Shown one piece after another: positions 1 to 64,000 of a DNA stretch of 64,000 nt. The notes below the pieces were generated by a model, which saw only the letters and a program-made list of their open reading frames with translations, made no database searches and was not told the DNA's origin. Origin of the DNA: Prevotella sp. (GTDB lineage Bacteria; Bacteroidota; Bacteroidia; Bacteroidales; Bacteroidaceae); contig JAGCOB010000008.1 in NCBI GenBank assembly GCA_017645645.1, forward strand, positions 186,001 through 250,000, read 5' to 3'. The translations under genes were made by a program, and so were the position numbers. How positions within the stretch are numbered: the stretch's first letter is position 1; each line of letters opens with the position of its first letter.

Positions 1-3000
1 TACTGGAAAGAGAATGGTGTGTTGCCGGTCTATGCCGGACGTCTGATGAATACCATCCAGCGCGCAGACTTCTGCGGTGTGTTTGGTAGTCGTATGGTGA
101 TGCAGGGTGCCCAGGACCGTGTGCCGGAGATCGTGGACCACACTAACTACACCATCAACCGTGTCCGTGAGGTATCACTCAATCAGAAGCACTCTGTGAT
201 TACAGCAGATTTGGCGCTTAAAGACGGCAAAGCTCCAGCCGCTAATTTCCCAGAAGACCAGAATCCTGATGATTTTGCTGACCTTGATAAAGCCGTTCAT
301 GGCAATTACTTCGGTATCTATAACGTCGTGAACTATCTGGGTGCACTGACCAGCGACGTACACTTCATGGCTGACAAAGACATTCGCAGAACCGACAATA
401 GCGACACAGATACGTATGGACCTACAGGTAACGACGACCTGACTTACTATAACTGGAAGAAAAAGCATATCAATGAGCGCAAGCGTAACAACGGTATCAG
501 CTTGAACAAGGTGGCACTGGCATCAGGTGTGTATCTGGAGCTGTACACCGAGAAAGTACAGGGTACCGACCTGGGACTCTATGAGAAAGACTGGGGCTAC
601 ATTACAGGTGTTGTAGAGCTTGACCTGATCAATGTGCAGCCAGGTATCGGTGGTGGTTTCGTATATGCTAAGAACGAACACAGGCCAGGTGCCTACGCCA
701 AGCAGAAGCATACCACACTGACAGCTCTTAACGCTGATGCTATTACTCGAAAAGACTTCACCTATAGTGGAACTCCCGTAGAATGGGAGACCTCTGGTAA
801 CTTCGTACATGGTACACAGATTATCATCGATGACTGTTACAACGTCAGTGGAAAATATAGCGGAGGTGATGCCGTACCTGCCCACTATTGGTTCATCAAG
901 GGACAGGTTTATGTTTACGACCAGTATATCTCGGCTTATACGGGTGCTCCTAATGCCTATAGTGAGTCGGTGGATATTCCGTTGACCATCACCGCTGCTT
1001 CACACGGTACGATGAAACTGCTCAACGTAATGCCCAATAAATATGCTTACTTTGCTTCACCTAACACGAAACTTGAGGAAGGCAAGAAGATAGTTATCAA
1101 CGATGTAGAGTATTACTTGAACGATCCTATCAGCTATTGGGACTGGTATTTGCTGACCAAATCGGAGCAGGAGTTGTTTGTCGACCAGACCTACGTCACC
1201 ATCGCTGACTGCACGGTAGGCACTAACAACGTTGCTGTTGCTAATGGTAACGTGATGTTGCCTGGTAATAGTAGCACAGAGGGTACATACGAATATTACA
1301 AGAACCTTGCTCTGTCAAAGTCTTTGGAAGAGGGCGAACCTGAAGTGAAGTATGTTCACAACACGACAACTGGTCAGGATGTTGCTTTCGACTTTGTGTT
1401 CCGTTCATCCAACAACCTCGGTCATGATACGGGTTATATGCTGACCTATAAGGTCAACAACCCCACCGACTGGAATACCTGGTACACGAAGTATGAAAGT
1501 GCTGCACATGAGAAGAACCAGACAGGAGGTACTGGTTATGAAGACGGTCCGACTTATTACCTGACCAGTGGAACAGGCGGTGTCTTCGGTCAGCGCAATT
1601 ACAAGGTGAGCAACCTCATCTCGAAGGAGGTTTACGACACTTATCAGAGCATCGTAACCAATCATTCTTCAGCAATTCCTGCTGGTCAGGCAAGCTTCGA
1701 AGGTGCCTATCTGGTGACGACGGAGTATGACAATGGCACCAAGCGCCTGCATGTAGGAAGTACCGTTTCCGCAACAGAAGCAGGCTCTATGACAGGCTAT
1801 GTGGCTCCTGCCTACATCTGTACCACCACCATCCCGCTCAGCAAGACGGAGTTCATCTATGTCGGTACCCGTATGACGGAGGCTGAGAAGACGGCCTATT
1901 ACAACAGGTTCCACAAAGAGGGTGCCACAGCTGTCGAAGAGCAGATAGCTCAGGAAATTCTCAATAATATCGTTCCTGCTTACTACTGTACAAGTGATGG
2001 TCTCTATGGCGGTGACTATTACGAGGCTGGTAAGAACTATCGTGGACTGGGTGTATGGTGCTCGATGTCGAAGTCTGACCGTGAGAAGTTTAGCTTCAAC
2101 TACGATGCCTTTGACCTGCTGATAGATCCTAACTATAGTAAGGATCCTGCTACAGGTCACATTATACACTGTGAAGGAGAGAAATACCAGTATGATGCTG
2201 CTGCAGGAACGAAGACTGCAGCCGAAGGCAATCCTGCAGGCTACTCATTGGAGAAACCAGTTGACTATAGGGCTACCTATAATGGCACTGAGACATCCAC
2301 CCACAATGGTGTGAAGCTGGAGCAAAACAAGGAATATTCCCGTACGGAATACGAGAAACTTCCTAACGAGAAGCGACATTATTCGGCCATCGATGTGAAG
2401 GAAGCCGGAAATGTCTATGTGGTTAAGACCGCCTTCCAGGTTGGTAATTCGCCGTATGCCGTGGGTACTATTATCTCAGCTTCAACATACAATAGTTTGG
2501 GCGAAAGTGACCAGGAGAATATCGCTACGCTGACTTTCACTAACGACGATAAGAACAAGACCTTCTACTTCTGCCGTGAAGATTATGTGGTAGGCGAGAA
2601 TACAGAAGGTGTTGGCGTAGCAAACGCTTTTGATGAAGAAGAAACCTATTCTAACGGACAGACAGTACCCGTCGGACTGGTGATTAGCAGTGAAAACTAC
2701 AGTTACTTGGCTAACTGGCAGACTAACTTCACCATCCACGGTATTGCTCCCACAGAGACCTCGACGCTCTATGTCAGCCGCGAGTCCGACATCTTCGACC
2801 TCTCGAAGGAGAAGATTATCACGGTGGTCTATCAGTACGACTACGAGGAGAGTGACCAGTCGGGTACCCATGTTACCCCGGTTAGCGAGCGCCATGTGGT
2901 GAACATCCACCTGCAGTTTAAGAGCGGTATTCCTACCGTTGAGGACATCAAGGCACCGCAGATTGTACTGCCAGGTACCTTCGTCGGTATCCGTGAACCG

Positions 3001-5790
3001 CATGTGACACCGGGTGCTTACGAAGTAACGGGTGGCGGTTGGAAACTCTTCGAGAAGATTGGAGATGCCGAGAGCCACATTAACGGTATAGAGTATACGC
3101 CTACCTCAGACCCACTTTACTGGTATCAGGACGGCTACTATCTGGCTTACTATGCCAAGACCTATCTCGGTGAGACATACTCTAACACCGTACAGGTAAG
3201 CGTTGCCAACTACCACGACCTGAAGAAGGTGATGGAAGATACCGAGCATCACTACTATGTGGATAACAAGAACGTTAAGCGTAACAGTAAGATTTACATC
3301 ACCGATGCTACCAATGGTGCTACGCAATTGAAACAGTTCTTCGACCTCAGTATAAGTACGCTCGATGAGCATGTCAAAGACTGTCAGAACCTTGAGTTCA
3401 TTATGCATACCAATGTCAACCATACTGGTACATGGACACCTATCGGCGACAATACCAACTGCTTCGAAGGTAATCTGCATGGTGACGGCTACCATATCGA
3501 TGGTCTTGACCACTCGCTGTTCGGTCACCTCTGCGGTAATGTCTATAACCTAGGTGTGACGGGTACGTTTACGTCGGCAGGTGTAGCTGATACAGGTGAC
3601 GGCTATGTGGAGAACTGCTGGATTAATACCAGTGCGACCAGTGGTTTCGATGCCAATACCAAGGCTGTTTTTGGCAATCCGTCAGTTCCCAGTCGCAAGC
3701 AGACGGTGAACTGTTACTATCCGGAAACAAAGGGTTATAAGGTTGGCGATGCTAATTCGATACCTCAGGATGCATTCTATAACGGTACGGTGGCATATGA
3801 CTTGAACGGATTCTACCTGTTCAAGCGCTATAGTGATAAGAAGACGACTTCGGGTATTGATTATAAGTATTATACGATTAATGACGACGAAACCCATACT
3901 CTGTCAGACCCGCAGACGAAATACTATGGTTCGTCACCTGTCTATTGCTCATCTGGTGTTGACGGTGTTTATGCAAACGGCGGCTACGTAGAGGATCGCT
4001 TTGCAGACGGTGACTACCGCTATGCAGACGGCACGATTCCTGAAAGCACGGACGAGCGTCTGTTTGTGGATGCGGAGGAAAAGACCCACTTCTATCCCAT
4101 CTGGCCGGATGACTATATCTACTTCGGTCAGATGCTGACCTATGACTGGAACGACCAGCGTCCGCATGAGGAAGTACCTTCACGTATTACGAGAAACAAC
4201 GGTCGCTTGTCGAATACTGACGAGAGTAATCGCATTTACCGTGCTCCAGCTTACTACCAGAGCAAGGAGATGGATGTGGCTCACTTCAATCCGAATTTCA
4301 ACCTCGTCGCTTATTCCAAGCAGAAGAGTGCTACGGATAACTTGAAACCAGCCTATCCGAATATGACGGCTATCGACTTCGCCGGTCATAACGACACAGA
4401 TTACCAGTTGGGCCTCAACAACGGATGGTTCTATCAACCGTTACTCGATGACGATGGTCTGCAAAACATCACCAACCGTGACGAGTCGCCTAACATGTTG
4501 GTTTACGCACCTTCAGAGGAGGCTAACAAGAAGACTTTTGACGTACTGACAGGCTACTTCACGGAGCCAGCCTACAGCGATTATTATAATGAAAGTGATC
4601 CCTATCGTCGTGTTGGTTCTGACATTGCTTTGAGTTCGACTGTCCATGGTCACCTGGTTCAGAGTGACTTTATCGCCACCAGCGACCATCTGTTGGTAGA
4701 CAAGAAAGATTTCAATTGTCCGTTGGGCTACACCTTCGACAGTGGCAAGCGCATGTGGTATCAGCGTACGCCAGACCGCTACGTCGACAGGTCGAAGGGT
4801 TGGGAGACCGTCAGTCTGCCGTTCACTGCCGAACTTGTCACTACGCAGGACAAGGGTGAGATTACCCACTTCTACGAAGGCAGTCGTACTGTCGATGAGA
4901 ATGGTACCAAGGTAGGTCATGAGTATTGGCTGCGTGAGTACAAGGGCAAGAAGGAGGAAACGGGCGATACCTTCACCGCTACCTTCAACTATCCAGGAAA
5001 GGATGTCGGCAACGACAAGAGGGTTGAAAATACCTTCTTGTGGGACTACTACTATAGTAAGAACAGTCAACATGATGCACATAGCGATACTTACCAGCAA
5101 TATTATAATACCTATCGTGATCTTGCCGCCTATCCTCTGCTGACTACTGCAAAGCCTTATATTGTAGGCTTCCCAGGAACGACCTACTATGAGTTCGACC
5201 TCAGTGGTGAGTGGGAGGCAAAGAATACGGCAACGCCTGCACCTGCAAAGCTAAGCAAACAGACCATCAGTTTCGTCTCTGTGCCGGGAATCACTATTGC
5301 TGTCAGCGATGGCGAATTGTCAGCTGCAGCTGTTGATGGCTATACCTTCGTGCCAAACTATATGAGCAAGGCAGTGGAAGGCTATCTGCTGAATACTGAC
5401 GGTGATCGTTTCAATGTGACGACAGAACCAACGGCAGCCGTTCCGTTCCGTCCATACTTCGTGCCAGTAACGACCAATTCGTCTCGCAGGGCAATCCGGA
5501 GTATCGTCTTCGACACCACTGGCTCGTCATTCGCCTTCGGTGATGACAAGGATCCGTCTGAGGGTGAGGCAGCCGAAGGTCTGACTATCCGTGCCGGCAA
5601 ACATAAGGTTGCCGTGATCTCTAACCTGAAGAAGACAGCCGAAGTACGCATCTTCAATATCAGTGGTCTCTGCGTGGCTCACTTCAATATCGAACCTGGA
5701 CAGACCGTAGAGACACCTGTCCACATCGCCGGTGTCTACATCGTCCATGCTGACGGCGGCAGATATCAGAAGAAACTTGCAGTCAAGTAA
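1..5790 (+). CDS. Giant exported protein, 5' truncated, with C-terminal sorting-like domain
   Basis: The frame is open from base 1, so the gene begins upstream of the window; a GTG at 19 is only the first possible start inside it. At least 1,929 residues are visible, rich in Tyr, Asn, Asp, Gly and Thr, as expected of a large extracellular beta-rich protein. A GLUG-like stretch (FEGNLHGDGYHIDGLDHSLFG) lies around residues 1155-1180. The last ~70 residues look like a type IX secretion C-terminal domain: a beta-rich segment with RIFNISG, then GVYIVHADG and the ending KKLAVK. I infer export through the T9SS and surface attachment or release. No enzymatic motif is visible. The next giant gene follows 18 bp downstream on the same strand. 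Exact function is unknown. Confidence 0.8.
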   Translation, partial: YWKENGVLPVYAGRLMNTIQRADFCGVFGSRMVMQGAQDRVPEIVDHTNYTINRVREVSLNQKHSVITADLALKDGKAPAANFPEDQNPDDFADLDKAVHGNYFGIYNVVNYLGALTSDVHFMADKDIRRTDNSDTDTYGPTGNDDLTYYNWKKKHINERKRNNGISLNKVALASGVYLELYTEKVQGTDLGLYEKDWGYITGVVELDLINVQPGIGGGFVYAKNEHRPGAYAKQKHTTLTALNADAITRKDFTYSGTPVEWETSGNFVHGTQIIIDDCYNVSGKYSGGDAVPAHYWFIKGQVYVYDQYISAYTGAPNAYSESVDIPLTITAASHGTMKLLNVMPNKYAYFASPNTKLEEGKKIVINDVEYYLNDPISYWDWYLLTKSEQELFVDQTYVTIADCTVGTNNVAVANGNVMLPGNSSTEGTYEYYKNLALSKSLEEGEPEVKYVHNTTTGQDVAFDFVFRSSNNLGHDTGYMLTYKVNNPTDWNTWYTKYESAAHEKNQTGGTGYEDGPTYYLTSGTGGVFGQRNYKVSNLISKEVYDTYQSIVTNHSSAIPAGQASFEGAYLVTTEYDNGTKRLHVGSTVSATEAGSMTGYVAPAYICTTTIPLSKTEFIYVGTRMTEAEKTAYYNRFHKEGATAVEEQIAQEILNNIVPAYYCTSDGLYGGDYYEAGKNYRGLGVWCSMSKSDREKFSFNYDAFDLLIDPNYSKDPATGHIIHCEGEKYQYDAAAGTKTAAEGNPAGYSLEKPVDYRATYNGTETSTHNGVKLEQNKEYSRTEYEKLPNEKRHYSAIDVKEAGNVYVVKTAFQVGNSPYAVGTIISASTYNSLGESDQENIATLTFTNDDKNKTFYFCREDYVVGENTEGVGVANAFDEEETYSNGQTVPVGLVISSENYSYLANWQTNFTIHGIAPTETSTLYVSRESDIFDLSKEKIITVVYQYDYEESDQSGTHVTPVSERHVVNIHLQFKSGIPTVEDIKAPQIVLPGTFVGIREPHVTPGAYEVTGGGWKLFEKIGDAESHINGIEYTPTSDPLYWYQDGYYLAYYAKTYLGETYSNTVQVSVANYHDLKKVMEDTEHHYYVDNKNVKRNSKIYITDATNGATQLKQFFDLSISTLDEHVKDCQNLEFIMHTNVNHTGTWTPIGDNTNCFEGNLHGDGYHIDGLDHSLFGHLCGNVYNLGVTGTFTSAGVADTGDGYVENCWINTSATSGFDANTKAVFGNPSVPSRKQTVNCYYPETKGYKVGDANSIPQDAFYNGTVAYDLNGFYLFKRYSDKKTTSGIDYKYYTINDDETHTLSDPQTKYYGSSPVYCSSGVDGVYANGGYVEDRFADGDYRYADGTIPESTDERLFVDAEEKTHFYPIWPDDYIYFGQMLTYDWNDQRPHEEVPSRITRNNGRLSNTDESNRIYRAPAYYQSKEMDVAHFNPNFNLVAYSKQKSATDNLKPAYPNMTAIDFAGHNDTDYQLGLNNGWFYQPLLDDDGLQNITNRDESPNMLVYAPSEEANKKTFDVLTGYFTEPAYSDYYNESDPYRRVGSDIALSSTVHGHLVQSDFIATSDHLLVDKKDFNCPLGYTFDSGKRMWYQRTPDRYVDRSKGWETVSLPFTAELVTTQDKGEITHFYEGSRTVDENGTKVGHEYWLREYKGKKEETGDTFTATFNYPGKDVGNDKRVENTFLWDYYYSKNSQHDAHSDTYQQYYNTYRDLAAYPLLTTAKPYIVGFPGTTYYEFDLSGEWEAKNTATPAPAKLSKQTISFVSVPGITIAVSDGELSAAAVDGYTFVPNYMSKAVEGYLLNTDGDRFNVTTEPTAAVPFRPYFVPVTTNSSRRAIRSIVFDTTGSSFAFGDDKDPSEGEAAEGLTIRAGKHKVAVISNLKKTAEVRIFNISGLCVAHFNIEPGQTVETPVHIAGVYIVHADGGRYQKKLAVK

Positions 5791-5808
5791 TCTCCAAAGA
5801 AACAAGAT

Positions 5809-8800
5809 ATGAATAGTAAGATAAAAACATATATAGATGCGTCTCAAAAAGTCTCTCATCGTTTGGGACGCATCGTCCCATGCCTTGGGACGCATCGTTT
5901 CATGCCTTGGGACGCATCGTTTCATGCCTTGGGACGCATCGTTTCCTTGCTCCTTCTCTTCTTGATGCTAGTATTTGGGGATGTGAATGTGTGGGCACAG
6001 ACGCCACCAGTCGAGATTACAACTGATGAAGATGAAATAAATCATACAGAGAAATTGTATTTAATTCAGACCAATCAGTTCCAGAGCTTCTATATGATTC
6101 CCAATGGGACTAATGTCTCAACTGCAAATCTTCCTAATGAGCAGATGCTGTGGTATTTTAAGGATGCAGGAGAAGATAATAATGGTAACCAATATTACTA
6201 CATCGTCAATAAGAATAAAAAATATATATGTCATGGTGGTGGTACAAGTAATACTGACGCTTCAAGAGGCATTACGTTGGTTGAAAAAACTTCATCCAAC
6301 GAAGGTAGATGTAAGTTCAAACTGATTGAAATTGGTACAGAAGGTTTTTATAATATTAGAACTATAACAGACCAAAAATATTATGCCTTAAATAAGCGGA
6401 GCGGTAGTGTGAGTTCTCAATACCCCATCAGACTGACGGATAGTCAATATGCTTCTGATTTAAACTCGAAATGGAAATTCATTCGTTTTAACGGAACCTT
6501 TACTTGGCCAGATCCCCCATTCACGCCTTCAACAGATACTGAAAAGCATTATTATAAGATTAATAGTAAAATAAGTACCAATTATTATATATCTACAAAT
6601 ACGGATAATAAGGTGACCTTTGCAAGTACTCAGAGTGATAATATGGTATGGTATTTCAAAGAGGTTCCCAGTAACCTTGCAGGTGAGTCTTCATCATGGT
6701 TTAAATACTATTATATTGTCAATCAAAATTCTGATGATCAGTATATGTACTATGATGGTACTGCCACTGATGGTACTACTCAATCAGATGTTGTCAGTTT
6801 AAAAGAAAAGTCAGAGGGAATTGAGGATAGGTATCAGTTTATTATAGTACAGACAGCAAAAACAACTACAAACGATGCACCTGTCGAGTGTTATATGATT
6901 GTTCCTAAGTTGCTTAGAGAAGTGTTGTGGGACTACAATAGTATAGGACCTGATGCTGTATCTGATGGGAGTGTTATAGACATCATTAAAGGTAGAGTCA
7001 ATGATGATACCAAAGACAACTATGCCCATGTGACATTTGCATCAATAGACCAATGTGCAGAGCCAACGATAAGTTTAGACCCATCGACCAATGAGGTAGT
7101 CATCATCTCTTCGGAATCAGGATCAAGTATATATTATACTATATCAGATGGCATTGTAGATGCAGAGACACTTCCATCCCCCACAAGAACAGACAATCCG
7201 TATTCCAGTCCAATTCCTCCCTCTACTGTGACGATAAAGGCAGTTACAGTAAAGAATAATTATTCCAAAGCCAAATCTAATCCTGTAACGAAGACGATAG
7301 TCTATATGCCTACTATTACATTGGAGGATGTTCCTGTTCCATGGATATACGATAAAACAGCAAAGGAACCTTCAATAAGCAGTGTGATGGTAGGAGAGAC
7401 ATCTATCCCAAGCACGTACTATGATATCACTTATACTGATAATATTAATGCTGGAACGGCATCTGTCACTATTAGAGATAATTCAAATAGTGGGTATTTA
7501 ATCTATGGTACTACGAATTTCACCATCTCACAAGCACCTCTGACAGTCACTGCTAAACCGAAGAGCATTGCTTATGGTGATGCTCCAGCGAATAACGGGG
7601 TAGAGTATGATGGCTTCGTAGGAGGAGAAACTTCTACAGTGCTTGGTGGTTCACTTGATTACGATTACAGTTATACGCAATATGATGATGTGGGTGATAA
7701 CTATACTATTACGCCCAAAGGTCTGACAAGTAACAACTACAACATCTCTTATGTCGCTGGTACATTGACTGTCAATCCCAAGGCATTGACTATCACTGCT
7801 GATGCAAAAGAAAAGGCCTATGGCGATGATGATCCTGCGCTGACATATACCTTTGAAGGTCTTGTGGGTAGCGATGCCATTACTGGTGCGTTGAGCCGCG
7901 ATGCTGGTGAGAATGTAGGAACTTATCCTATCAATCAAAACACACTAACTGCAAGTAGTAACTATACCATATCGTACACAGGGGCAAACCTGACTATTAA
8001 TCCCAAGCCACTAACTATCACCGCCAAGTCCAAGACTATCACTTATGGCGAGGAACCTACGAATGATGGTGTGACATATAGTGAATTTGCTCCTGGTGAA
8101 GATGCAAGCGACCTCATTGGCACTCTCACCTATGCTTATAATTATTCCCAATATGGCGATGCGGGTGAATATTCTATCACTCCCAGTGGCTTGACAGGAG
8201 ACAATTATGACATTTCTTATGTTGCTGGTACGCTGACTGTCAACCCGAAGGAGGTGGGTCTTGTTTGGAGTGAAACGACATCTTTCGTTTATGATGCTAA
8301 TAGCCATGCTCCTACCGCCAGCGCTACTGGTATGGTGAATGGCGATGAGATAGGCGTTACGGTATCAGGTGAACAGATTAATGCTGGTGACCATATCGCT
8401 ACGGCTTCTGCCCTGACTGGTAATAAGGCAGGCAACTATGCGCTCCCTGCAGCCAACACGAAAGCCTTTTCCATTACCCCTGTTGCATTGGCTGTTACGG
8501 CTAAAAACCATATTATAATATATGGAGACACACCAGGGAATAATGGTGTGGAGTATAGTGGCTTTGTGGGTGAAGATAATGCAAGTATGCTTGGAGGTTC
8601 GCTGGACTATGCCTATAGTTATGCGCAATATGGCGATGTTGGCGATGACTATACCATTACGCCCAGTGGCTTGACAAGTACGAACTACATCATTTCCTAT
8701 CATAATGGTACGCTGACAGTCAAAAAGAAGACCCTTGGTCTCAACTGGACGAATACGTCGTTTACCTATGATCGCGAAGAGCATTTGCCTACCGTCACGA

Positions 8801-9780
8801 TAGTAGGAATGGTGAATGGCGATGAGGTTAGCGTTACTGTGACAGGTCCCAGTGCCATCAATGCTGGTGACTACATCGCTACAGCCTCTAACCTAAGTGG
8901 CGATAAAGTTGACAACTATAGACTACCTACTGTCACCACACAGACATTTACCATCTCTCCCAAGAGTCTTGGCGATGGCGATTTGCCAGCAGAAGACATT
9001 ACGATAAAACTGACTTCTGAAGGAGAACTGGAGTATGTGAAAGACGGTGAAATCACGTTGACGGCAGATGATTACACCTATGAAATTCACACTGAGGGTT
9101 CTGACCAAATTGTAGCGGTCACAGGTATAGGCAACTATACAGGTACGCTCAGGGGTATCTATGCCAAACCGAAGTTTTATGATGTTGATGGAGAGGGTGC
9201 AGGAAAGGCTGCTGCTGTCTATATGTCATCACGAGACATCAATACATTCGAAGGTGTCAATGCATATACTGTAAAGTCTGTCAATACATTCCTAGGTCTG
9301 CTGACGGTCAGTAAACTTGAATACATCCCGAAGGGTGTTCCTGTGCTGCTGCTCTCAGAATCAGAAGCAACAGGCTTCGTGGTTTCAGAAAAAGACGAGG
9401 AAATAGCAGACATTTCCGAAAGGACAGTCAACAATAATCTGCTGAAGATGGCAGATGCAGACATTCCCGTTGAGACAGCGCAGGCGTATATGTTCTATTT
9501 AGGTGAGTTCGTACTGACAAAAGCTGGAACCATCAAGTCAGGGAAGTTCTACATTCTCAACCCCGACTATACAGACACTTCTGCTGGCTCAGGCATATCA
9601 TCGGCACGTAGAAGTCTGACGATTGTCGAAGAAGAGGTAACTGGCATGACAGACATTCCTAATACAGGAAACAAGTCAGCGGATGACGTATGGTACACGC
9701 TGGACGGTCGCTGCCTGAATGGCAAGCCTGCCAGAAAAGGACTGTATATCCATCAGGGACGTAAGACGGTTATTAAATAA
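5809..9780 (+). CDS. Large exported protein with beta-trefoil-like N-terminus and MBG-type repeats
   Basis: 1,323 residues. The first ~45 residues are largely encoded by a 22-bp tandem repeat; a hydrophobic signal segment (SLLLLFLMLVFG, cleavage near VWAQ) follows. In-frame ATGs at 5809 and within the repeat (5902) could both serve as start. Residues ~80-420 contain two similar blocks (LYLIQTN..., HYYKINS...) resembling lectin-like beta-trefoils. Next comes a chitobiase-C-like segment, then about seven tandem Ig-like blocks of 75-85 residues with YGD..., NY.ISY..GTLTV signatures, typical of MBG domains. The C-terminus (WYTLDGR...GKPARKGLYIHQGRKTVIK) matches the Prevotella-type sorting tail. 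I infer a T9SS-exported adhesin or structural surface protein. Its ligand cannot be read from the sequence. Confidence 0.82.
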   Translation: MNSKIKTYIDASQKVSHRLGRIVPCLGTHRFMPWDASFHALGRIVSLLLLFLMLVFGDVNVWAQTPPVEITTDEDEINHTEKLYLIQTNQFQSFYMIPNGTNVSTANLPNEQMLWYFKDAGEDNNGNQYYYIVNKNKKYICHGGGTSNTDASRGITLVEKTSSNEGRCKFKLIEIGTEGFYNIRTITDQKYYALNKRSGSVSSQYPIRLTDSQYASDLNSKWKFIRFNGTFTWPDPPFTPSTDTEKHYYKINSKISTNYYISTNTDNKVTFASTQSDNMVWYFKEVPSNLAGESSSWFKYYYIVNQNSDDQYMYYDGTATDGTTQSDVVSLKEKSEGIEDRYQFIIVQTAKTTTNDAPVECYMIVPKLLREVLWDYNSIGPDAVSDGSVIDIIKGRVNDDTKDNYAHVTFASIDQCAEPTISLDPSTNEVVIISSESGSSIYYTISDGIVDAETLPSPTRTDNPYSSPIPPSTVTIKAVTVKNNYSKAKSNPVTKTIVYMPTITLEDVPVPWIYDKTAKEPSISSVMVGETSIPSTYYDITYTDNINAGTASVTIRDNSNSGYLIYGTTNFTISQAPLTVTAKPKSIAYGDAPANNGVEYDGFVGGETSTVLGGSLDYDYSYTQYDDVGDNYTITPKGLTSNNYNISYVAGTLTVNPKALTITADAKEKAYGDDDPALTYTFEGLVGSDAITGALSRDAGENVGTYPINQNTLTASSNYTISYTGANLTINPKPLTITAKSKTITYGEEPTNDGVTYSEFAPGEDASDLIGTLTYAYNYSQYGDAGEYSITPSGLTGDNYDISYVAGTLTVNPKEVGLVWSETTSFVYDANSHAPTASATGMVNGDEIGVTVSGEQINAGDHIATASALTGNKAGNYALPAANTKAFSITPVALAVTAKNHIIIYGDTPGNNGVEYSGFVGEDNASMLGGSLDYAYSYAQYGDVGDDYTITPSGLTSTNYIISYHNGTLTVKKKTLGLNWTNTSFTYDREEHLPTVTIVGMVNGDEVSVTVTGPSAINAGDYIATASNLSGDKVDNYRLPTVTTQTFTISPKSLGDGDLPAEDITIKLTSEGELEYVKDGEITLTADDYTYEIHTEGSDQIVAVTGIGNYTGTLRGIYAKPKFYDVDGEGAGKAAAVYMSSRDINTFEGVNAYTVKSVNTFLGLLTVSKLEYIPKGVPVLLLSESEATGFVVSEKDEEIADISERTVNNNLLKMADADIPVETAQAYMFYLGEFVLTKAGTIKSGKFYILNPDYTDTSAGSGISSARRSLTIVEEEVTGMTDIPNTGNKSADDVWYTLDGRCLNGKPARKGLYIHQGRKTVIK
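5864..5950 (+). repeat. Four-unit 22-bp tandem array of 6-5-6 dyads
   Basis: Units start at 5864, 5886, 5908 and 5930. Unit 1 is a perfect dyad TGGGAC-GCATC-GTCCCA plus a 5-bp linker; later units keep the left arm and degrade the right arm to GTTTCA or GTTTCC. The array lies inside the coding sequence upstream of the signal peptide. Because 22 is not a multiple of 3, successive units are read in different frames. An inverted partial copy (GATGCGTCTCA) lies at 5837-5847. Confidence 0.9.
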
Positions 9781-9816
9781 CAAGATAAAGTAACAAGTTG
9801 AAAAAGGACATCATAT

Positions 9817-12800
9817 ATGAAGCAAACGATAAGATTCATCATTTTATTCTTGATACTCTTGATAGTGGGGGCAGGGAATGCCTGGTCTTTAGAACGGAGT
9901 GATATCATCATTAATCCTGTCTTGCCTAATGCCAGTGCGGGAGAAGTGAAGTTGGCAGAGGGGGATGCCTGGCTTTCAGAACGTACTGTGAAAATTATCG
10001 TCACACCAGCTCCTGGCTTCAAGACAAAGAAATCTCTTATCATTGTGGAGAAGATGGTTGATCCTACCAATAGAGCCCCTCAACATCGCACTTCTGGTAT
10101 TGGTCAATTTGAACTGACAGGTACTGACAACTGGATAACTTCAGAAACAGAGTACACTTTTACGGTTCCAGAGGAATATGACGGTGCCTACATCACAGCA
10201 ACGTTTGTGTCCGTGTCCGCTTCTCCCAATGCAATTACCAGTCTTAGCGAAATTACAGATTTTTCGGAAACTGCCAATTATGAGTTAGTGGCAGATATAG
10301 ATGCGTCAGGCTTGAATGCGAGTCTAAGCGAGTTTAAAGGTACGTTGGACGGCAAATACTATAAGATATACAATCTGAGCAAGCCATTGTTCGCTTCTAC
10401 TAATGGTGCCATCATCCGCAATATCATATTTGAGGAAGTCAACATTAGTGAAAGCAATAATGTGGGTGCTGTTACCCGTGAGGCTAAAGGTGCCAGCCGC
10501 ATCTATAATATAGGTATCCTCAGTGGCTCCGTAGGAGGTACTGGCTATACTGGCGGTTTGGTAGGGTTACTTAAGGAAAATGCCCGCGTCATCAACTGTT
10601 ACAGTTATGCGAATATTACGAATGGAACTACGGTGGCTGGTATCGTGGGTCGCAATGATGTGGCTACCACCGCAGCCACACTTGCCACAGGAACGATGGT
10701 GATGAACTGTATGTTCTATGGCGACATCACAGGTGGCACTACGAAATCGCCTGTCTACGGAGGAAATAATATTGATAACCGGAATAGTGATAGTGGTGGT
10801 CTAAATACGTTCAACTACTATTGTTATGAGAATCTAAAGGGTGGTATTCAGGATGGTAGATACTATTGTGCCTTGGCAGTTGAGAAAAAGTACCTTACTC
10901 GTATTGAGTTTTATCGCCAACTATTGAATAGTAACAAGAAACTTGCAGCCTATTATGCCTCGACATCCTCTGTTACGGTTAATCCATCAGACATGGCGAA
11001 ATGGGTGTTGGAAACGGCGGACAGAACCATTACTGATCCTTCCCCATTTCCTGTATTGAAAGCCCAAGGGCGTTATCCTTCTATCATCAATTACGACGCT
11101 GAAAACGCCCCAGATAGTTCTTTCGTTGGAAGAAATAATGGTGGCAAGCTAGGACGAACACTGACGGTCCATATTGGTCAAGTAGGAAGCAATGCACCAA
11201 ATGGAGCAAGCATTATCAGACGTGGTGCCATACAATTGGAGCGATTAGATAAAGATACCACTCGCTATAATTTCAACTACGACAAGGTGCAGCTACCATA
11301 TTATAATGATGTGGGAACGGGTAACTATACAGGAAATAAGGTGGTGACTGGTTGGAAGATAACAAGTATTACGGCTGTTGATAACGATCCCTACTCCTCT
11401 GCCAACTATAACTACAGTAAGGAATATTCTTCGGAGGCTACCTATTTCGATTATCCGAACTATAATTTTGCTGACCGCAAGAGTTCTAACAAAGACCTCT
11501 ATAGTGTCAGTGGTCGTGTATTCTCACAGGGAGCATATTTTGATGTACCCTATGGGGTAACAAGTATCACTATAGAACCTTATTGGGGTAATGCGGCATA
11601 CGTTGCCGATGAGTATCTGGACGTGGTTTGTAAAATGCAACAAACGACTAGGACATCTACTTCTAATAGGAATGATTATGTCGCTCAGAACGTAACTCAA
11701 TTGGGCAAACAGTTCGACTCCCAGACAATCACCATTAATGGCAGCCCCCAGACGGTTTATACCTCTATCTCTGCAGCTCTTAATGATAGCCATCTTACTG
11801 GTTCTACGGTTTATGACAATGCTGTGGTGCTGGTAGGCAATTTACATCAAATTGGTGTTCCTTCAGATGGAGACAAACCCTTTACAATGATGTCTGTTGA
11901 CTTGGATAAAGATAATGAACCGGATTGCAGTCTGATTTATTGTGACAATAATCGTTGCACAGTGTCACCCATACGATTTGATTTCCTAAATATCCCTGGT
12001 ATGGCTCAGGCTCAGAAACCTAACGGATCAGATGTACTTCTAAATGCAGCTATATTCAGAACTTTGGGATGGTTTGAGATAACCAACACAGCAATGATGT
12101 ACTTTACTCAGTATGAATATGAAAATACACTAGATATTACAAAGTCAAACTCTCCTCTTATTCTCCTTGGTGGTTATATCGATCAGTTTGTATCTACTCA
12201 GAGTACTGTAGTCAACGGAAATACGATATATATCCATGTAGGCAGTAATGTGTTGATTAACTCGTTTGGACTCGGTACCCATAGTGATGGTAAACAATCA
12301 ACACCACATGTTCCCGTGTCGGTGACAGGAGGCGACTATATTGGCTTCTATCTCACAGGAACCTACAACCAAAATGCTTACATAAAAGATGACAATGCAG
12401 AATGTTACATCAGTGGTGGTCACTTTGGTGAATTAGCAGGAGCCGCACAGGAGCAAATAGGTAAAGATAAAGATACAAAGAAGGGCAATGTGCGTTGGCA
12501 AATCTATGATGCAGATATCACTGAATTCTATGGTGGTGGTGTCAACGATGCCAAGCCTGTTCAGGGAAATATAACCACAGATATATTCAATAGTCATGTA
12601 GGTCTCTTCTGTGGTGGGCCGAAGTTTGGTAATATGACTAAGAAGAGCGAGACTGACACAGGGAAGAGCGTTACCACTACGGCTGTAGGATGTACTTTCG
12701 GCAAATATTTTGGAGCAGGGTATGGAGGAATTTCTTATAGCCGAAAAAAGTATTATGATGCTACTGGTCCTAACTGGAACACTCTTCAAGATCACTATAC

Positions 12801-15800
12801 TAATGATAAAGGCAAATATTATGACGGAAAAACGACGGAGCTGAAACAAGGAAGTACAAGTTATGGTTTTAAAGGTCCTGGTGTTGCTACAGACTTTGAC
12901 TATGAGTATTTCGTTTGGACGAGTGGTGCTGTGGGCGGTCGTTTCTTTGTCAAGTTTGCCTCCTTCTCATTGGCACAGTGCAATAATGTGGAATCTAAGC
13001 TGACAAGATGTATTGTCAACGAGAACTTCTATGGTGGTGGCAGCTTGGGAAAGGTGACAGGAACGGCAACCTCTCGGCTGACTGACTGTACTGTTCATGG
13101 TAATGTATATGGCGGTGGCTATTCAGCAACGATACCTCAGGTGCCTGTTAGAGATGCAGGATTCAAAAATCTTCCGTCCTTTAATAAATATTCAGGAATG
13201 TTCGTGGCAGGCGAACCAACTGACGCAACACTTTATGACTGGAAATATGTAGAAAACTTACCAGCGGATGGGACGACAGATAGTGATTTTGCAAACAAGA
13301 AAGTTGTAACAGCTACTGTCTTGACAACCCTTGGTGAGGTAGGTAACACAAATCTCACCATCACTGGCACCACCACCGTTGACGGAAATGTCTATGGTGG
13401 TGGAGAGGAGTCTGGCGTTGCAGGCAGTACGACCGTTGAAGTGAATAGTGGTACCATTGGTACAGGTAGTGTTGGGTCTGGCGATGTCTTCGGTGCCGGT
13501 AAGGGCTTGGAGTCAAACTATCAGGCGGCTTTGGTGAAGGGCAATAGTACTGTCACGATGACAGGCGGTACAGTGATAGGTAGCATCTATGGCGGTGGAG
13601 AGCTGGCAAGTGTGGGTACCTTTACCTTCGACACAACTGATCCGACAAAGATTATTGCCTGTGCCGACGGAACTGGTACGACAACAGTTGCCATCAGTGG
13701 CGGTGCTGTCGGTAACAACAGTGAATATGCCTATGATTCAGACACCCGTTTGGCACACACACATGGTGGTAACGTCTTTGCAGGTTGTAAGGGTGTACTC
13801 CAAAAGTCGGATGGTACTTACATAAGTGACTGGATCAAATTTGCCAGGGTCAGGAATACCGTTCTGACCGTTAGTGGCGAAGACACTAGGATTATGAGTA
13901 ACATCTATGGTGGTGGCGAGATTGGTTCGGTAGGTTACTTGGATGCAAGTGATGCTCTTGTAGAAGGCTGTGGTGCGTCTGTAACCGTTTCCGGTGGCAC
14001 CATTGGTACGGAGATAAAGAATGGAGAAACCACACAATATACCTTCGGTAGTGTCTTTGGTGGCGGTCGTGGTAGTGATCTTGAAATAACGACAACAGGT
14101 CAGACTGACCCGAATGCGCCCAAGTTGTTTGCCGGTAGAGTATATGGTAATACTTCTGTTACGATGTCGGGTGGTGCGGTGAAGGCGAGTGTCTATGGCG
14201 GTGGCGAACTTGCCAGCGTTAGTGGCAATGCCACAGTGACGGTCAGCGGTGGTAGTGTTGGTATTCCTAAGGTAGGAAACAAGCAGTTTGGCGGTGCTAC
14301 AATGGGTAACGTCTATGGTGGTGGAAGCGGTAACAAGAACATTGTCCGTGCCGGACAAATCTTTGGTAATACGATAGTCAGCATCAGTGAAACAGATTCT
14401 GACAATAAACCGACCCATATATACCATAATGTCTATGGTGGTGGTGCCTACGGTTCAGTGGGAACCTTCAAATACAGTTATACATACGAAGCAGAAGGAT
14501 ATGATGGTATTGCAAAGGTTGACGGCATTACCAGTTGTGTAGAAAACACTGGTACAGCCACTGTAACTATCACTGGCGGTATCATCGGAACGGACGGTAC
14601 AGAAAACGGAATGATATTCGGCTCGTCACGAGGTGACGTAGGTGCCCCAGGATCGCGTGATGACCTCGAGGCATGGGTCAACACTACCAATGTCACTATT
14701 GGAGCTGCTAATACTACTGGTCCTACGATTAAAGGATCCGTCTATGGCAGTGGTGAGAATGGACATATGCTCAATGACGCGGCTGTTACAGTCCATAGTG
14801 GTACCATTGGTGTCCATGATGGAACTGATGCAGATGCTACTCGTGGCAATGTCTATGGTGGTGGTTGCGGTACGGATAAGTATTATGAAAATCCGGCAGA
14901 TGAGAAGTATGATGGCAATGGTGATAAATACAATCCCAAGGCAGGCATTGTAGAAGGTAATACCACGGTTGCTATTGATGGCGGAATAGTGCTTCATAAC
15001 GTCTATGGTGCCGGTGCCATGGGTTCTGTTGGTAAGACGAATACTGATGGGTCCCTTACTGGTGGTAAGACGACCGTTACTATCACTGGTGGCCGTATCG
15101 GTTATGATGGCAACGGAAATGGTAACGTATTTGGTGCCGCCCGTGGTAAAGATGGAATTAGTGATGCCGCCTCAGGTCTTGCTAACGTCAGAGAGGCCGA
15201 GGTTAATATCAATTATACGACAACACCTTCAGGGGATAATGAAGGAAAAACGGTACAACTTATCACTGGCTCGGTCTTTGGCGGTGGTGAAGCTGGTACC
15301 GTTAAGGAGAATGTTGTTGTAAACATGAGGGGTGGTCTGATCCTTAAGGATATCTATGGCGGCGGTGCCTTGGCAGATACACAGATAAGCAACTGGGATG
15401 TAACCAAGAATAGCGGTGCTGGTGATTGGACCGACGCAGAAAATAAATCCGCGCTCCATACAACGACTGTCCGTGCGACTGGCGGACGTGTCGTGGAAGA
15501 GATTTTTGGTGGTGGACTGGGAGAAGATGGTAAGCCTGCATTCGTCTGGGGAGATGTGTTGGTAGACCTGAACGGAGAAACAACCACAAATAATGGTACA
15601 AGTCCGATTAGTACATCATCAAAGGGCTGTATCGTAAACCAGTTATTTGGCTGTAACAACGTCAACGGTAGTCCTAAGGGTGATGTCTTGGTACATGTGC
15701 ATGCGACACAAAACGGTGATGCTTCGAAAACTAATATAGCTGCGAAGTTCGCGAAGGATAATGAAGACCTAGAACAGGGTGAGTCGTCCGATGCAGATTA

Positions 15801-17397
15801 CAAAGCAAAATTAAAGCGTATTCTTGCGGATAAGATTGTCATAGCTGATAAATTAAGTATCGAGGTTATTGATTATCAAGCTGTTCTTGGCAATGACGAT
15901 GCAATTGCTACAGCCCTTAAGACGGCTCTTACAAATATTATAGCTGATATTAGTGCCAAGACTTCAGACGATGATATGAAGATCATCAATAGTACTAAGT
16001 ATGATGTTCATGCCGTCTATGGCGGTGGAAACTTGGCTGCCTATAAGCCTGTGGGACCGAATCCAAGTGCTACGGACGATGATGGTAAGAATACCACAAA
16101 GTCAACAAAAGTCATTATTGACGGTTGTGGACTGACGAGCATTGAGACAGTCTATGGTGGTGGTAATGCTGCCTCTACACCAGCTACAGAAACAACAGTT
16201 AATGGTACATACGAGATTTATGAGTTGTTTGGTGGAGGTAATGGTAAGGATGCTATTGTTGTTAATAACGTTTCAACACCCAACCCCGGTGCCAATGTAG
16301 GATTCTATGACTATTCTCAGGAAGAGAATACCTATAACACCAAGGAAAAGAGAACGACAGGTGAAAGCGGAACGACCTTCATCGAAAAGTACGTCTATGG
16401 CACAGGAAAGGCAACAGTGAATATCTTTGGCGGCACGATACACCGTGTGTTCGGTGGCTCCAATACCAAGGGTAATGTGCGTCAGACAGCACTGACCTTG
16501 TTGGATGAAGGTACCGAATGCCCATTCTGTGTCGATGAGGCATATGGTGGCGGTAAGAGTGCGGAGATGGATGCCGAGGCTCAGTTGCTGATGGCTTGTA
16601 TACCTGGCCTTGAAGCTGTCTATGGCGGTGCTGAGGCTGCCGACGTTCACGGTAATGTAACGCTGAATATCACCAACGGTACTTTTGACCGTGTCTTTGG
16701 TGGTAACAATTTAAGTGGAACCATTGGTGGAGCCATCACTATCAACGTAGAGGAAATAGGTTGTAAACCAGTTAAGATTGGTGAGCTGTATGGCGGTGGC
16801 AACGAGGCTGGCTACTCAGTTTATGGTTACGACAGCAATGGCAAGCCTGTAGAATCGGGTACCACCCCGCTCTATAACGACCCGCAGGTCAATGTGATGT
16901 CGTTTACCAGCATTGGCAATATCTATGGTGGCGGTTATGGTAGCGGTGCTACGATGGTGGGTAATCCAACGGTGAATATCAATGTGATAAAAGGTAAATA
17001 TGCCGATTCCGACGATTCTGTTGTTCCTGCTAATTCCACGACGACAGGTGGTTATCCCATCCCCTCACATGCTACAGAAAAGATAGGTGCTATCAACAAC
17101 GTCTTTGGCGGTGGTAATGCGGCCAAGGTCATTGGTAACACTACCGTCAATGTTGGTACCCTTTCTGAGGTTTATGTGGTGAAACAGGTTGCTGTAGGTG
17201 ACGATGTGAGTGACTATTACATCCGCAATAATAATGGGACCTATAGTGAAGCCTCTGATACGGCCCAGGAAGGAACGACTTACTATGAGAAGAAGGACGT
17301 CATTGGTGCCGATATCCGAGGCAATGTCTATGGTGGTGGTAACAATGCGGAGGTGACGGGTAACACCAATGTGCAGATTGGTAAGAAGAATGAATAA
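9817..17397 (+). CDS. Giant exported repeat protein with [VI]YGGG motifs
   Basis: 2,526 residues. The N-terminus is a clear signal peptide (MKQTIRFIILFLILLIVGAGNAWS). Residues ~150-300 contain GLUG-like motifs (GYTGGLVGLLKENARVINCYS). From ~residue 900 to the end, about 22 exact [YF]GGG motifs and a dozen degenerate ones recur, usually as GNVYGGG(E/N)xA, alternating with TTV.[IV].GG[TI]IG strands. This pattern suggests a long beta-solenoid adhesin. Unlike its two upstream neighbours it ends abruptly (GNTNVQIGKKNE) without a visible sorting tail. Its last bases overlap the following lipoprotein gene by 8 bp. The gene could be a C-terminally shortened member of the same family as the first gene; that is inference. 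Confidence 0.82.
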   Translation: MKQTIRFIILFLILLIVGAGNAWSLERSDIIINPVLPNASAGEVKLAEGDAWLSERTVKIIVTPAPGFKTKKSLIIVEKMVDPTNRAPQHRTSGIGQFELTGTDNWITSETEYTFTVPEEYDGAYITATFVSVSASPNAITSLSEITDFSETANYELVADIDASGLNASLSEFKGTLDGKYYKIYNLSKPLFASTNGAIIRNIIFEEVNISESNNVGAVTREAKGASRIYNIGILSGSVGGTGYTGGLVGLLKENARVINCYSYANITNGTTVAGIVGRNDVATTAATLATGTMVMNCMFYGDITGGTTKSPVYGGNNIDNRNSDSGGLNTFNYYCYENLKGGIQDGRYYCALAVEKKYLTRIEFYRQLLNSNKKLAAYYASTSSVTVNPSDMAKWVLETADRTITDPSPFPVLKAQGRYPSIINYDAENAPDSSFVGRNNGGKLGRTLTVHIGQVGSNAPNGASIIRRGAIQLERLDKDTTRYNFNYDKVQLPYYNDVGTGNYTGNKVVTGWKITSITAVDNDPYSSANYNYSKEYSSEATYFDYPNYNFADRKSSNKDLYSVSGRVFSQGAYFDVPYGVTSITIEPYWGNAAYVADEYLDVVCKMQQTTRTSTSNRNDYVAQNVTQLGKQFDSQTITINGSPQTVYTSISAALNDSHLTGSTVYDNAVVLVGNLHQIGVPSDGDKPFTMMSVDLDKDNEPDCSLIYCDNNRCTVSPIRFDFLNIPGMAQAQKPNGSDVLLNAAIFRTLGWFEITNTAMMYFTQYEYENTLDITKSNSPLILLGGYIDQFVSTQSTVVNGNTIYIHVGSNVLINSFGLGTHSDGKQSTPHVPVSVTGGDYIGFYLTGTYNQNAYIKDDNAECYISGGHFGELAGAAQEQIGKDKDTKKGNVRWQIYDADITEFYGGGVNDAKPVQGNITTDIFNSHVGLFCGGPKFGNMTKKSETDTGKSVTTTAVGCTFGKYFGAGYGGISYSRKKYYDATGPNWNTLQDHYTNDKGKYYDGKTTELKQGSTSYGFKGPGVATDFDYEYFVWTSGAVGGRFFVKFASFSLAQCNNVESKLTRCIVNENFYGGGSLGKVTGTATSRLTDCTVHGNVYGGGYSATIPQVPVRDAGFKNLPSFNKYSGMFVAGEPTDATLYDWKYVENLPADGTTDSDFANKKVVTATVLTTLGEVGNTNLTITGTTTVDGNVYGGGEESGVAGSTTVEVNSGTIGTGSVGSGDVFGAGKGLESNYQAALVKGNSTVTMTGGTVIGSIYGGGELASVGTFTFDTTDPTKIIACADGTGTTTVAISGGAVGNNSEYAYDSDTRLAHTHGGNVFAGCKGVLQKSDGTYISDWIKFARVRNTVLTVSGEDTRIMSNIYGGGEIGSVGYLDASDALVEGCGASVTVSGGTIGTEIKNGETTQYTFGSVFGGGRGSDLEITTTGQTDPNAPKLFAGRVYGNTSVTMSGGAVKASVYGGGELASVSGNATVTVSGGSVGIPKVGNKQFGGATMGNVYGGGSGNKNIVRAGQIFGNTIVSISETDSDNKPTHIYHNVYGGGAYGSVGTFKYSYTYEAEGYDGIAKVDGITSCVENTGTATVTITGGIIGTDGTENGMIFGSSRGDVGAPGSRDDLEAWVNTTNVTIGAANTTGPTIKGSVYGSGENGHMLNDAAVTVHSGTIGVHDGTDADATRGNVYGGGCGTDKYYENPADEKYDGNGDKYNPKAGIVEGNTTVAIDGGIVLHNVYGAGAMGSVGKTNTDGSLTGGKTTVTITGGRIGYDGNGNGNVFGAARGKDGISDAASGLANVREAEVNINYTTTPSGDNEGKTVQLITGSVFGGGEAGTVKENVVVNMRGGLILKDIYGGGALADTQISNWDVTKNSGAGDWTDAENKSALHTTTVRATGGRVVEEIFGGGLGEDGKPAFVWGDVLVDLNGETTTNNGTSPISTSSKGCIVNQLFGCNNVNGSPKGDVLVHVHATQNGDASKTNIAAKFAKDNEDLEQGESSDADYKAKLKRILADKIVIADKLSIEVIDYQAVLGNDDAIATALKTALTNIIADISAKTSDDDMKIINSTKYDVHAVYGGGNLAAYKPVGPNPSATDDDGKNTTKSTKVIIDGCGLTSIETVYGGGNAASTPATETTVNGTYEIYELFGGGNGKDAIVVNNVSTPNPGANVGFYDYSQEENTYNTKEKRTTGESGTTFIEKYVYGTGKATVNIFGGTIHRVFGGSNTKGNVRQTALTLLDEGTECPFCVDEAYGGGKSAEMDAEAQLLMACIPGLEAVYGGAEAADVHGNVTLNITNGTFDRVFGGNNLSGTIGGAITINVEEIGCKPVKIGELYGGGNEAGYSVYGYDSNGKPVESGTTPLYNDPQVNVMSFTSIGNIYGGGYGSGATMVGNPTVNINVIKGKYADSDDSVVPANSTTTGGYPIPSHATEKIGAINNVFGGGNAAKVIGNTTVNVGTLSEVYVVKQVAVGDDVSDYYIRNNNGTYSEASDTAQEGTTYYEKKDVIGADIRGNVYGGGNNAEVTGNTNVQIGKKNE

Positions 17398-17884
17398 TAA
17401 TAGTAGACTCCTTTATACAATGCTGCTATGCCTCCTGATGGTGGGGTGTAGCAGCATTGATGATGACAAGGAGGGGATAGAAAAGGTCAAGGTTGGCGAC
17501 CTTGTTCCGTCCTTCTCTGTCGAGATGGTGAAGGACGGGGTGCGCAGTACATTCTCTACCGCTCATCTGACAGGAGAAACGGTCATCGTCTTCTTCAGCG
17601 TCAAATGTGGCGACTGTAAGCGGGAACTGCCAGAACTGAATGAATATTACCTGGCGCATAAGGACGATCCTGGTTTTCAGATGATAGCTATCAGCAGGGC
17701 AGAGGGAGAGGACCTGGTAGCTCCTTTCTGGGAGGAATACGACTTGCAGATTCCGTATTCCGCACAGACCGACCGTCATATCTATGAACTTTTTGCCTCG
17801 TCGGTGATTCCCCGTGTCTATTTCGTCTCAGCGGAGGGAATCTTGACGCGCATTCTTATTGAGAACTTTGATATAGAAAAGTAG
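17390..17884 (+). CDS. TlpA-like thioredoxin-fold lipoprotein
   Basis: 164 residues. A lipoprotein signal ends at Cys20 (LLMVGC). The body is a thioredoxin/AhpC-TSA fold with the redox motif CGDC at residues 73-76 followed by KRELPEL, and the cis-proline region SSVIPRVYFV near residue 140. It probably acts as a periplasmic thiol-disulfide oxidoreductase anchored in a membrane. The ATG at 17390 is chosen because it begins the lipoprotein signal; it overlaps the upstream giant gene by 8 bp (ATGAATAA), indicating translational coupling. Its 3' end overlaps the convergent VanZ-like gene by 57 bp. A partner could be disulfides in the exported giants, but this is inference. Confidence 0.85.
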   Translation: MNNNSRLLYTMLLCLLMVGCSSIDDDKEGIEKVKVGDLVPSFSVEMVKDGVRSTFSTAHLTGETVIVFFSVKCGDCKRELPELNEYYLAHKDDPGFQMIAISRAEGEDLVAPFWEEYDLQIPYSAQTDRHIYELFASSVIPRVYFVSAEGILTRILIENFDIEK

Positions 17885-18247
17885 CAGTCCTACAGGGACA
17901 GCAAGGGTGACCCCCGTGGAGTTGGCAAGGAAGTCGAGCCATTCTCCGCTGCGGGTAGTGGTGCAGTGTTCCTGCATGAGTTCGATGATGCCGCTCATGA
18001 CGATAGGGGCGAGCCAGGCAAGGAGAAACAGTTTTCGCTTGTCCAAGGCAGAATGCTTGTGGACATACTCATACCAGATGACGGAGCAGGTGCCGCCATA
18101 CATCACGAGGTGGGTCCATTTATCGATAAACTGTATGTCGTCAAAAGGGGTCTCTGGAAAGAAAGGAACGAACGACAATGTCCAGATAAGTATGATACAG
18201 AGGACAGACAGAGGGTATTTCTTTACAAATTGACAGAATTTCCGCAT
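17828..18247 (-). CDS. VanZ-like membrane protein
   Basis: 139 residues from the ATG at 18247; an upstream in-frame ATG at 18298 would cross the promoter and is rejected. About four hydrophobic segments are visible. The family signature D-K-W-x-H near residue 45 and ELMQEHCTTTRSGEWLDFLANSTG near residues 90-115 match VanZ-like proteins. Some family members affect teicoplanin susceptibility, but most are uncharacterised. Its 3' end runs 57 bp into the oppositely oriented thioredoxin gene, so the two transcripts are antisense there. Confidence 0.8.
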   Translation of the reverse strand: MRKFCQFVKKYPLSVLCIILIWTLSFVPFFPETPFDDIQFIDKWTHLVMYGGTCSVIWYEYVHKHSALDKRKLFLLAWLAPIVMSGIIELMQEHCTTTRSGEWLDFLANSTGVTLAVPVGLLLFYIKVLNKNARQDSLR

Positions 18248-18267
18248 ATTTACTTCGAATGATGCTG

Positions 18268-18275
18268 CAAAAGTA
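18268..18275 (-). promoter_or_regulatory. -7 element of the VanZ-like gene
   Basis: On the minus strand the sequence reads TACTTTTG, matching the Bacteroidetes TAnnTTTG box, about 20 bp upstream of the ATG at 18247. It lies back to back with the promoter of the sodium symporter gene. Confidence 0.6.
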
Positions 18276-18287
18276 AGAATTATTTTA

Positions 18288-18295
18288 TACTTTTG
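18288..18295 (+). promoter_or_regulatory. -7 element of the sodium symporter operon
   Basis: TACTTTTG matches the Bacteroidetes TAnnTTTG box and sits 20 bp before the ATG at 18316. Together with the opposite box at 18268-18275 it forms a compact divergent promoter. Confidence 0.65.
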
Positions 18296-18315
18296 CAAGC
18301 GGAAAGAAAGATATT

Positions 18316-19686
18316 ATGGGAGAAAGAGCGAATTTCGGAAGTAAGATGGGGGTTATCCTTGCCACAGCAGGCTCTGCGGTGGGATTGGGTAATGTCTGGC
18401 GTTTTCCATATATGACAGGTGAGAACGGTGGTGCCGTGTTTATCATGATTTATGTGATTTGCGTGGTACTACTGGGAATCCCCTGTATGATCAGTGAGTT
18501 TATCGTAGGTCGTCATGGACAGGCGAATACAGCACGGGCCTATCGCAAACTGGCAGGCGGAACTCCTTGGGCTGTCATCGGCTATATGGGTGTCTTGACA
18601 GGCTTCCTGATAACGGGCTACTATGCGGTGGTCAGCGGCTGGTGCCTGCAGTATGTATGGGCTTCGCTGATCGGACATCTGCAGGGTGATCCTGAGTATT
18701 TCAAGACCTATTTCACGGAGTTGTCTACAGACCCCGTGAAACCGGTGTTGTGGACGGTCATCATATTGGTTATGACTTACCTGATTATCGAACATGGGGT
18801 GCGGAATGGTATTGAGCGGGCATCCAAGATGCTGATGCCTACCTTGTTCATCCTGTTGTTGATTATCGTGGTGGCAGCCTGTATGTTGCCAGATGCCTAC
18901 AAGGGTATCGAGTTCCTGTTTAAGCCTGACATGTCGAAATTCACGGGGGATGTATTCCTGGGTGCTCTAGGACAGGCGTTCTACTCGTTGAGCATCGCTA
19001 TGGGATGTCTGTGTACCTATGCCAGTTATTTCTCCCGCTATACGAATCTCACCAAATCGGCGACACAGATTGCCCTCATCGACTGTATGGTGGCTATCCT
19101 CGCCGGACTGATGATTTTCCCTGCCGCCTTCTCGGTAGGGGTGAATCCCGACAGCGGTCCGTCGTTGATTTTCATCACCCTGCCGAATGTGTTCCAGCAG
19201 GCATTTGCCTCTGTACCGTTGGTAGGCTATTGTGTATCGTTACTTTTCTTTGTCCTGTTGTCATTGGCGGCATTGACTTCGCTGATGTCACTCCATGAGG
19301 TGAGTACCGCCTTTATCCAAGAGGAGTTGGCGATGAGTCGTAAGAAGGCGGCCTTGATAGTGACGGTCTCTACGTCCATTATCGGTGCGTTCTGTTCGTT
19401 GTCGCTGGGTGCCGTCGACGGACTGGTCATCTTCGGTGAGTCGTTGTTCGACTGGTTCGACTTTATCACAGGACAGATATTCCTGCCCATTGTCGGTTTC
19501 CTGACCTGTATCTTCATCGGCTGGTATGTGCCCCATCATATCGTAAAGGAGGAGTTTACGAACAACGGGTCACTGAATAGTATCGCCTATGTCCGTCTCT
19601 TCCATGTCTTCATCTTTCTGGTGAAGTATGTGTGTCCACTTGCCATCCTTTTGATTTTCCTGCATCAGGTAGGTTTATTAAACTAA
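18316..19686 (+). CDS. SNF-family sodium-dependent transporter, copy 1
   Basis: 456 residues, about 11-12 membrane helices. The N-terminal signature ATAGSAVGLGNVWRFPY (residues ~14-30) is the unwound TM1 region that binds sodium and substrate in the neurotransmitter:sodium symporter family. CTYASYFSRYTN and FPAAFSVGVNPDSGPSLIFITLP are also typical. The length fits the bacterial MhsT/TnaT branch, which imports amino acids with Na+. The exact substrate cannot be read. It is followed 4 bp later by a paralogue, so the pair forms an operon. Confidence 0.92.
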   Translation: MGERANFGSKMGVILATAGSAVGLGNVWRFPYMTGENGGAVFIMIYVICVVLLGIPCMISEFIVGRHGQANTARAYRKLAGGTPWAVIGYMGVLTGFLITGYYAVVSGWCLQYVWASLIGHLQGDPEYFKTYFTELSTDPVKPVLWTVIILVMTYLIIEHGVRNGIERASKMLMPTLFILLLIIVVAACMLPDAYKGIEFLFKPDMSKFTGDVFLGALGQAFYSLSIAMGCLCTYASYFSRYTNLTKSATQIALIDCMVAILAGLMIFPAAFSVGVNPDSGPSLIFITLPNVFQQAFASVPLVGYCVSLLFFVLLSLAALTSLMSLHEVSTAFIQEELAMSRKKAALIVTVSTSIIGAFCSLSLGAVDGLVIFGESLFDWFDFITGQIFLPIVGFLTCIFIGWYVPHHIVKEEFTNNGSLNSIAYVRLFHVFIFLVKYVCPLAILLIFLHQVGLLN

Positions 19687-19690
19687 AAAG

Positions 19691-21046
19691 ATGAAAGAGA
19701 GAGGAAGTTTTGGAAGTAAGGTAGGGATTGTGCTGGCGACGGCTGGATCGGCAGTCGGGCTGGGGAACGTGTGGCGTTTTCCCTATACGGCAGGAGAGAA
19801 CGGTGGTGCCGCCTTTATCTTGATTTATATAGGATGTATTTTGTTATTGGGCATCCCGGGAATGGTGAGTGAGTTCATCGTCGGTCGTCACGGTGCAGCG
19901 AATGCCGCCAAGGCGTATGACGTACTGTCGAAAGGTCGTCCTTGGAAATATGTGGGGTATCTGGGTATTCTTACCGCTACCATCATCCTCGGATTCTATG
20001 CAGTGGTGGCAGGCTGGTGTCTTGAATATTTATGGGCTTCGATAGCCGGACAGCTTACTGGTGATGCGGAATATGTGAAGAACTACTTTGTAGATTTCTC
20101 CAACGACCCGTTGAAACCGATACTCTGGGGTGTTGCCTTTATCCTGATTACCCATCTGGTGGTCGTCCGGGGGGTCCGGCATGGGATAGAAAAGGCCTCT
20201 AAGCTGTTGATGCCCATTCTCTTCATCCTGTTGTTGATATTAGTGGTATCCTCTTGTTTGCTGCCGGGAGCAATGGAGGGTGTCCTCTTCCTGTTACATC
20301 CCGATTTCTCGAAACTGTCGGGCAGTGTAGTGCTGGAGGCGTTAGGACAGTCATTTTTCTCTTTGTCTCTGGGAACGGCATGTTTGTGTACCTATGCCAG
20401 TTATTTCTCCAAGGACACGAATCTGTTACGGTCGGCAGGACAGATTGCCATCATAGATACGCTAATAGCCATCCTCTCAGGACTGATGATATTCCCTGCT
20501 GCCTTCTCGGTAGGGGTGAATCCCGACAGTGGTCCGTCGCTCATCTTCATCACGTTGCCGAACGTGTTCCATCAGGCATTTGCCCCAGTACCTTGGGTGG
20601 GCTATGTGACCAGTATCCTGTTCTATGCCCTGTTGGTATTCGCTGCCTTGACCTCTACCATCTCCATGCATGAGATTAGTACAGCTTTCTTTACGGAGGA
20701 GTTCTCACAGCCCCGGCGCAAGGCTGCATGGATAGAAACTGTCATCACTATGCTGATCTGTGTCTTCTGCTCCCTTTCTGTGGGTGCCTGTTCTTCCATC
20801 AAGGTGATGGGACTGTCGCTGATGGACTTCTGCGATAACCTGACGGCTAACTTCCTGTTGCCGACGGGTGCCATGCTGGCCTGCTTGTTTGTGGGTTGGT
20901 ATGTTCCCAAACAGGTAGTACGGGATGAGTTTACCAACGTGGGGACATTGAAAGGACACCTGTTCGGCATCTTTCTCTTTGCCGTCCGTTTCGTCTGTCC
21001 GACCTGCATCATTCTAATCTTCCTCCATCAGTTTGGCATCATATGA
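19691..21046 (+). CDS. SNF-family sodium-dependent transporter, copy 2
   Basis: 451 residues, paralogous to the preceding gene along its whole length, with the same TM1 signature (ATAGSAVGLGNVWRFPY) and NPDSGPSLIFITLPNVFHQAFAPVPWVGY. A stretch of near-identical DNA around the NPDSGPSLIF region in both copies suggests recent duplication or gene conversion. Predicted role is Na+-coupled uptake of an amino acid or related compound at the inner membrane. Its stop codon overlaps the next start (ATGA at 21043-21046). Confidence 0.92.
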   Translation: MKERGSFGSKVGIVLATAGSAVGLGNVWRFPYTAGENGGAAFILIYIGCILLLGIPGMVSEFIVGRHGAANAAKAYDVLSKGRPWKYVGYLGILTATIILGFYAVVAGWCLEYLWASIAGQLTGDAEYVKNYFVDFSNDPLKPILWGVAFILITHLVVVRGVRHGIEKASKLLMPILFILLLILVVSSCLLPGAMEGVLFLLHPDFSKLSGSVVLEALGQSFFSLSLGTACLCTYASYFSKDTNLLRSAGQIAIIDTLIAILSGLMIFPAAFSVGVNPDSGPSLIFITLPNVFHQAFAPVPWVGYVTSILFYALLVFAALTSTISMHEISTAFFTEEFSQPRRKAAWIETVITMLICVFCSLSVGACSSIKVMGLSLMDFCDNLTANFLLPTGAMLACLFVGWYVPKQVVRDEFTNVGTLKGHLFGIFLFAVRFVCPTCIILIFLHQFGII

Positions 21047-21927
21047 ACCGTAACGACCGCCTCGTCTTGATTGCTGCCCTGATAGTGGGTGTTCTTGTCT
21101 TGACAGGAGTATTCTTTCTTGGAGAGCCCCTCTCTAATCCCCCCAAAAGGGGGGAGGAAACAAAAGGTAAGGAACATAGCAATATCCCGTATGCTGCGAC
21201 GGTTTCGCAGCAACCAGAAACCTTCTACTTCGACCCTAATACTGCTGATTCCACCCAGTTGTTGCGCTTAGGACTGCGTCCCTGGCAGATTAGGAATATC
21301 TACAAATATAGGGAGCGAGGAGGTGTCTATCAGAAAAAGGAAGACTTTGCCCGCCTCTATGGCTTGACCGTCAAGGACTACCGTCGCATGGAACCGTATA
21401 TCCGCATCTCACCGGACTATCTGCCGGCAGCGACGCTGGTGAAAGGGAGGAGGAATAGTTCCTATGGGAAGGATAGTGCCTATAGTACCTATAGTTCCTA
21501 TAGTAACTATAAAAAAAACTATCCCACCAAGCTTCGCGAGGCGGAGCATCTTGTCCTGAATACGGCAGATACCTCCCAGCTACAACGGGTGCCTGGTATC
21601 GGAAAATATTATGCTAAGGAGATTGTGCACTACGGCAACTGGCTAGGCGGCTATGTGAGTGTCGACCAGTTGGACGAGATTGACGGTTTTCCGCAAGAGG
21701 CGAAGAAATACTTTGTGGTTCAGCAGTCCAGTCCGAAAAAGCTGAATGTCAACAAACTCTCCTTGCAACAGTTGCGCCGTCATCCTTATATCAATTACTA
21801 TCAGGCTAAGGCGATAACCGACTATCGCCGCCTGCATGGCAGGATTGAGGATATCCGACAACTCCGCCTCTCCTCAGGCTTTACAGAGAAAGACTTTCAG
21901 CGGCTGGCACCTTATATAGACTATTAA
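21043..21927 (+). CDS. Membrane-anchored helix-hairpin-helix protein (ComEA-like)
   Basis: 294 residues. One N-terminal membrane segment (residues ~7-26) is followed by a linker and three helix-hairpin-helix units: LRLGLRPWQIRNIYKYRERGG (~80-100), LQRVPGIGKYYAKEIVHYGN (~180-200) and LRRHPYINYYQAKAITDYRR (~245-265). LNTAD and LNVNK motifs precede the hairpins as in ComEA. Such proteins bind DNA outside the inner membrane. The linker holds two short repeat insertions: a C6A4G6 palindrome encoding NPPKRGEE and a 9-bp array encoding SAYSTYSSYSNY. Translation is coupled to the upstream transporter by an ATGA overlap. Confidence 0.8.
   Translation: MNRNDRLVLIAALIVGVLVLTGVFFLGEPLSNPPKRGEETKGKEHSNIPYAATVSQQPETFYFDPNTADSTQLLRLGLRPWQIRNIYKYRERGGVYQKKEDFARLYGLTVKDYRRMEPYIRISPDYLPAATLVKGRRNSSYGKDSAYSTYSSYSNYKKNYPTKLREAEHLVLNTADTSQLQRVPGIGKYYAKEIVHYGNWLGGYVSVDQLDEIDGFPQEAKKYFVVQQSSPKKLNVNKLSLQQLRRHPYINYYQAKAITDYRRLHGRIEDIRQLRLSSGFTEKDFQRLAPYIDY
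21130..21163 (+). repeat. In-frame G/C palindromic repeat in the helix-hairpin-helix gene
   Basis: CCCCCCAAAAGGGGGG at 21139-21154, within CTCTAATC...GAGG, is a perfect 6-bp stem with a 4-base loop. It is translated as SNPPKRGEE between the membrane segment and the first DNA-binding hairpin. The C-run/G-run style resembles the elements at 34386 and 45904. Confidence 0.75.
21475..21515 (+). repeat. 9-bp tandem array in the helix-hairpin-helix gene
   Basis: Three to four degenerate copies of CCTATAGTA are read in frame as SAYSTYSSYSNY in the linker between the first and second hairpin units. Confidence 0.75.
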
Positions 21928-21998
21928 GAGGAAGATCAACGCAACGCTTTGCAATATGTTTTTGTACAAAAAGTGATGAATCTTTGTTCGCAATTGAC

Positions 21999-22006
21999 TA
22001 TCTTTG
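21999..22006 (+). promoter_or_regulatory. -7 element upstream of a short terminated transcript
   Basis: TATCTTTG matches the Bacteroidetes -7 consensus. No open reading frame follows before the hairpin at 22051-22084. No convincing -33 partner is seen at the usual distance. Confidence 0.4.
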
Positions 22007-22050
22007 CATTGCGACAACACAGAAATTCTACATACTAAAGATTAAATGTG

Positions 22051-22084
22051 AACCACCTACTTGTGAAAGTCGGTGGTTTCTTTA
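22051..22084 (+). terminator. Hairpin upstream of the LacI-type gene
   Basis: AACCACC (22051-22057) pairs with GGTGGTT (22072-22078), with an inner ACTT/AAGT pairing and a TCTTT tail. It could terminate a ~70-nt RNA starting near 22012, or end read-through from the upstream gene. Confidence 0.5.
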
Positions 22085-22153
22085 AGACTTGAAGACGCAA
22101 CGCGTTGCGCAACAATTCCGTAAAGTGTTGCGCAAGGAATGGAGAGAAATGAT

Positions 22154-22161
22154 TACTTTTG
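22154..22161 (+). promoter_or_regulatory. -7 element of the LacI-type regulator
   Basis: TACTTTTG lies 28 bp before the ATG at 22190. A possible TTG -33 contact at 22128-22130 is inside the palindrome TTGCGCAA. Confidence 0.55.
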
Positions 22162-22189
22162 TAATAATATTGTAAACACCACTTATTAG

Positions 22190-23203
22190 ATGAAAAGAAT
22201 TTCACAGCGTGATATCGCAAAAATGCTCGGCATCAATGTATCCACTGTCTCCCGTGCTTTGAAAGGACAGAAGGGCGTGAGTCCTGAATTGCGACAGAAG
22301 ATAGAGCGGTATGCCAAGGAACAGGGATACCGTCCTAATCCCTTTGCCGTGAGTCTTCGTTATGATACGACCCATACGATCGGTGTCGTGGTGCCCGATG
22401 TGTCATTCAACCATTTCGCACATATCGCGAAACGTTTCGAGGCAGAGGCTAAGAAAGCAGGGTATATGTGTATCATCACCGACTCGGACGATAAATACGA
22501 GAACGAGGTGGAATGCGTCGAACACCTGATGAACATGCATGTGGATGGTATTGTTGTTTGTCTCTCCCAGGAAACAACTGACTATAGTCATCTGCTCCGG
22601 GTGAAAGAGCGTAACATACCTATTGTCATCTTCGACAGGATTGCCGATGTCAATCTCTCGACGGTGGTCATCAATGATACCGACTCCGCACGGGAGGTGA
22701 CACATTATCTCATTGACTGCGGGGCGAAGAAAATCGCCTTCTTAGGTGGTTCCAACAGGATGAAACAGACGATGGACCGCAAGCACGGTTATCTGGAGGC
22801 TCTCCGTGAGCGCAGGATTCCCATTCGGAAGGAACTGGTGAAGTGTCATAATACCAGTTTCAACTCAGGACTGTCGGACACCGTCGAACTACTGGATCTG
22901 CCGGAACCGCCGGATGCCATCATTGCAGCACATGCCCTGTTGGCAAGTGCGGCTATCAAGACCGTCATCAGCCGGGGGCTGCGTATTCCTGAAGATATCG
23001 CTATCGTGGGCTATATGAGTGACTGGGTGTCGGATATGGTTACTCCAAGGGTATCACTCGTGAAACAGAACTTGCGGGAGATTGGTGGTAAGGCGTTTAA
23101 GTTGCTGGCCGATCAGATAAACGGTGACTACAGTGTGAAGCATGTTGTGGTGAAGGCTCGCCTGGAAATACGGGAGAGTACACGGAAGTTGAATAATATA
23201 TAA
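22190..23203 (+). CDS. LacI-family transcriptional regulator
   Basis: 337 residues. The N-terminal helix-turn-helix is clear (ISQRDIAKMLGINVSTVSRALKG, residues ~4-26), followed by the hinge region (GYRPNPFAVSLR) and a periplasmic-binding-protein-like ligand domain (IGVVVPDVSFNHFAHIAKRFE..., VIFDRIAD, GYMSD). It should bind palindromic operators and respond to a sugar or related metabolite. Candidate operators lie directly upstream. A TonB-dependent receptor starts 13 bp after its stop, so regulator and transporter are probably cotranscribed. Confidence 0.92.
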   Translation: MKRISQRDIAKMLGINVSTVSRALKGQKGVSPELRQKIERYAKEQGYRPNPFAVSLRYDTTHTIGVVVPDVSFNHFAHIAKRFEAEAKKAGYMCIITDSDDKYENEVECVEHLMNMHVDGIVVCLSQETTDYSHLLRVKERNIPIVIFDRIADVNLSTVVINDTDSAREVTHYLIDCGAKKIAFLGGSNRMKQTMDRKHGYLEALRERRIPIRKELVKCHNTSFNSGLSDTVELLDLPEPPDAIIAAHALLASAAIKTVISRGLRIPEDIAIVGYMSDWVSDMVTPRVSLVKQNLREIGGKAFKLLADQINGDYSVKHVVVKARLEIRESTRKLNNI

Positions 23204-23216
23204 AACCAACATAATA

Positions 23217-25097
23217 ATGAAAAGATACGTAACATTTTTATTTGTATTAGGTACACTTGCCACCATCGGTGTTCAGGCACAGGTGTCCGACTCTCTCTTC
23301 CTGCAGGAGGTGGTAGTAACAGGAACGCGTAATGCGACGGATGTGCGCCACCTTCCGATGACGGTTTCGGTTGTCGGACGTGATGTGTTGACAGCAGAGT
23401 ATCAGACGAATGTGTTGCCGACAGTGATGCAACAGGTCCCGGGTCTCTTCGTCACCTCTCGTGCGATGATGGGCTATGGCGTCTCGACGGGTGCGGCAGG
23501 CGGTATCAACCTGCGCGGTATCACAGGTGGGGCAGGGCAGTTGATGGTACTCATCGACGGTCATCCCCAGTATCAGGGCATCTACGGTCATCCTATCAGT
23601 GACAGTTATCAGACACTGATGGCGGAGCGTGTGGAGGTACTACGCGGTCCAGCCTCTATGCTCTATGGCTCGAATGCGATGGGTGGTGTGATTAATATCG
23701 TGACCCGCCGTCCTCCAGTAGGTCGCGACTTGATCACGACAAACATCAACCTCGGTGTAGGCAGTTGGGGCACCGTACAGGCAGACGCTACCAATCAGAT
23801 TCGCAGCGGCAAGTTCAGCAGTACCGTTGCCGCTCAGTATGAGCGTACTGACAACCACCGTCCCCGCATGGGCTTTGAGCAGTATGGCGGTTACCTGAAA
23901 CTGGGTTATGACTTCAATGCCCATTGGAATGCCTATGTTGATGCGAACATCACCCATTTCAATGCCAGCTATCCTGGCTCTACCGAGAAACCGATGTATG
24001 ATGCCGACCAGTGGATTACCCGAGGTGTGGTATCAGCAGCTATGGAGAACCATTATGGCAAGACCAGTGGTGCGCTGAGTGTCTATACGAACTTCGGTCG
24101 CCATAAGATTGACGACGGTACAACTGATCCCGCTAAACCTACACAACGTTATTTCCGTTCGAAGGATGCGCTAACGGGCATCTCCTTGTATCAGAGTGTC
24201 CAGCTCTTTGAGGGAAATCGTGTGACAGTCGGTATCGATTATCAGCATATCTACGGTTATGCCTATTATACCTCAAAAGAGACTGGTGAAACATTGGATA
24301 CCCCCAACAAGCAGAGTGGAAAGTCCTACCGTAATGAGATAGCAGGCTATGTGGACTTCCGTCAGGAATTGGCAGAGTGGTTAACCCTCGATGCAGGTAT
24401 TCGTCTCGACCATCACTCCATCACGGGGACGGAATGGATACCGCAGGCAGGTGTCGTCGTTCGTCCCATCAGTACGGGTGAGATCAAGGCAATGGTCAGC
24501 AAAGGTTTCCGTAATCCCACGATGCGTGAGATGTACCTCTATCCACCCTCGAATACCGACTTGAAGCCAGAACGCTTGTGGAACTATGAGTTATCATGGC
24601 GGCACCGTCTCTGTCACTTTTCTTATGGTATGAACCTCTTCTACCTCAAGGGTAATAATATGATACAGACCGTCCCTGTCGATGGTAAGCCCCGTAACGT
24701 GAATACGGGAGAAATCGAGAATTATGGTGCCGAACTGGAGGCAGCTTACCGTATTGACAGTCATTGGAGCGTGAACACAAACCACTCTCTGTTGCACATG
24801 AAGAATAAGATCATTGCTGCTCCGGAATACAAAGGTTATCTCGGCGTTGACTATCGTACCCGTCGACTGACTGTCAATCTGGGACTGCAATACCTGGGCG
24901 GTCTCTATACGCAGGTAGGTGATGATGAGAAGAAGGAGAACGTCTGCCTACTGAGTCTCGCAGCCACTTATGTTGTCACGAAAAACCTTAGCCTCTGGGC
25001 TCGTGGGGAGAACCTGCTCGCACAGAAGTACGAGATCAACCTCGGCTATCCCATGCCCCGTGCGACGTTCATGGGCGGTATCAGTGTGAATTTCTAA
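23217..25097 (+). CDS. TonB-dependent outer-membrane receptor
   Basis: 626 residues. A signal peptide (cleavage near VQAQ) is followed directly by the TonB box and plug domain (LQEVVVTGTRN..., INLRGITGGAGQLMVLIDG, RVEVLRGPASMLYGSNAMGGVINIVTRRP, residues ~30-155) and a 22-strand-type barrel ending in an aromatic residue (SVNF). It lacks the SusC N-terminal carboxypeptidase-like domain and has no SusD partner. It therefore resembles siderophore, cobalamin or metal-type receptors more than glycan porins. A LacI-type regulator upstream would be unusual for such cargo and leaves a sugar or nucleoside-like ligand open. Confidence 0.9.
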   Translation: MKRYVTFLFVLGTLATIGVQAQVSDSLFLQEVVVTGTRNATDVRHLPMTVSVVGRDVLTAEYQTNVLPTVMQQVPGLFVTSRAMMGYGVSTGAAGGINLRGITGGAGQLMVLIDGHPQYQGIYGHPISDSYQTLMAERVEVLRGPASMLYGSNAMGGVINIVTRRPPVGRDLITTNINLGVGSWGTVQADATNQIRSGKFSSTVAAQYERTDNHRPRMGFEQYGGYLKLGYDFNAHWNAYVDANITHFNASYPGSTEKPMYDADQWITRGVVSAAMENHYGKTSGALSVYTNFGRHKIDDGTTDPAKPTQRYFRSKDALTGISLYQSVQLFEGNRVTVGIDYQHIYGYAYYTSKETGETLDTPNKQSGKSYRNEIAGYVDFRQELAEWLTLDAGIRLDHHSITGTEWIPQAGVVVRPISTGEIKAMVSKGFRNPTMREMYLYPPSNTDLKPERLWNYELSWRHRLCHFSYGMNLFYLKGNNMIQTVPVDGKPRNVNTGEIENYGAELEAAYRIDSHWSVNTNHSLLHMKNKIIAAPEYKGYLGVDYRTRRLTVNLGLQYLGGLYTQVGDDEKKENVCLLSLAATYVVTKNLSLWARGENLLAQKYEINLGYPMPRATFMGGISVNF

Positions 25098-25125
25098 AAT
25101 AGTAATAATGTAATATAGTTCGAGG

Positions 25126-26169
25126 ATGAAGATATTAATGATAGGTGGTACGGGTACTATCAGTAGTGCCATCACCAGACAACTGGCAGAGAGCGGTCAC
25201 GACTTGTGGCTGCTGAATCGCGGCACTCGTAAGAACGAGGTGCCTGCAAGTGTGAAACAAATTATTGCTGACATCGACGATGAGGCTAAGGTACTTGCCA
25301 GTTTACCTGACGAGCCCTTCGATGCCATCTGTGAGTTTATCGGTTTTCTACCCTCTCAGGTCGAGCGTGATATCCGGCTCTTCAGGGGACGTACACGTCA
25401 GTATGTCTATATCTCGTCTGCCTCGGCATATAACAAGCCTGCTGCGAATCATGTCATCACGGAGGGTACTACCCTCGCCAATCCCTACTGGGAGTATTCA
25501 CGGAATAAGATTGTCTGTGAGGAACTGCTGTTACGGGAATATCGTGGAAACGGCTTCCCTGTCACCATCGTCCGCCCCAGTCATACGTATTGTGAACGGG
25601 GCGTACCTGTCAGTGTTCATGGACTAAAGGGCAGTTGGCAGGTGTTGAAGCGTATGATGGAGGGTAAGCCCGTCCTCGTACAGGGTGACGGTACTTCGTT
25701 ATGGACACTTACATGGAATGAGGATTTTGCCCGTGGTTTCATCGGTCTGTTAGGTAATCCGAAGGCGATTGGTGAGGTGTTCCAGATTATGAGTGATGAG
25801 CAGTTGACGTGGAATCAGGTTTATGGGTGTGTTGCCAACGCACTCCACACAACGGTCAACCTCTATCATGTCTCCTCTGATTTCCTTGCTGCTGTTGCTC
25901 CCAAAGAATGGGACTTCACCGGTAACCTCCTTGGCGACAAGTCTTTGACGGTCATCTTCGACTGTACTAAACTGAAGCGTGCCGTCCCAGGGTTCTGTGC
26001 CACCACCCGCTTTGACGAGGGTGTTCGTCGTTGTGTCGATTATATCCTCAGTCATCCGGAGCTACAAGTGGAAGACCTCGAGTTTGATACCTGGTGCGAT
26101 CAGGTTATCATGGCGCAGGAAGAAGCTAAAGCGAGATTAGTATGCAACGCAGTAGCAAATAAAGAGTAA
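25126..26169 (+). CDS. NAD-dependent epimerase/dehydratase (extended SDR)
   Basis: 347 residues. A Rossmann nucleotide-binding motif MKILMIGGTGTISSAI starts the protein. SSASAY (~residue 103) and YSRNK (~125-129) correspond to the catalytic Ser and YxxxK. The C-terminal half (EVFQIMSDEQLTWNQVY) is typical of the atypical SDR group that includes CSP41-like proteins. It probably oxidises, reduces or epimerises a nucleotide sugar or similar substrate in the cytoplasm. It lies 28 bp after the TonB receptor and may belong to the LacI-controlled operon. The substrate is not identifiable. Confidence 0.85.
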   Translation: MKILMIGGTGTISSAITRQLAESGHDLWLLNRGTRKNEVPASVKQIIADIDDEAKVLASLPDEPFDAICEFIGFLPSQVERDIRLFRGRTRQYVYISSASAYNKPAANHVITEGTTLANPYWEYSRNKIVCEELLLREYRGNGFPVTIVRPSHTYCERGVPVSVHGLKGSWQVLKRMMEGKPVLVQGDGTSLWTLTWNEDFARGFIGLLGNPKAIGEVFQIMSDEQLTWNQVYGCVANALHTTVNLYHVSSDFLAAVAPKEWDFTGNLLGDKSLTVIFDCTKLKRAVPGFCATTRFDEGVRRCVDYILSHPELQVEDLEFDTWCDQVIMAQEEAKARLVCNAVANKE

Positions 26170-26193
26170 AAGGAACATTGGTCTTTTTGACCC

Positions 26194-26215
26194 AAGAAAT
26201 TCGGAGAAATTTCTT
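26194..26215 (+). terminator. Weak hairpin after the epimerase gene
   Basis: AAGAAATT pairs with AATTTCTT across a 6-base loop. It overlaps the -33 region of the following promoter. It may end the LacI-receptor-epimerase transcript. Confidence 0.35.
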
Positions 26216-26245
26216 TGGTTATTTCCGGATTATTCCCTATCTTTG
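26214..26245 (+). promoter_or_regulatory. Promoter of the secreted unknown protein
   Basis: TTTG at 26214-26217, a 20-bp spacer and TATCTTTG at 26238-26245 form a near-ideal Bacteroidetes sigma-ABfr promoter, 26 bp before the start codon. Confidence 0.75.
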
Positions 26246-26271
26246 CCGTCTAACACAAGTAAAAATGCAAT

Positions 26272-27162
26272 ATGATGGAAAAATTAAGAAAACTTTGGAT
26301 GTCTGCTGTCATCCTTTGTTGTGTGATTACGGTCTCAGCTCAAGAAGTCCAGAAGGACAGGAACCGTACCTATCGGATTACGTTGGGTGAAGTAGAATAT
26401 GCCCACCACAATGAGAAGATGTCAACAGGTGAAGCTGTGGGGCAGGTATTGTCTGGTGTGTTGACAGGAAAGACCTCCATTGAGGCCACCAAGTATGAGG
26501 ATGATGTGAAGAGCAGTATCATCAAGGGACTCTCTGGTGCCCATCGCTATCGGTACAATGACGGTCTGCTGCAGTTGAAAGACGTTGTGGAGGAGGGTCA
26601 TGTCGTGGTCGATGCCCTTATTACCAACATCAATGCCAGCTCAAGCAGTAATACATGGAAAGACAAAGACGGTAAGACGCAGGTGACAACAACGTATACG
26701 GGGTTGGTCGAAGTGGTGCTCACTATGAAGGATGCGAAGACAGGTGAGATAATAGACAATACCTCATTAAGAAGTCGGGGGCTGGGCAGTTCTTCATTCT
26801 CCACCTCTGACAAAGCCATCCATGATGCCATTGACGGACTCTCCAATAATATTACAGCCTGGCTTAACAAGAAAGCACCGTTGCAGGCCAACATCATCGA
26901 AGGTGCCGCTGTCAAGAAAGACAAACAGAAGGAGGTCTATATCGACTTGGGCAGCAGTGAGGGAGCATACAAGGGACTTCACATGGGTGTCTATGAGGTA
27001 AAGACCATTGCCGGTCGTGAGGCTAAATCGCAAATCGGCAAGTTGAAGATAGAAGAGGTAGAAGGCGATGATATCAGTCGCTGCAAGGTACAGAGCGGTG
27101 GCAAGGATATTAAGGCTGCTCTTGATGCCGGTCAGCAACTGCGGGTCATGAGCATCGACTAA
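26272..27162 (+). CDS. Secreted protein of unknown function
   Basis: 296 residues with a signal peptide (MSAVILCCVITVSAQ, cleavage after SAQ). Two adjacent ATGs (26272, 26275) could start it. The middle (residues ~70-210) has Ser-rich and charged segments (INASSSSNTW, SRGLGSSSFSTSDKAIHDAIDGLSNNI) recalling CsgG-like or LpoB-like periplasmic proteins, where a final amphipathic helix follows a beta-sheet. The C-terminal ~80 residues (VYIDLGSSEGAYKGLHMGVYEV...IGKLKIEEVEGDDISRCKV) look like a small beta-barrel module found after CsgG-like domains. The assignment is tentative. It has its own strong promoter and is followed by a terminator. Confidence 0.7.
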   Translation: MMEKLRKLWMSAVILCCVITVSAQEVQKDRNRTYRITLGEVEYAHHNEKMSTGEAVGQVLSGVLTGKTSIEATKYEDDVKSSIIKGLSGAHRYRYNDGLLQLKDVVEEGHVVVDALITNINASSSSNTWKDKDGKTQVTTTYTGLVEVVLTMKDAKTGEIIDNTSLRSRGLGSSSFSTSDKAIHDAIDGLSNNITAWLNKKAPLQANIIEGAAVKKDKQKEVYIDLGSSEGAYKGLHMGVYEVKTIAGREAKSQIGKLKIEEVEGDDISRCKVQSGGKDIKAALDAGQQLRVMSID

Positions 27163-27172
27163 GACAAAGAAT

Positions 27173-27199
27173 AAAGCGGCAAGTAACACTTGCCGCTTT
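27173..27199. terminator. Strong bidirectional terminator
   Basis: AAAGCGGCAAGT pairs perfectly with ACTTGCCGCTTT across a 3-base loop. It ends the secreted-protein transcript on the plus strand. Read on the minus strand it is followed by TTATTCTTT and should end the tRNA transcript. Confidence 0.9.
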
Positions 27200-27204
27200 G
27201 CTTT

Positions 27205-27280
27205 TGGTCGGGATGAGGCGACTCGAACGCCCGACCCCTACGTCCCGAACGTAGTGCGCTACCAACTGCGCTACATCCCG
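27205..27280 (-). tRNA. tRNA-Pro (anticodon CGG)
   Basis: The minus strand folds as a 76-nt cloverleaf. The acceptor stem is CGGGATG/CATCCCG, the D-loop region is GCGCAGTTGGTAGCGC, the anticodon stem is CTACG/CGTAG around TTCGGGA (CGG at 34-36), and the T arm is GTCGGGCGTTCGAGTCGCC. The discriminator is A and the CCA end is encoded. It reads CCG codons. Confidence 0.95.
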
Positions 27281-27327
27281 CCTTTGCAGACGATTTTTTC
27301 AAATCGACTGCAAAGGTAGTATAATTT

Positions 27328-27359
27328 AATGAGAAATGAGAAATGAGAAATGAGAAATT
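27328..27359 (+). repeat. Heptamer GAGAAAT array
   Basis: Four tandem copies of the 7-mer GAGAAAT lie between the tRNA and the 3' end of the next minus-strand gene. It is one of several 7-bp arrays in this window. Confidence 0.85.
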
Positions 27360-27380
27360 TCTATTTTTAACATTTACTTA

Positions 27381-29396
27381 TTATTTGTTCCGATTGATGA
27401 ATGTCTTATAGACATCACAGTTGGAGACTACGGCACTTACACCGTTCTTGTTGGATTTCTCAAACTCCTCCAAGGCAAGCAGAGCCTTGAACTGTTCTGA
27501 CTGCGGTTTATAGACAATCTCGAAACGGGAGTTCTCGTCGCTCCACTCAGACTCATACCACGGGGTGGGGTTGAGGTAGTAGTAGCACATACCGAAAAGT
27601 GCCTTCTCCTTTAGCACAGGGTCTTTGGTCTGACTTGCCTTCTGCAGCAGTTGCTTGGCAATCAGTCCAAAGTTCGCCTCGTTGACTTCCACGGAGTCTG
27701 TACAACTCTTGCTATAACGGGTAAGGTACCAGCAGTCGCCGGAATAGGAGGCCTGTGAATAGCGAATGGCGAGGTCGTAGTAACGCTGACACTGTGCCAG
27801 TCCCTTCATAATGGCAGCCTCTTTCTCCATCGCCAGCATCTCCTTGGCGAAGTCGAGCTTGTAGTTGCTCTTCAGCTTCTGTTTCTCGTTGCTATACTCC
27901 ACCTCGTCACTCAGCCACTGACGCGTAATCCAAGGCTCAATGGTCCATGTACGATTGACGGCATAGACGACCTGTGTCTGTTCAGCCATGTAGGAAACAG
28001 GAACCTGCTGCAACCAGTTGATGGCTTGCTCCCACTGACAGACACGAAGGTGCTTGGTGCCGATCAGTTCATACATTTGCGTAGGACTGACCTTCATCTG
28101 TCCTTTCAGATACTCGTCCAGTTCGTTGTCGGAAGGAGACTTTGTATAAGTGAAGAAATCCTCCAGACGCTCCACCTTCATCGAGTTGAGACGAGCTTCA
28201 AAGGCATAGTTGTTGGTGACGTTAAGCAGGGCGTTGGTAGTGAAGTCACGTCCGGCTTTGTCATATTTGTCGACAAGCTGTTGGTTGATGGTACGTGTCA
28301 GTGCTCCACCCTTGAAGCCCCCGTAAGGTTCCTCACCACCGTTAATCCATTGCAGTTCGCTGCTCAACCACTTATCGAAAGCATTGTTCAGCGGAGCCAC
28401 ATCCGACTTGATATAGAAGTGGATAACACGCGCACTGGTCTTCGCCCACTCTGTTCCGTCCATATTCAGTGCCTGTTGGATGTCGTCATAGCCCTGTTTC
28501 TTCTGTCCGAAGAGATATTCGATCCAGCCCTGGGCGGCTTTCCACATGACAGGGTTGTTGGTCTTACCCTCTCTGACTACCTGTCCTGCAAACTGTGCCA
28601 TCTGCATCGCCTCGTCCTGTTTGATGTCACGAACGAAGAGTTTGCCTTCTATATCCTGGTCAATAGCCTCCTGAGCGTTGTTCACGAAGTCTTGCAACAG
28701 GAACGGCAGTACGCCTGTATTGGGGTTACGAAGGTACTCCTGACGGATGGCAGCGAAGGAACGACGCTTGTAGAACTGTGTCATCAGACTGTTATAGTCG
28801 CCCATCTCTGCAAAAAGTTCTCCAGCCTCGGCATCCTTACCTGTCTTGTACAGGGCACCGGCATAGATGTTCTTCATCATGTCCTTATAGACCGTCTCGA
28901 TGAACTGACTGGCAGTCTTCTCCCAGAATTCTACATTCTCGCGGTTCAGACCGAGTACCATGTTACAGCGCATATAGAGCAGGGCATGCTGGGAGCGCAG
29001 TTTCGTCTTGATCTTGCTAAGGGCATAAGCCTGTACGTCACGGAGAATCTGGTTACGCTTAGCAAGCTCCTCCTTGGTAGGATAGTTCCACGAGTCGTCC
29101 CTGACACTGGAACAGACATCAAGGTAACGTTTCAGGTTCTTCACGTAGCTGACCATCAAGGCATCACCTTTCTGCTGGGCAGCCTTAATAATCTCGTCGG
29201 CATTGAACCAGTAATAATCTTGGTCAAGTCCGAGATAGGCTTTCCAATTGTCGCGTGTGATCTTGTCGACACGCTCACTGAATTCATCACTGTCGTACAA
29301 ACGGAACAGGTAGATGTTGTCTGTTCCATACCAACCGCATGCCATCGTCGGCAGACTGAGCACGACAAGCAGGCTAATGAGAATAGATTTTTTCAT
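27381..29396 (-). CDS. Exported protein of unknown function, helical repeat-like
   Basis: 671 residues with an N-terminal signal (MKKSILISLLVVLSLPTMACGWYG). The cysteine after TMA could be lipidated, but the -3 position is not canonical. The body is mostly alpha-helical with recurring aromatic/Ala pairs (AGALYKTGKDAEAGELFAEMGDYNSLMTQFY, residues ~180-210; YDLAIRYSQAS, ~545), which suggests TPR-like repeats. I do not recognise the family. It overlaps the upstream lipoprotein gene by 23 bp and is the last gene of a murF-led operon, so a cell-envelope role is possible. A 464-codon antisense reading frame covers its 5' two thirds and is considered a shadow. Confidence 0.75.
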   Translation of the reverse strand: MKKSILISLLVVLSLPTMACGWYGTDNIYLFRLYDSDEFSERVDKITRDNWKAYLGLDQDYYWFNADEIIKAAQQKGDALMVSYVKNLKRYLDVCSSVRDDSWNYPTKEELAKRNQILRDVQAYALSKIKTKLRSQHALLYMRCNMVLGLNRENVEFWEKTASQFIETVYKDMMKNIYAGALYKTGKDAEAGELFAEMGDYNSLMTQFYKRRSFAAIRQEYLRNPNTGVLPFLLQDFVNNAQEAIDQDIEGKLFVRDIKQDEAMQMAQFAGQVVREGKTNNPVMWKAAQGWIEYLFGQKKQGYDDIQQALNMDGTEWAKTSARVIHFYIKSDVAPLNNAFDKWLSSELQWINGGEEPYGGFKGGALTRTINQQLVDKYDKAGRDFTTNALLNVTNNYAFEARLNSMKVERLEDFFTYTKSPSDNELDEYLKGQMKVSPTQMYELIGTKHLRVCQWEQAINWLQQVPVSYMAEQTQVVYAVNRTWTIEPWITRQWLSDEVEYSNEKQKLKSNYKLDFAKEMLAMEKEAAIMKGLAQCQRYYDLAIRYSQASYSGDCWYLTRYSKSCTDSVEVNEANFGLIAKQLLQKASQTKDPVLKEKALFGMCYYYLNPTPWYESEWSDENSRFEIVYKPQSEQFKALLALEEFEKSNKNGVSAVVSNCDVYKTFINRNK

Positions 29397-30240
29397 AGGT
29401 TTCTGGTTTATATCTGTTAATATTATCTGTTGCTAAGTCATAGGTGAGAATGCAATGTTTCAGTTCCTCACGTTCTTTCTCTACGGCATTTTTGACTTTA
29501 AGGATTTCTTCCGCCGTAGCCACATGCTCGATATCCACCCCATGGATGATACGATGCCAGAGGAAGACGGGATAGGCTGCTGCCAATGGCAGGTCATAGT
29601 CTTCGAGATGGCGCAGGTAAGGTGCCACATCACGGATGTCGAGGATAGGGTTACGCTCCATGAATTTCATCGGATGTCCTGTGTTATAGAGCATCAACAC
29701 ACCATAGTCCACAGGAGGTACCTTCATCGACAACTGATGCAGGCGGATGGTGGTGGAGAGACGCATGCCATGTGCCTTTACCTCTTTCCTCACTTCCTCC
29801 AAGAACTGATAGTAGAACATACGACTTCGTGCCGTATAGTCACAGTCTATCTGTATCTCCTTCACACCCATGATGTCGTTCGTCTCGTTCATCTGTATGA
29901 TGCGGTCGACGAGTTTTTTTGCAAGTCCTTCCGGTTTTTGGTGCATGCAATTCTCGACGATAAAGACGGTAGGAATCATCTCGATGCCTTGAGGCAGGGT
30001 GTCACTGAAGGTGATGGTAGCATTGGGCATCGGACCTAGACTGTCACTCATCACCACATCGAAATAGCGGCAGTACACCTTGTTGATATGATACTGTTTC
30101 AGGAAGGCACGCTCTGTGGAGTCGAGTCGCAAGTCCGTGCGCCAATAATAGACAGCGTTTTCCTCCTCCATAGGCGATTGCTTGCCTTGACAGGCAAGTA
30201 ATAAGAATATGGTTGAGAAGAGTAGCAGTCTTTTTGTCAT
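29374..30240 (-). CDS. Lipoprotein of unknown function, TIM-barrel-like
   Basis: 288 residues. The lipobox is LLLAC (Cys17). The sequence has alternating strand/helix elements: NKVYCRYFDVVM, MIPTVFIVEN, VKEIQIDCDYTARSRMFYYQFLEEVRKEVKAHGMRLSTTIRLHQL, VDYGVLMLYNTG. This reads like a glycoside-hydrolase-type (beta/alpha)8 barrel. The acidic pair in QIDCDYT could be functional, but no catalytic signature is certain. It overlaps murF by 4 bp (ATGA) and the next gene by 23 bp, so all three are translationally coupled. Function is unassigned; an envelope role is inferred only from context. Confidence 0.75.
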   Translation of the reverse strand: MTKRLLLFSTIFLLLACQGKQSPMEEENAVYYWRTDLRLDSTERAFLKQYHINKVYCRYFDVVMSDSLGPMPNATITFSDTLPQGIEMIPTVFIVENCMHQKPEGLAKKLVDRIIQMNETNDIMGVKEIQIDCDYTARSRMFYYQFLEEVRKEVKAHGMRLSTTIRLHQLSMKVPPVDYGVLMLYNTGHPMKFMERNPILDIRDVAPYLRHLEDYDLPLAAAYPVFLWHRIIHGVDIEHVATAEEILKVKNAVEKEREELKHCILTYDLATDNINRYKPETYEKIYSH

Positions 30241-31601
30241 AGCAGTTCTGGCAGTTGGAAGAGTTTATTACTATTCGAACCTTTAATAAGGATGTATTTA
30301 TCGGTTAGTGTTTGGCGGTTAGAGGTTATCGCTTCTTTAACTTCCTCGACATCCTTGAACTTACGGAAGTTACAGGGGATGTTTTGGAACTCGTCACCCA
30401 CCAGCCATACTTCTTCGAAGTTGGCAGCAGCAAGCATGTCCACGACCTTCTGGTGTTCCTCCTCAACAACATCACCCAATTCACCCATCTTTCCGATAAT
30501 CGCCATTTTATGAGGAACATCCATCAGTTTGAAGTTGTCGATGGCTGCCTTCATACTTGTCGGATTGGCGTTATAGGCATCCACGATGAGATGGTTATGT
30601 TCCGTGACGGTCATCTGACTGCGGTTATTCGAAGGCACATAATTCTCTAATGCGTGGTTGATCTGCTCAAAAGGTATGTTATTGACATAGCCGATAGTGA
30701 TGGCAGCCAACATATTATCGAGGTTATAGGCTCCGATGAGATGCGTCTGTACTTCCATCCACTCACTCTGATAACCAGCCTCATAGTCTTGCTCACGCCA
30801 ACGGAACTTCAGGAAGGGAGTACAACTGATGACCTCGCCACGAATCAAGATGTCGTTCGAGTCACTTTGTCCATAGTAGTAGATGTCGGGCAGTTGGCCA
30901 TTAGCTGTTAGCTGTTGGCTTATCATCTTCATCAAATGTTCGTTGTCACGATTGACAAAAACAGGGCACTCATGGGCTTTAAGGAAATCATACAACTCAC
31001 CTTTGGTCTTGCAGACACCCTCAAAGGAACCGAAACCCAACAGATGGGCACGTCCAACATTCGTGATAAGTCCACTAGTCGGCTCGGCCGTTTCTACTAA
31101 TGTCTTGATATCGCCAGGATGTGAAGCTCCCATCTCAACGACGGCAATGTCGTAGTCGTCATTCAGACGGAACAAAGTCTTAGGCACTCCCACATCGTTG
31201 TTGAAGTTGCCCTCTGTAGCCATGACGTTGTAGCACTCCGAGAGGACGGCACGAATCAGTTCCTTTGTCGTCGTCTTACCATTGGTGCCTGTAATGCCGA
31301 TGACAGGGATATTGAACTGTCTGCGATGCTCTCGTGCCAAGTCCTTATAGGTTTGCAGGCAGTCGTCGACAAGGATGATTTTTTTCTCTAGATGTTCTAG
31401 ATTCTCTAGATTATCTAGAATTCCTGCTTCATCTACTATCGCATAGGCGCAGCCCTTTTCAAGAGCCTGCAGGGCAAACAGATTGCCATTAAACGTCTCA
31501 CCCTTCAAGGCAAGGAAGATACTATCCTTGGGACAGTCACGGGAGTCTGTCGTAATACACGGATGCTGCTGGTAAAGTTTATAGATTTCCTTGATATCCA
31601 T
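30237..31601 (-). CDS. murF: UDP-N-acetylmuramoyl-tripeptide--D-alanyl-D-alanine ligase
   Basis: 454 residues from the ATG at 31601 (MDIKEIYKLYQQHPCITTDSR); the upstream ATG at 31625 would use bases of the promoter. MurF joins D-Ala-D-Ala to UDP-MurNAc-tripeptide in peptidoglycan synthesis. The Mur ligase P-loop GITGTNGKTTTKE lies at ~103-115, with the substrate region EGNFNNDVGVPKT near 138-150 and the C-terminal domain from NRSQMTVTEHNHLIVDAYNANPTSM (~328). Two repeat-derived loops interrupt the normal alignment: LDNLENLEHLEKK (~65-77, 9-bp repeats) and SQQLTANGQLP (~227-237, heptamers). The key motifs are intact, so the enzyme should be active. Confidence 0.95.
   Translation of the reverse strand: MDIKEIYKLYQQHPCITTDSRDCPKDSIFLALKGETFNGNLFALQALEKGCAYAIVDEAGILDNLENLEHLEKKIILVDDCLQTYKDLAREHRRQFNIPVIGITGTNGKTTTKELIRAVLSECYNVMATEGNFNNDVGVPKTLFRLNDDYDIAVVEMGASHPGDIKTLVETAEPTSGLITNVGRAHLLGFGSFEGVCKTKGELYDFLKAHECPVFVNRDNEHLMKMISQQLTANGQLPDIYYYGQSDSNDILIRGEVISCTPFLKFRWREQDYEAGYQSEWMEVQTHLIGAYNLDNMLAAITIGYVNNIPFEQINHALENYVPSNNRSQMTVTEHNHLIVDAYNANPTSMKAAIDNFKLMDVPHKMAIIGKMGELGDVVEEEHQKVVDMLAAANFEEVWLVGDEFQNIPCNFRKFKDVEEVKEAITSNRQTLTDKYILIKGSNSNKLFQLPELL
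30892..30920 (-). repeat. Heptamer array inside murF
   Basis: Four degenerate heptamers (GTTGGCC, ATTAGCT, GTTAGCT, GTTGGCT on the plus strand) are read in frame as SQQLTANGQL in a MurF surface loop. Confidence 0.8.
31386..31426 (-). repeat. 9-bp TCTAGA-type array inside murF
   Basis: Units such as CTCTAGATG, TTCTAGATT, CTCTAGATT and ATCTAGAAT follow each other at a 9-bp period and encode LDNLENLEHLE near the MurF N-terminal domain. A related array lies at 47009-47046. Confidence 0.8.
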
Positions 31602-31622
31602 CTTTTTTATAGTTTTATGGCA

Positions 31623-31630
31623 CAAAGGTA
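31623..31630 (-). promoter_or_regulatory. -7 element of murF
   Basis: The minus strand reads TACCTTTG 21 bp upstream of the murF ATG, matching TAnnTTTG. Confidence 0.6.
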
Positions 31631-31638
31631 TAAAAAAG

Positions 31639-31672
31639 TTTAGAGTTTAAAGTTTATAGTTTATAGTTTTTT
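31639..31672 (+). repeat. AT-rich heptamer array between murF and folP
   Basis: Tandem AGTTTAG/AGTTTAA/AGTTTAT units at a 7-bp period fill the divergent intergenic region directly before the folP -7 box. Confidence 0.8.
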
Positions 31673-31674
31673 CG

Positions 31675-31682
31675 TATCTTTG
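31675..31682 (+). promoter_or_regulatory. -7 element of folP
   Basis: TATCTTTG lies 8 bp before the ATG, implying a very short leader. The upstream heptamer array occupies the -33 position. Confidence 0.6.
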
Positions 31683-31690
31683 CAAAAATT

Positions 31691-32497
31691 ATGGATTACA
31701 CACTAAATTGTAACGGGCGGTTATTGGACCTCAGTACGCCGCAAGTGATGGGTATCCTGAATGTGACACCCGACTCTTTCTATGCAGATAGTCGCCAGCA
31801 GACGGAGGAAGATATTGTCCTGCGTACCCGACAGATTCTGCAAGAGGGAGGAAGTATGATCGATGTGGGAGCCTGTTCTACGCGTCCAGGCAGTGAGCCA
31901 GCCACAGAGGCAGAGGAGTTGGAGCGTTTGCGCTTTGCCCTGTCTCTGATTCGTCGTGAGGCTCCAGATGCGGTGGTTAGTGTTGACACGTTCCGTCCTG
32001 CGGTGGCCCGCATGGTCGTGGAGGAGTTTGGTGTGGATGTCATCAACGATGTATCGGAAGGGGCTGATGCAAAAATATTCCGTACGGTGGCCCGTCTGGG
32101 GGTACCTTATATCCTGATGTCTGTGCAGCCCACTATGCGTGAGATGCTCCTGCATTTTGCACGGGAGGTGGATGAGCTGCGTTCATACGGGCAGAAGGAT
32201 ATCATCCTCGACCCAGGCTTCGGCTTCGGCAAGACGCTGGAGCAAAATTATGAGGTGATGCGTGAGATGGAGCAGTTGGAGATGCTGCACCTGCCGGTAT
32301 TGGTGGGTGTCTCTCGTAAGTCGATGATATATAAGCTGCTGGAGACAGATCCGTCGCAGGCATTGAATGGTACTACCGTCTTGAATACTATAGCCTTGAC
32401 AAAGGGTGCCAGTATCCTGCGTGTCCATGATGTCAAAGAGGCGGTGGAAGCTGTCATGTTAACCGCTAAATGCCAATCGCTAATTGCTAATTGCTAA
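31691..32497 (+). CDS. folP: Dihydropteroate synthase
   Basis: 268 residues. It condenses 7,8-dihydropterin pyrophosphate with p-aminobenzoate in folate synthesis and is the sulfonamide target. Motifs present: MGILNVTPDSFYADSR (~residues 20-35), IDVGACSTRPGS (~57-68), VSVDTFRP (~97), INDVS (~118), DPGFGFGKTLEQNYE (~178) and the C-terminal LRVHDV. The last ~13 residues (LTAKCQSLIANC) are encoded by a degenerate heptamer array that also contains the stop codon. cdaA follows almost immediately. Confidence 0.95.
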   Translation: MDYTLNCNGRLLDLSTPQVMGILNVTPDSFYADSRQQTEEDIVLRTRQILQEGGSMIDVGACSTRPGSEPATEAEELERLRFALSLIRREAPDAVVSVDTFRPAVARMVVEEFGVDVINDVSEGADAKIFRTVARLGVPYILMSVQPTMREMLLHFAREVDELRSYGQKDIILDPGFGFGKTLEQNYEVMREMEQLEMLHLPVLVGVSRKSMIYKLLETDPSQALNGTTVLNTIALTKGASILRVHDVKEAVEAVMLTAKCQSLIANC

Positions 32498-32500
32498 GGA
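32461..32500 (+). repeat. Heptamer array forming the folP 3' end
   Basis: Units GCTAAAT, GCCAATC, GCTAATT, GCTAATT and GCTAAGG at a 7-bp period encode the folP C-terminus and stop. The final AAGGA lies just before the cdaA ATG. Confidence 0.8.
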
Positions 32501-32501
32501 T

Positions 32502-33275
32502 ATGCTTTTTGAATTTGGATTAAAAGATATTATTGATATTGCCCTTGTCGCCGTGATGTTGTATTACATCTATCGGTTGATGAAGGAGTCACGTTCCTTA
32601 AATGTGTTCATAGGTATCATGTTTTTCGTGGTACTGTGGCTGATCGTCTCACAGGTGTTGGAGATGCGGTTGCTGGGGTCTATCATGGACAAACTGGTCA
32701 GTGTGGGCGTGATTGGTTTGATCGTCTTGTTCCAGGAGGATATCCGTAAGTTCCTGTTTAACTTGGGAGCCCATGAACGGATGCGTATCATTACCCGTTT
32801 GTTCGGTAAAGACAAGGCTCATGACAAGGAAGCGTTGAAACAGATCATTATGCCGATTGTGATGGCATGTCTGAATATGAGTAAGCGTAAGGTAGGTGCC
32901 TTGATAGTCTTGGAGCGTAATATGCCGTTGGATGATATTGTGGTCACCGGTGAACGGATAGATGCCACAATCAGTCAACAGTTGATTGAGAATATCTTCT
33001 TCAAGAACTCACCCTTGCATGACGGAGCGATGATTATCTCCAACAAGCGGATCAAGGCAGCCGGTTGTATCCTGCCTGTCAGTCATAACCTGGATATCCC
33101 CAAGGAACTCGGTCTTCGCCACCGTGCCGCCCTCGGTATTTCCCAGGAGTCTGATTGTGTGGCTATCGTGGTGAGTGAGGAGACGGGCGGTATCACGGTC
33201 GCTATTAAGTCTGATTTACAGATTCGTCTGTCGGCAGAGAAACTGGAGAGTATCCTGACCAAGGAAATGATGTAA
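32502..33275 (+). CDS. cdaA: Diadenylate cyclase (CdaA/DacA type)
   Basis: 257 residues from the ATG at 32502 (MLFEFGLKDIIDI); an upstream in-frame ATG at 32484 overlaps folP and is not favoured. Three N-terminal membrane helices (~12-80) precede a DisA_N domain. Catalytic motifs are present: SPLHDGAMII (~173-182, DGA) and LGLRHRAALGISQ (~209-221, RHR). It makes c-di-AMP from two ATP at the membrane and so affects potassium and envelope homeostasis. It is cotranscribed with folP. Confidence 0.95.
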   Translation: MLFEFGLKDIIDIALVAVMLYYIYRLMKESRSLNVFIGIMFFVVLWLIVSQVLEMRLLGSIMDKLVSVGVIGLIVLFQEDIRKFLFNLGAHERMRIITRLFGKDKAHDKEALKQIIMPIVMACLNMSKRKVGALIVLERNMPLDDIVVTGERIDATISQQLIENIFFKNSPLHDGAMIISNKRIKAAGCILPVSHNLDIPKELGLRHRAALGISQESDCVAIVVSEETGGITVAIKSDLQIRLSAEKLESILTKEMM

Positions 33276-33278
33276 ATA

Positions 33279-33316
33279 AAGTTTAAAGTTTAGCGTTTAG
33301 AGTTTAAAGTCGAAAG
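33279..33316 (+). repeat. AT-rich heptamer array upstream of pta
   Basis: AGTTTAA/AGTTTAG units at a 7-bp period end just before the pta -7 box, mirroring the arrangement upstream of folP. Confidence 0.75.
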
Positions 33317-33323
33317 TTTTTCG

Positions 33324-33331
33324 TATCTTTG
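33324..33331 (+). promoter_or_regulatory. -7 element of pta
   Basis: TATCTTTG, within the same CGTATCTTTGCA context as at folP, lies 43 bp before the pta ATG. Confidence 0.65.
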
Positions 33332-33374
33332 CATTTCAGTATATATCTTAAAACTAATTATAATAAAACAAACT

Positions 33375-34385
33375 ATGGATTTATTAAGTCAAATCGTAGC
33401 GCGTGCTAAGGCTAATAAGCAGCGCATCGTGCTTCCTGAAGCAGAAGAGGAACGCACCCTTTGTGCAGCCGATAAGGTGTTGGCTGACGACATTGCAAAA
33501 ATTATTCTGATTGGTAATCCTGACAAGGTACATGCCCTTGCCAAGGAGAAGGGACTGACCAATATTGACAAAGCTGTCCTTATCGATCCGGAGAACTATG
33601 AGAAGAGCGAGGAACTTGCAGAGAAACTGGCAGAGCTCCGTAAGTCGAAAGGAATGACCATCGAGGAGGCTCGCAAACTAGTGAAGAATCCCTTGTATCT
33701 CGGTTGTATGATTATCAAGACAGAGGGTGCTGACGGTCAGATCAGTGGTGCCCTTTCCACAACTGGTGACACCCTGCGTCCTGCCTTGCAGATTATCAAA
33801 TGTGCCCCTGGCATTACCTGTGTCAGTGGAGGTATGTTGCTGATTTCCAAACAGGCCCAGTATGGTGAGAATGGTGTTCTTGTTATCGGTGACGTTGCTG
33901 TTACTCCTATGCCGGATGCTGCGCAGTTGTCACAGATCGCAGTTTGTACCGCTCAGACCGCTAAGTCGGTGGCTGGTTTTGCAGACCCCAGGGTGGCTAT
34001 GCTGAGTTTCTCGACGAAGGGCAGTGCCAAGCATGAGGTGGTCGACAAAGTGATAGAGGCTACGCGTCTCGCCAAAGAGCTTGATCCGTCCTTGAAGATT
34101 GACGGTGAGTTACAGGCTGATGCTGCCCTCGTTCCTTCTGTAGGCAGCAAGAAGGCTCCCGGCTCTGACATTGCCGGTAAGGCCAATGTGTTGGTATTCC
34201 CCAACCTGGAGGTGGGTAATATTGGTTATAAACTCGTACAGCGTCTGGGTGATGCCATCGCTATCGGTCCGATTCTGCAGGGTATTGCCCGTCCGGTCAA
34301 CGACCTCTCCCGTGGCTGTTCTGTGGATGATATCTATTATATGGTTGCCATCACCGCTTGTCAGGCGATGGACGCGAAAAAGTGA
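33375..34385 (+). CDS. pta: Phosphate acetyltransferase
   Basis: 336 residues, the short single-domain form. It interconverts acetyl-CoA and acetyl phosphate. Typical segments are RIVLPEAEEERTLCAADKVL (~18-37), DGQISGALSTTGDTLRPALQII (~122-143), KSVAGFADPRVAMLSFSTKGSA (~197) and NVLVFPNLEVGNIGYKLVQRLG (~277). With ackA it forms the acetate/ATP-yielding fermentation branch. A 137-bp palindromic element begins directly after the stop codon. Confidence 0.96.
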   Translation: MDLLSQIVARAKANKQRIVLPEAEEERTLCAADKVLADDIAKIILIGNPDKVHALAKEKGLTNIDKAVLIDPENYEKSEELAEKLAELRKSKGMTIEEARKLVKNPLYLGCMIIKTEGADGQISGALSTTGDTLRPALQIIKCAPGITCVSGGMLLISKQAQYGENGVLVIGDVAVTPMPDAAQLSQIAVCTAQTAKSVAGFADPRVAMLSFSTKGSAKHEVVDKVIEATRLAKELDPSLKIDGELQADAALVPSVGSKKAPGSDIAGKANVLVFPNLEVGNIGYKLVQRLGDAIAIGPILQGIARPVNDLSRGCSVDDIYYMVAITACQAMDAKK

Positions 34386-34522
34386 TTCTATGCCCCCTAA
34401 GTTAGGGGGCGATAAGGGGTCTGAACAGGCGCAGACTCTATATAATCGAAGTGAAACAATTAATGGAGGGGTTGATATGTCGCTTGTTCAGACCCCAACC
34501 CCCTAACTTAGGGGGCATAGAA
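34386..34522 (+). repeat. MITE-like element with terminal inverted repeats (pta-ackA)
   Basis: The outer arms of about 42-46 bp are inverted copies: TTCTATGCCCCCTAAG...GGGGTCTGAACA on the left and its complement on the right. Each arm holds its own palindrome (GCCCCCTAAGTTAGGGGGC at 34392-34410 and its relative at 34499-34516). The centre is unrelated to the centre of the copy at 45904. No protein is encoded. Confidence 0.85.
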
Positions 34523-34527
34523 TAATT

Positions 34528-35718
34528 ATGAAGATATTAGTATTGAATTGTGGTTCGTCATCTATCAAGTACGCCTTGTACAATATGGACGACAAGAGTG
34601 TGATGACATCAGGTGGTGCCGAGCGTGTAGGCTTGGACGGTGCCTTTGTGAAGGTGAAACTCGCCAATGGAGAGAAGAAGCAGATTATGCACGATATTCC
34701 CGAGCATACCGAGGGCGTGAAGTTTATCTTCTCCCTGTTGACAGACCCTGAGATTGGTGTCATCAAGTCACTCGACGAGATTGATGCCGTTGGTCACCGT
34801 ATGGTGCATGGCGGTGAGAAATTTAACAAGTCAGTAATACTGACGGATGAGGTACTGAAGGCTTTCGAGGAGTGTTCCGACCTTGCCCCGCTGCACAACC
34901 CAGCCAACCTGAAGGGTGTGAATGCCGTGAAGGAACTGATGCCGGGACTGCCTCAGGTGGGTGTCTTTGATACCGCTTTCCACCAGACGATGCCACCGAA
35001 GGCATATATGTATGCCATTCCTTATGAGTTGTATGAGAAGTACGGCATTCGCCGTTATGGTTTCCATGGCACCTCTCATCGTTATGTGTCTCAGCGTGCC
35101 TGTGAGTTCCTGGGTATTCCTGCCGAGGGAACAAAGATGGTGACTTGTCACGTGGGTAACGGCGGCTCTATCGCTGCTGTCGTGGACGGTAAGTGTATTG
35201 ATACTTCTATGGGTCTCACCCCGTTGGAGGGACTGGTCATGGGAACTCGTGCCGGAGATATTGACGGTGGTGCCGTGACCTTCATTGAGAAGAAGCTGGG
35301 CTTGGATGCTGACGGCATGTCGAACCTGCTCAATAAGAAGAGTGGTGTAGCCGGTCTGACAGGTGGTAGCAGTGATATGCGTGATGTGGAAAGTGCTGCC
35401 AAGGAAGGTAATGAGCGCGCCAAACTGGCTCAGGATATGTATTTCTACCGTATCAAGAAGTATATTGGTGCCTATGCTGCTGCCATGGGTGGTCTGGATG
35501 TTGTCGTCTTCACTGCCGGTGTCGGTGAGAACCAGATCAGCATGCGTTCTGAGGTCTGCAAGGACATGGAGTTCCTGGGTATCAAGTTTGACGAGGCAAA
35601 GAACAAGGTGCGCGGCGAGGAAGCCGTCATCTCTGCAGACGACTCCAAGGTGAAGGTCGTCGTCATTCCTACTGACGAGGAACTGATGATTGCCACCGAT
35701 ACGATGAATCTGTTATAA
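34528..35718 (+). CDS. ackA: Acetate kinase
   Basis: 396 residues, the normal family length. It converts acetyl phosphate plus ADP to acetate plus ATP. Visible motifs are VLNCGSSSIKYAL (~4-16), GHRMVHGGEKF (~89-99), FDTAFHQTMP (~147), YGFHGTSHRYVS (~175), HVGNGGSIAAV (~207), MGTRAGDIDGG (~239) and VVFTAGVGENQ (~325). It lies 5 bp downstream of the palindromic element that separates it from pta. Confidence 0.97.
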   Translation: MKILVLNCGSSSIKYALYNMDDKSVMTSGGAERVGLDGAFVKVKLANGEKKQIMHDIPEHTEGVKFIFSLLTDPEIGVIKSLDEIDAVGHRMVHGGEKFNKSVILTDEVLKAFEECSDLAPLHNPANLKGVNAVKELMPGLPQVGVFDTAFHQTMPPKAYMYAIPYELYEKYGIRRYGFHGTSHRYVSQRACEFLGIPAEGTKMVTCHVGNGGSIAAVVDGKCIDTSMGLTPLEGLVMGTRAGDIDGGAVTFIEKKLGLDADGMSNLLNKKSGVAGLTGGSSDMRDVESAAKEGNERAKLAQDMYFYRIKKYIGAYAAAMGGLDVVVFTAGVGENQISMRSEVCKDMEFLGIKFDEAKNKVRGEEAVISADDSKVKVVVIPTDEELMIATDTMNLL

Positions 35719-35723
35719 GATTA

Positions 35724-36782
35724 TTATTCAATCGTCTTATAGAGGGTCGTGGGATTATAGCGACTTTCCATAACATCGAGGATTTCATCTTCGGTCGACA
35801 GGTTGAAGTCACCGGGGATCGTGTTTTTCAGAGCGGCAGCAGCTAACGAGTAGTTTAGCTGCTGTTGCCGTTTATTGGGAAAGATGCTGATGGCATGGAG
35901 CCAGCCACCCACAAAAGCATCACCAACACCTACGGGGTCTACCACATCGGGGATGTCTATGATAGGTGCTTGCAGCAAGTTACCGTCAGTCCAGAGCAGG
36001 GCGGTCAGTGTGTGGTGATTGGAACTGACGATATTGCGCATACCCATCATCCAGTGTTTCACCCGTGGGTACTGGGTATGCAGTTCGTCAAACCATTCGC
36101 CGTACTCCTTCATTTGCATCTGGAAATGAGAGCTGGTGGCAGTGAAGGGGGGCTGCGGATGTTGTGAGAGCCAGTCGAACTCGATGGCATCTCCAAACAT
36201 CATGTCGCAACGTGACAACATTCTACTGAGTATCTGACGAGGTTCGGCACCTTCGTATTTCCAAAGGTTCTTACGGTAGTTGATGTCGAAACAGACGGTA
36301 ACTCCCAGTTCGTCAGCAATATCGAGTGCCTCGAAGGTGGCGTTGGCAGCCTGTGGCGATATCGCTGCGGTGATGCCAGACACATGAAAATAGGCACAGT
36401 CCCTTAGTATCTCGCGCCAGGGAATCATGCCTGGTTTCAAGTCATAATAGGAAGAACCGGAACGGTCGTAGATGACTTTGGCTGCACGCATGCCGGCAGC
36501 TGGTTCAAAGTAATAGGTACCGATGCGCTCCCCGCCATAGAGTACCTGACTGGTATCAACACCCAGTTGTGCCAGACTCATGGCTCCAGCATGACCTACG
36601 GGGGTGTCAGGCAATCGGGTGATATAGGTGACGTTCTCACCTTGCGCAGCCAATGATACGGCTACGTTGGCTTCACTGCCGCCATATTTGCTGGTGAACA
36701 AGTCGCCCTGCGTCAGTCGCAGGTGTCCTGGTTTCGAGAACCTGAGCAACAACTCACCGAATGTTACAATCTTATTTCCCAT
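35724..36782 (-). CDS. kdgK: PfkB-family sugar kinase, probably 2-keto-3-deoxygluconate kinase
   Basis: 352 residues. PfkB signature 1 is GGSEANVAVSLAAQG (~35-49). The C-terminal ATP/catalytic motif is VDPVGVGDAFVGGWLH (~280-295), where the usual DTxGAGD reads DPVGVGD but the base Asp is kept. TFGELLLRFSKPGH and GRIGTYYFEP-like RIGTYYFEPAAGMR resemble KdgK. It would phosphorylate 2-keto-3-deoxygluconate in uronate catabolism. The gene is convergent with ackA, with only 5 bp between their stops. Other PfkB sugars cannot be excluded. Confidence 0.82.
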   Translation of the reverse strand: MGNKIVTFGELLLRFSKPGHLRLTQGDLFTSKYGGSEANVAVSLAAQGENVTYITRLPDTPVGHAGAMSLAQLGVDTSQVLYGGERIGTYYFEPAAGMRAAKVIYDRSGSSYYDLKPGMIPWREILRDCAYFHVSGITAAISPQAANATFEALDIADELGVTVCFDINYRKNLWKYEGAEPRQILSRMLSRCDMMFGDAIEFDWLSQHPQPPFTATSSHFQMQMKEYGEWFDELHTQYPRVKHWMMGMRNIVSSNHHTLTALLWTDGNLLQAPIIDIPDVVDPVGVGDAFVGGWLHAISIFPNKRQQQLNYSLAAAALKNTIPGDFNLSTEDEILDVMESRYNPTTLYKTIE

Positions 36783-36827
36783 AACATCTTACTTCCTACA
36801 TCCAACAGCTTACTTCTTTTTCTTCTT

Positions 36828-37592
36828 CTATGGCTGGCTCTCACCTTCCACATATTCCTCCAGGAACATGTGTTCGCCGTCGAAGACGGCATAGGTGAAC
36901 TGGCTGATCCAGTCGCCGAGGATCATCAGACGGGTGTGACGTGCCAGTTTGATGTCGAGTTCGATGTGACGGTGTCCGAAGATGAAGTAGTCGATGTTCG
37001 GATGGTCTTCAATATAGTCTTTGGCGAAGAGTACCAGATGTTCCTTGTCTTCCCCCATATAGTGTACATCGTCCGTTTCCTTATGCTTGATATAGCTGTG
37101 TTTTGCCCAAGTGAGTCCGAGTGCCATGCTCCATCGGGGATGGAGGTTGGAGAGAAACCATTGGCAAATCTTGCTGTGGAAGAGATAGCGTAGGAACTTG
37201 AAGGATTTGTTAGGGTCACCCATCCCGTCACCATGGGCGAGGAAGAACTCCTTGCCATAGATCTCTGTCGTCTCCTCTTTCTTATGTAGAATGACGCCGC
37301 ACTCCTTTTCCAGATAGCCATAGGTCCAGATGTCATGGTTGCCCGTGAAGTAATGTATCTCAACACCCATGTCCGACAACTCAGAGAGTTTTCCCAAGAA
37401 ACGGGTAAACCCTTTAGGTACTACGTATTTGTACTCATACCAGTAATCGAACATATCGCCCAGCAGGTAGATGGCGGCAGCTTTCTCCTTGATACTGTCG
37501 AGAAAACGCACTAATCGCCGCTCTTGCATCCGCTGGTGGGGTATGGCAAGGGAACCCAGATGGGCATCGGAAAGGAAATAGACATTCTTCAT
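36828..37592 (-). CDS. lpxH: UDP-2,3-diacylglucosamine diphosphatase
   Basis: 254 residues. This calcineurin-like metallophosphoesterase removes UMP from UDP-2,3-diacylglucosamine in lipid A synthesis. Metal-binding motifs occur in order: FLSDAHLGS (~6-14), GDMFDYWYEYK (~45-55), GNHDIW (~84), HGDGMG (~118) and FGHRHIE (~205). The gene lies 45 bp upstream of the kinase gene on the minus strand and probably shares a transcript with the Fe-S factor before it. Confidence 0.92.
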   Translation of the reverse strand: MKNVYFLSDAHLGSLAIPHQRMQERRLVRFLDSIKEKAAAIYLLGDMFDYWYEYKYVVPKGFTRFLGKLSELSDMGVEIHYFTGNHDIWTYGYLEKECGVILHKKEETTEIYGKEFFLAHGDGMGDPNKSFKFLRYLFHSKICQWFLSNLHPRWSMALGLTWAKHSYIKHKETDDVHYMGEDKEHLVLFAKDYIEDHPNIDYFIFGHRHIELDIKLARHTRLMILGDWISQFTYAVFDGEHMFLEEYVEGESQP

Positions 37593-37602
37593 ATTCTTCG
37601 GT

Positions 37603-37656
37603 GTTACGGGATAACGGAATACCGGGATGCCGGGATGCCGGAAAGCCGGTATAACG
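37603..37656 (-). repeat. 8-bp CCGGGATG array between lpxH and the Fe-S factor gene
   Basis: Units ACGGGATA, ACGGAATA, CCGGGATG, CCGGGATG, CCGGAAAG and CCGGTATA follow at an 8-bp period. Related arrays occur at 38448-38487 (inside the P-ATPase) and 44840-44887 (end of rluD). Confidence 0.85.
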
Positions 37657-37658
37657 AC

Positions 37659-37979
37659 TTAATCGAAGCCCAGTTCGACTCTTGCTTCTTCCGACATCAT
37701 CGACTGGTCCCATGCTGGCTCGAAGACGAGATTGACGTTCGCGCCCTTGATACCGTCGACACTCTCTATCTTTGTGCGTACATCTTCTAATATAAAGTCG
37801 GCGGCAGGACAGTTGGGTGCCGTGAAGGTCATATCAAGGTCTACGGAGGCATCCTCCTGCACGTCTATTTTGTAGATCATGCCGAGGTCATAGATATTGA
37901 CAGGAATCTCCGGGTCATAGACGGTCTTCAACACATCCACGATCCGTTCTTCCAGTTTCGTTTTCTCTTCTTGTGTCAT
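37659..37979 (-). CDS. MIP18/SufT-type iron-sulfur assembly factor
   Basis: 106 residues from the ATG at 37979 (MTQEEKTKLEERIVDVLKTVYDPEIPVNIYDLGMIY). The DPEIPVNIYDLG motif (~residues 22-33) and TAPNCPAA with its conserved Cys (~56-63) define the DUF59/MIP18 family. Members such as SufT and PaaD help Fe-S cluster maturation. An upstream ATG at 38084 would add ~35 residues of low-complexity sequence over the promoter and is rejected. Location is cytoplasmic. Confidence 0.9.
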   Translation of the reverse strand: MTQEEKTKLEERIVDVLKTVYDPEIPVNIYDLGMIYKIDVQEDASVDLDMTFTAPNCPAADFILEDVRTKIESVDGIKGANVNLVFEPAWDQSMMSEEARVELGFD

Positions 37980-37988
37980 AACTGGGGA

Positions 37989-37996
37989 CAAAGATA
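37989..37996 (-). promoter_or_regulatory. -7 element of the Fe-S factor gene
   Basis: The minus strand reads TATCTTTG 9 bp upstream of the ATG at 37979, so the leader would be very short. Confidence 0.55.
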
Positions 37997-38084
37997 GTGC
38001 AAAATTTCGAGTAAGTGAAAAAAATGAGAATGTATTTTCATTTTTGAGCGTGAGAAATTTATCCAAATTGAGAGAAATACCCAA

Positions 38085-40076
38085 TTATTTTGAGTATTTT
38101 AATGCCCTCATGGCGTTAAGAACGGCAAGGACGGTGACACCGACGTCTGCAAAGACAGCCATCCACATGGTGGCGAGACCAAAGGTTGCAAGGATGAGTA
38201 CGGCGACTTTGACACCAATGGCAAACCATACGTTCTGACGGGCGATAGCTAATGTGCGACGTGCGATACGGATGGCAAGGGCAATCTTCGACGGATGGTC
38301 GTCCATCAGTACAACATCCGCTGCTTCAATGGCGGCATCACTACCCAGTCCACCCATGGCAATGCCGATATCGGCACGGGCAAGGACAGGCGCATCGTTG
38401 ATACCATCACCGACGAAGGCGATAACATGATCTTGTTTTTTTATTTCATTATTACGGGATGACGTTATACCATTATTACGATAATCCTCAAAGAATTTCA
38501 CTTTGTCGGCAGGGAGGAGTTCGGTATGGTATTCGTCCAATTGTAACTGTCGGGCGACATGTTCGCCCACTTCCTTGCGGTCGCCCGTCAACATGATGGT
38601 CTTATTGATACCTAATTGCTTGAGTTGCCGTATCGCTTCGGTACTGTCATCCTTGATCTTGTCGTTGATGACGATATGGCCGGCATAGACTCCGTCGATG
38701 GCGACATGGATGATAGTTCCCGTAACGGAATGATGTTCATGTCCGCAAAGTGGACAGTCATGCCATTTAGCACCAATAGCATCCATCATCTTTGTATTAC
38801 CCACACAGACAATCTTTCCTTCAACCTTTGCACGAATGCCATGTCCGGCAATCTCTTCTACATCAGAGAGTCTACAACCATCGGTGGCTTCATCAGGGAA
38901 AGCATCACGCAGGGCAGCCCCGATGGGGTGCGTGGAGAAGTGTTCCACATGGGCGGCGAGATGCAAGAGCTGGTGCTCGTTACATGTTTCCGGGTGAACA
39001 GCCTCCACGGCAAACTGTCCGTGTGTCAGCGTTCCTGTCTTGTCGAAGACAACAGTATCAATCTTGGCAAGTACATCCATATAGTTGGCACCCTTGATGA
39101 GGATACCTTTACGAGAGGCACCGCCGATACCTCCAAAGAAGGTGAGGGGTACGCTGATGACCAAGGCACAGGGACAACTGACGACTAAGAACATCAGCGC
39201 ACGATACAACCATGTGACGAAGTTACCACTAAAGAGTGGGGGGATGATGGCGATGGCAATAGCGGCACAGACGACGATGGGGGTGTAGACACGGGCAAAT
39301 CTGGTGATGAAGGTCTCACTTTGTGATTTATGTTCACTGGCATGCTCTACCAGTTCGATAATCTTTGAAGCGGTGCTCTCTCCGAAAGACTTGGTCGTAC
39401 GTACCTTGATAACACCAGAGAGGTTGACACAGCCCGAGATCACTTCGTCTCCCATGTCAATATCTCTGGGTACACTCTCACCTGTCAGTGCTACGGTGTT
39501 AAGGGCAGACTTTCCTTCGATGACGACACCGTCCAACGGCACTTTCTCACCAGGACGGATGACGATGATGGAGCCGACCTCTACTTGTTCTGGAGAAACA
39601 GCTCTTACCTCTTCCGTCTTACCTCTTATCTCTACATGAGCGATGTCAGGACGGATATCCATGAGGTGGGCAATACTCTCGCGGCTCTTGCCTTCTGCAT
39701 AGCCTTCAAAGAGTTCACCCACTTGGAAGAACAGCATGACGAAGACCGCCTCAGGAAATTGTGTCTCGGCACCGGGTAGGAAACCGATACAGAGAGCACC
39801 GATAGTGGCTACCGACATCAGGAAATGCTCGTTGAAAGCATCTCCGTGGACGATGCCCTCTGCGGCTTCCTTCAGTGTCTCATGTCCGATCAGCAGGTAG
39901 GGGACGAGATAGACGAGTAGGAGTTGCCAGACGGATAGCTGGAAGCTCTTCTCGATAACGACAGCACCAATCAGTAAGATGGCCGTTATGATAATCAATG
40001 TCAATTGTTCTTTCAGACTGTGCTCATGCTCATGTTCACAGCACTCATGTTCGTGATGATGATGTTCGTGTGACAT
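38085..40076 (-). CDS. Heavy-metal P1B-type ATPase, zinc/cadmium-like
   Basis: 663 residues from the ATG at 40076; an upstream ATG at 40169 overlaps the operator region and is rejected. The N-terminus is a His/Cys-rich metal-binding tail ([17 protein letters not shown]) with no HMA domain. Motifs in order are TGE (~198-200), the metal-channel CPC (301-303), the phosphorylated DKTGT (345-349), HP (~383) and [14 protein letters not shown] (~557). It exports Zn2+/Cd2+-type ions from the cytoplasm. Two oddities: a CPLCGHEHH cluster (441-449) in the nucleotide-binding domain, and a repeat-derived loop [16 protein letters not shown] (~532-547) just before GDGIND. Confidence 0.92.
38448..38487 (-). 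repeat. Repeat-derived in-frame insertion in the P-ATPase gene
   Basis: ATTATTACGGGATGACG and TTATACCATTATTACGATAA recall the ACGGGATA-type units at 37603. They are translated as [16 protein letters not shown] between the LPADKVKFF and [11 protein letters not shown] motifs. Confidence 0.6.
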
Positions 40077-40106
40077 ACCTTTTTCTTTTTTTTCGTTTTC
40101 TGAGTG

Positions 40107-40114
40107 CAAAGGTA
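40107..40114 (-). promoter_or_regulatory. -7 element of the P-ATPase gene
   Basis: The minus strand reads TACCTTTG about 30 bp upstream of the ATG at 40076. The -33 region lies in the operator dyad at 40126-40142. Confidence 0.6.
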
Positions 40115-40125
40115 TGGAAAGCGTT

Positions 40126-40180
40126 TTGCAACCTGGTTGCAACAGGAGGAAAAGTGTTGTTTTCTGCAACTGGGTTGCAA
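40126..40180 (-). promoter_or_regulatory. Paired 17-bp operator dyads upstream of the P-ATPase
   Basis: TTGCAACCTGGTTGCAA (40126-40142) and CTGCAACTGGGTTGCAA (40164-40180) are near-identical dyads 38 bp apart, centre to centre. The first covers the -33 region of the ATPase promoter. The arrangement suggests a metal-responsive dimeric regulator; Fur/Zur-type sites are one candidate class. Confidence 0.65.
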
Positions 40181-40183
40181 AAG

Positions 40184-40870
40184 TCAGAGTATTCCTTCCT
40201 CGTGATAGCTATAATAATGTCCGTCAGTCACGATGACGTGGTCGAGAAAGTGGATGCGCATGATGTCACAGGCCTTCTTAATGTTTTGGGTCAGATGGTT
40301 GTCCTGTTCACTGGGGTGCAGGTTGCCTGAAGGGTGGTTATGGCAGACGGCGAGGATGGTGGCACTGGCAAGGATGGCTTCGCGCAGGATGATACGGATA
40401 TCGACAGCCACCTCAGTGATGCCACCGTGGGCGATACGCAGTTTCTTGATGAGCTTGTAGTTCTGGTTCATCAATAATACCCAGAATTCCTCTACGTCCA
40501 AGTCTTGCATGATGGGACGCATATGGTTGTAGATACGTGTGGCCGTTCCACAGTCAGGGCGTTCCTCTGCTGTCTCCATCTGTCGCCGCTTGCCTAACTC
40601 ACAGGCGGCGAGAATGGTGATGGCCTTGGCCTCACCGATACCGTTATATTCGCAGAGTTCGCAAATACTTTTCTTTCCCAGGGTATTCAGGTTGTTGTTA
40701 CAGTCGCTGAGTATCCGTTTCATCAGGTCGACGGCACTCTCCTTCGGGGAGCCAGAGCCGATGAGGATGGCAAGCAGTTCTGCACTGCTCAGGGCTTCTG
40801 CCCCAAGATGCATCATTTTCTCACGTGGGCGATCTTCTTCAGCCCATTGGTTGATACTTAATTTATCCAT
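40184..40870 (-). CDS. radC: RadC-family JAB-domain protein
   Basis: 228 residues from the ATG at 40870 ([20 protein letters not shown]). The N-terminal UPF0758 domain includes [15 protein letters not shown] (~25-39) and a helix-hairpin-helix ([21 protein letters not shown], ~75-95). The C-terminal JAB/MPN metalloprotease-like motif [14 protein letters not shown] (~176-189) is complete. The cellular role of RadC is unsettled despite its historic DNA-repair name. It follows the glycosyltransferase gene with 28 bp between. Confidence 0.93.
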
Positions 40871-40898
40871 TGTTGATAGTTGATAAATTAAAGGATGA

Positions 40899-41945
40899 TT
40901 ATTGATAGAATGTTTTCTCAAAAGCCTGGAACTCATCTTTTCCTTGTACACATCGCTTCCACCATGCTTCGATAAAGCCGCAGCCATAGCCCATCAGTTG
41001 GGTGAAGGCGGCAGGAATGCTGAGCAGTCCGACTTTCAGACTTTTATTCTGAATGGTTGAGTCGATGAGGATGATGAGGCTGTATAATAGAATCGGTAAC
41101 CACGGGGCGAAGCACATCCAATAGAACTGGTCGTGGTCGACGTAGTGCATGAGGGCACGACCGATAGCGGAGACGAGGATGAGTCCAATGACTCCTACCG
41201 TGAATACCATCGGCAACAGATGAACGAGTTTCATTGTACCAGGATGACGCTTCTCTAAGTTGATACGGGCAATACCACTGTTATAGACCTGTCGGAAGAA
41301 CTTACGGAAGTCCGTACGACGCTTGTGCCATACCCATGCGTCCGGGAATAACAGGGGCTGATAGCCTGCTTCCACCATGCGATAGCTGAAATCAATATCC
41401 TCACCGAACCGCATCTTCGAGAAGCCGCCAAGTTGCAGGTAGACATCCCGACGGATACCCATATTGAAAGAACGGGGATAGAACTTGTCGAGTTTCTTCT
41501 TACCTCCCCGGATACCACCGGTCGTGAAGAAGGAGGTCATGGAATAGCTGATGGCTTTTTGGACTGGCGTAAAGGAAGGATGGGAGGCATCGGGACCGCC
41601 CCAAGCGGCTATTGGCCTTTGGCCGTTAGCTGTTAGCTCTTTCTCTGTTGCCTCTATATACCCTTCGGGAAGGACGACATCACTGTCGAGGATGATGACA
41701 TACTCACCTTTGGCACGTTCCACGCCATAGTTACGGCTCTGTCCGGGACCGCTGTTGTCCTTATAGTAATAATGCAAATCAAGGATGTCTGCGTATTTGT
41801 CGCAAACATCCTTGCATGGTTTCTTCGATCCGTCCTCCACAATCACTACCTCGAAGTCCTTAAGCGTTTGGGAGCAGAGGCTCTCAAGCAACTCGTCCAC
41901 TTCGTCGGGGCGATTGAATACCGGAACAACGATGCTATAGTTCAT
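40899..41945 (-). CDS. Family 2 glycosyltransferase, membrane-associated
   Basis: 348 residues from the ATG at 41945 (MNYSIVVPVFNRPDEVDELLESL). GT-A motifs are present: VIVEDGS (~34-40), SGPGQSRNYGVERAKGEYVIILDSDVVLP with its metal-binding DSD (~66-95), and RFGEDIDFSYRMVEAGY (~174). The C-terminal ~110 residues hold about three membrane helices. It likely transfers a sugar to a lipid or envelope polymer at the inner membrane. ELTANGQRPIAA (~104-115) is a heptamer-repeat insertion. An upstream start would translate another heptamer array and is not favoured. Confidence 0.9.
   Translation of the reverse strand: MNYSIVVPVFNRPDEVDELLESLCSQTLKDFEVVIVEDGSKKPCKDVCDKYADILDLHYYYKDNSGPGQSRNYGVERAKGEYVIILDSDVVLPEGYIEATEKELTANGQRPIAAWGGPDASHPSFTPVQKAISYSMTSFFTTGGIRGGKKKLDKFYPRSFNMGIRRDVYLQLGGFSKMRFGEDIDFSYRMVEAGYQPLLFPDAWVWHKRRTDFRKFFRQVYNSGIARINLEKRHPGTMKLVHLLPMVFTVGVIGLILVSAIGRALMHYVDHDQFYWMCFAPWLPILLYSLIILIDSTIQNKSLKVGLLSIPAAFTQLMGYGCGFIEAWWKRCVQGKDEFQAFEKTFYQ
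41609..41640 (-). repeat. Heptamer array inside the glycosyltransferase gene
   Basis: Plus-strand units ATTGGCC, TTTGGCC, GTTAGCT and GTTAGCT follow at a 7-bp period and are read in frame as ELTANGQRPIA. Confidence 0.8.
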
Positions 41946-41946
41946 A

Positions 41947-42000
41947 GCTTTTGGTCTTTGGCTTTTGGCTAATAGCAAATAGCTAACAGCCAATTGCCAT
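41947..42000 (-). repeat. Long heptamer array between efp and the glycosyltransferase gene
   Basis: At least seven degenerate heptamers (TTTGGTC, TTTGGCT, TTTGGCT, AATAGCA, AATAGCT, AACAGCC, AATTGCC) fill the gap exactly, from just after the efp stop to the next start codon. Confidence 0.85.
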
Positions 42001-42001
42001 C

Positions 42002-42568
42002 TTACTCCTTTGCACGTGCCAGATAGCTACCGTCACGGGTATCAACCTGAATCAGGTCACCCTCGTTGATGAACAAGGGAACACGTACTTCCACACCGGT
42101 CTCCAACGTAGCGGGCTTCAGGGTGTTGGTGGCTGTGTCGCCCTTGATGCCAGGCTCGGAATGAGTCACGCGGAGGATGGTCTTCACAGGCATTTCGGCA
42201 AAGAGGACAGTACCGTCGGTGGTATCACTGACAACAGAAACGACATCACCTTCCTTCATATACTCATGACCGATGACGAGGTCGTTGGCGATAGGAATTT
42301 GCTCAAAAGTCTCCTGGTTCATGAAGATACGACCTTCCTGATCCTCATAGAGGTACTGATAGTCACGGTGCTCAATGACAACGTCCTCGAGTTTCTCACC
42401 GATGTTGTAACGACGCTCCAGTACACGACCGTCAGTCACGTTCTTCAACTTGATGTTCATGATGGTGTTGCCCTTTCCCGGCTTACGGTGCTGGAAATCG
42501 ATGCAAACCCAGATAGCACCATCCATACGGATAGCGGTTCCTTTCTTAATGTCTTGTGAGTTAATCAT
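42002..42568 (-). CDS. efp: Elongation factor P
   Basis: 188 residues from the ATG at 42568 (MINSQDIKKGTAIRMDGAIW); an upstream ATG at 42697 would traverse the promoter and a 7-bp repeat. EF-P relieves ribosome stalling at polyproline. The loop carrying the modified residue reads RKPGKGNTI (~31-39), with the usual Lys conserved. The C-terminal signature IKGDTATNTLKPATLETG...VPLFINEGDLIQVDTRDGSYLARAKE is typical. It is probably the first gene of the efp-glycosyltransferase-radC transcript. Confidence 0.97.
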   Translation of the reverse strand: MINSQDIKKGTAIRMDGAIWVCIDFQHRKPGKGNTIMNIKLKNVTDGRVLERRYNIGEKLEDVVIEHRDYQYLYEDQEGRIFMNQETFEQIPIANDLVIGHEYMKEGDVVSVVSDTTDGTVLFAEMPVKTILRVTHSEPGIKGDTATNTLKPATLETGVEVRVPLFINEGDLIQVDTRDGSYLARAKE

Positions 42569-42604
42569 ATAAATATAAATAATGTATTTTGTTATTTTCG
42601 GGTG

Positions 42605-42612
42605 CAAAGGTA
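42605..42612 (-). promoter_or_regulatory. -7 element of efp
   Basis: The minus strand reads TACCTTTG 36 bp upstream of the efp start codon. Confidence 0.6.
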
Positions 42613-42619
42613 CGAAAAA

Positions 42620-42648
42620 TAGTGAAAAGTGAAAAGTGAAAAGTGAAC
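42620..42648 (+). repeat. Heptamer GTGAAAA array upstream of efp
   Basis: Four tandem units of GTGAAAA at a 7-bp period lie between the efp and rpmH promoters. Confidence 0.85.
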
Positions 42649-42663
42649 AATTTAGGTAGAAAC

Positions 42664-42694
42664 TTGCACAATTCGAATTAATTATGTAATTTTG
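42664..42694 (+). promoter_or_regulatory. rpmH promoter
   Basis: TTG at 42664-42666, a 20-bp spacer and TAATTTTG at 42687-42694 fit the Bacteroidetes promoter pattern. The resulting rpmH leader would be ~125 nt. Confidence 0.65.
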
Positions 42695-42722
42695 CACCCC
42701 GAAACTCTATTTTCGGAGTGCG

Positions 42723-42779
42723 AAGACAGGCTACACCTCAGCAAAAAGCGAGCTTTCTGCGTTCGGTTTGCACTGTCTT
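42723..42779 (+). promoter_or_regulatory. Structured 5' leader of rpmH
   Basis: An outer pairing AAGACAG (42723-42729) with CTGTCTT (42773-42779) encloses a second hairpin GCAAAAAGC/GCTTTCTGC (42741-42760). No open frame is present. It could be a ribosomal-protein autoregulatory leader, but no family is recognised. Confidence 0.45.
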
Positions 42780-42825
42780 AATCAGCCCGAATTGACGAAT
42801 AATAACAATAAAATAAGATAAGACA

Positions 42826-42981
42826 ATGAAAAGAACATTTCAGCCACACAATCGCCGCCGCGTGAACAAGCATGGTTTCCGTGAGCGTATGGCATCAAAG
42901 AATGGTCGTCGCGTACTGGCTTCTCGCCGTGCAAAGGGTCGTAAGAAGTTGACCGTATCTGACGAGCATCACGGAAAATAA
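42826..42981 (+). CDS. rpmH: 50S ribosomal protein L34
   Basis: 51 residues beginning [19 protein letters not shown] and continuing [22 protein letters not shown], the full L34 signature. The last residues SDEHHGK are a Bacteroidetes-type tail. The gene has its own promoter, a structured leader and a terminator, so it appears monocistronic here. Confidence 0.98.
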
Positions 42982-43013
42982 TCTCCGTTTGAAGAAGGAG
43001 TAAAGGAAGAATG

Positions 43014-43049
43014 TCGGGAGTAGGCGAAAAGTCAGCTCTCGATTTTTTT
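43014..43049 (+). terminator. rpmH terminator
   Basis: TCGGGAG (43014-43020) pairs with CTCTCGA (43036-43042) with one G-U pair, followed by a run of seven T. Confidence 0.75.
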
Positions 43050-43058
43050 AGTCTATTA

Positions 43059-43090
43059 TTTGGTGTTGTCGATAATTCTTTGTACTTTTG
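43059..43090 (+). promoter_or_regulatory. Promoter of the PASTA-rluD-ddl operon
   Basis: TTTG at 43059-43062, a 20-bp spacer and TACTTTTG at 43083-43090, 33 bp before the start codon. Confidence 0.75.
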
Positions 43091-43123
43091 TCGTTTAGAT
43101 AATTCAGTACTTATAATATAATA

Positions 43124-43798
43124 ATGAACGCAAAGGAATTCATGGGCAAGATAGCCAGTCATTATATCCTCCTCCATCTGCTTGCCATGGCAGTGGTGAT
43201 CGTCTTGTTATGCGTTGGTGTCAAATACGGATTAGACCTTTATACGCATCATGGAGAGGGTATTGACGTACCCGAGTTAAAGGGGATGACCTACCTGAAG
43301 GCGAGACTCCTGTTGGATGAGGAAGGACTGAATATTGTGGTTAGCGACTCCGGCTATGTGAAGACCCTGCCAGCCGACTGTATCCTTGCTCAGACCCCTG
43401 GTAAAGGCACGAAGGTGAAGTCCGGACACACCATCTATGTGACTGTCAACTCTCCCTCATCTCCCACTTTTGCCATTCCTGACATCGTGGACAACTCCAG
43501 TTATCGGGAGGCAGAGGCGAAACTGATGGCGATGGGCTTTAAGTTGACACCACCCCAGCAGGTCGTCGGGGAGAAAGACTGGGTCTATGGTATTATCTGC
43601 CGTGGACGCAGGGTATCGAATGGCGACCGTATCCCTATTGACTATCCGTTGACACTGATGATTGGCAAGGGAAACTATGACGAGTCGGAGGGTATGGAAT
43701 TTGTGGACCCGACCTACAGTCCTGATATGGTAGACCAGCAACCGACTGAGGTGGACGATTTCGAGGAGGTTACTATTCCTCCCGTAGGTAGTGAATAG
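43124..43798 (+). CDS. Membrane-anchored PASTA-domain protein
   Basis: 224 residues. One N-terminal membrane helix (~17-37) is followed by two PASTA domains in the periplasm: VPELKGMTYLKARLLLDEEGLNI (~48-70, to ~108) and IPDIVDNSSYREAEAKLMAMGFKL (~119-142, to ~182). The tail is acidic. PASTA domains bind peptidoglycan fragments or beta-lactams in kinases and PBPs; here there is no enzymatic domain. It precedes rluD by 6 bp and lies in the operon that also holds ddl, consistent with a wall-related role. Confidence 0.88.
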   Translation: MNAKEFMGKIASHYILLHLLAMAVVIVLLCVGVKYGLDLYTHHGEGIDVPELKGMTYLKARLLLDEEGLNIVVSDSGYVKTLPADCILAQTPGKGTKVKSGHTIYVTVNSPSSPTFAIPDIVDNSSYREAEAKLMAMGFKLTPPQQVVGEKDWVYGIICRGRRVSNGDRIPIDYPLTLMIGKGNYDESEGMEFVDPTYSPDMVDQQPTEVDDFEEVTIPPVGSE

Positions 43799-43804
43799 AA
43801 TGAT

Positions 43805-44866
43805 ATGACAGAGAAACTGGATGACATACTCCTGGAGGAAGAGGACGAAGGACAGGGGGAGCTTTACGAGCACCTGCGTCTGGAGATCGACCGTGGACAG
43901 GTACCTGTCCGTATCGACAAGTATATGTCGGAACATGTCCAGCACTCCTCGCGTAATAGGATCCAGAAAGCGGCGGATGCCGGTTTTATCCAGGTCAACG
44001 GCAAACCCGTTAAGAGCAACTATAAGGTGCGTCCCGGGGATGTCATCACCCTGATGCTCGACCGTCCGCACTATGATACGACCATCGAACCGGAGGAGAT
44101 GCCACTGGATATCGTCTATGAGGACGACCAGTTGATGGTCATCAACAAACCGGCAGGTCTGGTGGTGCATCCTGGATGTGGGAACTTCCATGGAACTCTG
44201 GTCAATGCCGTTGCGTGGCATCTGCGTGACTTGCCAACCTACGATCCCAATGACCCTTCTGTGGGACTGGTACACCGCATCGACAAGGATACTAGTGGTC
44301 TACTGGTCATTGCCAAGACACCCGAGGCGAAGACAGAGTTGGGTGCCCAGTTCTTCAACCACGATACGCATCGCAGCTATCATGCCTTGGTATGGGGAAA
44401 CTTCACGGAGGATACGGGACGTATCGAAGGGAATATCGGACGCGACCCGAAAGACCGTCTGCGCATGGCTGTCTTCCCTCCTGGTTCAGAGACAGGAAAG
44501 TCTGCCGTCACGCATTATAAGGTGTTGGAACGGTTTGGTTACGTGACGTTGGTGGAGTGTCGCTTAGAGACAGGACGTACCCACCAGATCCGTGCCCACA
44601 TGAAACATATCGGACATCCGCTGTTCGGGGACGAGCGCTATGGAGGAACAGAGATTCTGCGCGGTGAGCGTACCGCCTCCTATAAAGCCTATATCCAGAA
44701 CTGTTTTAAGCTCTGTAACCGTCAGGCACTGCATGCTAAGACATTGGGCTTCGTTCATCCCGTGACAGGACAGCAGATGGACTTCACCTCGGAACTGGCG
44801 TCGGATATGGCAGCGTTGCTTGAGAAATGGAGAAATTATAGCCGGCCTCCCGGCATCCCGGAATAA
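43805..44866 (+). CDS. rluD: RluA/RluD-family pseudouridine synthase
   Basis: 353 residues. An S4 RNA-binding domain (VRIDKYMSEHVQHSSRNRIQKAADAGFIQVNG, ~36-67) precedes the catalytic domain with VNKPAGLVVHPGCGN (~115) and the active-site motif VHRIDKDTSGLLVIAKT (~156-172), whose Asp is catalytic. LVECRLETGRTHQIRAHMKHIGHPLFGD is also typical. It probably modifies 23S rRNA helix 69. The last residues (SRPPGIPE) and stop codon come from an 8-bp repeat array, so its C-terminus differs from usual. Confidence 0.93.
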   Translation: MTEKLDDILLEEEDEGQGELYEHLRLEIDRGQVPVRIDKYMSEHVQHSSRNRIQKAADAGFIQVNGKPVKSNYKVRPGDVITLMLDRPHYDTTIEPEEMPLDIVYEDDQLMVINKPAGLVVHPGCGNFHGTLVNAVAWHLRDLPTYDPNDPSVGLVHRIDKDTSGLLVIAKTPEAKTELGAQFFNHDTHRSYHALVWGNFTEDTGRIEGNIGRDPKDRLRMAVFPPGSETGKSAVTHYKVLERFGYVTLVECRLETGRTHQIRAHMKHIGHPLFGDERYGGTEILRGERTASYKAYIQNCFKLCNRQALHAKTLGFVHPVTGQQMDFTSELASDMAALLEKWRNYSRPPGIPE

Positions 44867-44887
44867 CGGCATCCCGGCATAACGAAA
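44840..44887 (+). repeat. 8-bp CCGGCATC array at the rluD 3' end
   Basis: Units CCGGCATC, CCGGAATA, ACGGCATC, CCGGCATA and ACGAAATA follow at an 8-bp period. The array includes the rluD stop codon and runs toward ddl. It is the complement-style relative of the array at 37603. Confidence 0.85.
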
Positions 44888-44910
44888 TAATAATAAAAAA
44901 AAAAGAAAAT

Positions 44911-45900
44911 ATGAAAAACTTAAAACGTGTCATTGCCATCGTTTGTGGTGGCGACTCTTCGGAGCACGATGTGTCATTGCGCTCCGCTCAAGGTATCTAT
45001 TCGTTCTTCGACAAGGAACGATATGATGTGTATATCGTGGATGTGAAAGGTCAGGACTGGAACGTCGAACTGCATGACGGTACGACGGCACGCATCGACC
45101 GTAACGACTTCTCGTTTGTCGAGGACGGTGAGGCAAAGCGTTTTGACTATGCCTATATCACCATTCATGGTACACCGGGTGAGAATGGTATCATGCAGGG
45201 TTATTTTGATCTGGTAAGAGTACCCTACAGCACCAGTGGTGTGTTGGTGGAAGCAATGACCTTTGATAAGTTCGTGCTCAACCAGTATCTGCGTGGCTAT
45301 GGCATCGCCGTTGCCGACTCGCTGTTGATCCGCAAGGGCTATGAGGAATTGGTGAGCGACGAGGAAATAGAACGTCGTATCGGAATGCCTTGTTTCGTCA
45401 AGCCTGCTGCTGACGGCTCATCTTTCGGTGTGTCGAAGGTGAAGGAGGCCGACCAACTCGCTCCAGCCATCCGTAAGGCGATGATGGAAAGTCCTGAGGT
45501 AATGGTGGAGCAGTTCCTGGAGGGTACGGAGATCACGATGGGTATCTATAAGACCAGGGAGAAAGCGGTGCTGTTGCCGATTACCGAGGTGGTGACCCAG
45601 AATGAGTTCTTCGACTATAACGCGAAATACAATGGTCAGGTCCAGGAGATTACGCCGGCCCGTATCTCGGAGGATACTGCCCGCCGTGTCCGTGAGATTA
45701 CCAGTCATATCTATGACATCCTGCATTGCAACGGTATCATCCGTATTGACTATATCATCTCGCCGAAAGGCAAGATTACGATGCTGGAGGTCAATACTAC
45801 CCCGGGAATGACGGCTACCAGCTTCATCCCCCAGCAGGTGAAGGCTGCCGGACTCTCCATGACCGACGTACTGACAGAGATCGTAGAAAACCAGTTCTAA
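44911..45900 (+). CDS. ddl: D-alanine--D-alanine ligase
   Basis: 329 residues. An ATP-grasp ligase that makes the D-Ala-D-Ala dipeptide used by MurF. Motifs are VCGGDSSEHDVSLRSA (~10-25), IHGTPGENGIMQGYFDL (~88-104), FVKPAADGSSFGVSKV (~165-180), VEQFLEGTEITMGI (~195) and the Mg2+/product region RIDYIISPKGKITMLEVNTTPGMTATSFIPQQ (~277-308). It lies downstream of rluD with the repeat array between. Confidence 0.97.
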   Translation: MKNLKRVIAIVCGGDSSEHDVSLRSAQGIYSFFDKERYDVYIVDVKGQDWNVELHDGTTARIDRNDFSFVEDGEAKRFDYAYITIHGTPGENGIMQGYFDLVRVPYSTSGVLVEAMTFDKFVLNQYLRGYGIAVADSLLIRKGYEELVSDEEIERRIGMPCFVKPAADGSSFGVSKVKEADQLAPAIRKAMMESPEVMVEQFLEGTEITMGIYKTREKAVLLPITEVVTQNEFFDYNAKYNGQVQEITPARISEDTARRVREITSHIYDILHCNGIIRIDYIISPKGKITMLEVNTTPGMTATSFIPQQVKAAGLSMTDVLTEIVENQF

Positions 45901-45903
45901 ATT

Positions 45904-46016
45904 GCCCCCTAAGTTAGGGGGATGGGGGTCTGAACAAGACTCCTGTTACATATAGTTTGTAAGATATGGAAGACAATCAACATCGTTCAGACCCCCACCC
46001 CCCTAACTTAGGGGGC
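45904..46016 (+). repeat. MITE-like element with terminal inverted repeats (ddl-acyltransferase)
   Basis: GCCCCCTAAGTTAGGGGG followed by TGGGGGTCTGAAC at the left end is repeated in inverse order at the right end. The outer sequences match the element at 34386-34522, while the centres differ. It begins three bases after the ddl stop and its right arm is inside the next reading frame. Confidence 0.85.
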
Positions 46017-47198
46017 TTTGAGGAGTTTGATGAGATACGGCCTTACGAGGTCGGGGAGATGAAACAGGCGTTTGAGGAACTGATTAACGACCGTCAGTTC
46101 TCGCTGTTGCTGAAAGGTTTTGTGCCCTGGCTTCCTAAATCGATACGCAATGGTCTGTTGCGTCTTGCCTTCATCGGTGTGAAGACTCCACTGGATTTCC
46201 AGTTGCGTTTCATGAAACCTATCGTCTGGTATTTCGTCCGTAAATACACTGATGGTCTTAGTTTCGATGACGCTACACTTCGCCAACAGCCAACAGCCAA
46301 CAGCCAACAGCCAGAAGACCGTTACACGTTCGTCTCCAACCACCGTGACATCGTGCTTGACTCCGCCTTCCTCGATGTCCTGCTCAATAAGCATGACTAT
46401 CCGACAACGGTAGAAATCGGTATCGGTGACAACCTGCTGATTTATCCGTGGATTAAACGACTGGTACGGATGAATAAGGCATTCACCGTGCGCCGTGGAC
46501 TGACGGCTCATGAGATGATGAAGAGCAGTCAGTTGATGAGCCGTTATATCCACTATGCCGTCACTCAGAAGAAGGAGAATATCTGGATAGCCCAGCGTGA
46601 GGGTAGGGCGAAAGACTCGGATGACCGTACCCAGGACTCAGTATTGAAGATGCTGGCGATGGGAGGCGAAGGTGAAATGGCTGACAAACTCCGCGAGCTG
46701 AACATCGTGCCTCTTACCATCAGTTACGAGTATGATCCCTGCGACTACCTGAAGGCACAGGAGTTTCAACAGAAACGGGATAATCCTGCCTTTAAGAAAA
46801 GCAAGCAGGACGACCTTGATAATATGAAGACGGGTATCTTCGGTTATAAGGGACGGGTGCATTATCATTGCGGAACCCCTGTCAACCAGTGGCTCGACGA
46901 ACTGAACGACCTGCCCAAGAACGAGTTCTTCAAGGAGGTGGCACACCGCATGGACACGGAGATCCATCGCCACTACAAACTCTATCCCTGCAACTATATC
47001 GCCCTGGATCTTCTAGATGATTCTAGAGCATCTAGATATTCTAGTCATTATTCAGAAGCAGACCAACAGCGCTTCGAGTCCTATCTCTCCCAACAGCTTG
47101 CGAAGATCAATATTCCCAACAAGGATGAGGCTTTCCTCCGTGAGCGGATGCTGACGATGTATGCTAACCCCCTCCGTAACTATCTTGCCGCCCAATGA
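45966..47198 (+). CDS. Glycerol-phosphate-type acyltransferase family protein
   Basis: 410 residues from the ATG at 45966. The acyltransferase motif is SNHRDIVLDSAFLD (~120-133), an NHxD variant of the PlsC/PlsB family, and IWIAQREGRAKDSDD (~200-214) matches the substrate-binding block. It probably acylates a lysophospholipid or related alcohol at the inner membrane. About the first 18 residues (SDPHPPNLGG) are encoded by the right arm of a palindromic element; a start at 46059 (MKQAFEEL) is the alternative. Two further repeats are read in frame: QQPTANSQQP (~106-115) and LLDDSRASRYSSH (~349-361). Confidence 0.82.
   Translation: MEDNQHRSDPHPPNLGGFEEFDEIRPYEVGEMKQAFEELINDRQFSLLLKGFVPWLPKSIRNGLLRLAFIGVKTPLDFQLRFMKPIVWYFVRKYTDGLSFDDATLRQQPTANSQQPEDRYTFVSNHRDIVLDSAFLDVLLNKHDYPTTVEIGIGDNLLIYPWIKRLVRMNKAFTVRRGLTAHEMMKSSQLMSRYIHYAVTQKKENIWIAQREGRAKDSDDRTQDSVLKMLAMGGEGEMADKLRELNIVPLTISYEYDPCDYLKAQEFQQKRDNPAFKKSKQDDLDNMKTGIFGYKGRVHYHCGTPVNQWLDELNDLPKNEFFKEVAHRMDTEIHRHYKLYPCNYIALDLLDDSRASRYSSHYSEADQQRFESYLSQQLAKINIPNKDEAFLRERMLTMYANPLRNYLAAQ
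46282..46313 (+). repeat. GCCAACA heptamer array inside the acyltransferase gene
   Basis: Four perfect GCCAACA units and a partial fifth are read in frame as QQPTANSQQP, just before the NHRD active-site motif. Confidence 0.9.
47009..47046 (+). repeat. TCTAGA-type repeat inside the acyltransferase gene
   Basis: TTCTAGATGA, TTCTAGAGCA, TCTAGATA and TTCTAGTC recur within 38 bp and encode LLDDSRASRYSSH. It is related to the murF array at 31386. Confidence 0.8.
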
Positions 47199-47857
47199 AG
47201 AAGTTTTTGTATGCAGCCATTTTATGGCTGCCCGTATTGACAGCCTGTACCACCGACAGCTACGAAAAGGGTGAGGGCAAGTATTCCCTGATGCAGGCAG
47301 AAATGGTCGACCTGAGCATTAATGGACAGAAAGAGGCTGCCGCCTTTTTCCTGGACGATGGTAGCCGTTTCACGCTGACCCCTCCTGTCACCGCCAAGTG
47401 GATAGAGACGGCAGACACGGTATACCGTGCCGTGCTGTATTTCAACAAACTCAGTGAGACGACGGCGGAAGCAGTGTCGCTAGGTGCCGTACCCACCCTC
47501 CGTGCCGTCAAGCACTGGCAACTGAAAGTGCAGCCAGAGGATCCTACGGGTATCGAGAGTGCCTGGCTAAGCAAGAACGGTAAGTACCTCAACCTCGCCC
47601 TGTTGCTGAAGTCCGGACAGGCAGACGATAATGATGGGATCCAGACCGTAGGACTCGCCCAGGATACCATCCGTAAGAATGACGACCATACCTGCACGGC
47701 GTGTTTCCGTCTGTTGCACGACCAGTGCGGTGTCCCCCAGTATTATACCATCCGTCGTTACATCAGCATCCTCCTTCCCGACACTGTCGCATTAGACACC
47801 ATCCGCCTGACCATTCCCACCTACGAGGGCAAGAAGGAACGGGTGTTTATTCCGTAA
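47195..47857 (+). CDS. NigD-like lipoprotein
   Basis: 220 residues. The lipobox is LTAC (Cys18). The body is beta-rich in two halves: an OB-like N-terminal part (DGSRFTLTPPV...VYRAVLYFNKL) and a C-terminal sandwich (KYLNLALLLKSG...HTCTACFRLLHD), the layout of NigD-like proteins of Bacteroidetes. Their function is unknown; the name derives from a bacteriocin-region gene. It is coupled to the acyltransferase by an ATGA overlap and is followed by a large palindromic repeat. Confidence 0.8.
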   Translation: MKKFLYAAILWLPVLTACTTDSYEKGEGKYSLMQAEMVDLSINGQKEAAAFFLDDGSRFTLTPPVTAKWIETADTVYRAVLYFNKLSETTAEAVSLGAVPTLRAVKHWQLKVQPEDPTGIESAWLSKNGKYLNLALLLKSGQADDNDGIQTVGLAQDTIRKNDDHTCTACFRLLHDQCGVPQYYTIRRYISILLPDTVALDTIRLTIPTYEGKKERVFIP

Positions 47858-47872
47858 GTCATTTCTTACCAG

Positions 47873-47962
47873 ACACTACAGAAGTTTTTTCATTGAATTT
47901 AATGTCACTAATGTCATAAATGCCCTGTTTATGGGCATTTTTTAGTGACATTAGTGACATTG
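47873..47962 (+). repeat. Left boundary palindromic repeat of the VirE module
   Basis: The stretch contains the stem AAATGCCC/GGGCATTT flanked by AATGTCACTAATGTCA and TAGTGACATTAGTGACATT, and on its outer side ACACTAC and AGTTTTTT. A near-identical inverted copy lies at 51109-51203. It could also act as a terminator for the NigD-like gene. Confidence 0.85.
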
Positions 47963-47995
47963 AGGATCTGTTTTGGTAAGAAAATGGGGAAAAAG

Positions 47996-48025
47996 TTGCA
48001 AAATTGAAAAATTTTTTGTATCTTT
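47996..48025 (+). promoter_or_regulatory. Promoter of the small cysteine-containing protein
   Basis: TTG at 47996-47998, a 19-bp spacer and TATCTTTG at 48018-48025, 49 bp before the chosen ATG. Confidence 0.6.
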
Positions 48026-48074
48026 GCACGTGATTTCAAAACAAAATATTAATCAACTAATTAACTTAACAACT

Positions 48075-48521
48075 ATGATTTCAAACTGTCTTGTTTTTAA
48101 GGAGATTCCGAGAACGTTCATGCTGTGCTTCAACGGTGAGTGTGCCATGCGTGAGAACTGTCTACGTTTTCAGGCAGGTATTCAGGCGAGTCGACAATGG
48201 GATTGGGGAACTGCCGTCTTCCCGTCAGCCCTGAAAGACGGGCAGTGCCCCTACTACCGGAAGGTAGAGGAGGTACAACTTGCCTATGGCTTCCATGGGC
48301 TGTATATAAATGTACCCAGGTATGAGCGTTCCATGATGCGCAAAATGGTCACCGACTATATCGGTTCTGTAGGCGGTTATTACCGCTACCATTACGGAGA
48401 ACGGCTGCTGACTCCGAAACAGCAACAAACCATTCTGCGTTTCTTCACATCTCGCGGCTATGGAGAGGGAATCTTCTTCGACCACTATGAAACAGCCTAT
48501 AACTTCGAGGAACATGAGTAA
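48075..48521 (+). CDS. Small cysteine-containing protein of unknown function
   Basis: 148 residues from the ATG at 48075 (MISNCLVFKEIPRTFMLCFNGECAMRENCLRFQAG); an upstream ATG at 47973 would lie in the promoter. Six Cys occur, clustered as C..C....C near residues 18-29 and C-P-Y at ~58. A conserved-looking tail reads KQQQTILRFFTSRGYGEGIFFDHYETAYNFEE. I recall a similar Bacteroidetes DUF family (possibly DUF6078) but cannot confirm it. The Cys pattern could bind a metal. It precedes the VirE-type gene in an accessory module. Confidence 0.7.
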   Translation: MISNCLVFKEIPRTFMLCFNGECAMRENCLRFQAGIQASRQWDWGTAVFPSALKDGQCPYYRKVEEVQLAYGFHGLYINVPRYERSMMRKMVTDYIGSVGGYYRYHYGERLLTPKQQQTILRFFTSRGYGEGIFFDHYETAYNFEEHE

Positions 48522-48560
48522 TCCCTCGTCGGGATGCCCCCTGACACCTGTTACACGACA

Positions 48561-48654
48561 TGGAACGGTGTGTTCCATAAGGTGGAACTAGTTGTTCCAT
48601 GGCATGGAACAAAGTATTCCATAGGGTGGAACAAGTCGTTCCCATGGCTGGAAC
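48561..48654 (+). repeat. 22-bp-period array of TGGAAC-N5-GTTCCA dyads
   Basis: Four dyads start at 48561, 48583, 48605 and 48627, and a fifth half-site lies at 48649, an exact 22-bp spacing. The arms stay almost constant (TGGAAC, GTTCCA) while the five-base spacers (GGTGT, TAGTT, AAAGT, AAGTC) and linkers vary. It lies between the small protein gene and the VirE-type gene. Confidence 0.95.
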
Positions 48655-48707
48655 GACCAAGAGGGGCAATTCCTAAACGCTATTAACTTATCAACTCATA
48701 TAAAGAC

Positions 48708-50561
48708 ATGAAACTATCATTGATCAGAACAGACAAGAACAACCGTCAACATCTGAAGATCGTTCCCATGGAACAGGTAATGCAGGCGGTAGTGAGAGAC
48801 AACGGTAACAACGACATCGACGAATTTCGTAATTTCGTCCGGTGGGCAGAGTCATGGATGACCTTCCGCAAGCTTCACCGCTACCCAGTGGTCTATCCCT
48901 CCGTGGAACTCAAGAACGACCAGGAAAGTGGTTTCCAAGTCGTCCGTTTCAACGGACTGCTGACACTGACCGTCGGTACCCTGCATGACAAGGAGGAAGG
49001 AGAAAACGTGAAGCGCATGGCAGCTATCCTGCCCTGTACGGAAGCGGCACTGTTGGGCAGCAGCGGTAAGACGGTGAAGATCCTGGTACGTATCGCCCGT
49101 CCTGACGACCATCTCCCTAAGGACGAGGACGAGATGGAGGCATTCTGCAGACAGGCATATCCTATTGCCTGCCGCCTCTACGAGACGGTCATCCCCATGG
49201 CATATACCGGTGAAAGACTGACTATCGCCCCTGCCATGCGTGACAAGGAGCCACGACTGCTGATGACCGGTTTCCGCCAGACAGTCGATCCGCACCCCTA
49301 CTATCATACGGCAGCGGCACTTAGGATTCCTGAAACACTCTCCATGGAGGACATCGAATTCATCACCCACCAATCGGATGAGGTTGATGACAGATCGTCT
49401 GCGGCTGTCTCAACAGGTACCCGCCAGTTGATCAACCTGTTGGAGAGCCGCTATGCCTTCCGCCAGAACATTGTCATGGGGTATGTGGAATACCGCCCCA
49501 AAGAGAAATGGCACCTGGGATGGCGACCCGTGGATGAGCGGGTGCAGAACGGTTTTGCCATGGAGGCACGGCTCGCAGGACAAAATGTGTGGGACAAGGA
49601 TATCCAACGCTATCTGAGGTCAGACATGGTACGTGCGTACAATCCTGTGCATGAATATCTCTGGAGTCTGTGCAACAAATGGGACGGACGGGACCATATC
49701 GGTGCTCTTGCCAAGACCGTTCCCACGAAGAATTCTCATTGGGGAAAGTGGTTCCGCACATGGTTCCTGGCGATGGTCGAACAATGGCTCGGGATGAAGC
49801 GTAACTACGGCAATGCGATGGTTCCGCTACTGATCTCCAAACAGGGGTATAACAAATCGACGTTCTGTAAGTCTCTGATTCCCATAGACTTACAATGGGG
49901 TTACACGGACAGTCTCTTCCTCTCCGAAAAGAAATCTGTCCTACAGGCGATGAGCCAGTTCCTGCTCATCAACCTCGACGAGTTCAACCAGATATCGCCT
50001 GATGTCCAGCAGGGATTCCTGAAAAACCTCATACAACTGGCTTCCGTCAAGGTGAAACGCCCATACGGAAAACATGTCGAGGAGTTTCCGCGCCTCGCCT
50101 CCTTCATCGCCACCAGCAACGTGACGGATATCCTTGCCGACCCCACAGGAAGCCGCCGTTTCATCGGCATAGAATTGACAGGACCCATCAACGTGTCTAA
50201 GAAAATCAACTACGACCAGCTCTATGCACAGGCAGTAACCTTGCTCGACCAGGGAGAGCCTACGTGGCTGGACGAGGAACAGACCCGCTTGCTGATGGAG
50301 TCCAACAGCCAATTCCAGTTGCGGTCTTCCGAGGAACTGTTCTTCTGGGAGTGCTTCCGTATTCCTGAAAAGGAAGAGGAGGGACAATATATGAGTACCA
50401 CCGCCATCTTCACCGTCATCAAGAAGAAAGCAGGTACTGCCATCCGGAACGGCAATCTCCGTTTATTTGGCAGATTCCTCTCCAATATCAAGCATATCAG
50501 GAAACGACGTACCAGTTATGGAACAGAATATCTCGTTTCTCCACTTGAAAAAGCGGAATGA
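48708..50561 (+). CDS. VirE-type superfamily-3 ATPase/primase-associated protein
   Basis: 617 residues. The N-terminal ~200 residues match the BT4734-like/VirE N-terminal primase-like region (FRNFVRWAESWMTFRKLHRYPVVYPSVELKND). The middle is a VirE helicase-like ATPase with Walker A KQGYNKSTFCKS (~378-389), Walker B FLLINLDEFN (~418-427) and the motif SFIATSNVTDILADPTGSRRFIGI (~465-488). A C-terminal DUF3874-like segment follows. Such proteins are related to P4-type replication ATPases and are common in Bacteroidales accessory regions with unknown role. The 3' end is duplicated at 51076-51103. Confidence 0.88.
   Translation: MKLSLIRTDKNNRQHLKIVPMEQVMQAVVRDNGNNDIDEFRNFVRWAESWMTFRKLHRYPVVYPSVELKNDQESGFQVVRFNGLLTLTVGTLHDKEEGENVKRMAAILPCTEAALLGSSGKTVKILVRIARPDDHLPKDEDEMEAFCRQAYPIACRLYETVIPMAYTGERLTIAPAMRDKEPRLLMTGFRQTVDPHPYYHTAAALRIPETLSMEDIEFITHQSDEVDDRSSAAVSTGTRQLINLLESRYAFRQNIVMGYVEYRPKEKWHLGWRPVDERVQNGFAMEARLAGQNVWDKDIQRYLRSDMVRAYNPVHEYLWSLCNKWDGRDHIGALAKTVPTKNSHWGKWFRTWFLAMVEQWLGMKRNYGNAMVPLLISKQGYNKSTFCKSLIPIDLQWGYTDSLFLSEKKSVLQAMSQFLLINLDEFNQISPDVQQGFLKNLIQLASVKVKRPYGKHVEEFPRLASFIATSNVTDILADPTGSRRFIGIELTGPINVSKKINYDQLYAQAVTLLDQGEPTWLDEEQTRLLMESNSQFQLRSSEELFFWECFRIPEKEEEGQYMSTTAIFTVIKKKAGTAIRNGNLRLFGRFLSNIKHIRKRRTSYGTEYLVSPLEKAE
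50527..50554 (+). repeat. 28-bp direct repeat, copy 1 (virE 3' end)
   Basis: AATATCTCGTTTCTCCACTT and the following GAAAAAGC encode the last residues of the VirE-type protein. Copy 2 at 51076-51103 matches at 26 of 28 positions. Confidence 0.85.
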
Positions 50562-50611
50562 TGTATAGAAGTCAACAATCACGATATAAAATAAAAATTT
50601 AAGGTAAATTA

Positions 50612-50643
50612 TTTGGTTATTAGTACTAAATATAGTACCTTTG
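50612..50643 (+). promoter_or_regulatory. hicAB promoter with overlapping operator
   Basis: TTTG at 50612-50615, a 20-bp spacer and TACCTTTG at 50636-50643. A perfect inverted repeat GTACTA-AATA-TAGTAC (50623-50638) overlaps the -7 box, the usual position for autorepression by a toxin-antitoxin complex. Confidence 0.75.
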
Positions 50644-50658
50644 CAAAGATTAATATTT

Positions 50659-50919
50659 ATGGAATCAAAGGAAAAGCTAAGGGAGCGTTTCAAGAGGAAA
50701 CCGAAGGACTTTACGTTTGAGGAAACAATTACGCTATTATCAGGTTTTGGTTATCATATCCATCATAAAGGAAAAACGTCAGGATCACGTATCCGTTTTA
50801 TGAATGAAGAAAAAGGTATCTACATAGATATACACAAACTGAAGATGGTGTTGACAGCTATCTTGAAGCCTGTAAGGCAGACGGAGTGGAACCTGCAAAG
50901 CCTTATAGTGGCAGGTTAA
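50659..50919 (+). pseudogene. hicA: HicA toxin remnant fused out of frame to hicB
   Basis: The first ~60 residues (LRERFKRKPKDFTFEETITLLSGFGYHIHHKGKTSGSRIRF...IDIHK) are a standard HicA mRNA-interferase fold with the catalytic-type His region GYHIHHKGKTSGSR. After IHK at ~50838 the expected HKPHP-type ending is replaced by sequence that is really hicB read in another frame (LKMVLTAILKPV...), giving an 86-residue hybrid. A deletion has removed the hicA 3' end and the hicB 5' end. Toxic activity is doubtful. Confidence 0.8.
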
Positions 50920-51044
50920 ACCTTCGTATGTCATCGGAACTGCATTCTCGTGTGGCTGCAGCAGTATCTGCGACGGGTACTACTATTAATGACTTCATCA
51001 ACAAGGCTATTACAAATGAGTTGAAGCACATAGCAATACTCTAA
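50839..51044 (+). pseudogene. hicB: HicB antitoxin remnant (3' part)
   Basis: In the frame of 50841 the sequence reads EDGVDSYLEACKADGVEPAKPYSGRLNLRMSSEL..., then VAAAVSATGTTINDFINKAITNELK. This is the C-terminal linker and Arc-type DNA-binding half of HicB. The N-terminal RNase-H-like half is missing and no proper start precedes it; an internal ATG at 50929 could at most make the DNA-binding domain. Confidence 0.8.
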
Positions 51045-51075
51045 TTTCATCTGATATTTATGCAAATAATTCATA

Positions 51076-51103
51076 AATATCTCGTTTTTCCACTCGAAAA
51101 AGC
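51076..51103 (+). repeat. 28-bp direct repeat, copy 2
   Basis: It repeats the virE 3' end (AATATCTCGTTTTTCCACTC plus GAAAAAGC) and is followed at once by a stop-like ATAG and the right boundary palindrome. Copies 1 and 2 bracket a ~520-bp segment with the hicAB remnant. Confidence 0.85.
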
Positions 51104-51108
51104 ATAGT

Positions 51109-51203
51109 CAATGTCACTAATGTCACTAAAAAATGCCCATAAACAGGGCATTTATGACATTGTGACATTAGTGACATTGAAAAAACTTTTTGGTAGTGTG
51201 TAG
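51109..51203 (-). repeat. Right boundary palindromic repeat of the VirE module
   Basis: This is an inverted copy of 47873-47962 with small indels. It has the same AAATGCCC/GGGCATTT stem, flanking GTCACTAATGTCA copies and an outer AAAAAACTTTTTGGTAGTGT. The rest of the 51045-51426 gap holds the susC upstream motif and promoter; no gene is seen there. Confidence 0.85.
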
Positions 51204-51265
51204 TGTACTGAATAAGTGCCAATACTTACCATATTGTCGTTTTTACACTTATTAGCAGGAATGGG

Positions 51266-51368
51266 GACTTTTTGTTAACAAATGAGCGTAAAAAAGAGAA
51301 AAATGCAGGGAAATATCAAAATTTGTCAATAAAAAATAATGAAGTTTCACAAATTTGTATTATTTTTG
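51266..51368 (+). promoter_or_regulatory. susC upstream region: shared 12-mer and -7 element
   Basis: GACTTTTTGTTA at 51266-51277 is identical to 63237-63248 upstream of the second susC. TATTTTTG at 51361-51368 fits the -7 consensus 58 bp before the ATG. No clear -33 box is at the right distance, suggesting activator dependence. Confidence 0.5.
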
Positions 51369-51426
51369 CGCCGAAATGTAGCATGGCTCACAACTACTAA
51401 TTAATATTATACAATAACAAAACCGT

Positions 51427-54400
51427 ATGAATCTATTTTGCAGTAAGAAAACTCTGCTAGCGGGATTATGTAGCATATTCCTGCTGGGATTCTCGTCACA
51501 AGCGTATGCCGGGGGGGGAGAGTCTCCGCTTCCTGCTGTACAGCAGACGAAGAAGATTACCGGTACCGTATCGGATGCACAAGGTCCGATTATCGGTGCG
51601 AGTGTAGTAGTGAAAGGAACGTCAAACGGTGTTGCCACCGACTTCGACGGAAACTTCACGCTGAACGTCAGCCAGGGACAGACTATCGTGATTTCCTACA
51701 TCGGATATCTCACGAAGGAGTTCAAGGTGGACAGTCGCAGTCAGTACGACATCACCCTCGAGGAGGACAAGAAGATGCTCGACGAGGTGGTGGTCGTAGG
51801 TTATGGTACGATGAAGAAGAGTGACATCTCCGGTGCCTCCGTCTCTCTGGGCGAGAGTGCCGTGAAGGGATCAATCATCACTTCTCTCGACCAGTCACTG
51901 CAGGGTCGTGCAGCCGGTGTGACCGCCGTATCGACTTCTGGTGCCCCTGGCTCCTCATCCGCTATCCGCGTCCGTGGTACTGCCACTATCAACGCCAATG
52001 CCGAGCCGTTGTATGTGATTGACGGTGTGCCCATTCAGAGTGGTGGTAAGTCAGGTGCCGACTATGGTCTGGGCGATGCCCTGGGTAACGGTGCCGTTTC
52101 CACGATCTCTCCGTTGTCTACCATCGATCCTGCAGATATCGTCAGCATGGAGATCCTGAAGGATGCCTCCGCCACCGCCATCTATGGTGCCCAGGGTGCT
52201 AACGGTGTTGTGCTGATCACCACCAAGCGTGGTAAGGCAGGTGATGCCAAGTTCAACTATAACGGTATGGTAGCCTGGAACCGTCAGACTAAGCGTCTGG
52301 ATCTGATGAATCTCCGTGAGTATGCAGATTATTATAATTCTTATGCTAATGTCGGCGAAGCTTCCTATGTAGGAAACTACTCCGATCCTTCCATTTTGGG
52401 AAAGGGTACCAACTGGCAGGATGCCGTCTTCCAGACCGCTTTCCAGCATTCTCACCAGATCAGTGCCAACGGTGGTTCCGAGAAGATACAGTATTATGTC
52501 AGTGGAAGTTACATGGACCAGCAAGGTACCATTATTGGTTCTGAGTTCAGACGTATGTCATTCCGTGCCAACCTGGATGCCCAATTGAAGAAATGGTTGA
52601 AGATGAGTGTGAGTGTCACCTATTCTGATACCAAGGATGACCTGAAACTCGCTGACTCTGACGAGGGTCTGATCGGTTACTCACTGACTACGATACCCTC
52701 TATACCTATTTATAATGTAGACGGTTCCTATTCTTCTGTATCTCAGGAAGGCTATACGAACCCGAACCCCATTGCCATGGCGATGATGGATGATATCATC
52801 CTCAAGCGTCAGAAACTGAACGGTAACGTGTTCTTCGAGGTGACTCCTATTGAGAACCTGGTATGGCACGCCGAACTGGGCTTCGACTTCGGCTGGAACC
52901 GTGCAGAGACCTATGAGCCGATGGTGGACCTCGGTACCTGGAAGCGTGCCAGCAACGAGAGCCGCATCCAGAAGAACAGCAGCAAGTTCTGGCAGTTGAA
53001 GAACTACCTGACCTACAGCCGTACCTTCGGCAAGCACTCTGCTACCGCCATGCTCGGACAGGAGTGTTGGGAATCGAAATATGACTACACCTCTGTCTAT
53101 AATACGGGACTGCCCTCTGACGAGGTACATAACCCTGCACTGGGAACAGGTACGCCGCAGATCGGTGCCGGCTTCGGCAGCAGTTCGATGGCTTCGTTCT
53201 TCACCCGTTGGACCTATAGCTATGACAACCGCTACAATGCTACCTATACCTACCGTTACGACGGTAGCTCTAACTTCGGTCCCAACAAGCGTTGGGCAGG
53301 CTTCCACTCTATTGCCGCCTCTTGGCGCTTCTCCAACGAGAAGTTCATCGAGAGCTGGGCAGGCAAGTGGTTGAGCAACGGTAAGCTGCGTGTCGGCTGG
53401 GGCCAGACAGGTAATGCTGCTATCGGTGGTTACAAGTGGGGTTCTCCGCTCTCCAAGATGGAGACGGCACTGGGTGTGAGCTATCGTCCTGCCCAGATTG
53501 CCAATAAGGATATCAAGTGGGAGAGTCAGGAACAGTGGAACATCGGTATTGACCTCGGTTTCCTGAACGACCGTATCAACCTGACCATCGACTGGTATAA
53601 CAAGGAGTCAAGGGACATGCTGATGCAGATGCAGCTTCCATCCTATATGGGTACCAGCGGTAACGGCTCTTCTGCCCTTGCCGCACCTTGGGGTAACTTC
53701 GGTCATATCCGTAACACCGGTGTCGAGATTTCGTTGAATACCCATCCGCTCATCGGTAAGTTCCAGTGGGACTCTGAGCTCCAGTTCTCTATCAATAAGA
53801 ACAAGCTGATTGCCCTTACTGACGGTACTGAGACTGGTCAGTTGATTGGTTACGGTCAGTGGACGGATGTCGTCAGCCGTACCCTGGTCGGCGAGAGCCT
53901 CTATAATTTCTATGGCTATGTCTGTGACGGTGTCTACACCTCCCTGGAGGATATCGAAACCTCACCGAAGCCTGCAGCCTATCCGTCCAACGGTGTATTC
54001 ACTAAGAACTCCACCGTCTATGTCGGCGATATCAAGTACAAGGACCTGAACGGTGACGGTATCATCGACGAGAACGACCGTACCAACATCGGTTCTCCAC
54101 TGCCTAAGTGGACATTCGGTTGGAACAATACCTTCCGTTGGAACAACTTCGACCTGAATATCTTTATCAACGGTTCTATCGGTAACAAGGTAGGTAACTA
54201 TCTGAAGATGAAGATGACCCATATGAACTCTACATGGACCAACCAGCTCGTGGATGTCAGAGACCGTGCCATCCTGGAGCCTATTGACCCGAACAAGGAC
54301 TACTCAGGAGGTATTGACCGTGGTGACGGCCAGTTGATCTACAACTGGTACGACGATATCCACAATGTTCGTCTGAAGAATCCTACTACTTCCATGCCTC

Positions 54401-54705
54401 GTGCGTCCATCAACGACCCGAACGACAACGACCGTTGGAGTGACCGTTATATTGAGGACGGCACCTATGTTCGTCTGAAGAACATCTCCTTAGGATACAA
54501 CTTCCCCAAGAAGTGGATATCCAAGTTGGGACTTGAGAGCCTGCGTGTATATGCCAACTTCCAGAATCTGCTGACCATTACCAAGTATAGTGGCTATGAT
54601 CCTGAAATCGGTGTCAGCACACAGAGTGCTAATGTAATGGGATTGGACAACGCCCGTTATCCTTCTCCTACTACCTATTCATTCGGTCTTAATGTATCCT
54701 TCTAA
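51427..54705 (+). CDS. susC: SusC-family TonB-linked outer-membrane glycan transporter
   Basis: 1,092 residues. Signal peptide (cleavage near AYA-G), then a carboxypeptidase-D regulatory-like domain (KITGTVSDAQGPIIGASVVVKGTSNGVATDFDGNF, ~43-120), the motif LDEVVVVGYGTMKKSDISGA, a plug (LQGRAAGVTAVSTSGAPGSSSAIRVRGTATIN..., GANGVVLITTKRGK) and a barrel ending YSFGLNVSF. It imports oligosaccharides captured by the partner SusD. A run of eight G at 51511-51518 follows the signal-peptide codons. It heads the locus with SusD 21 bp downstream. Confidence 0.96.
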   Translation: MNLFCSKKTLLAGLCSIFLLGFSSQAYAGGGESPLPAVQQTKKITGTVSDAQGPIIGASVVVKGTSNGVATDFDGNFTLNVSQGQTIVISYIGYLTKEFKVDSRSQYDITLEEDKKMLDEVVVVGYGTMKKSDISGASVSLGESAVKGSIITSLDQSLQGRAAGVTAVSTSGAPGSSSAIRVRGTATINANAEPLYVIDGVPIQSGGKSGADYGLGDALGNGAVSTISPLSTIDPADIVSMEILKDASATAIYGAQGANGVVLITTKRGKAGDAKFNYNGMVAWNRQTKRLDLMNLREYADYYNSYANVGEASYVGNYSDPSILGKGTNWQDAVFQTAFQHSHQISANGGSEKIQYYVSGSYMDQQGTIIGSEFRRMSFRANLDAQLKKWLKMSVSVTYSDTKDDLKLADSDEGLIGYSLTTIPSIPIYNVDGSYSSVSQEGYTNPNPIAMAMMDDIILKRQKLNGNVFFEVTPIENLVWHAELGFDFGWNRAETYEPMVDLGTWKRASNESRIQKNSSKFWQLKNYLTYSRTFGKHSATAMLGQECWESKYDYTSVYNTGLPSDEVHNPALGTGTPQIGAGFGSSSMASFFTRWTYSYDNRYNATYTYRYDGSSNFGPNKRWAGFHSIAASWRFSNEKFIESWAGKWLSNGKLRVGWGQTGNAAIGGYKWGSPLSKMETALGVSYRPAQIANKDIKWESQEQWNIGIDLGFLNDRINLTIDWYNKESRDMLMQMQLPSYMGTSGNGSSALAAPWGNFGHIRNTGVEISLNTHPLIGKFQWDSELQFSINKNKLIALTDGTETGQLIGYGQWTDVVSRTLVGESLYNFYGYVCDGVYTSLEDIETSPKPAAYPSNGVFTKNSTVYVGDIKYKDLNGDGIIDENDRTNIGSPLPKWTFGWNNTFRWNNFDLNIFINGSIGNKVGNYLKMKMTHMNSTWTNQLVDVRDRAILEPIDPNKDYSGGIDRGDGQLIYNWYDDIHNVRLKNPTTSMPRASINDPNDNDRWSDRYIEDGTYVRLKNISLGYNFPKKWISKLGLESLRVYANFQNLLTITKYSGYDPEIGVSTQSANVMGLDNARYPSPTTYSFGLNVSF

Positions 54706-54726
54706 ACCAACAAAAGACTTCAAAAT

Positions 54727-56493
54727 ATGAAACTATCAAATATTAAATACATGGCAGTTGCGACGTTGCTGGGATTCTCCCTGGCATCCTGCTCTGATTT
54801 CCTGGACAGACCGAATGAGGACGGTTACAACGTTGACAACTATTACAAGACGGACGAGCAGTGCTATTCTGGCGTCAACTATCTGTACAACTCACCATGG
54901 TATGACTTCCAGCGTGGATTCATCAAGGTCGGTGAGGTGTTATCTGGAAACTACTACTGGGGATCCTCTCCCTATCTGAACTTCTCGGTGAATGGCTCAG
55001 ACCAGGACTTGGTCAATATGTCGTACTCCCTGTGGGCAGTCATCGGTCATGCCAACACCGTCTATAACAACCTGAAGGGTGCGTCAGCTTCACAGGAAGC
55101 CATCGACCAGTGTATGGGTGAGTGTCTGACTTGGAAGGCTTTTGCCTATTTCTTCCTGGTCCGCTCCTTCGGTGATGTGCCCATCATCCATGACAATGCT
55201 GAAGAATTGGTCTCAGGCTCTTATATTACCGCCAAGAAGGTAAAGCGCTCTGATGTCTATGAGTATATCATCATGACCCTTGAGAAAGCGATGGAACTCT
55301 TGATGAAGAAGGCTCCGCAGTCAGGACGTATCGACTACTACGCTGCTGAGGCCCTGCTCGCCAAGGTTTATCTGACAAGGGCTGGTGTGACAGGTGCGCT
55401 GAATGCCAGTGACCTTGCCAATGCCGCTAAGTATGCCAAGGATGTCATCGAGAATTCCGGACGCTCCCTGCTGGAAAACTACGGTGATGTCTGGAAACTG
55501 TCGGAGAGCCTGAACGAAGAGAGCCTTATCGCATGGCGCTGGACGGTCGGTGCTAACTGGACCAGCCAGAACACCCTGCAGAGCGACCTTGCCATGGAAG
55601 GCATGGATGAGTTCGGTGACTGCTGGGGCGGATGGAACGGTCTCTCCGTGGACATCCAGGAGGCCTTTGGTATCAAACTGTTGGAGAACCAGCCGGATGC
55701 TTGGTTGAACAATGTGGATTCTCGTCTGAAGGCTACCATGTTCCTGCCGGGTTATGTCTATGACTATCTGTGGGCAGACCATGGTGGATATGACTATCTG
55801 AAATTTATCTATGACAAGGATTATAACGAGGCTGCAACAGGTACGCTGCAAGCTCCGACAGGTGCTAACTGTGCGAAGCACCTCTATGGAAACACTGCCG
55901 ACCACGTGGCTGCCTTGAACATCTCTCCGGCTCGTATGTCATACGCTTTGCCGACTCATATCCTGCGTCTGTCAGATGTCTATCTGATCTATGCAGAGGC
56001 TTTGCTGGGTACCGGCCGTGCCACTTCCACCAATTCTGAAGTGCTGGATGCTTTCTACGCTGTCCATCATCGTGCCGTGCCTTCCAGTAACTATCCCACC
56101 AGCGTATCTTGGGAGGATATCTGGAAGGAGCGTCGCCTGGAGTTTGCCATGGAGGGTGACCGCTGGTATGACTTTGTACGTGTCAGCTATTATGATCCCG
56201 CTTATTGCGTACAGGAATTGACCGCTCAGAAGCGTAACGCTTACTGGGGACTGGACGCCTTGTATAAGGCTTATTACCAGACAGGCTCTTGGAAGGTAGA
56301 CTCTTCTAAGCAGGGCTATGACGGCTCTGTGGCTCCTCCCAACGTCATCGTGATGCTGCGTCAGGACTCTGAGGTGCCTAACATGGGCTACTTCGCACTG
56401 CCGATGTGTGCAGAGGATGTCCTCTTCAACCCGAACCTCGGTTCTAACGTGGAGGGTGAGCATGTGAATGTCCGCGAAACATACAGTTATTAA
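54727..56493 (+). CDS. susD: SusD-family surface glycan-binding lipoprotein
   Basis: 588 residues. The lipobox is LASC (Cys22) and the sequence begins with the family-typical CSDFLDRPNEDGY. Helical TPR-like segments such as CLTWKAFAYFFLVRSFGDVPIIHD (~138-161) and YYAAEALLAKVYLTRAG (~202) frame the glycan site, and the C-terminal domain has ERRLEFAMEGDRWYDFVR (~470). It forms the lid of the SusC transporter at the cell surface. Confidence 0.96.
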   Translation: MKLSNIKYMAVATLLGFSLASCSDFLDRPNEDGYNVDNYYKTDEQCYSGVNYLYNSPWYDFQRGFIKVGEVLSGNYYWGSSPYLNFSVNGSDQDLVNMSYSLWAVIGHANTVYNNLKGASASQEAIDQCMGECLTWKAFAYFFLVRSFGDVPIIHDNAEELVSGSYITAKKVKRSDVYEYIIMTLEKAMELLMKKAPQSGRIDYYAAEALLAKVYLTRAGVTGALNASDLANAAKYAKDVIENSGRSLLENYGDVWKLSESLNEESLIAWRWTVGANWTSQNTLQSDLAMEGMDEFGDCWGGWNGLSVDIQEAFGIKLLENQPDAWLNNVDSRLKATMFLPGYVYDYLWADHGGYDYLKFIYDKDYNEAATGTLQAPTGANCAKHLYGNTADHVAALNISPARMSYALPTHILRLSDVYLIYAEALLGTGRATSTNSEVLDAFYAVHHRAVPSSNYPTSVSWEDIWKERRLEFAMEGDRWYDFVRVSYYDPAYCVQELTAQKRNAYWGLDALYKAYYQTGSWKVDSSKQGYDGSVAPPNVIVMLRQDSEVPNMGYFALPMCAEDVLFNPNLGSNVEGEHVNVRETYSY

Positions 56494-56516
56494 TCCATCT
56501 AAAGGAAGATTATAAT

Positions 56517-57956
56517 ATGAATAAGATCAATCAATATACAAAAGGGTTGCTTTTCGCGGCACTTGCCGTGGCAGGACTGACATTGTCTTCCTGTAAGGAT
56601 CAGCCCGATGCCTACGAGGTAGCAGACGGAACACCTTCTGTTTACTACATACGCTGCCTCTCGACAGAGGTACAGAACTACAATGATGCGTCAGATGTCC
56701 ATTACACCAATGGTGAGTTGGTGGAGAAGGCATCTCCTCAGAGCACCCTGTGTCTGGTAGGTGATAACCTGCGCAGTGTCTATGAGCTTTATTTCAACGA
56801 CTGTAAGGCGGTGCTGAATACCAGCTATATCACAGACAATACCCTGATTGTGGATGTTCCTAAGAGTGTGCCCAAGGAGGTGACCAATATGATCTATATG
56901 GTGACCCGTGACGGAGCTGTCGTAGAATATCCCTTCAGTGTGGTGATACCTGCTCCGAATATCTCTGAGATGTCGTTGGAGTATGCCAAAATCGGTGATC
57001 GTGTGACCTTCCAGGGTGACTACTTCGTGGATTATGAGGATTTCCCATTGGAGGTGTACTTCACGGATGCCGCCGGCAACCTGATTCCTGCAGAGATCAA
57101 CAGTATTGCTGAAGACTATACTTCTGTGGAAGTAACGATTCCTGAGGGTGCTGCCGAAGGTCCGGTTTCCATGACTTCTATTTATGGAACCTCTACCTCT
57201 GCCTTCCATTATCAGGACAGCCGCGGTATCATGTTCAACTTCGACAACGGTCGTATCGACCAGGGCTGGCATGCTCGTATCATTGCCAGCGAGGGCGGTA
57301 TCGACGGCAACTACATGCAGCTCGGTGACGGCACTGCCACGATGACTGAGGACGGAGACTGGGATGACAGCAACTTCTCGTTCGAGTACTGGCCAGGTGA
57401 TCCTAGCTGGAGTACGAATGGTTATCCCAGTCCCCAGGGTATCCGCCTGTTCGACATTGAAGGTGTTGATATGTCGAAGCCCGAGAAGATGATTCTCAAG
57501 TTCGAGATGTGTATCCCTGCCGGCAATGCCTGGAAGGCTGGTGCTATGCAGATCATCTTCGCTCCGACAAACTATGTTCATCTTACTGGGACAAGTCCTG
57601 ATGTCTATGGCGACGAGGTGCATGGTGCCAACAACATCTTCTTCCGCTGTCCGGGACTTAAAGATGACCCATGGGAGAAAGATGATTATTTCAAGGACAA
57701 GGAGCCGTTGCCACGTGCCCTCTATCGTCCTTGGACGACGACAGGTTCTTATGACACAGGTGGTCAGTGGAAGACAGTGACTATTCCTATCGCATCCAGC
57801 TTCGTCTATTCTTTTGACGGTTCTGGTCTGACTTTCAACCTGAAGAAGAAGGACTTTGCCAGCCTGACGATGTTCATCGTCGGTGGCGGTGTCAAGGGAA
57901 AAGAGTGCCAGCCGCTCATCAAGATTGACAATATCCGTGTAATTCCGAATAATTAA
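56517..57956 (+). CDS. Surface glycan-binding lipoprotein (SGBP-B-like)
   Basis: 479 residues. Lipobox LSSC (Cys26). IPT/TIG-type Ig folds occupy ~45-230 (STLCLVGDNLRSVYELYFNDCKAVLN; MSLEYAKIGDRVTFQGDYFVDYEDFPLEVYFTD). The C-terminal ~240 residues (FNFDNGRIDQGWHA...SFEYWPGDPSW...LFDIEGVDMSKPEKMILKFEMCIP) resemble the carbohydrate-binding end of surface glycan-binding proteins of the SGBP-B type. It probably holds polysaccharide at the surface near SusCD. The position directly after susD supports this role. Confidence 0.85.
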   Translation: MNKINQYTKGLLFAALAVAGLTLSSCKDQPDAYEVADGTPSVYYIRCLSTEVQNYNDASDVHYTNGELVEKASPQSTLCLVGDNLRSVYELYFNDCKAVLNTSYITDNTLIVDVPKSVPKEVTNMIYMVTRDGAVVEYPFSVVIPAPNISEMSLEYAKIGDRVTFQGDYFVDYEDFPLEVYFTDAAGNLIPAEINSIAEDYTSVEVTIPEGAAEGPVSMTSIYGTSTSAFHYQDSRGIMFNFDNGRIDQGWHARIIASEGGIDGNYMQLGDGTATMTEDGDWDDSNFSFEYWPGDPSWSTNGYPSPQGIRLFDIEGVDMSKPEKMILKFEMCIPAGNAWKAGAMQIIFAPTNYVHLTGTSPDVYGDEVHGANNIFFRCPGLKDDPWEKDDYFKDKEPLPRALYRPWTTTGSYDTGGQWKTVTIPIASSFVYSFDGSGLTFNLKKKDFASLTMFIVGGGVKGKECQPLIKIDNIRVIPNN

Positions 57957-57971
57957 ATAATGTATATAGAC

Positions 57972-60443
57972 ATGAAAAAGATCAAGAATATATTCGCACT
58001 GTTGGTGGTAGCCCTCGTTGGGCTATCCCTGACAGGCTGTAGCAGCGATGACTTGGACACCAACCAGTATCAGGGCGGTGTCAGTCTCAACGCATACGGT
58101 CCTAACCCCGTGATGCGTGGCGGTCAGTTGCGCTTCGTGGGCAGCAACCTCGATCAGATTGCCAGCGTCACCATTCCGGGTATCCCTGAGATTACGAGTA
58201 TTGATGTTGTCAAGGCAGGTGTCCCCAGTGAGATTCGTGTCACGGTACCGAAGGACGGTCCTGAGGTGGGCTATGTGACCCTGAAGACAAAGACCGACCA
58301 GACGATTACCACGAGGACTCAGTTGGAGTACATCGAGGGTATCGAGATTACGAAGATTCCTGAGGAGGTCGTGATGCCAGGTCAGACCATCAAGATTGAG
58401 GGTGACTACCTGAACCTGATCTACTCGATGGCGTTTGCTGACGGTGTACTGGTTTCTTCCAACGACTTCGTATCACAGGACCGCTACTTCATCGAGGTGG
58501 TTGTTCCTGAGGAGGCTAAGACCGGTAAACTGGAATTCTACACGGCTGACCTGACGATCCAGCGTACGGCAAAGGAGGAGGATGAGCTGACCTATCAGAC
58601 CATCATCAGTGACGAAGCCCTGACCGTCGGTCTGCCTACCACCACCAAGATTACCACTCCGCGTGGAGAAACTGAGCCGGAGGGTGTGATTACCGCTAAG
58701 GCTGGTGAGGAGATCAAACTGACCGGTGAGTATTACAATGTCATCAGTGCCATTAAGTTCGGCGAGGTAGAGGTTACTGACTTCATGATGAGTGAGGATG
58801 GTACATCGTTGATCTTCAACCTGCCTGCCGAGGCTCCTGACGGTGAGATGATTCTGGTATGTAAGTCTGGCGAGGAAGTTCCCGTATGTACCTTGACAAC
58901 GGTGAAGCCCAGCAACTGCCAGGTTGCCCCGAAACCAGTGAAGGCCAATACCGCCCTGACAATCAGTGGTCAGGATATGGATGTGGTGACTGGCGTACAG
59001 TTCCCCGGTGCTGATATCGTCACGGGTGACAACCTCAACGTGTCTGCCGACAAGGTCGTTGTGGCACTCGTTCCCGAGACGGCTACAGAGGGTAAGCTCC
59101 AACTCGTCATGGCAAACGGTGCAACGGTAGACGTTGACTTCGAACTTGTGAAGCCTGTTGCTACCGCCTATAGCTCCAATCCTGTGAGTGCCGGTGGACA
59201 ACTCCGGATTACAGGTACTGACCTCGACCTCGTGAAGAGTGTTGTCTTCGGTGAGGCTGCCTATACACTGGAGACAGCTGACTATAGTGGTACGACGATT
59301 ATCAATGTGACCGTTCCGATGGAGGGTAAGTCCGGCAAGCCCCAACTCGTTCTTGCCAACGGTACCTTTGTCGAGGCTCCTGATCTGACCATCGATGAGG
59401 CAGTGTTCTGTTATGCTGTCACAAAGCCTTGGGAGGAAGAAGGTGTTGAACTGAAGGCAGGTTCTTCCATGACCCTCATCGTCGCCAATGGTGACAAGTT
59501 GACTGGCGTGGAGATGAACGGTGAGACTTGTCAGTGGATTCTGACCGGTGAGGATAAGAACCAGTTGATTATCGGTATTCCTGAGACTGCCTCTGCGAAG
59601 TCTACATTAAGACTGGTTTCCTCTAACGGTGAGATCTCCTATGAAATTACTGTGATTCCTGCCACATCGGTTAATAAGACCATCTGGACAGGCCTGATAG
59701 AACTTACTTGGAATGATGGTGGACGTGTCGGTGTTCCTGCCGCATCCTTCGAGGGTGTTCCCGCAGGTGCCATCCTGACGTTCTGCTATACCCAGAAGGA
59801 TCAGGTATGGGGTCAGGCGCAGGTCAACTATCTTGACTGGAGCGGTATCAACTTCAACCAGGCTGGCGAGGACGTGGTGACCTTCAACCAGACGCTGATA
59901 CCTACCGATATCTATGGCTGGTTCCAGGACGGTATCCTGAATCGTGAGACTTCTGTCATCCTTACACAGGAGATTCTCAGTAACATCCTGGCCAAGAAGG
60001 GTGACTATGAAGGTAAGACCTGCGGCATCGTCATCCAGGGTCAAGACCTCATCTTTACGAAGCTCACCTTGTCATGGGAGATATCCCTGGAGATTGATCT
60101 GGCAACAAAGGTCAGTAATATGAACGGTACCCCGATTACCTATCCGTATACATTTACTTGGGATGACACAGGCCGATTCAACCTGTCTCAAGACTTGTTG
60201 CTGAATGATATCGGTGTCAAGAAGGGCTCTAAGATGTTCTTCTATAAAAATGCATCAGAATCAGGACAAATTCAAATCAACAACTCATCATGGAGTGCCA
60301 TTACTTATCTTACTGACTGGAGTGAAGGAAAGGATGTCTTGGAACTTGAATTTGATGATGCGATTATGGAAGCTGTGAATAATGGTGGTCTTGTCTTACA
60401 GGGGGCTATCAGTGGTATTACAAAGATGACAATTCTTCCTTAA
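57972..60443 (+). CDS. Multi-IPT/TIG lipoprotein with duplicated C-terminal module
   Basis: 823 residues from the ATG at 57972 (MKKIKNIFALLVVALVGLSLTGC, Cys23); an ATG at 57960 would add four residues. Five or six IPT/TIG-like Ig folds lie between ~35 and ~560, e.g. YGPNPVMRGGQLRFVGSNLDQ, MPGQTIKIEGDYLNL and SNPVSAGGQLRITGTDLDL. Two homologous modules of ~115 residues end the protein: ~570-690 (LTWNDGGRVGVPAASFEGVPAG) and ~700-820 (FTWDDTGRFNLSQDLLL). They look like beta-sandwiches and may bind glycan. It is the second probable surface glycan-binding protein of the locus. Confidence 0.82.
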   Translation: MKKIKNIFALLVVALVGLSLTGCSSDDLDTNQYQGGVSLNAYGPNPVMRGGQLRFVGSNLDQIASVTIPGIPEITSIDVVKAGVPSEIRVTVPKDGPEVGYVTLKTKTDQTITTRTQLEYIEGIEITKIPEEVVMPGQTIKIEGDYLNLIYSMAFADGVLVSSNDFVSQDRYFIEVVVPEEAKTGKLEFYTADLTIQRTAKEEDELTYQTIISDEALTVGLPTTTKITTPRGETEPEGVITAKAGEEIKLTGEYYNVISAIKFGEVEVTDFMMSEDGTSLIFNLPAEAPDGEMILVCKSGEEVPVCTLTTVKPSNCQVAPKPVKANTALTISGQDMDVVTGVQFPGADIVTGDNLNVSADKVVVALVPETATEGKLQLVMANGATVDVDFELVKPVATAYSSNPVSAGGQLRITGTDLDLVKSVVFGEAAYTLETADYSGTTIINVTVPMEGKSGKPQLVLANGTFVEAPDLTIDEAVFCYAVTKPWEEEGVELKAGSSMTLIVANGDKLTGVEMNGETCQWILTGEDKNQLIIGIPETASAKSTLRLVSSNGEISYEITVIPATSVNKTIWTGLIELTWNDGGRVGVPAASFEGVPAGAILTFCYTQKDQVWGQAQVNYLDWSGINFNQAGEDVVTFNQTLIPTDIYGWFQDGILNRETSVILTQEILSNILAKKGDYEGKTCGIVIQGQDLIFTKLTLSWEISLEIDLATKVSNMNGTPITYPYTFTWDDTGRFNLSQDLLLNDIGVKKGSKMFFYKNASESGQIQINNSSWSAITYLTDWSEGKDVLELEFDDAIMEAVNNGGLVLQGAISGITKMTILP

Positions 60444-60450
60444 TTAAAAT

Positions 60451-62016
60451 ATGATGATTATGAAACTGAATAAAATATTTAATACACTGTCAATCGCAGC
60501 TGTGGCACTCTTCGCCACAGCCTGCGCTGACACGGATGCCAAGTATGAGATTCCTGTGGTGGGTGCACCGGAGTTCGTCTCTATCACACCTGCTGAAGAC
60601 GGAGTGTTGCTCTTTGGCGAGAAAACGATTAAGGTGAAGTTCGACCGCAGGGTCTTTTTCATGTCAGAGGATGCCAGTCTGATTACGTTGAACGGTGTTC
60701 CTGTGAAGAAAGCACTGGTCTTGGGTCCTGACTCCGCACTGACCATTACGGCAGATGTCAGCTTTGAGAAGAGTCAGAACCTGGTGATTCCCGCAGGTTT
60801 GATTACCGGTTCTCAGGGCGATCCTTACGATGAGGAAATCAATGTGACATGGACAATCAACCCCCTGCCCAGCAACACAGCTACGGCGATGACCGAGAAG
60901 TTAGGCTGGGGTTGGAACCTCGGTAACCACTTCGATACCAGTAATATGGAGTGGGGCTATTGGGACGGTGTTGATGTGATATCTGCTGCACCTTTCCAGA
61001 CCTTGTCAACCGCCGGTGCCAAGACACTGCGTCTGCCAGTCACCTGGACGAACCATATGGATGAGAATAACGTCATCGATGCCGCCTACCTGGATGAGGT
61101 TGCCGGTGTTGTTGACAAGGCAATAGCCGCTGGTATGAATGTGATTGTGAACACGCACCACGACAGTTTTGAGACTGATCTTGGAAATGCTGCCGTAAGT
61201 ACGGAAGTAGGCGAGAAGTACGAAGCCTTGATTACCACATTGTGGACACAGGTGGCAACCCGTTTTGCCGACTATGGTGACCAGCTCATGTTCGAGACCT
61301 TTAATGAGGTTCATGCAGGTGATGACTGGAGTACTGGTTCTGACGCCCAGTTTGCAACGTTGAATAATTGGAACCAGATTGCAGTGGATGCCATCCGTGC
61401 TACGGGCGGCAATAACGCTACCCGTTGGATTGGTGTCGCTGGCTATGCTGCCAATATCGACCTGACGATTGCCCATCTGAAACTGCCGATCGATCCAGCC
61501 AACCATATTATGGTAGCAGTACACTGCTATGACCCATATAACTTCTGTTTGCATCCAATGGATGATAAAAACGAAAAGGTAGTTTATAACAGTTGGGGAC
61601 ATAATGCTGATCCCAAGAAGTCTGTAGCAGGTGCCAATGAGGACTATGTCATTGAGCAACTCTACAAACTGCGTACTGCCTATATCGAGAAGAACATCCC
61701 CTGTTACTTGGGTGAGTACGGTTGTGTATGGCAGACAACGGATGTGGCGAACGCCTTCCGTAAGTACTATCTGGAGTTCTATTGCCGTGCCGCCAACCTG
61801 GCAGGTATCCCGATGTTCATTTGGGACAATAACGCTAAGGATGCCGGCAACGAAGCCAATGGTTATCTTGACCATGCCAACGGTAACTGGCTGAACGACA
61901 GTGAGACCACCGTTCCAATGATGATCAGGGCCTGCACCAGCACAGATACCTCTTACAGCTTTGACGTTATCTGGACACATTCTCCTGCTCAACCACCTTC
62001 GGAAGATGAAGAGTAA
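60451..62016 (+). CDS. GH5-family endo-glycanase lipoprotein
   Basis: 521 residues from the first ATG; ATGs at 60454 and 60460 are alternatives, and MKLNKIFNTL at 60460 gives the cleanest lipoprotein signal. Cys25 (ATAC) is lipidated. An SbsA-type Ig-like domain (~37-137) precedes the GH5 barrel, which starts with KLGWGWNLGNHFDT (~150). The acid/base is Glu286 (FETFNE) and the nucleophile Glu422 (YLGEYGC). The sequence resembles subfamily GH5_4 more than GH5_7, which includes endo-beta-glucanases, xyloglucanases and glucomannanases. It should cut polysaccharide at the cell surface before import. Confidence 0.9.
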   Translation: MMIMKLNKIFNTLSIAAVALFATACADTDAKYEIPVVGAPEFVSITPAEDGVLLFGEKTIKVKFDRRVFFMSEDASLITLNGVPVKKALVLGPDSALTITADVSFEKSQNLVIPAGLITGSQGDPYDEEINVTWTINPLPSNTATAMTEKLGWGWNLGNHFDTSNMEWGYWDGVDVISAAPFQTLSTAGAKTLRLPVTWTNHMDENNVIDAAYLDEVAGVVDKAIAAGMNVIVNTHHDSFETDLGNAAVSTEVGEKYEALITTLWTQVATRFADYGDQLMFETFNEVHAGDDWSTGSDAQFATLNNWNQIAVDAIRATGGNNATRWIGVAGYAANIDLTIAHLKLPIDPANHIMVAVHCYDPYNFCLHPMDDKNEKVVYNSWGHNADPKKSVAGANEDYVIEQLYKLRTAYIEKNIPCYLGEYGCVWQTTDVANAFRKYYLEFYCRAANLAGIPMFIWDNNAKDAGNEANGYLDHANGNWLNDSETTVPMMIRACTSTDTSYSFDVIWTHSPAQPPSEDEE

Positions 62017-62041
62017 ATATATATTATATATATAATAAGGT

Positions 62042-63199
62042 ATGAGAAAAACACTTCATATCATTGCCGCCGCACTGGTCTTTGCCTCGTGCGGCGGCAA
62101 TCAGCATAAGGCGGAGGATCCGCTGGCTGATAGTGGAAGAACACAGCGGACGGAGAATCTGCTGACGAACCTGAAAATGTTAGGCGACAGTAGTGTCTAT
62201 CTCTTCGGACATCATGACGATACCGTCTATGGTATCGGATGGGAAGGCGACGAAGACCGTTCTGACGTGAAGAGCGTCTGCAACGACTATCCTGCCCTCC
62301 AGAGTTTTGACCTCGGACATCTTGAACTGGGCGATACTGCCAACCTGGACGGTGTCCCTTTCAACCGTATCCGTCAGGAGATCATCAAACAGTATGACCG
62401 GGGCGGTATGGTGACACTGAGCTGGCACCTGGACAATCCGCTGAGCGGCGGTACCTCATGGGTGGCTGACTCCTTGAAGGAGATAGAGGTGAAGACGGTG
62501 GCTGCCGTCCTAGAGGGGGGCGAGAAACATGAACTGTTCCTCTCATGGCTTGACAAGGTGGCTGACTTCCTCAACTCCCTGGAGACACCCTACGGTGTCA
62601 AGGTGCCGGTCTTGTTCCGCCCCTGGCATGAGCATACTGGCTCGTGGTTCTGGTGGGGACAGGACCTCTGTACTGCCGATCAGTACAAGGCACTGTGGAA
62701 GATGACCGTCAGCCGTCTCAAGGAGAAGGGGGTGACAAATGCGCTGTATGCCTATTCGCCAGGTACGGAGCCTGACGGTGACGAGGCAAAGTATCTGGAA
62801 CGCTATCCGGGTGACGAAATTATCGACCTGATGGGACTGGACTGCTATTGCTGGGCTCCCGAGGCTGATACCACACAGATTGCCCAGTATGCTGTCACAC
62901 TCGACAAGAACCTGGCCATGGTCTGCGCCGTGGCGAAGAAACATGAAAAGGCGGTGGCTCTGACGGAAACGGGCTATGAGTGTATCAAGACGAAAGACTG
63001 GTGGACGGCCACACTGGCACCTGTCCTTGCCAAGCATCCCATCAGCTATGTCCTGGTTTGGCGCAATGCCTATAACCGACCTCATCACTATTTCGCCCCC
63101 TATCCGGGACAGCAGTCTGCCGCTGACTTTGTTCGTTTCTATAACGACAAAAATACTTTATTTAGAGGAGACCTTAATGGGCTGTATTTAACACATTGA
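62042..63199 (+). CDS. GH26-family beta-mannanase lipoprotein
   Basis: 385 residues. Lipobox FASC (Cys17). The GH26 barrel shows LFGHHDDTVYGIGWEG (~54-69), SWHLDNP (~127), the acid/base Glu197 in FRPWHEHTGSWFWWG, and the nucleophile Glu309 in ALTETGYE. The family is dominated by endo-beta-1,4-mannanases and mannobiohydrolases. Alongside GH5 and SusCD it points to beta-mannan or glucomannan as substrate. It is the last gene before a 344-bp gap. Confidence 0.93.
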   Translation: MRKTLHIIAAALVFASCGGNQHKAEDPLADSGRTQRTENLLTNLKMLGDSSVYLFGHHDDTVYGIGWEGDEDRSDVKSVCNDYPALQSFDLGHLELGDTANLDGVPFNRIRQEIIKQYDRGGMVTLSWHLDNPLSGGTSWVADSLKEIEVKTVAAVLEGGEKHELFLSWLDKVADFLNSLETPYGVKVPVLFRPWHEHTGSWFWWGQDLCTADQYKALWKMTVSRLKEKGVTNALYAYSPGTEPDGDEAKYLERYPGDEIIDLMGLDCYCWAPEADTTQIAQYAVTLDKNLAMVCAVAKKHEKAVALTETGYECIKTKDWWTATLAPVLAKHPISYVLVWRNAYNRPHHYFAPYPGQQSAADFVRFYNDKNTLFRGDLNGLYLTH

Positions 63200-63236
63200 A
63201 ATAACACTTATGGTACAAAAGACAAAGAAAAAGTAA

Positions 63237-63316
63237 GACTTTTTGTTACATGTTACAAAAAATAAAGTTTTTGTTACACTATTTATGAATAGAATACAAA
63301 AAAGTGTTTAAATTTG
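63237..63316 (+). promoter_or_regulatory. Upstream region of the second susC: direct repeats and -7 element
   Basis: GACTTTTTGTTA (63237-63248) matches the first susC upstream region. TGTTACA occurs three times (63244, 63251, 63272). TAAATTTG at 63309-63316 fits the -7 box and leaves a ~220-nt leader. The rest of the 63200-63543 gap contains a G/C-rich hairpin near 63431-63460 (TGCCA...TGGCA) and no gene. Confidence 0.5.
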
Positions 63317-63543
63317 CACCGTGAAAATGTGGATACACTCGAACTATATATATTATTAACATATTAACATATTAAAAGTATAATTAAAATTTTAACCAAA
63401 AACTATGCCTTAAAAAGGAAAGAAACTAACTGCCATCGCGGGTCCCAGGGGCTTGGCATGGAAGGGGATTTAACCGAGTCTCCACTCAAAATTAAGTAGC
63501 TATAAATGTATTTATCCAAATCAATCTAGTAAAATACTTTAGT

Positions 63544-64000
63544 ATGAATCAAAAAATCAGAAAAACAGCGCTGCTGATGGGTGCATGCTCTTTATTGGGT
63601 GTGTACTCTCCTGTGATGGCTGCCAATCCCGAGACATCGGTAGAGGCCGTCCAGCAGACAACGAAGAAGATTACGGGTACCGTCAGTGACTCACAGGGTC
63701 CCGTGATTGGTGCGAGCGTAGTTGAAAAAGGTACCAGCAACGGAACGGTGACCGATTTCGACGGAAACTTTACCCTCAACGTGAAGCCGGGAGCAACTTT
63801 GGTGATCTCCTACATCGGCTTTGAAACTCAGGAAATTGCTACTGGTAACCAGTCTAGCTTCAACGTAACCCTGCAAGAGGACAACAACTCACTGGATGAG
63901 GTTGTCGTTGTAGGTTATGGTGTCCAGAAGAAAAAGTTGGTGACCGGTGCTACCGTTCAGGTAAAGGGTGAGGACATCGCCAAGCTGAACACCACCAACG
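63544..64000 (+). CDS. susC: Second SusC-family transporter, 3' truncated
   Basis: The frame is open from the ATG at 63544 to the window end (152 residues). The signal peptide (MNQKIRKTALLMGACSLLGVYSPVMAA) is followed by a carboxypeptidase-D regulatory-like domain (KKITGTVSDSQGPVIGASVVEKGTSNGTVTDFDGNF) and LDEVVVVGYGVQKKKLVTGATVQV. The N-terminal domain is close to that of the first SusC. It starts a second SusCD unit, probably controlled by shared upstream elements. Substrate is unknown because the rest lies outside. Confidence 0.93.
   Translation, partial: MNQKIRKTALLMGACSLLGVYSPVMAANPETSVEAVQQTTKKITGTVSDSQGPVIGASVVEKGTSNGTVTDFDGNFTLNVKPGATLVISYIGFETQEIATGNQSSFNVTLQEDNNSLDEVVVVGYGVQKKKLVTGATVQVKGEDIAKLNTTN

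Follow-up and report, generated by a model that had tools for sequence, protein, structure and literature searches.

Two repeat arrays in a Prevotella contig

The window, a stretch of 64,000 nucleotides from a Prevotella contig, contains two arrays of short dyads, one inside a reading frame and the other between two genes.

5809..9780, + strand: gene for an MBG_2-domain protein, with array 1 in its N-terminal region
about 5853..5946, no strand assigned: array 1, TGGGAC / GTCCCA / GTTTCA half-sites at 11-bp pitch, with a degenerate first half-site CTCTCA at 5853; within ORF 5809-9780
48075..48521, + strand: DUF6078 gene (PF19555, E 4.8e-33); mechanical ORF from 47973, likely start at 48075
48550..48654, no strand assigned: array 2, 10 half-sites at 11-bp pitch, from a degenerate GTTACA (first) to TGGAAC (last), with the DUF6078 and helicase genes on either side
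48708..50561, + strand: gene with domain matches to BT4734-like_N (PrimPol-like), VapE-like helicase and DUF3874

Both arrays are located where the initial annotation had placed them and have the exact 22-bp period and 6-5-6-5 layout that it described. Its description of array 1 as 6-5-6 dyads is exact for the first unit, TGGGAC-GCATC-GTCCCA, but not for the later ones, in which GTTTCA or GTTTCC stands opposite TGGGAC. Conserved arms with varying spacers, also claimed for the second array, were recovered and count against simple slippage. A search of the window for TGGRAC-N5-GTYCCA with at most 1 mismatch yielded 8 matches, 7 of which belong to the two arrays, compared with 0.65 +/- 0.88 in shuffled sequences, none of 100 of which reached 8.

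Array 1 is located in what reads like a signal-peptide region of ORF 5809-9780. It has the appearance of near-identical 22-bp duplications (96% matches), and because 22 is not divisible by 3, phase variation through slippage is possible. In another genome (G035), a secreted protein of similar appearance (L044) has an array at its N-terminus.

Array 2 is the more informative of the two, given its place between the DUF6078 and BT4734_N/VapE helicase genes. The protein encoded before it belongs to DUF6078, with 115 bits against a gathering cut-off of 27. In an alignment of 98 family proteins, C18, C58 and G72 are invariant and C23, C29, P50, Y102, G108, G128 and F135 nearly so; none of these positions is a histidine, and there is no conserved histidine pair. 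At the limits used, the window protein matched nothing in PADLOC, PHROGs or NCBIfam, and a profile search of the PDB gave nothing significant, the lone hint being a lambda-repressor-like protein (E 0.39). The family is not named in the open PMC papers that were searched. Of the two proteins beside array 2, the helicase alone has a PADLOC match, to PrimPol.

A dispersed family of arrays

Such arrays are scattered in the source genome and in other genomes of gut bacteria, which bears out the earlier proposal of one dispersed repeat family. The source genome (2.09 Mb, 64% complete) contains 32 forward matches to the dyad compared with 2 to the reversed pattern; they make up 12 arrays, the window pair included, and 2 lone, apparently coding matches, a number equal to the control. 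Two-dyad patterns of four arm types were present in 6, 10, 24 and 2 of 100 genomes from the genus, while the reversed-pattern controls yielded 0, apart from a single site in one genome for the fourth type. Relatives are thus not devoid of 22-bp arrays, nor do controls give equal counts, the two outcomes named beforehand as arguing against a family. Outside the genus, 12 of 13 loci scored at least 26 of 44, one of the 12 being a simple repeat. The census covers loci from 80 of 111 matching stretches together with other loci, the remaining 31 stretches falling outside it; these 80 listed stretches have Bacteroidales titles throughout, which does not imply exclusivity to Bacteroidales.

Half-sites recur every 11 bp, once per helical turn, in alternating orientation. 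Among the matches listed, 72 of the 97 distinct arrays of the GTYCCA/TGGRAC arm type have GTYCCA as the outermost half-site on the left and TGGRAC on the right, and the natural unit is therefore GTYCCA-N5-TGGRAC, with a half-site every 11 bp. The commonest number of half-sites among these listed arrays is 6 (50 of 97), followed by 8 (14) and 10 (9), and 13 of the 97 are located within ORFs of more than 200 aa. Some arrays lie deep within reading frames, and some (L033, L038, L042 and L103) contain graded arms, TGAGAC-TGGGAC-TGGAAC.

Spacers had more in common within than between genomes, with values of 0.51 vs 0.21 for inner and 0.29 vs 0.11 for outer spacers (77 arrays, 13 genomes; 0 of 500 label shuffles), and in some genomes the array copies also have flanks in common. 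For 56 arrays among the matches listed, mechanically called flanking genes were oriented +- in 18 cases, ++ in 15, -+ in 14 and -- in 9, and among 99 flanking proteins no Pfam family occurred more than 3 times.

Arrays beside DUF6078 genes

For this analysis, 111 of 122 DUF6078 matches were retained after exclusion of nine that were partial, weak or at contig ends and of two full-length genes (G074:C109 and G082:C36), which have GTTCCC/TGGAAC-like dyads upstream and enter no count. One more gene was dropped from the flank tests for insufficient 3' sequence, which left 110. A period-22 stretch was located within 350 bp of 68 of these 110 Prevotella genes (53 downstream, 15 upstream), compared with 14 of 1098 control pieces; the downstream enrichment had a p-value of 2.7e-48, which is too small since related genomes are not independent. 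Looser and stricter thresholds gave 74 and 60 of 110, and among the other periods between 16 and 29 none exceeded 8 of 110. When the downstream regions were scanned for dyads without regard to arm sequence, a half-site spacing of 11 was found in 33 of 110 and each other spacing from 7 to 18 in 0-2. The 42 genes without an array in the period-22 test include some with arrays farther away or of another layout.

A helicase gene adjoins DUF6078 in 45 of 111 loci, on the same strand every time, and none was found in the examined flanks of the other 66. All 5 plasmid- or phage-labelled records examined, out of 9 matches, contained the pair of DUF6078 gene and array, one being a Treponema plasmid.

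Arm types, DUF6078 lineages and genomes

Arms vary by lineage and include GTYCCA, RTTCCC, TTACCA, GTYTCA and others. Placed on a DUF6078 tree of 109 rows, 40 of them with arm types assigned by eye, the labels required 12 changes (minimum 11) compared with a mean of 29.1 for shuffled labels, and none of 200 shuffles was as low; the tree was built by a quick method and carried long-branch warnings. TTACCA required 3 changes, the small GTCCGA and GTACCA labels clustered no better than in shuffles, and the window protein was placed beside RTTCCC proteins, apart from the four other GTYCCA ones.

Arms beside DUF6078 also tended to recur in the arrays of the same genome. Genomes with TTACCA beside DUF6078 had this arm in their arrays in 6 of 7 cases, compared with 4 of 93 others, and the corresponding counts were 7/7 vs 17/93 for RTTCCC, 2/2 vs 0/98 for GTYTCA and 4/5 vs 2/95 for GTYCCA (Fisher p 2e-4 to 1e-6, too small given related genomes). 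These counts leave aside G061, which has mixed arms, and a 21-bp GTTCCA array in G083; their inclusion gives 2/3 for GTYTCA and 4/6 for GTYCCA. In G025, G033, G035 and G083, RTTCCC arrays away from DUF6078 were deduced from counts above the maximum for the adjacent array. In five of the 17 other RTTCCC genomes (G020, G037, G050, G088 and G094), a helicase-DUF6078 operon has RTTCCC/RTCCC arrays upstream, and in 12 genomes with RTTCCC arrays none was found near a DUF6078 gene. GTYCCA arrays are present in G056 (62% complete), where DUF6078 was not found, and G035 has both RTTCCC and GTYCCA arrays with one DUF6078 gene found.

Arrays at shared positions within genes

A rhamnosidase-like gene has an array at the same codon in the 12 closest of 41 orthologs (own included), with arms that differ by genome. 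Since these were the best 12 of 41 and the query contained the array, the other 29 orthologs were also examined; a clear array is absent from all of them at this site, although the one in G438 contains a partial repeat (23 of 33). Likewise, arrays of 8 half-sites start at the same codon of a methyltransferase gene, with GTTCCA, RTTCCC, GTYCCC or GTTTCC arms, the last being the arm of that genome's own DUF6078 array; they were read by eye in 5 of 30 loci examined (own, G035, G037, G055 and G007), of 56 genomes with a match. A third gene (L342-L371) has GTTCCA arrays in the source genome and G035, period-22 stretches with other arms in G067 and G051, and degenerate stretches of similar length in G083 and G081. 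The RsmF linker, where arrays were read by eye in G035, G007 and G074 (30 loci examined, of 94 genomes with a match), is a weak site for comparing arms, and in many genomes the repeats within it are unrelated. A clean empty site was sought among array-free orthologs; no insertion with clean borders was seen, and their linkers are variable, so that no insertion border is readable.

Interpretation of the arrays

DUF6078, a small conserved-cysteine protein often encoded beside an array, probably has its cognate DNA sites in these arrays. Their variation in step with DUF6078 points, at the level of sequence comparison, to an undescribed protein-and-repeat system. The initial suggestion of arrayed protein sites appears well founded in that arm type tracks the neighbouring DUF6078 and the dyads have no wobble bias, as expected of sites in duplex DNA. 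The initial annotation had missed the protein partner, the 11-bp spacing of half-sites, the differing arms at shared positions and the coding nature of array 1. From the 11-bp pitch, it is plausible that the sites all lie on one DNA face. A DUF6078 dimer would bind each GTYCCA-N5-TGGRAC dyad, and dimers would stack along that face with 11 bp per half-site. The array beside the DUF6078 and VapE-type helicase genes may be the operator or origin of that operon, and arrays elsewhere would be copies or captured sites, rewritten when DUF6078 changes its specificity. That the rewriting draws on DNA produced by the helicase/PrimPol is doubtful. Equally tentative is the idea that DUF6078 and VapE/PrimPol form a homing-type system, which copies its own array and overwrites older ones at fixed genomic places; if true, the arrays of a genome would come to bear the arm of the resident DUF6078, even within enzyme reading frames.

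Several observations would also fit a REP-like selfish element, in which short mobile repeats without host function are moved in trans by the DUF6078-VapE/PrimPol module: the likeness of spacers within genomes, the flanks common to some copies, the arrays within long ORFs and the adjoining same-strand helicase genes. We regard this as conceivable though not probable. Array positions are common to several species yet bear different arms, contrary to what plain insertion predicts, DUF6078 has no conserved histidine pair, array-free orthologs have variable linkers rather than clean-bordered insertion sites, and 66 of 111 DUF6078 genes have no helicase match in the examined flanks. Drift of arms with protein specificity, without any copying, would be expected if DUF6078 were a transcription factor that regulates the array-adjacent genes, and the match between arms at the DUF6078 locus and in the genome, the different arms at shared positions, the arrays adjoining the DUF6078-helicase operon and the graded arms all agree with such a regulon. 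It is nevertheless unlikely, given that flanking orientations have no promoter bias, so that arrays are not concentrated at promoters, that flanking proteins have no prevalent Pfam family, that some arrays lie deep in reading frames and that spacers are genome-specific. A promoter-only reading was dropped on the lack of orientation bias and of a common flanking gene family.

Arrays 3' of DUF6078 may be transcribed and the arms of array 1 are G.U-compatible (TGGGAC/GTTTCA), but it is very improbable that the arrays work in mRNA as tandem stem-loops. Sense-strand mismatches in 28 arrays comprised 39 G.U and 38 A.C (p = 1), with 12:16 in upstream arrays and 11:17 in 13 further sequences (one being array 2 of the window, non-coding), counts that are not independent because neighbouring pairs share half-sites; hairpins were set aside on this comparison. 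Furthermore, the arrays are flanked by genes of both orientations, and the single Rfam match in the whole window at the gathering threshold is a tRNA located elsewhere than the arrays. Local tandem slippage and chance, with no system involved, would account for the near-identical duplications of array 1, but we give it hardly any credence: reversed-pattern and control-piece counts are far lower, arms are kept while spacers vary, and arm types correspond to the DUF6078 protein. As an account of the whole family, growth of array 1 apart, it is refuted by the arm-blind scan and by the 68 of 110 vs 14 of 1098 period-22 stretches.

With the arrays as cognate sites, a domain of unknown function gains a DNA target that is open to testing and whose sequence often stands right beside the domain's gene. 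The protein family and the scattered sites of its genomes appear to have changed together several times, coding sequence included. With such a natural series, one small protein and short oligonucleotides are enough to test how DNA-binding specificity evolves and how dispersed repeats stay alike in a bacterial genome.

Comparison with known systems

The nearest analogue is REP/REPIN, short palindromic repeats scattered in genomes, with the gene for a REP-associated tyrosine transposase (RAYT) beside its own repeats. Likewise, the DUF6078 gene stands next to repeats of its own type, and these are also dispersed through the genome. The analogy fails on the partner protein, however: RAYT belongs to the Y1 HUH transposases, marked by a tyrosine and a conserved HxH pair, whereas the residues conserved in DUF6078 include cysteines but no histidine pair. 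REP repeats mostly lie outside genes, as single palindromes or in pairs; the arrays here are tandem, with half-sites pitched at 11 bp, some stand in frame in genes, and arms differ at shared places. Rickettsia palindromic elements are also palindromic repeats read in frame within protein genes; the present arrays are made of tandem 6-bp half-sites, match a resident protein and differ in arms among genomes. The iterons of plasmids and satellites form arrays associated with a Rep initiator and a helicase/primase, which resembles the arrays of about 22-bp period beside a small protein gene, with a VapE-type helicase gene as well in 45 of 111 loci. Differences from iteron replicons are the large chromosomal contig that carries the window locus, the dispersal of the arrays, the alternation of half-sites and the lack of a helicase match in the examined flanks of 66 of 111 loci.

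CRISPR-Cas, which has direct repeats with unique spacers alongside cas genes, does not fit, as half-sites alternate, the 5-bp spacers recur and the sole PADLOC match beside array 2 is the helicase. PINSR of Prevotella intermedia/nigrescens is likewise a dispersed, intergenic Prevotella repeat, but was rejected as the identity of the arrays: it is 188 bp long and described as lacking terminal inverted repeats, and section 3.4 of its description names no protein partner (PMC4755523). Against prior reports sought in the open PMC literature, what is new is the combination of an unrelated partner protein, alternating arrays at 11-bp pitch and different arms at shared places.

Layout of the arrays

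Both arrays are built of 6-bp half-sites separated by 5-bp spacers, and array 2 lies between two genes on the forward strand:

about 5853-5946: array 1, half-sites TGGGAC/GTCCCA/GTTTCA, spacer GCATC
48075-48521, +, upstream of array 2: DUF6078 gene (PF19555, E 4.8e-33)
48550-48654: array 2, GTTACA-cgaca-TGGAAC-ggtgt-GTTCCA-taagg-TGGAAC-tagtt-GTTCCA-tggca-TGGAAC-aaagt-ATTCCA-taggg-TGGAAC-aagtc-GTTCCC-atggc-TGGAAC
48708-50561, +, downstream of array 2: helicase gene (BT4734-like_N, VapE-like and DUF3874 domain matches)

The orientation of the half-sites alternates at an 11-bp pitch, so the 22-bp period corresponds to two half-sites. The initial annotation had read both loci as one dyad architecture, and the dyad is indeed commoner in the window than in shuffled sequences (8 matches vs 0.65). 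The source genome (2.09 Mb, 64% complete) contained 32 forward matches, making up 12 arrays and 2 lone matches, versus 2 for the reversed pattern. For the GTYCCA arm type, we collected 97 distinct arrays from the source and other genomes among the matches listed. The number of half-sites per array was 6 (50 arrays), 8 (14), 10 (9), 7 (6), 9 (5) or others (13), with GTYCCA first and TGGRAC last in 72 of the 97.

The window also has short, dyad-like tandem repeats of CCGGCATCCCGG-type and CGGGATGC sequence at 44842-44890 and 37607-37649, which possibly represent a further repeat family. Perfect 7-bp tandem repeats are located at 27328-27358 (AATGAGA), 42621-42647 (AGTGAAA) and 46282-46313 (GCCAACA).

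Association with DUF6078 genes

DUF6078 was found in 60 of 100 sampled Prevotella genomes, and in genomes without GTYCCA arrays, arrays with other arms and the same layout were read beside the DUF6078 stop codon. In an arm-blind test with a threshold of 28 of 44, 68 of 110 DUF6078 genes had a period-22 stretch no more than 350 bp away, versus 14 of 1098 control pieces drawn from the same loci; all other periods between 16 and 29 stayed at or below 8 of the 110 genes. A dyad scan yielded a sole peak at 11-bp spacing (33/110 downstream and 12 upstream of DUF6078).

Within flanks of up to 3 kb, 45 of 111 DUF6078 genes adjoined a helicase gene, always in the same orientation (helicase downstream in 25, upstream in 20). 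Eighteen loci with the helicase upstream were read farther out. Nine had a period-22 stretch upstream of the helicase (L386, L390-L396, L404), one had it between helicase and DUF6078 (L398) and one had a single A+T-rich stretch far upstream (L400); no period-22 stretch was seen in the other seven on this reading. Conversely, 14 of 111 array-bearing loci, one place being counted twice (L049 = L080), matched one or both window proteins, DUF6078 and helicase, always adjoining the array. The N-terminal part of the helicase gene product was classified as PrimPol by PADLOC (E 3.5e-13), and the remainder resembles phage helicases and primases (PHROGs).

Beyond the genus DUF6078 is rare: a search of 295 genomes of the order found it in 9, one of them the source genome. 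A period-21/22 stretch (at least 26 of 44) was present within 400 bp of DUF6078 in 12 of 13 loci outside the genus; of these stretches, the one at L384 is a simple repeat of 7 bp, and those at L377 and L385 are A+T-rich. Plasmid and phage records gave 9 matches, of which 5 were read. In each of the 5, such an array directly followed the DUF6078 stop codon; Treponema saccharophilum pTS1 is among them, as is a Parabacteroides distasonis locus in which DUF6078 is followed by a BT4734-family gene. The array on plasmid pTS1 (L418) is of GTTTCA type with period 22, in a spirochaete and thus outside Bacteroidota. In P. distasonis (L420), an AGTACT-type array 3' of DUF6078 falls within the start of the annotated pbpC.

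Arm type and DUF6078 lineage

In a tree built from 109 DUF6078 proteins, the 12 arm labels (40 rows) required 12 changes versus a shuffled mean of 29.1, and none of 200 shuffles was as low. RTTCCC, AGTACT, GTATCA, GTYTCA, GTACGT and GTTTTC required one change each, GTYCCA 2 and TTACCA 3, while GTCCGA and GTACCA, with two rows each, were no better than shuffles. The window DUF6078 (48075-48521) adjoins the RTTCCC group on the tree (97), apart from the other four GTYCCA proteins; its GTYCCA arm therefore arose separately or was acquired, or its place in the tree is wrong. Having RTTCCC-type relatives and GTYCCA-type arrays, it is possibly a case of recent arm switch. In G026, DUF6078 paralogs from different clades each have different arms.

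Arm types also tended to match within genomes, as compared by Fisher tests not corrected for the relatedness of the genomes.

Genomes containing arrays of a given arm type, by presence of that type beside DUF6078
Arm type: present beside DUF6078; others
TTACCA: 6/7; 4/93
RTTCCC: 7/7; 17/93
GTYTCA: 2/2; 0/98
GTYCCA: 4/5; 2/95

In five of the 17 other genomes with RTTCCC arrays, such arrays lie upstream of a helicase-DUF6078 operon; no RTTCCC array was found near a DUF6078 gene in the other twelve. G035 (L045, L343; G035:C15) has GTTCCA arrays in one gene, RTTCCC arrays elsewhere and one DUF6078 found, for which older sites, a missed second DUF6078 gene or a misbinned contig are possible alternatives.

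Conserved positions and possible copying of arrays

In the 12 closest orthologs of an alpha-L-rhamnosidase-like gene, the copy of the source genome included, an array directly follows a shared motif. The arms are GTTCCA in the source genome, RTTCCC in G397, G081, G033, G007, G082, G035 and G443 (degenerate in G432), GTCCGA/TCGTAC in G074 and GTTTCT-like in G083 (degenerate) and G095. No clear array was present at that position in the remaining 29 orthologs. The simplest history would be a single gain before the 12 diverged, followed by arm changes. Likewise, arrays in a SAM methyltransferase gene code for 28 residues from the same codon in the source genome (GTTCCA), G035 (RTTCCC), G037 (GTYCCC) and G055 (GTTTCC), the last arms being identical to those beside the G055 DUF6078. 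GTCCGA arms in RsmF of G074 match those beside one of its DUF6078 genes. Since the peptides encoded by in-gene arrays differ, it is the DNA pattern and place that persist.

The methyltransferase ortholog of G031 (L288) has a long inverted repeat in its linker, at the position of the array. In many Prevotella genomes the RsmF linker (L312-L341) contains varied inverted or simple repeats, as a general landing site would.

G.U pairs are tolerated in an RNA stem. On the sense strand of 28 arrays located 3' of DUF6078, arm-pair mismatches comprised 39 G.U and 38 A.C, and we therefore read the arrays as DNA rather than RNA. Sharing of the inner 5-base spacers was 0.51 within genomes versus 0.21 between, and of the outer 5-base spacers 0.29 versus 0.11 (77 arrays from 13 genomes, some related; 0/500 shuffles). 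Some arrays also grade from TGAGAC through TGGGAC to TGGAAC. Such genome-specific spacers and gradation suggest that selection on the arms was accompanied by copying or homogenisation of arrays. In G034, G088 and kin (L047, L050-L058, L132, L137, L140), many dispersed arrays adjoin TGCATACACTAA- or TACACC-like repeat runs, and some of these arrays have conserved flanks of about 100 bp.

Proposed mechanism and comparison with known systems

The DUF6078-array association is established, as are the matching arms, the common places and the duplex symmetry. We propose that DUF6078 binds the dyads. Two of its cysteines are invariant and two nearly so, and these may bind zinc; a weak match to a repressor-like fold (E 0.39) was not taken as evidence. 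The array in the DUF6078-helicase operon could serve as operator or origin, and arrays may be copied by the helicase/PrimPol.

No mention of DUF6078 was found in the open PMC literature, nor, in the portions consulted, a description of these arrays among palindromic, 22-bp and REP-type repeats of Prevotella and Bacteroidales. PINSR, the 188-bp repeat of Prevotella intermedia and P. nigrescens, is distinct from the 22-bp dyad arrays (PMC4755523). DUF6078 lacks the RAYT protein hallmark, but REP repeats with their REP-associated tyrosine transposase (REP/RAYT) are the nearest analogue of the pairing of array and DUF6078.
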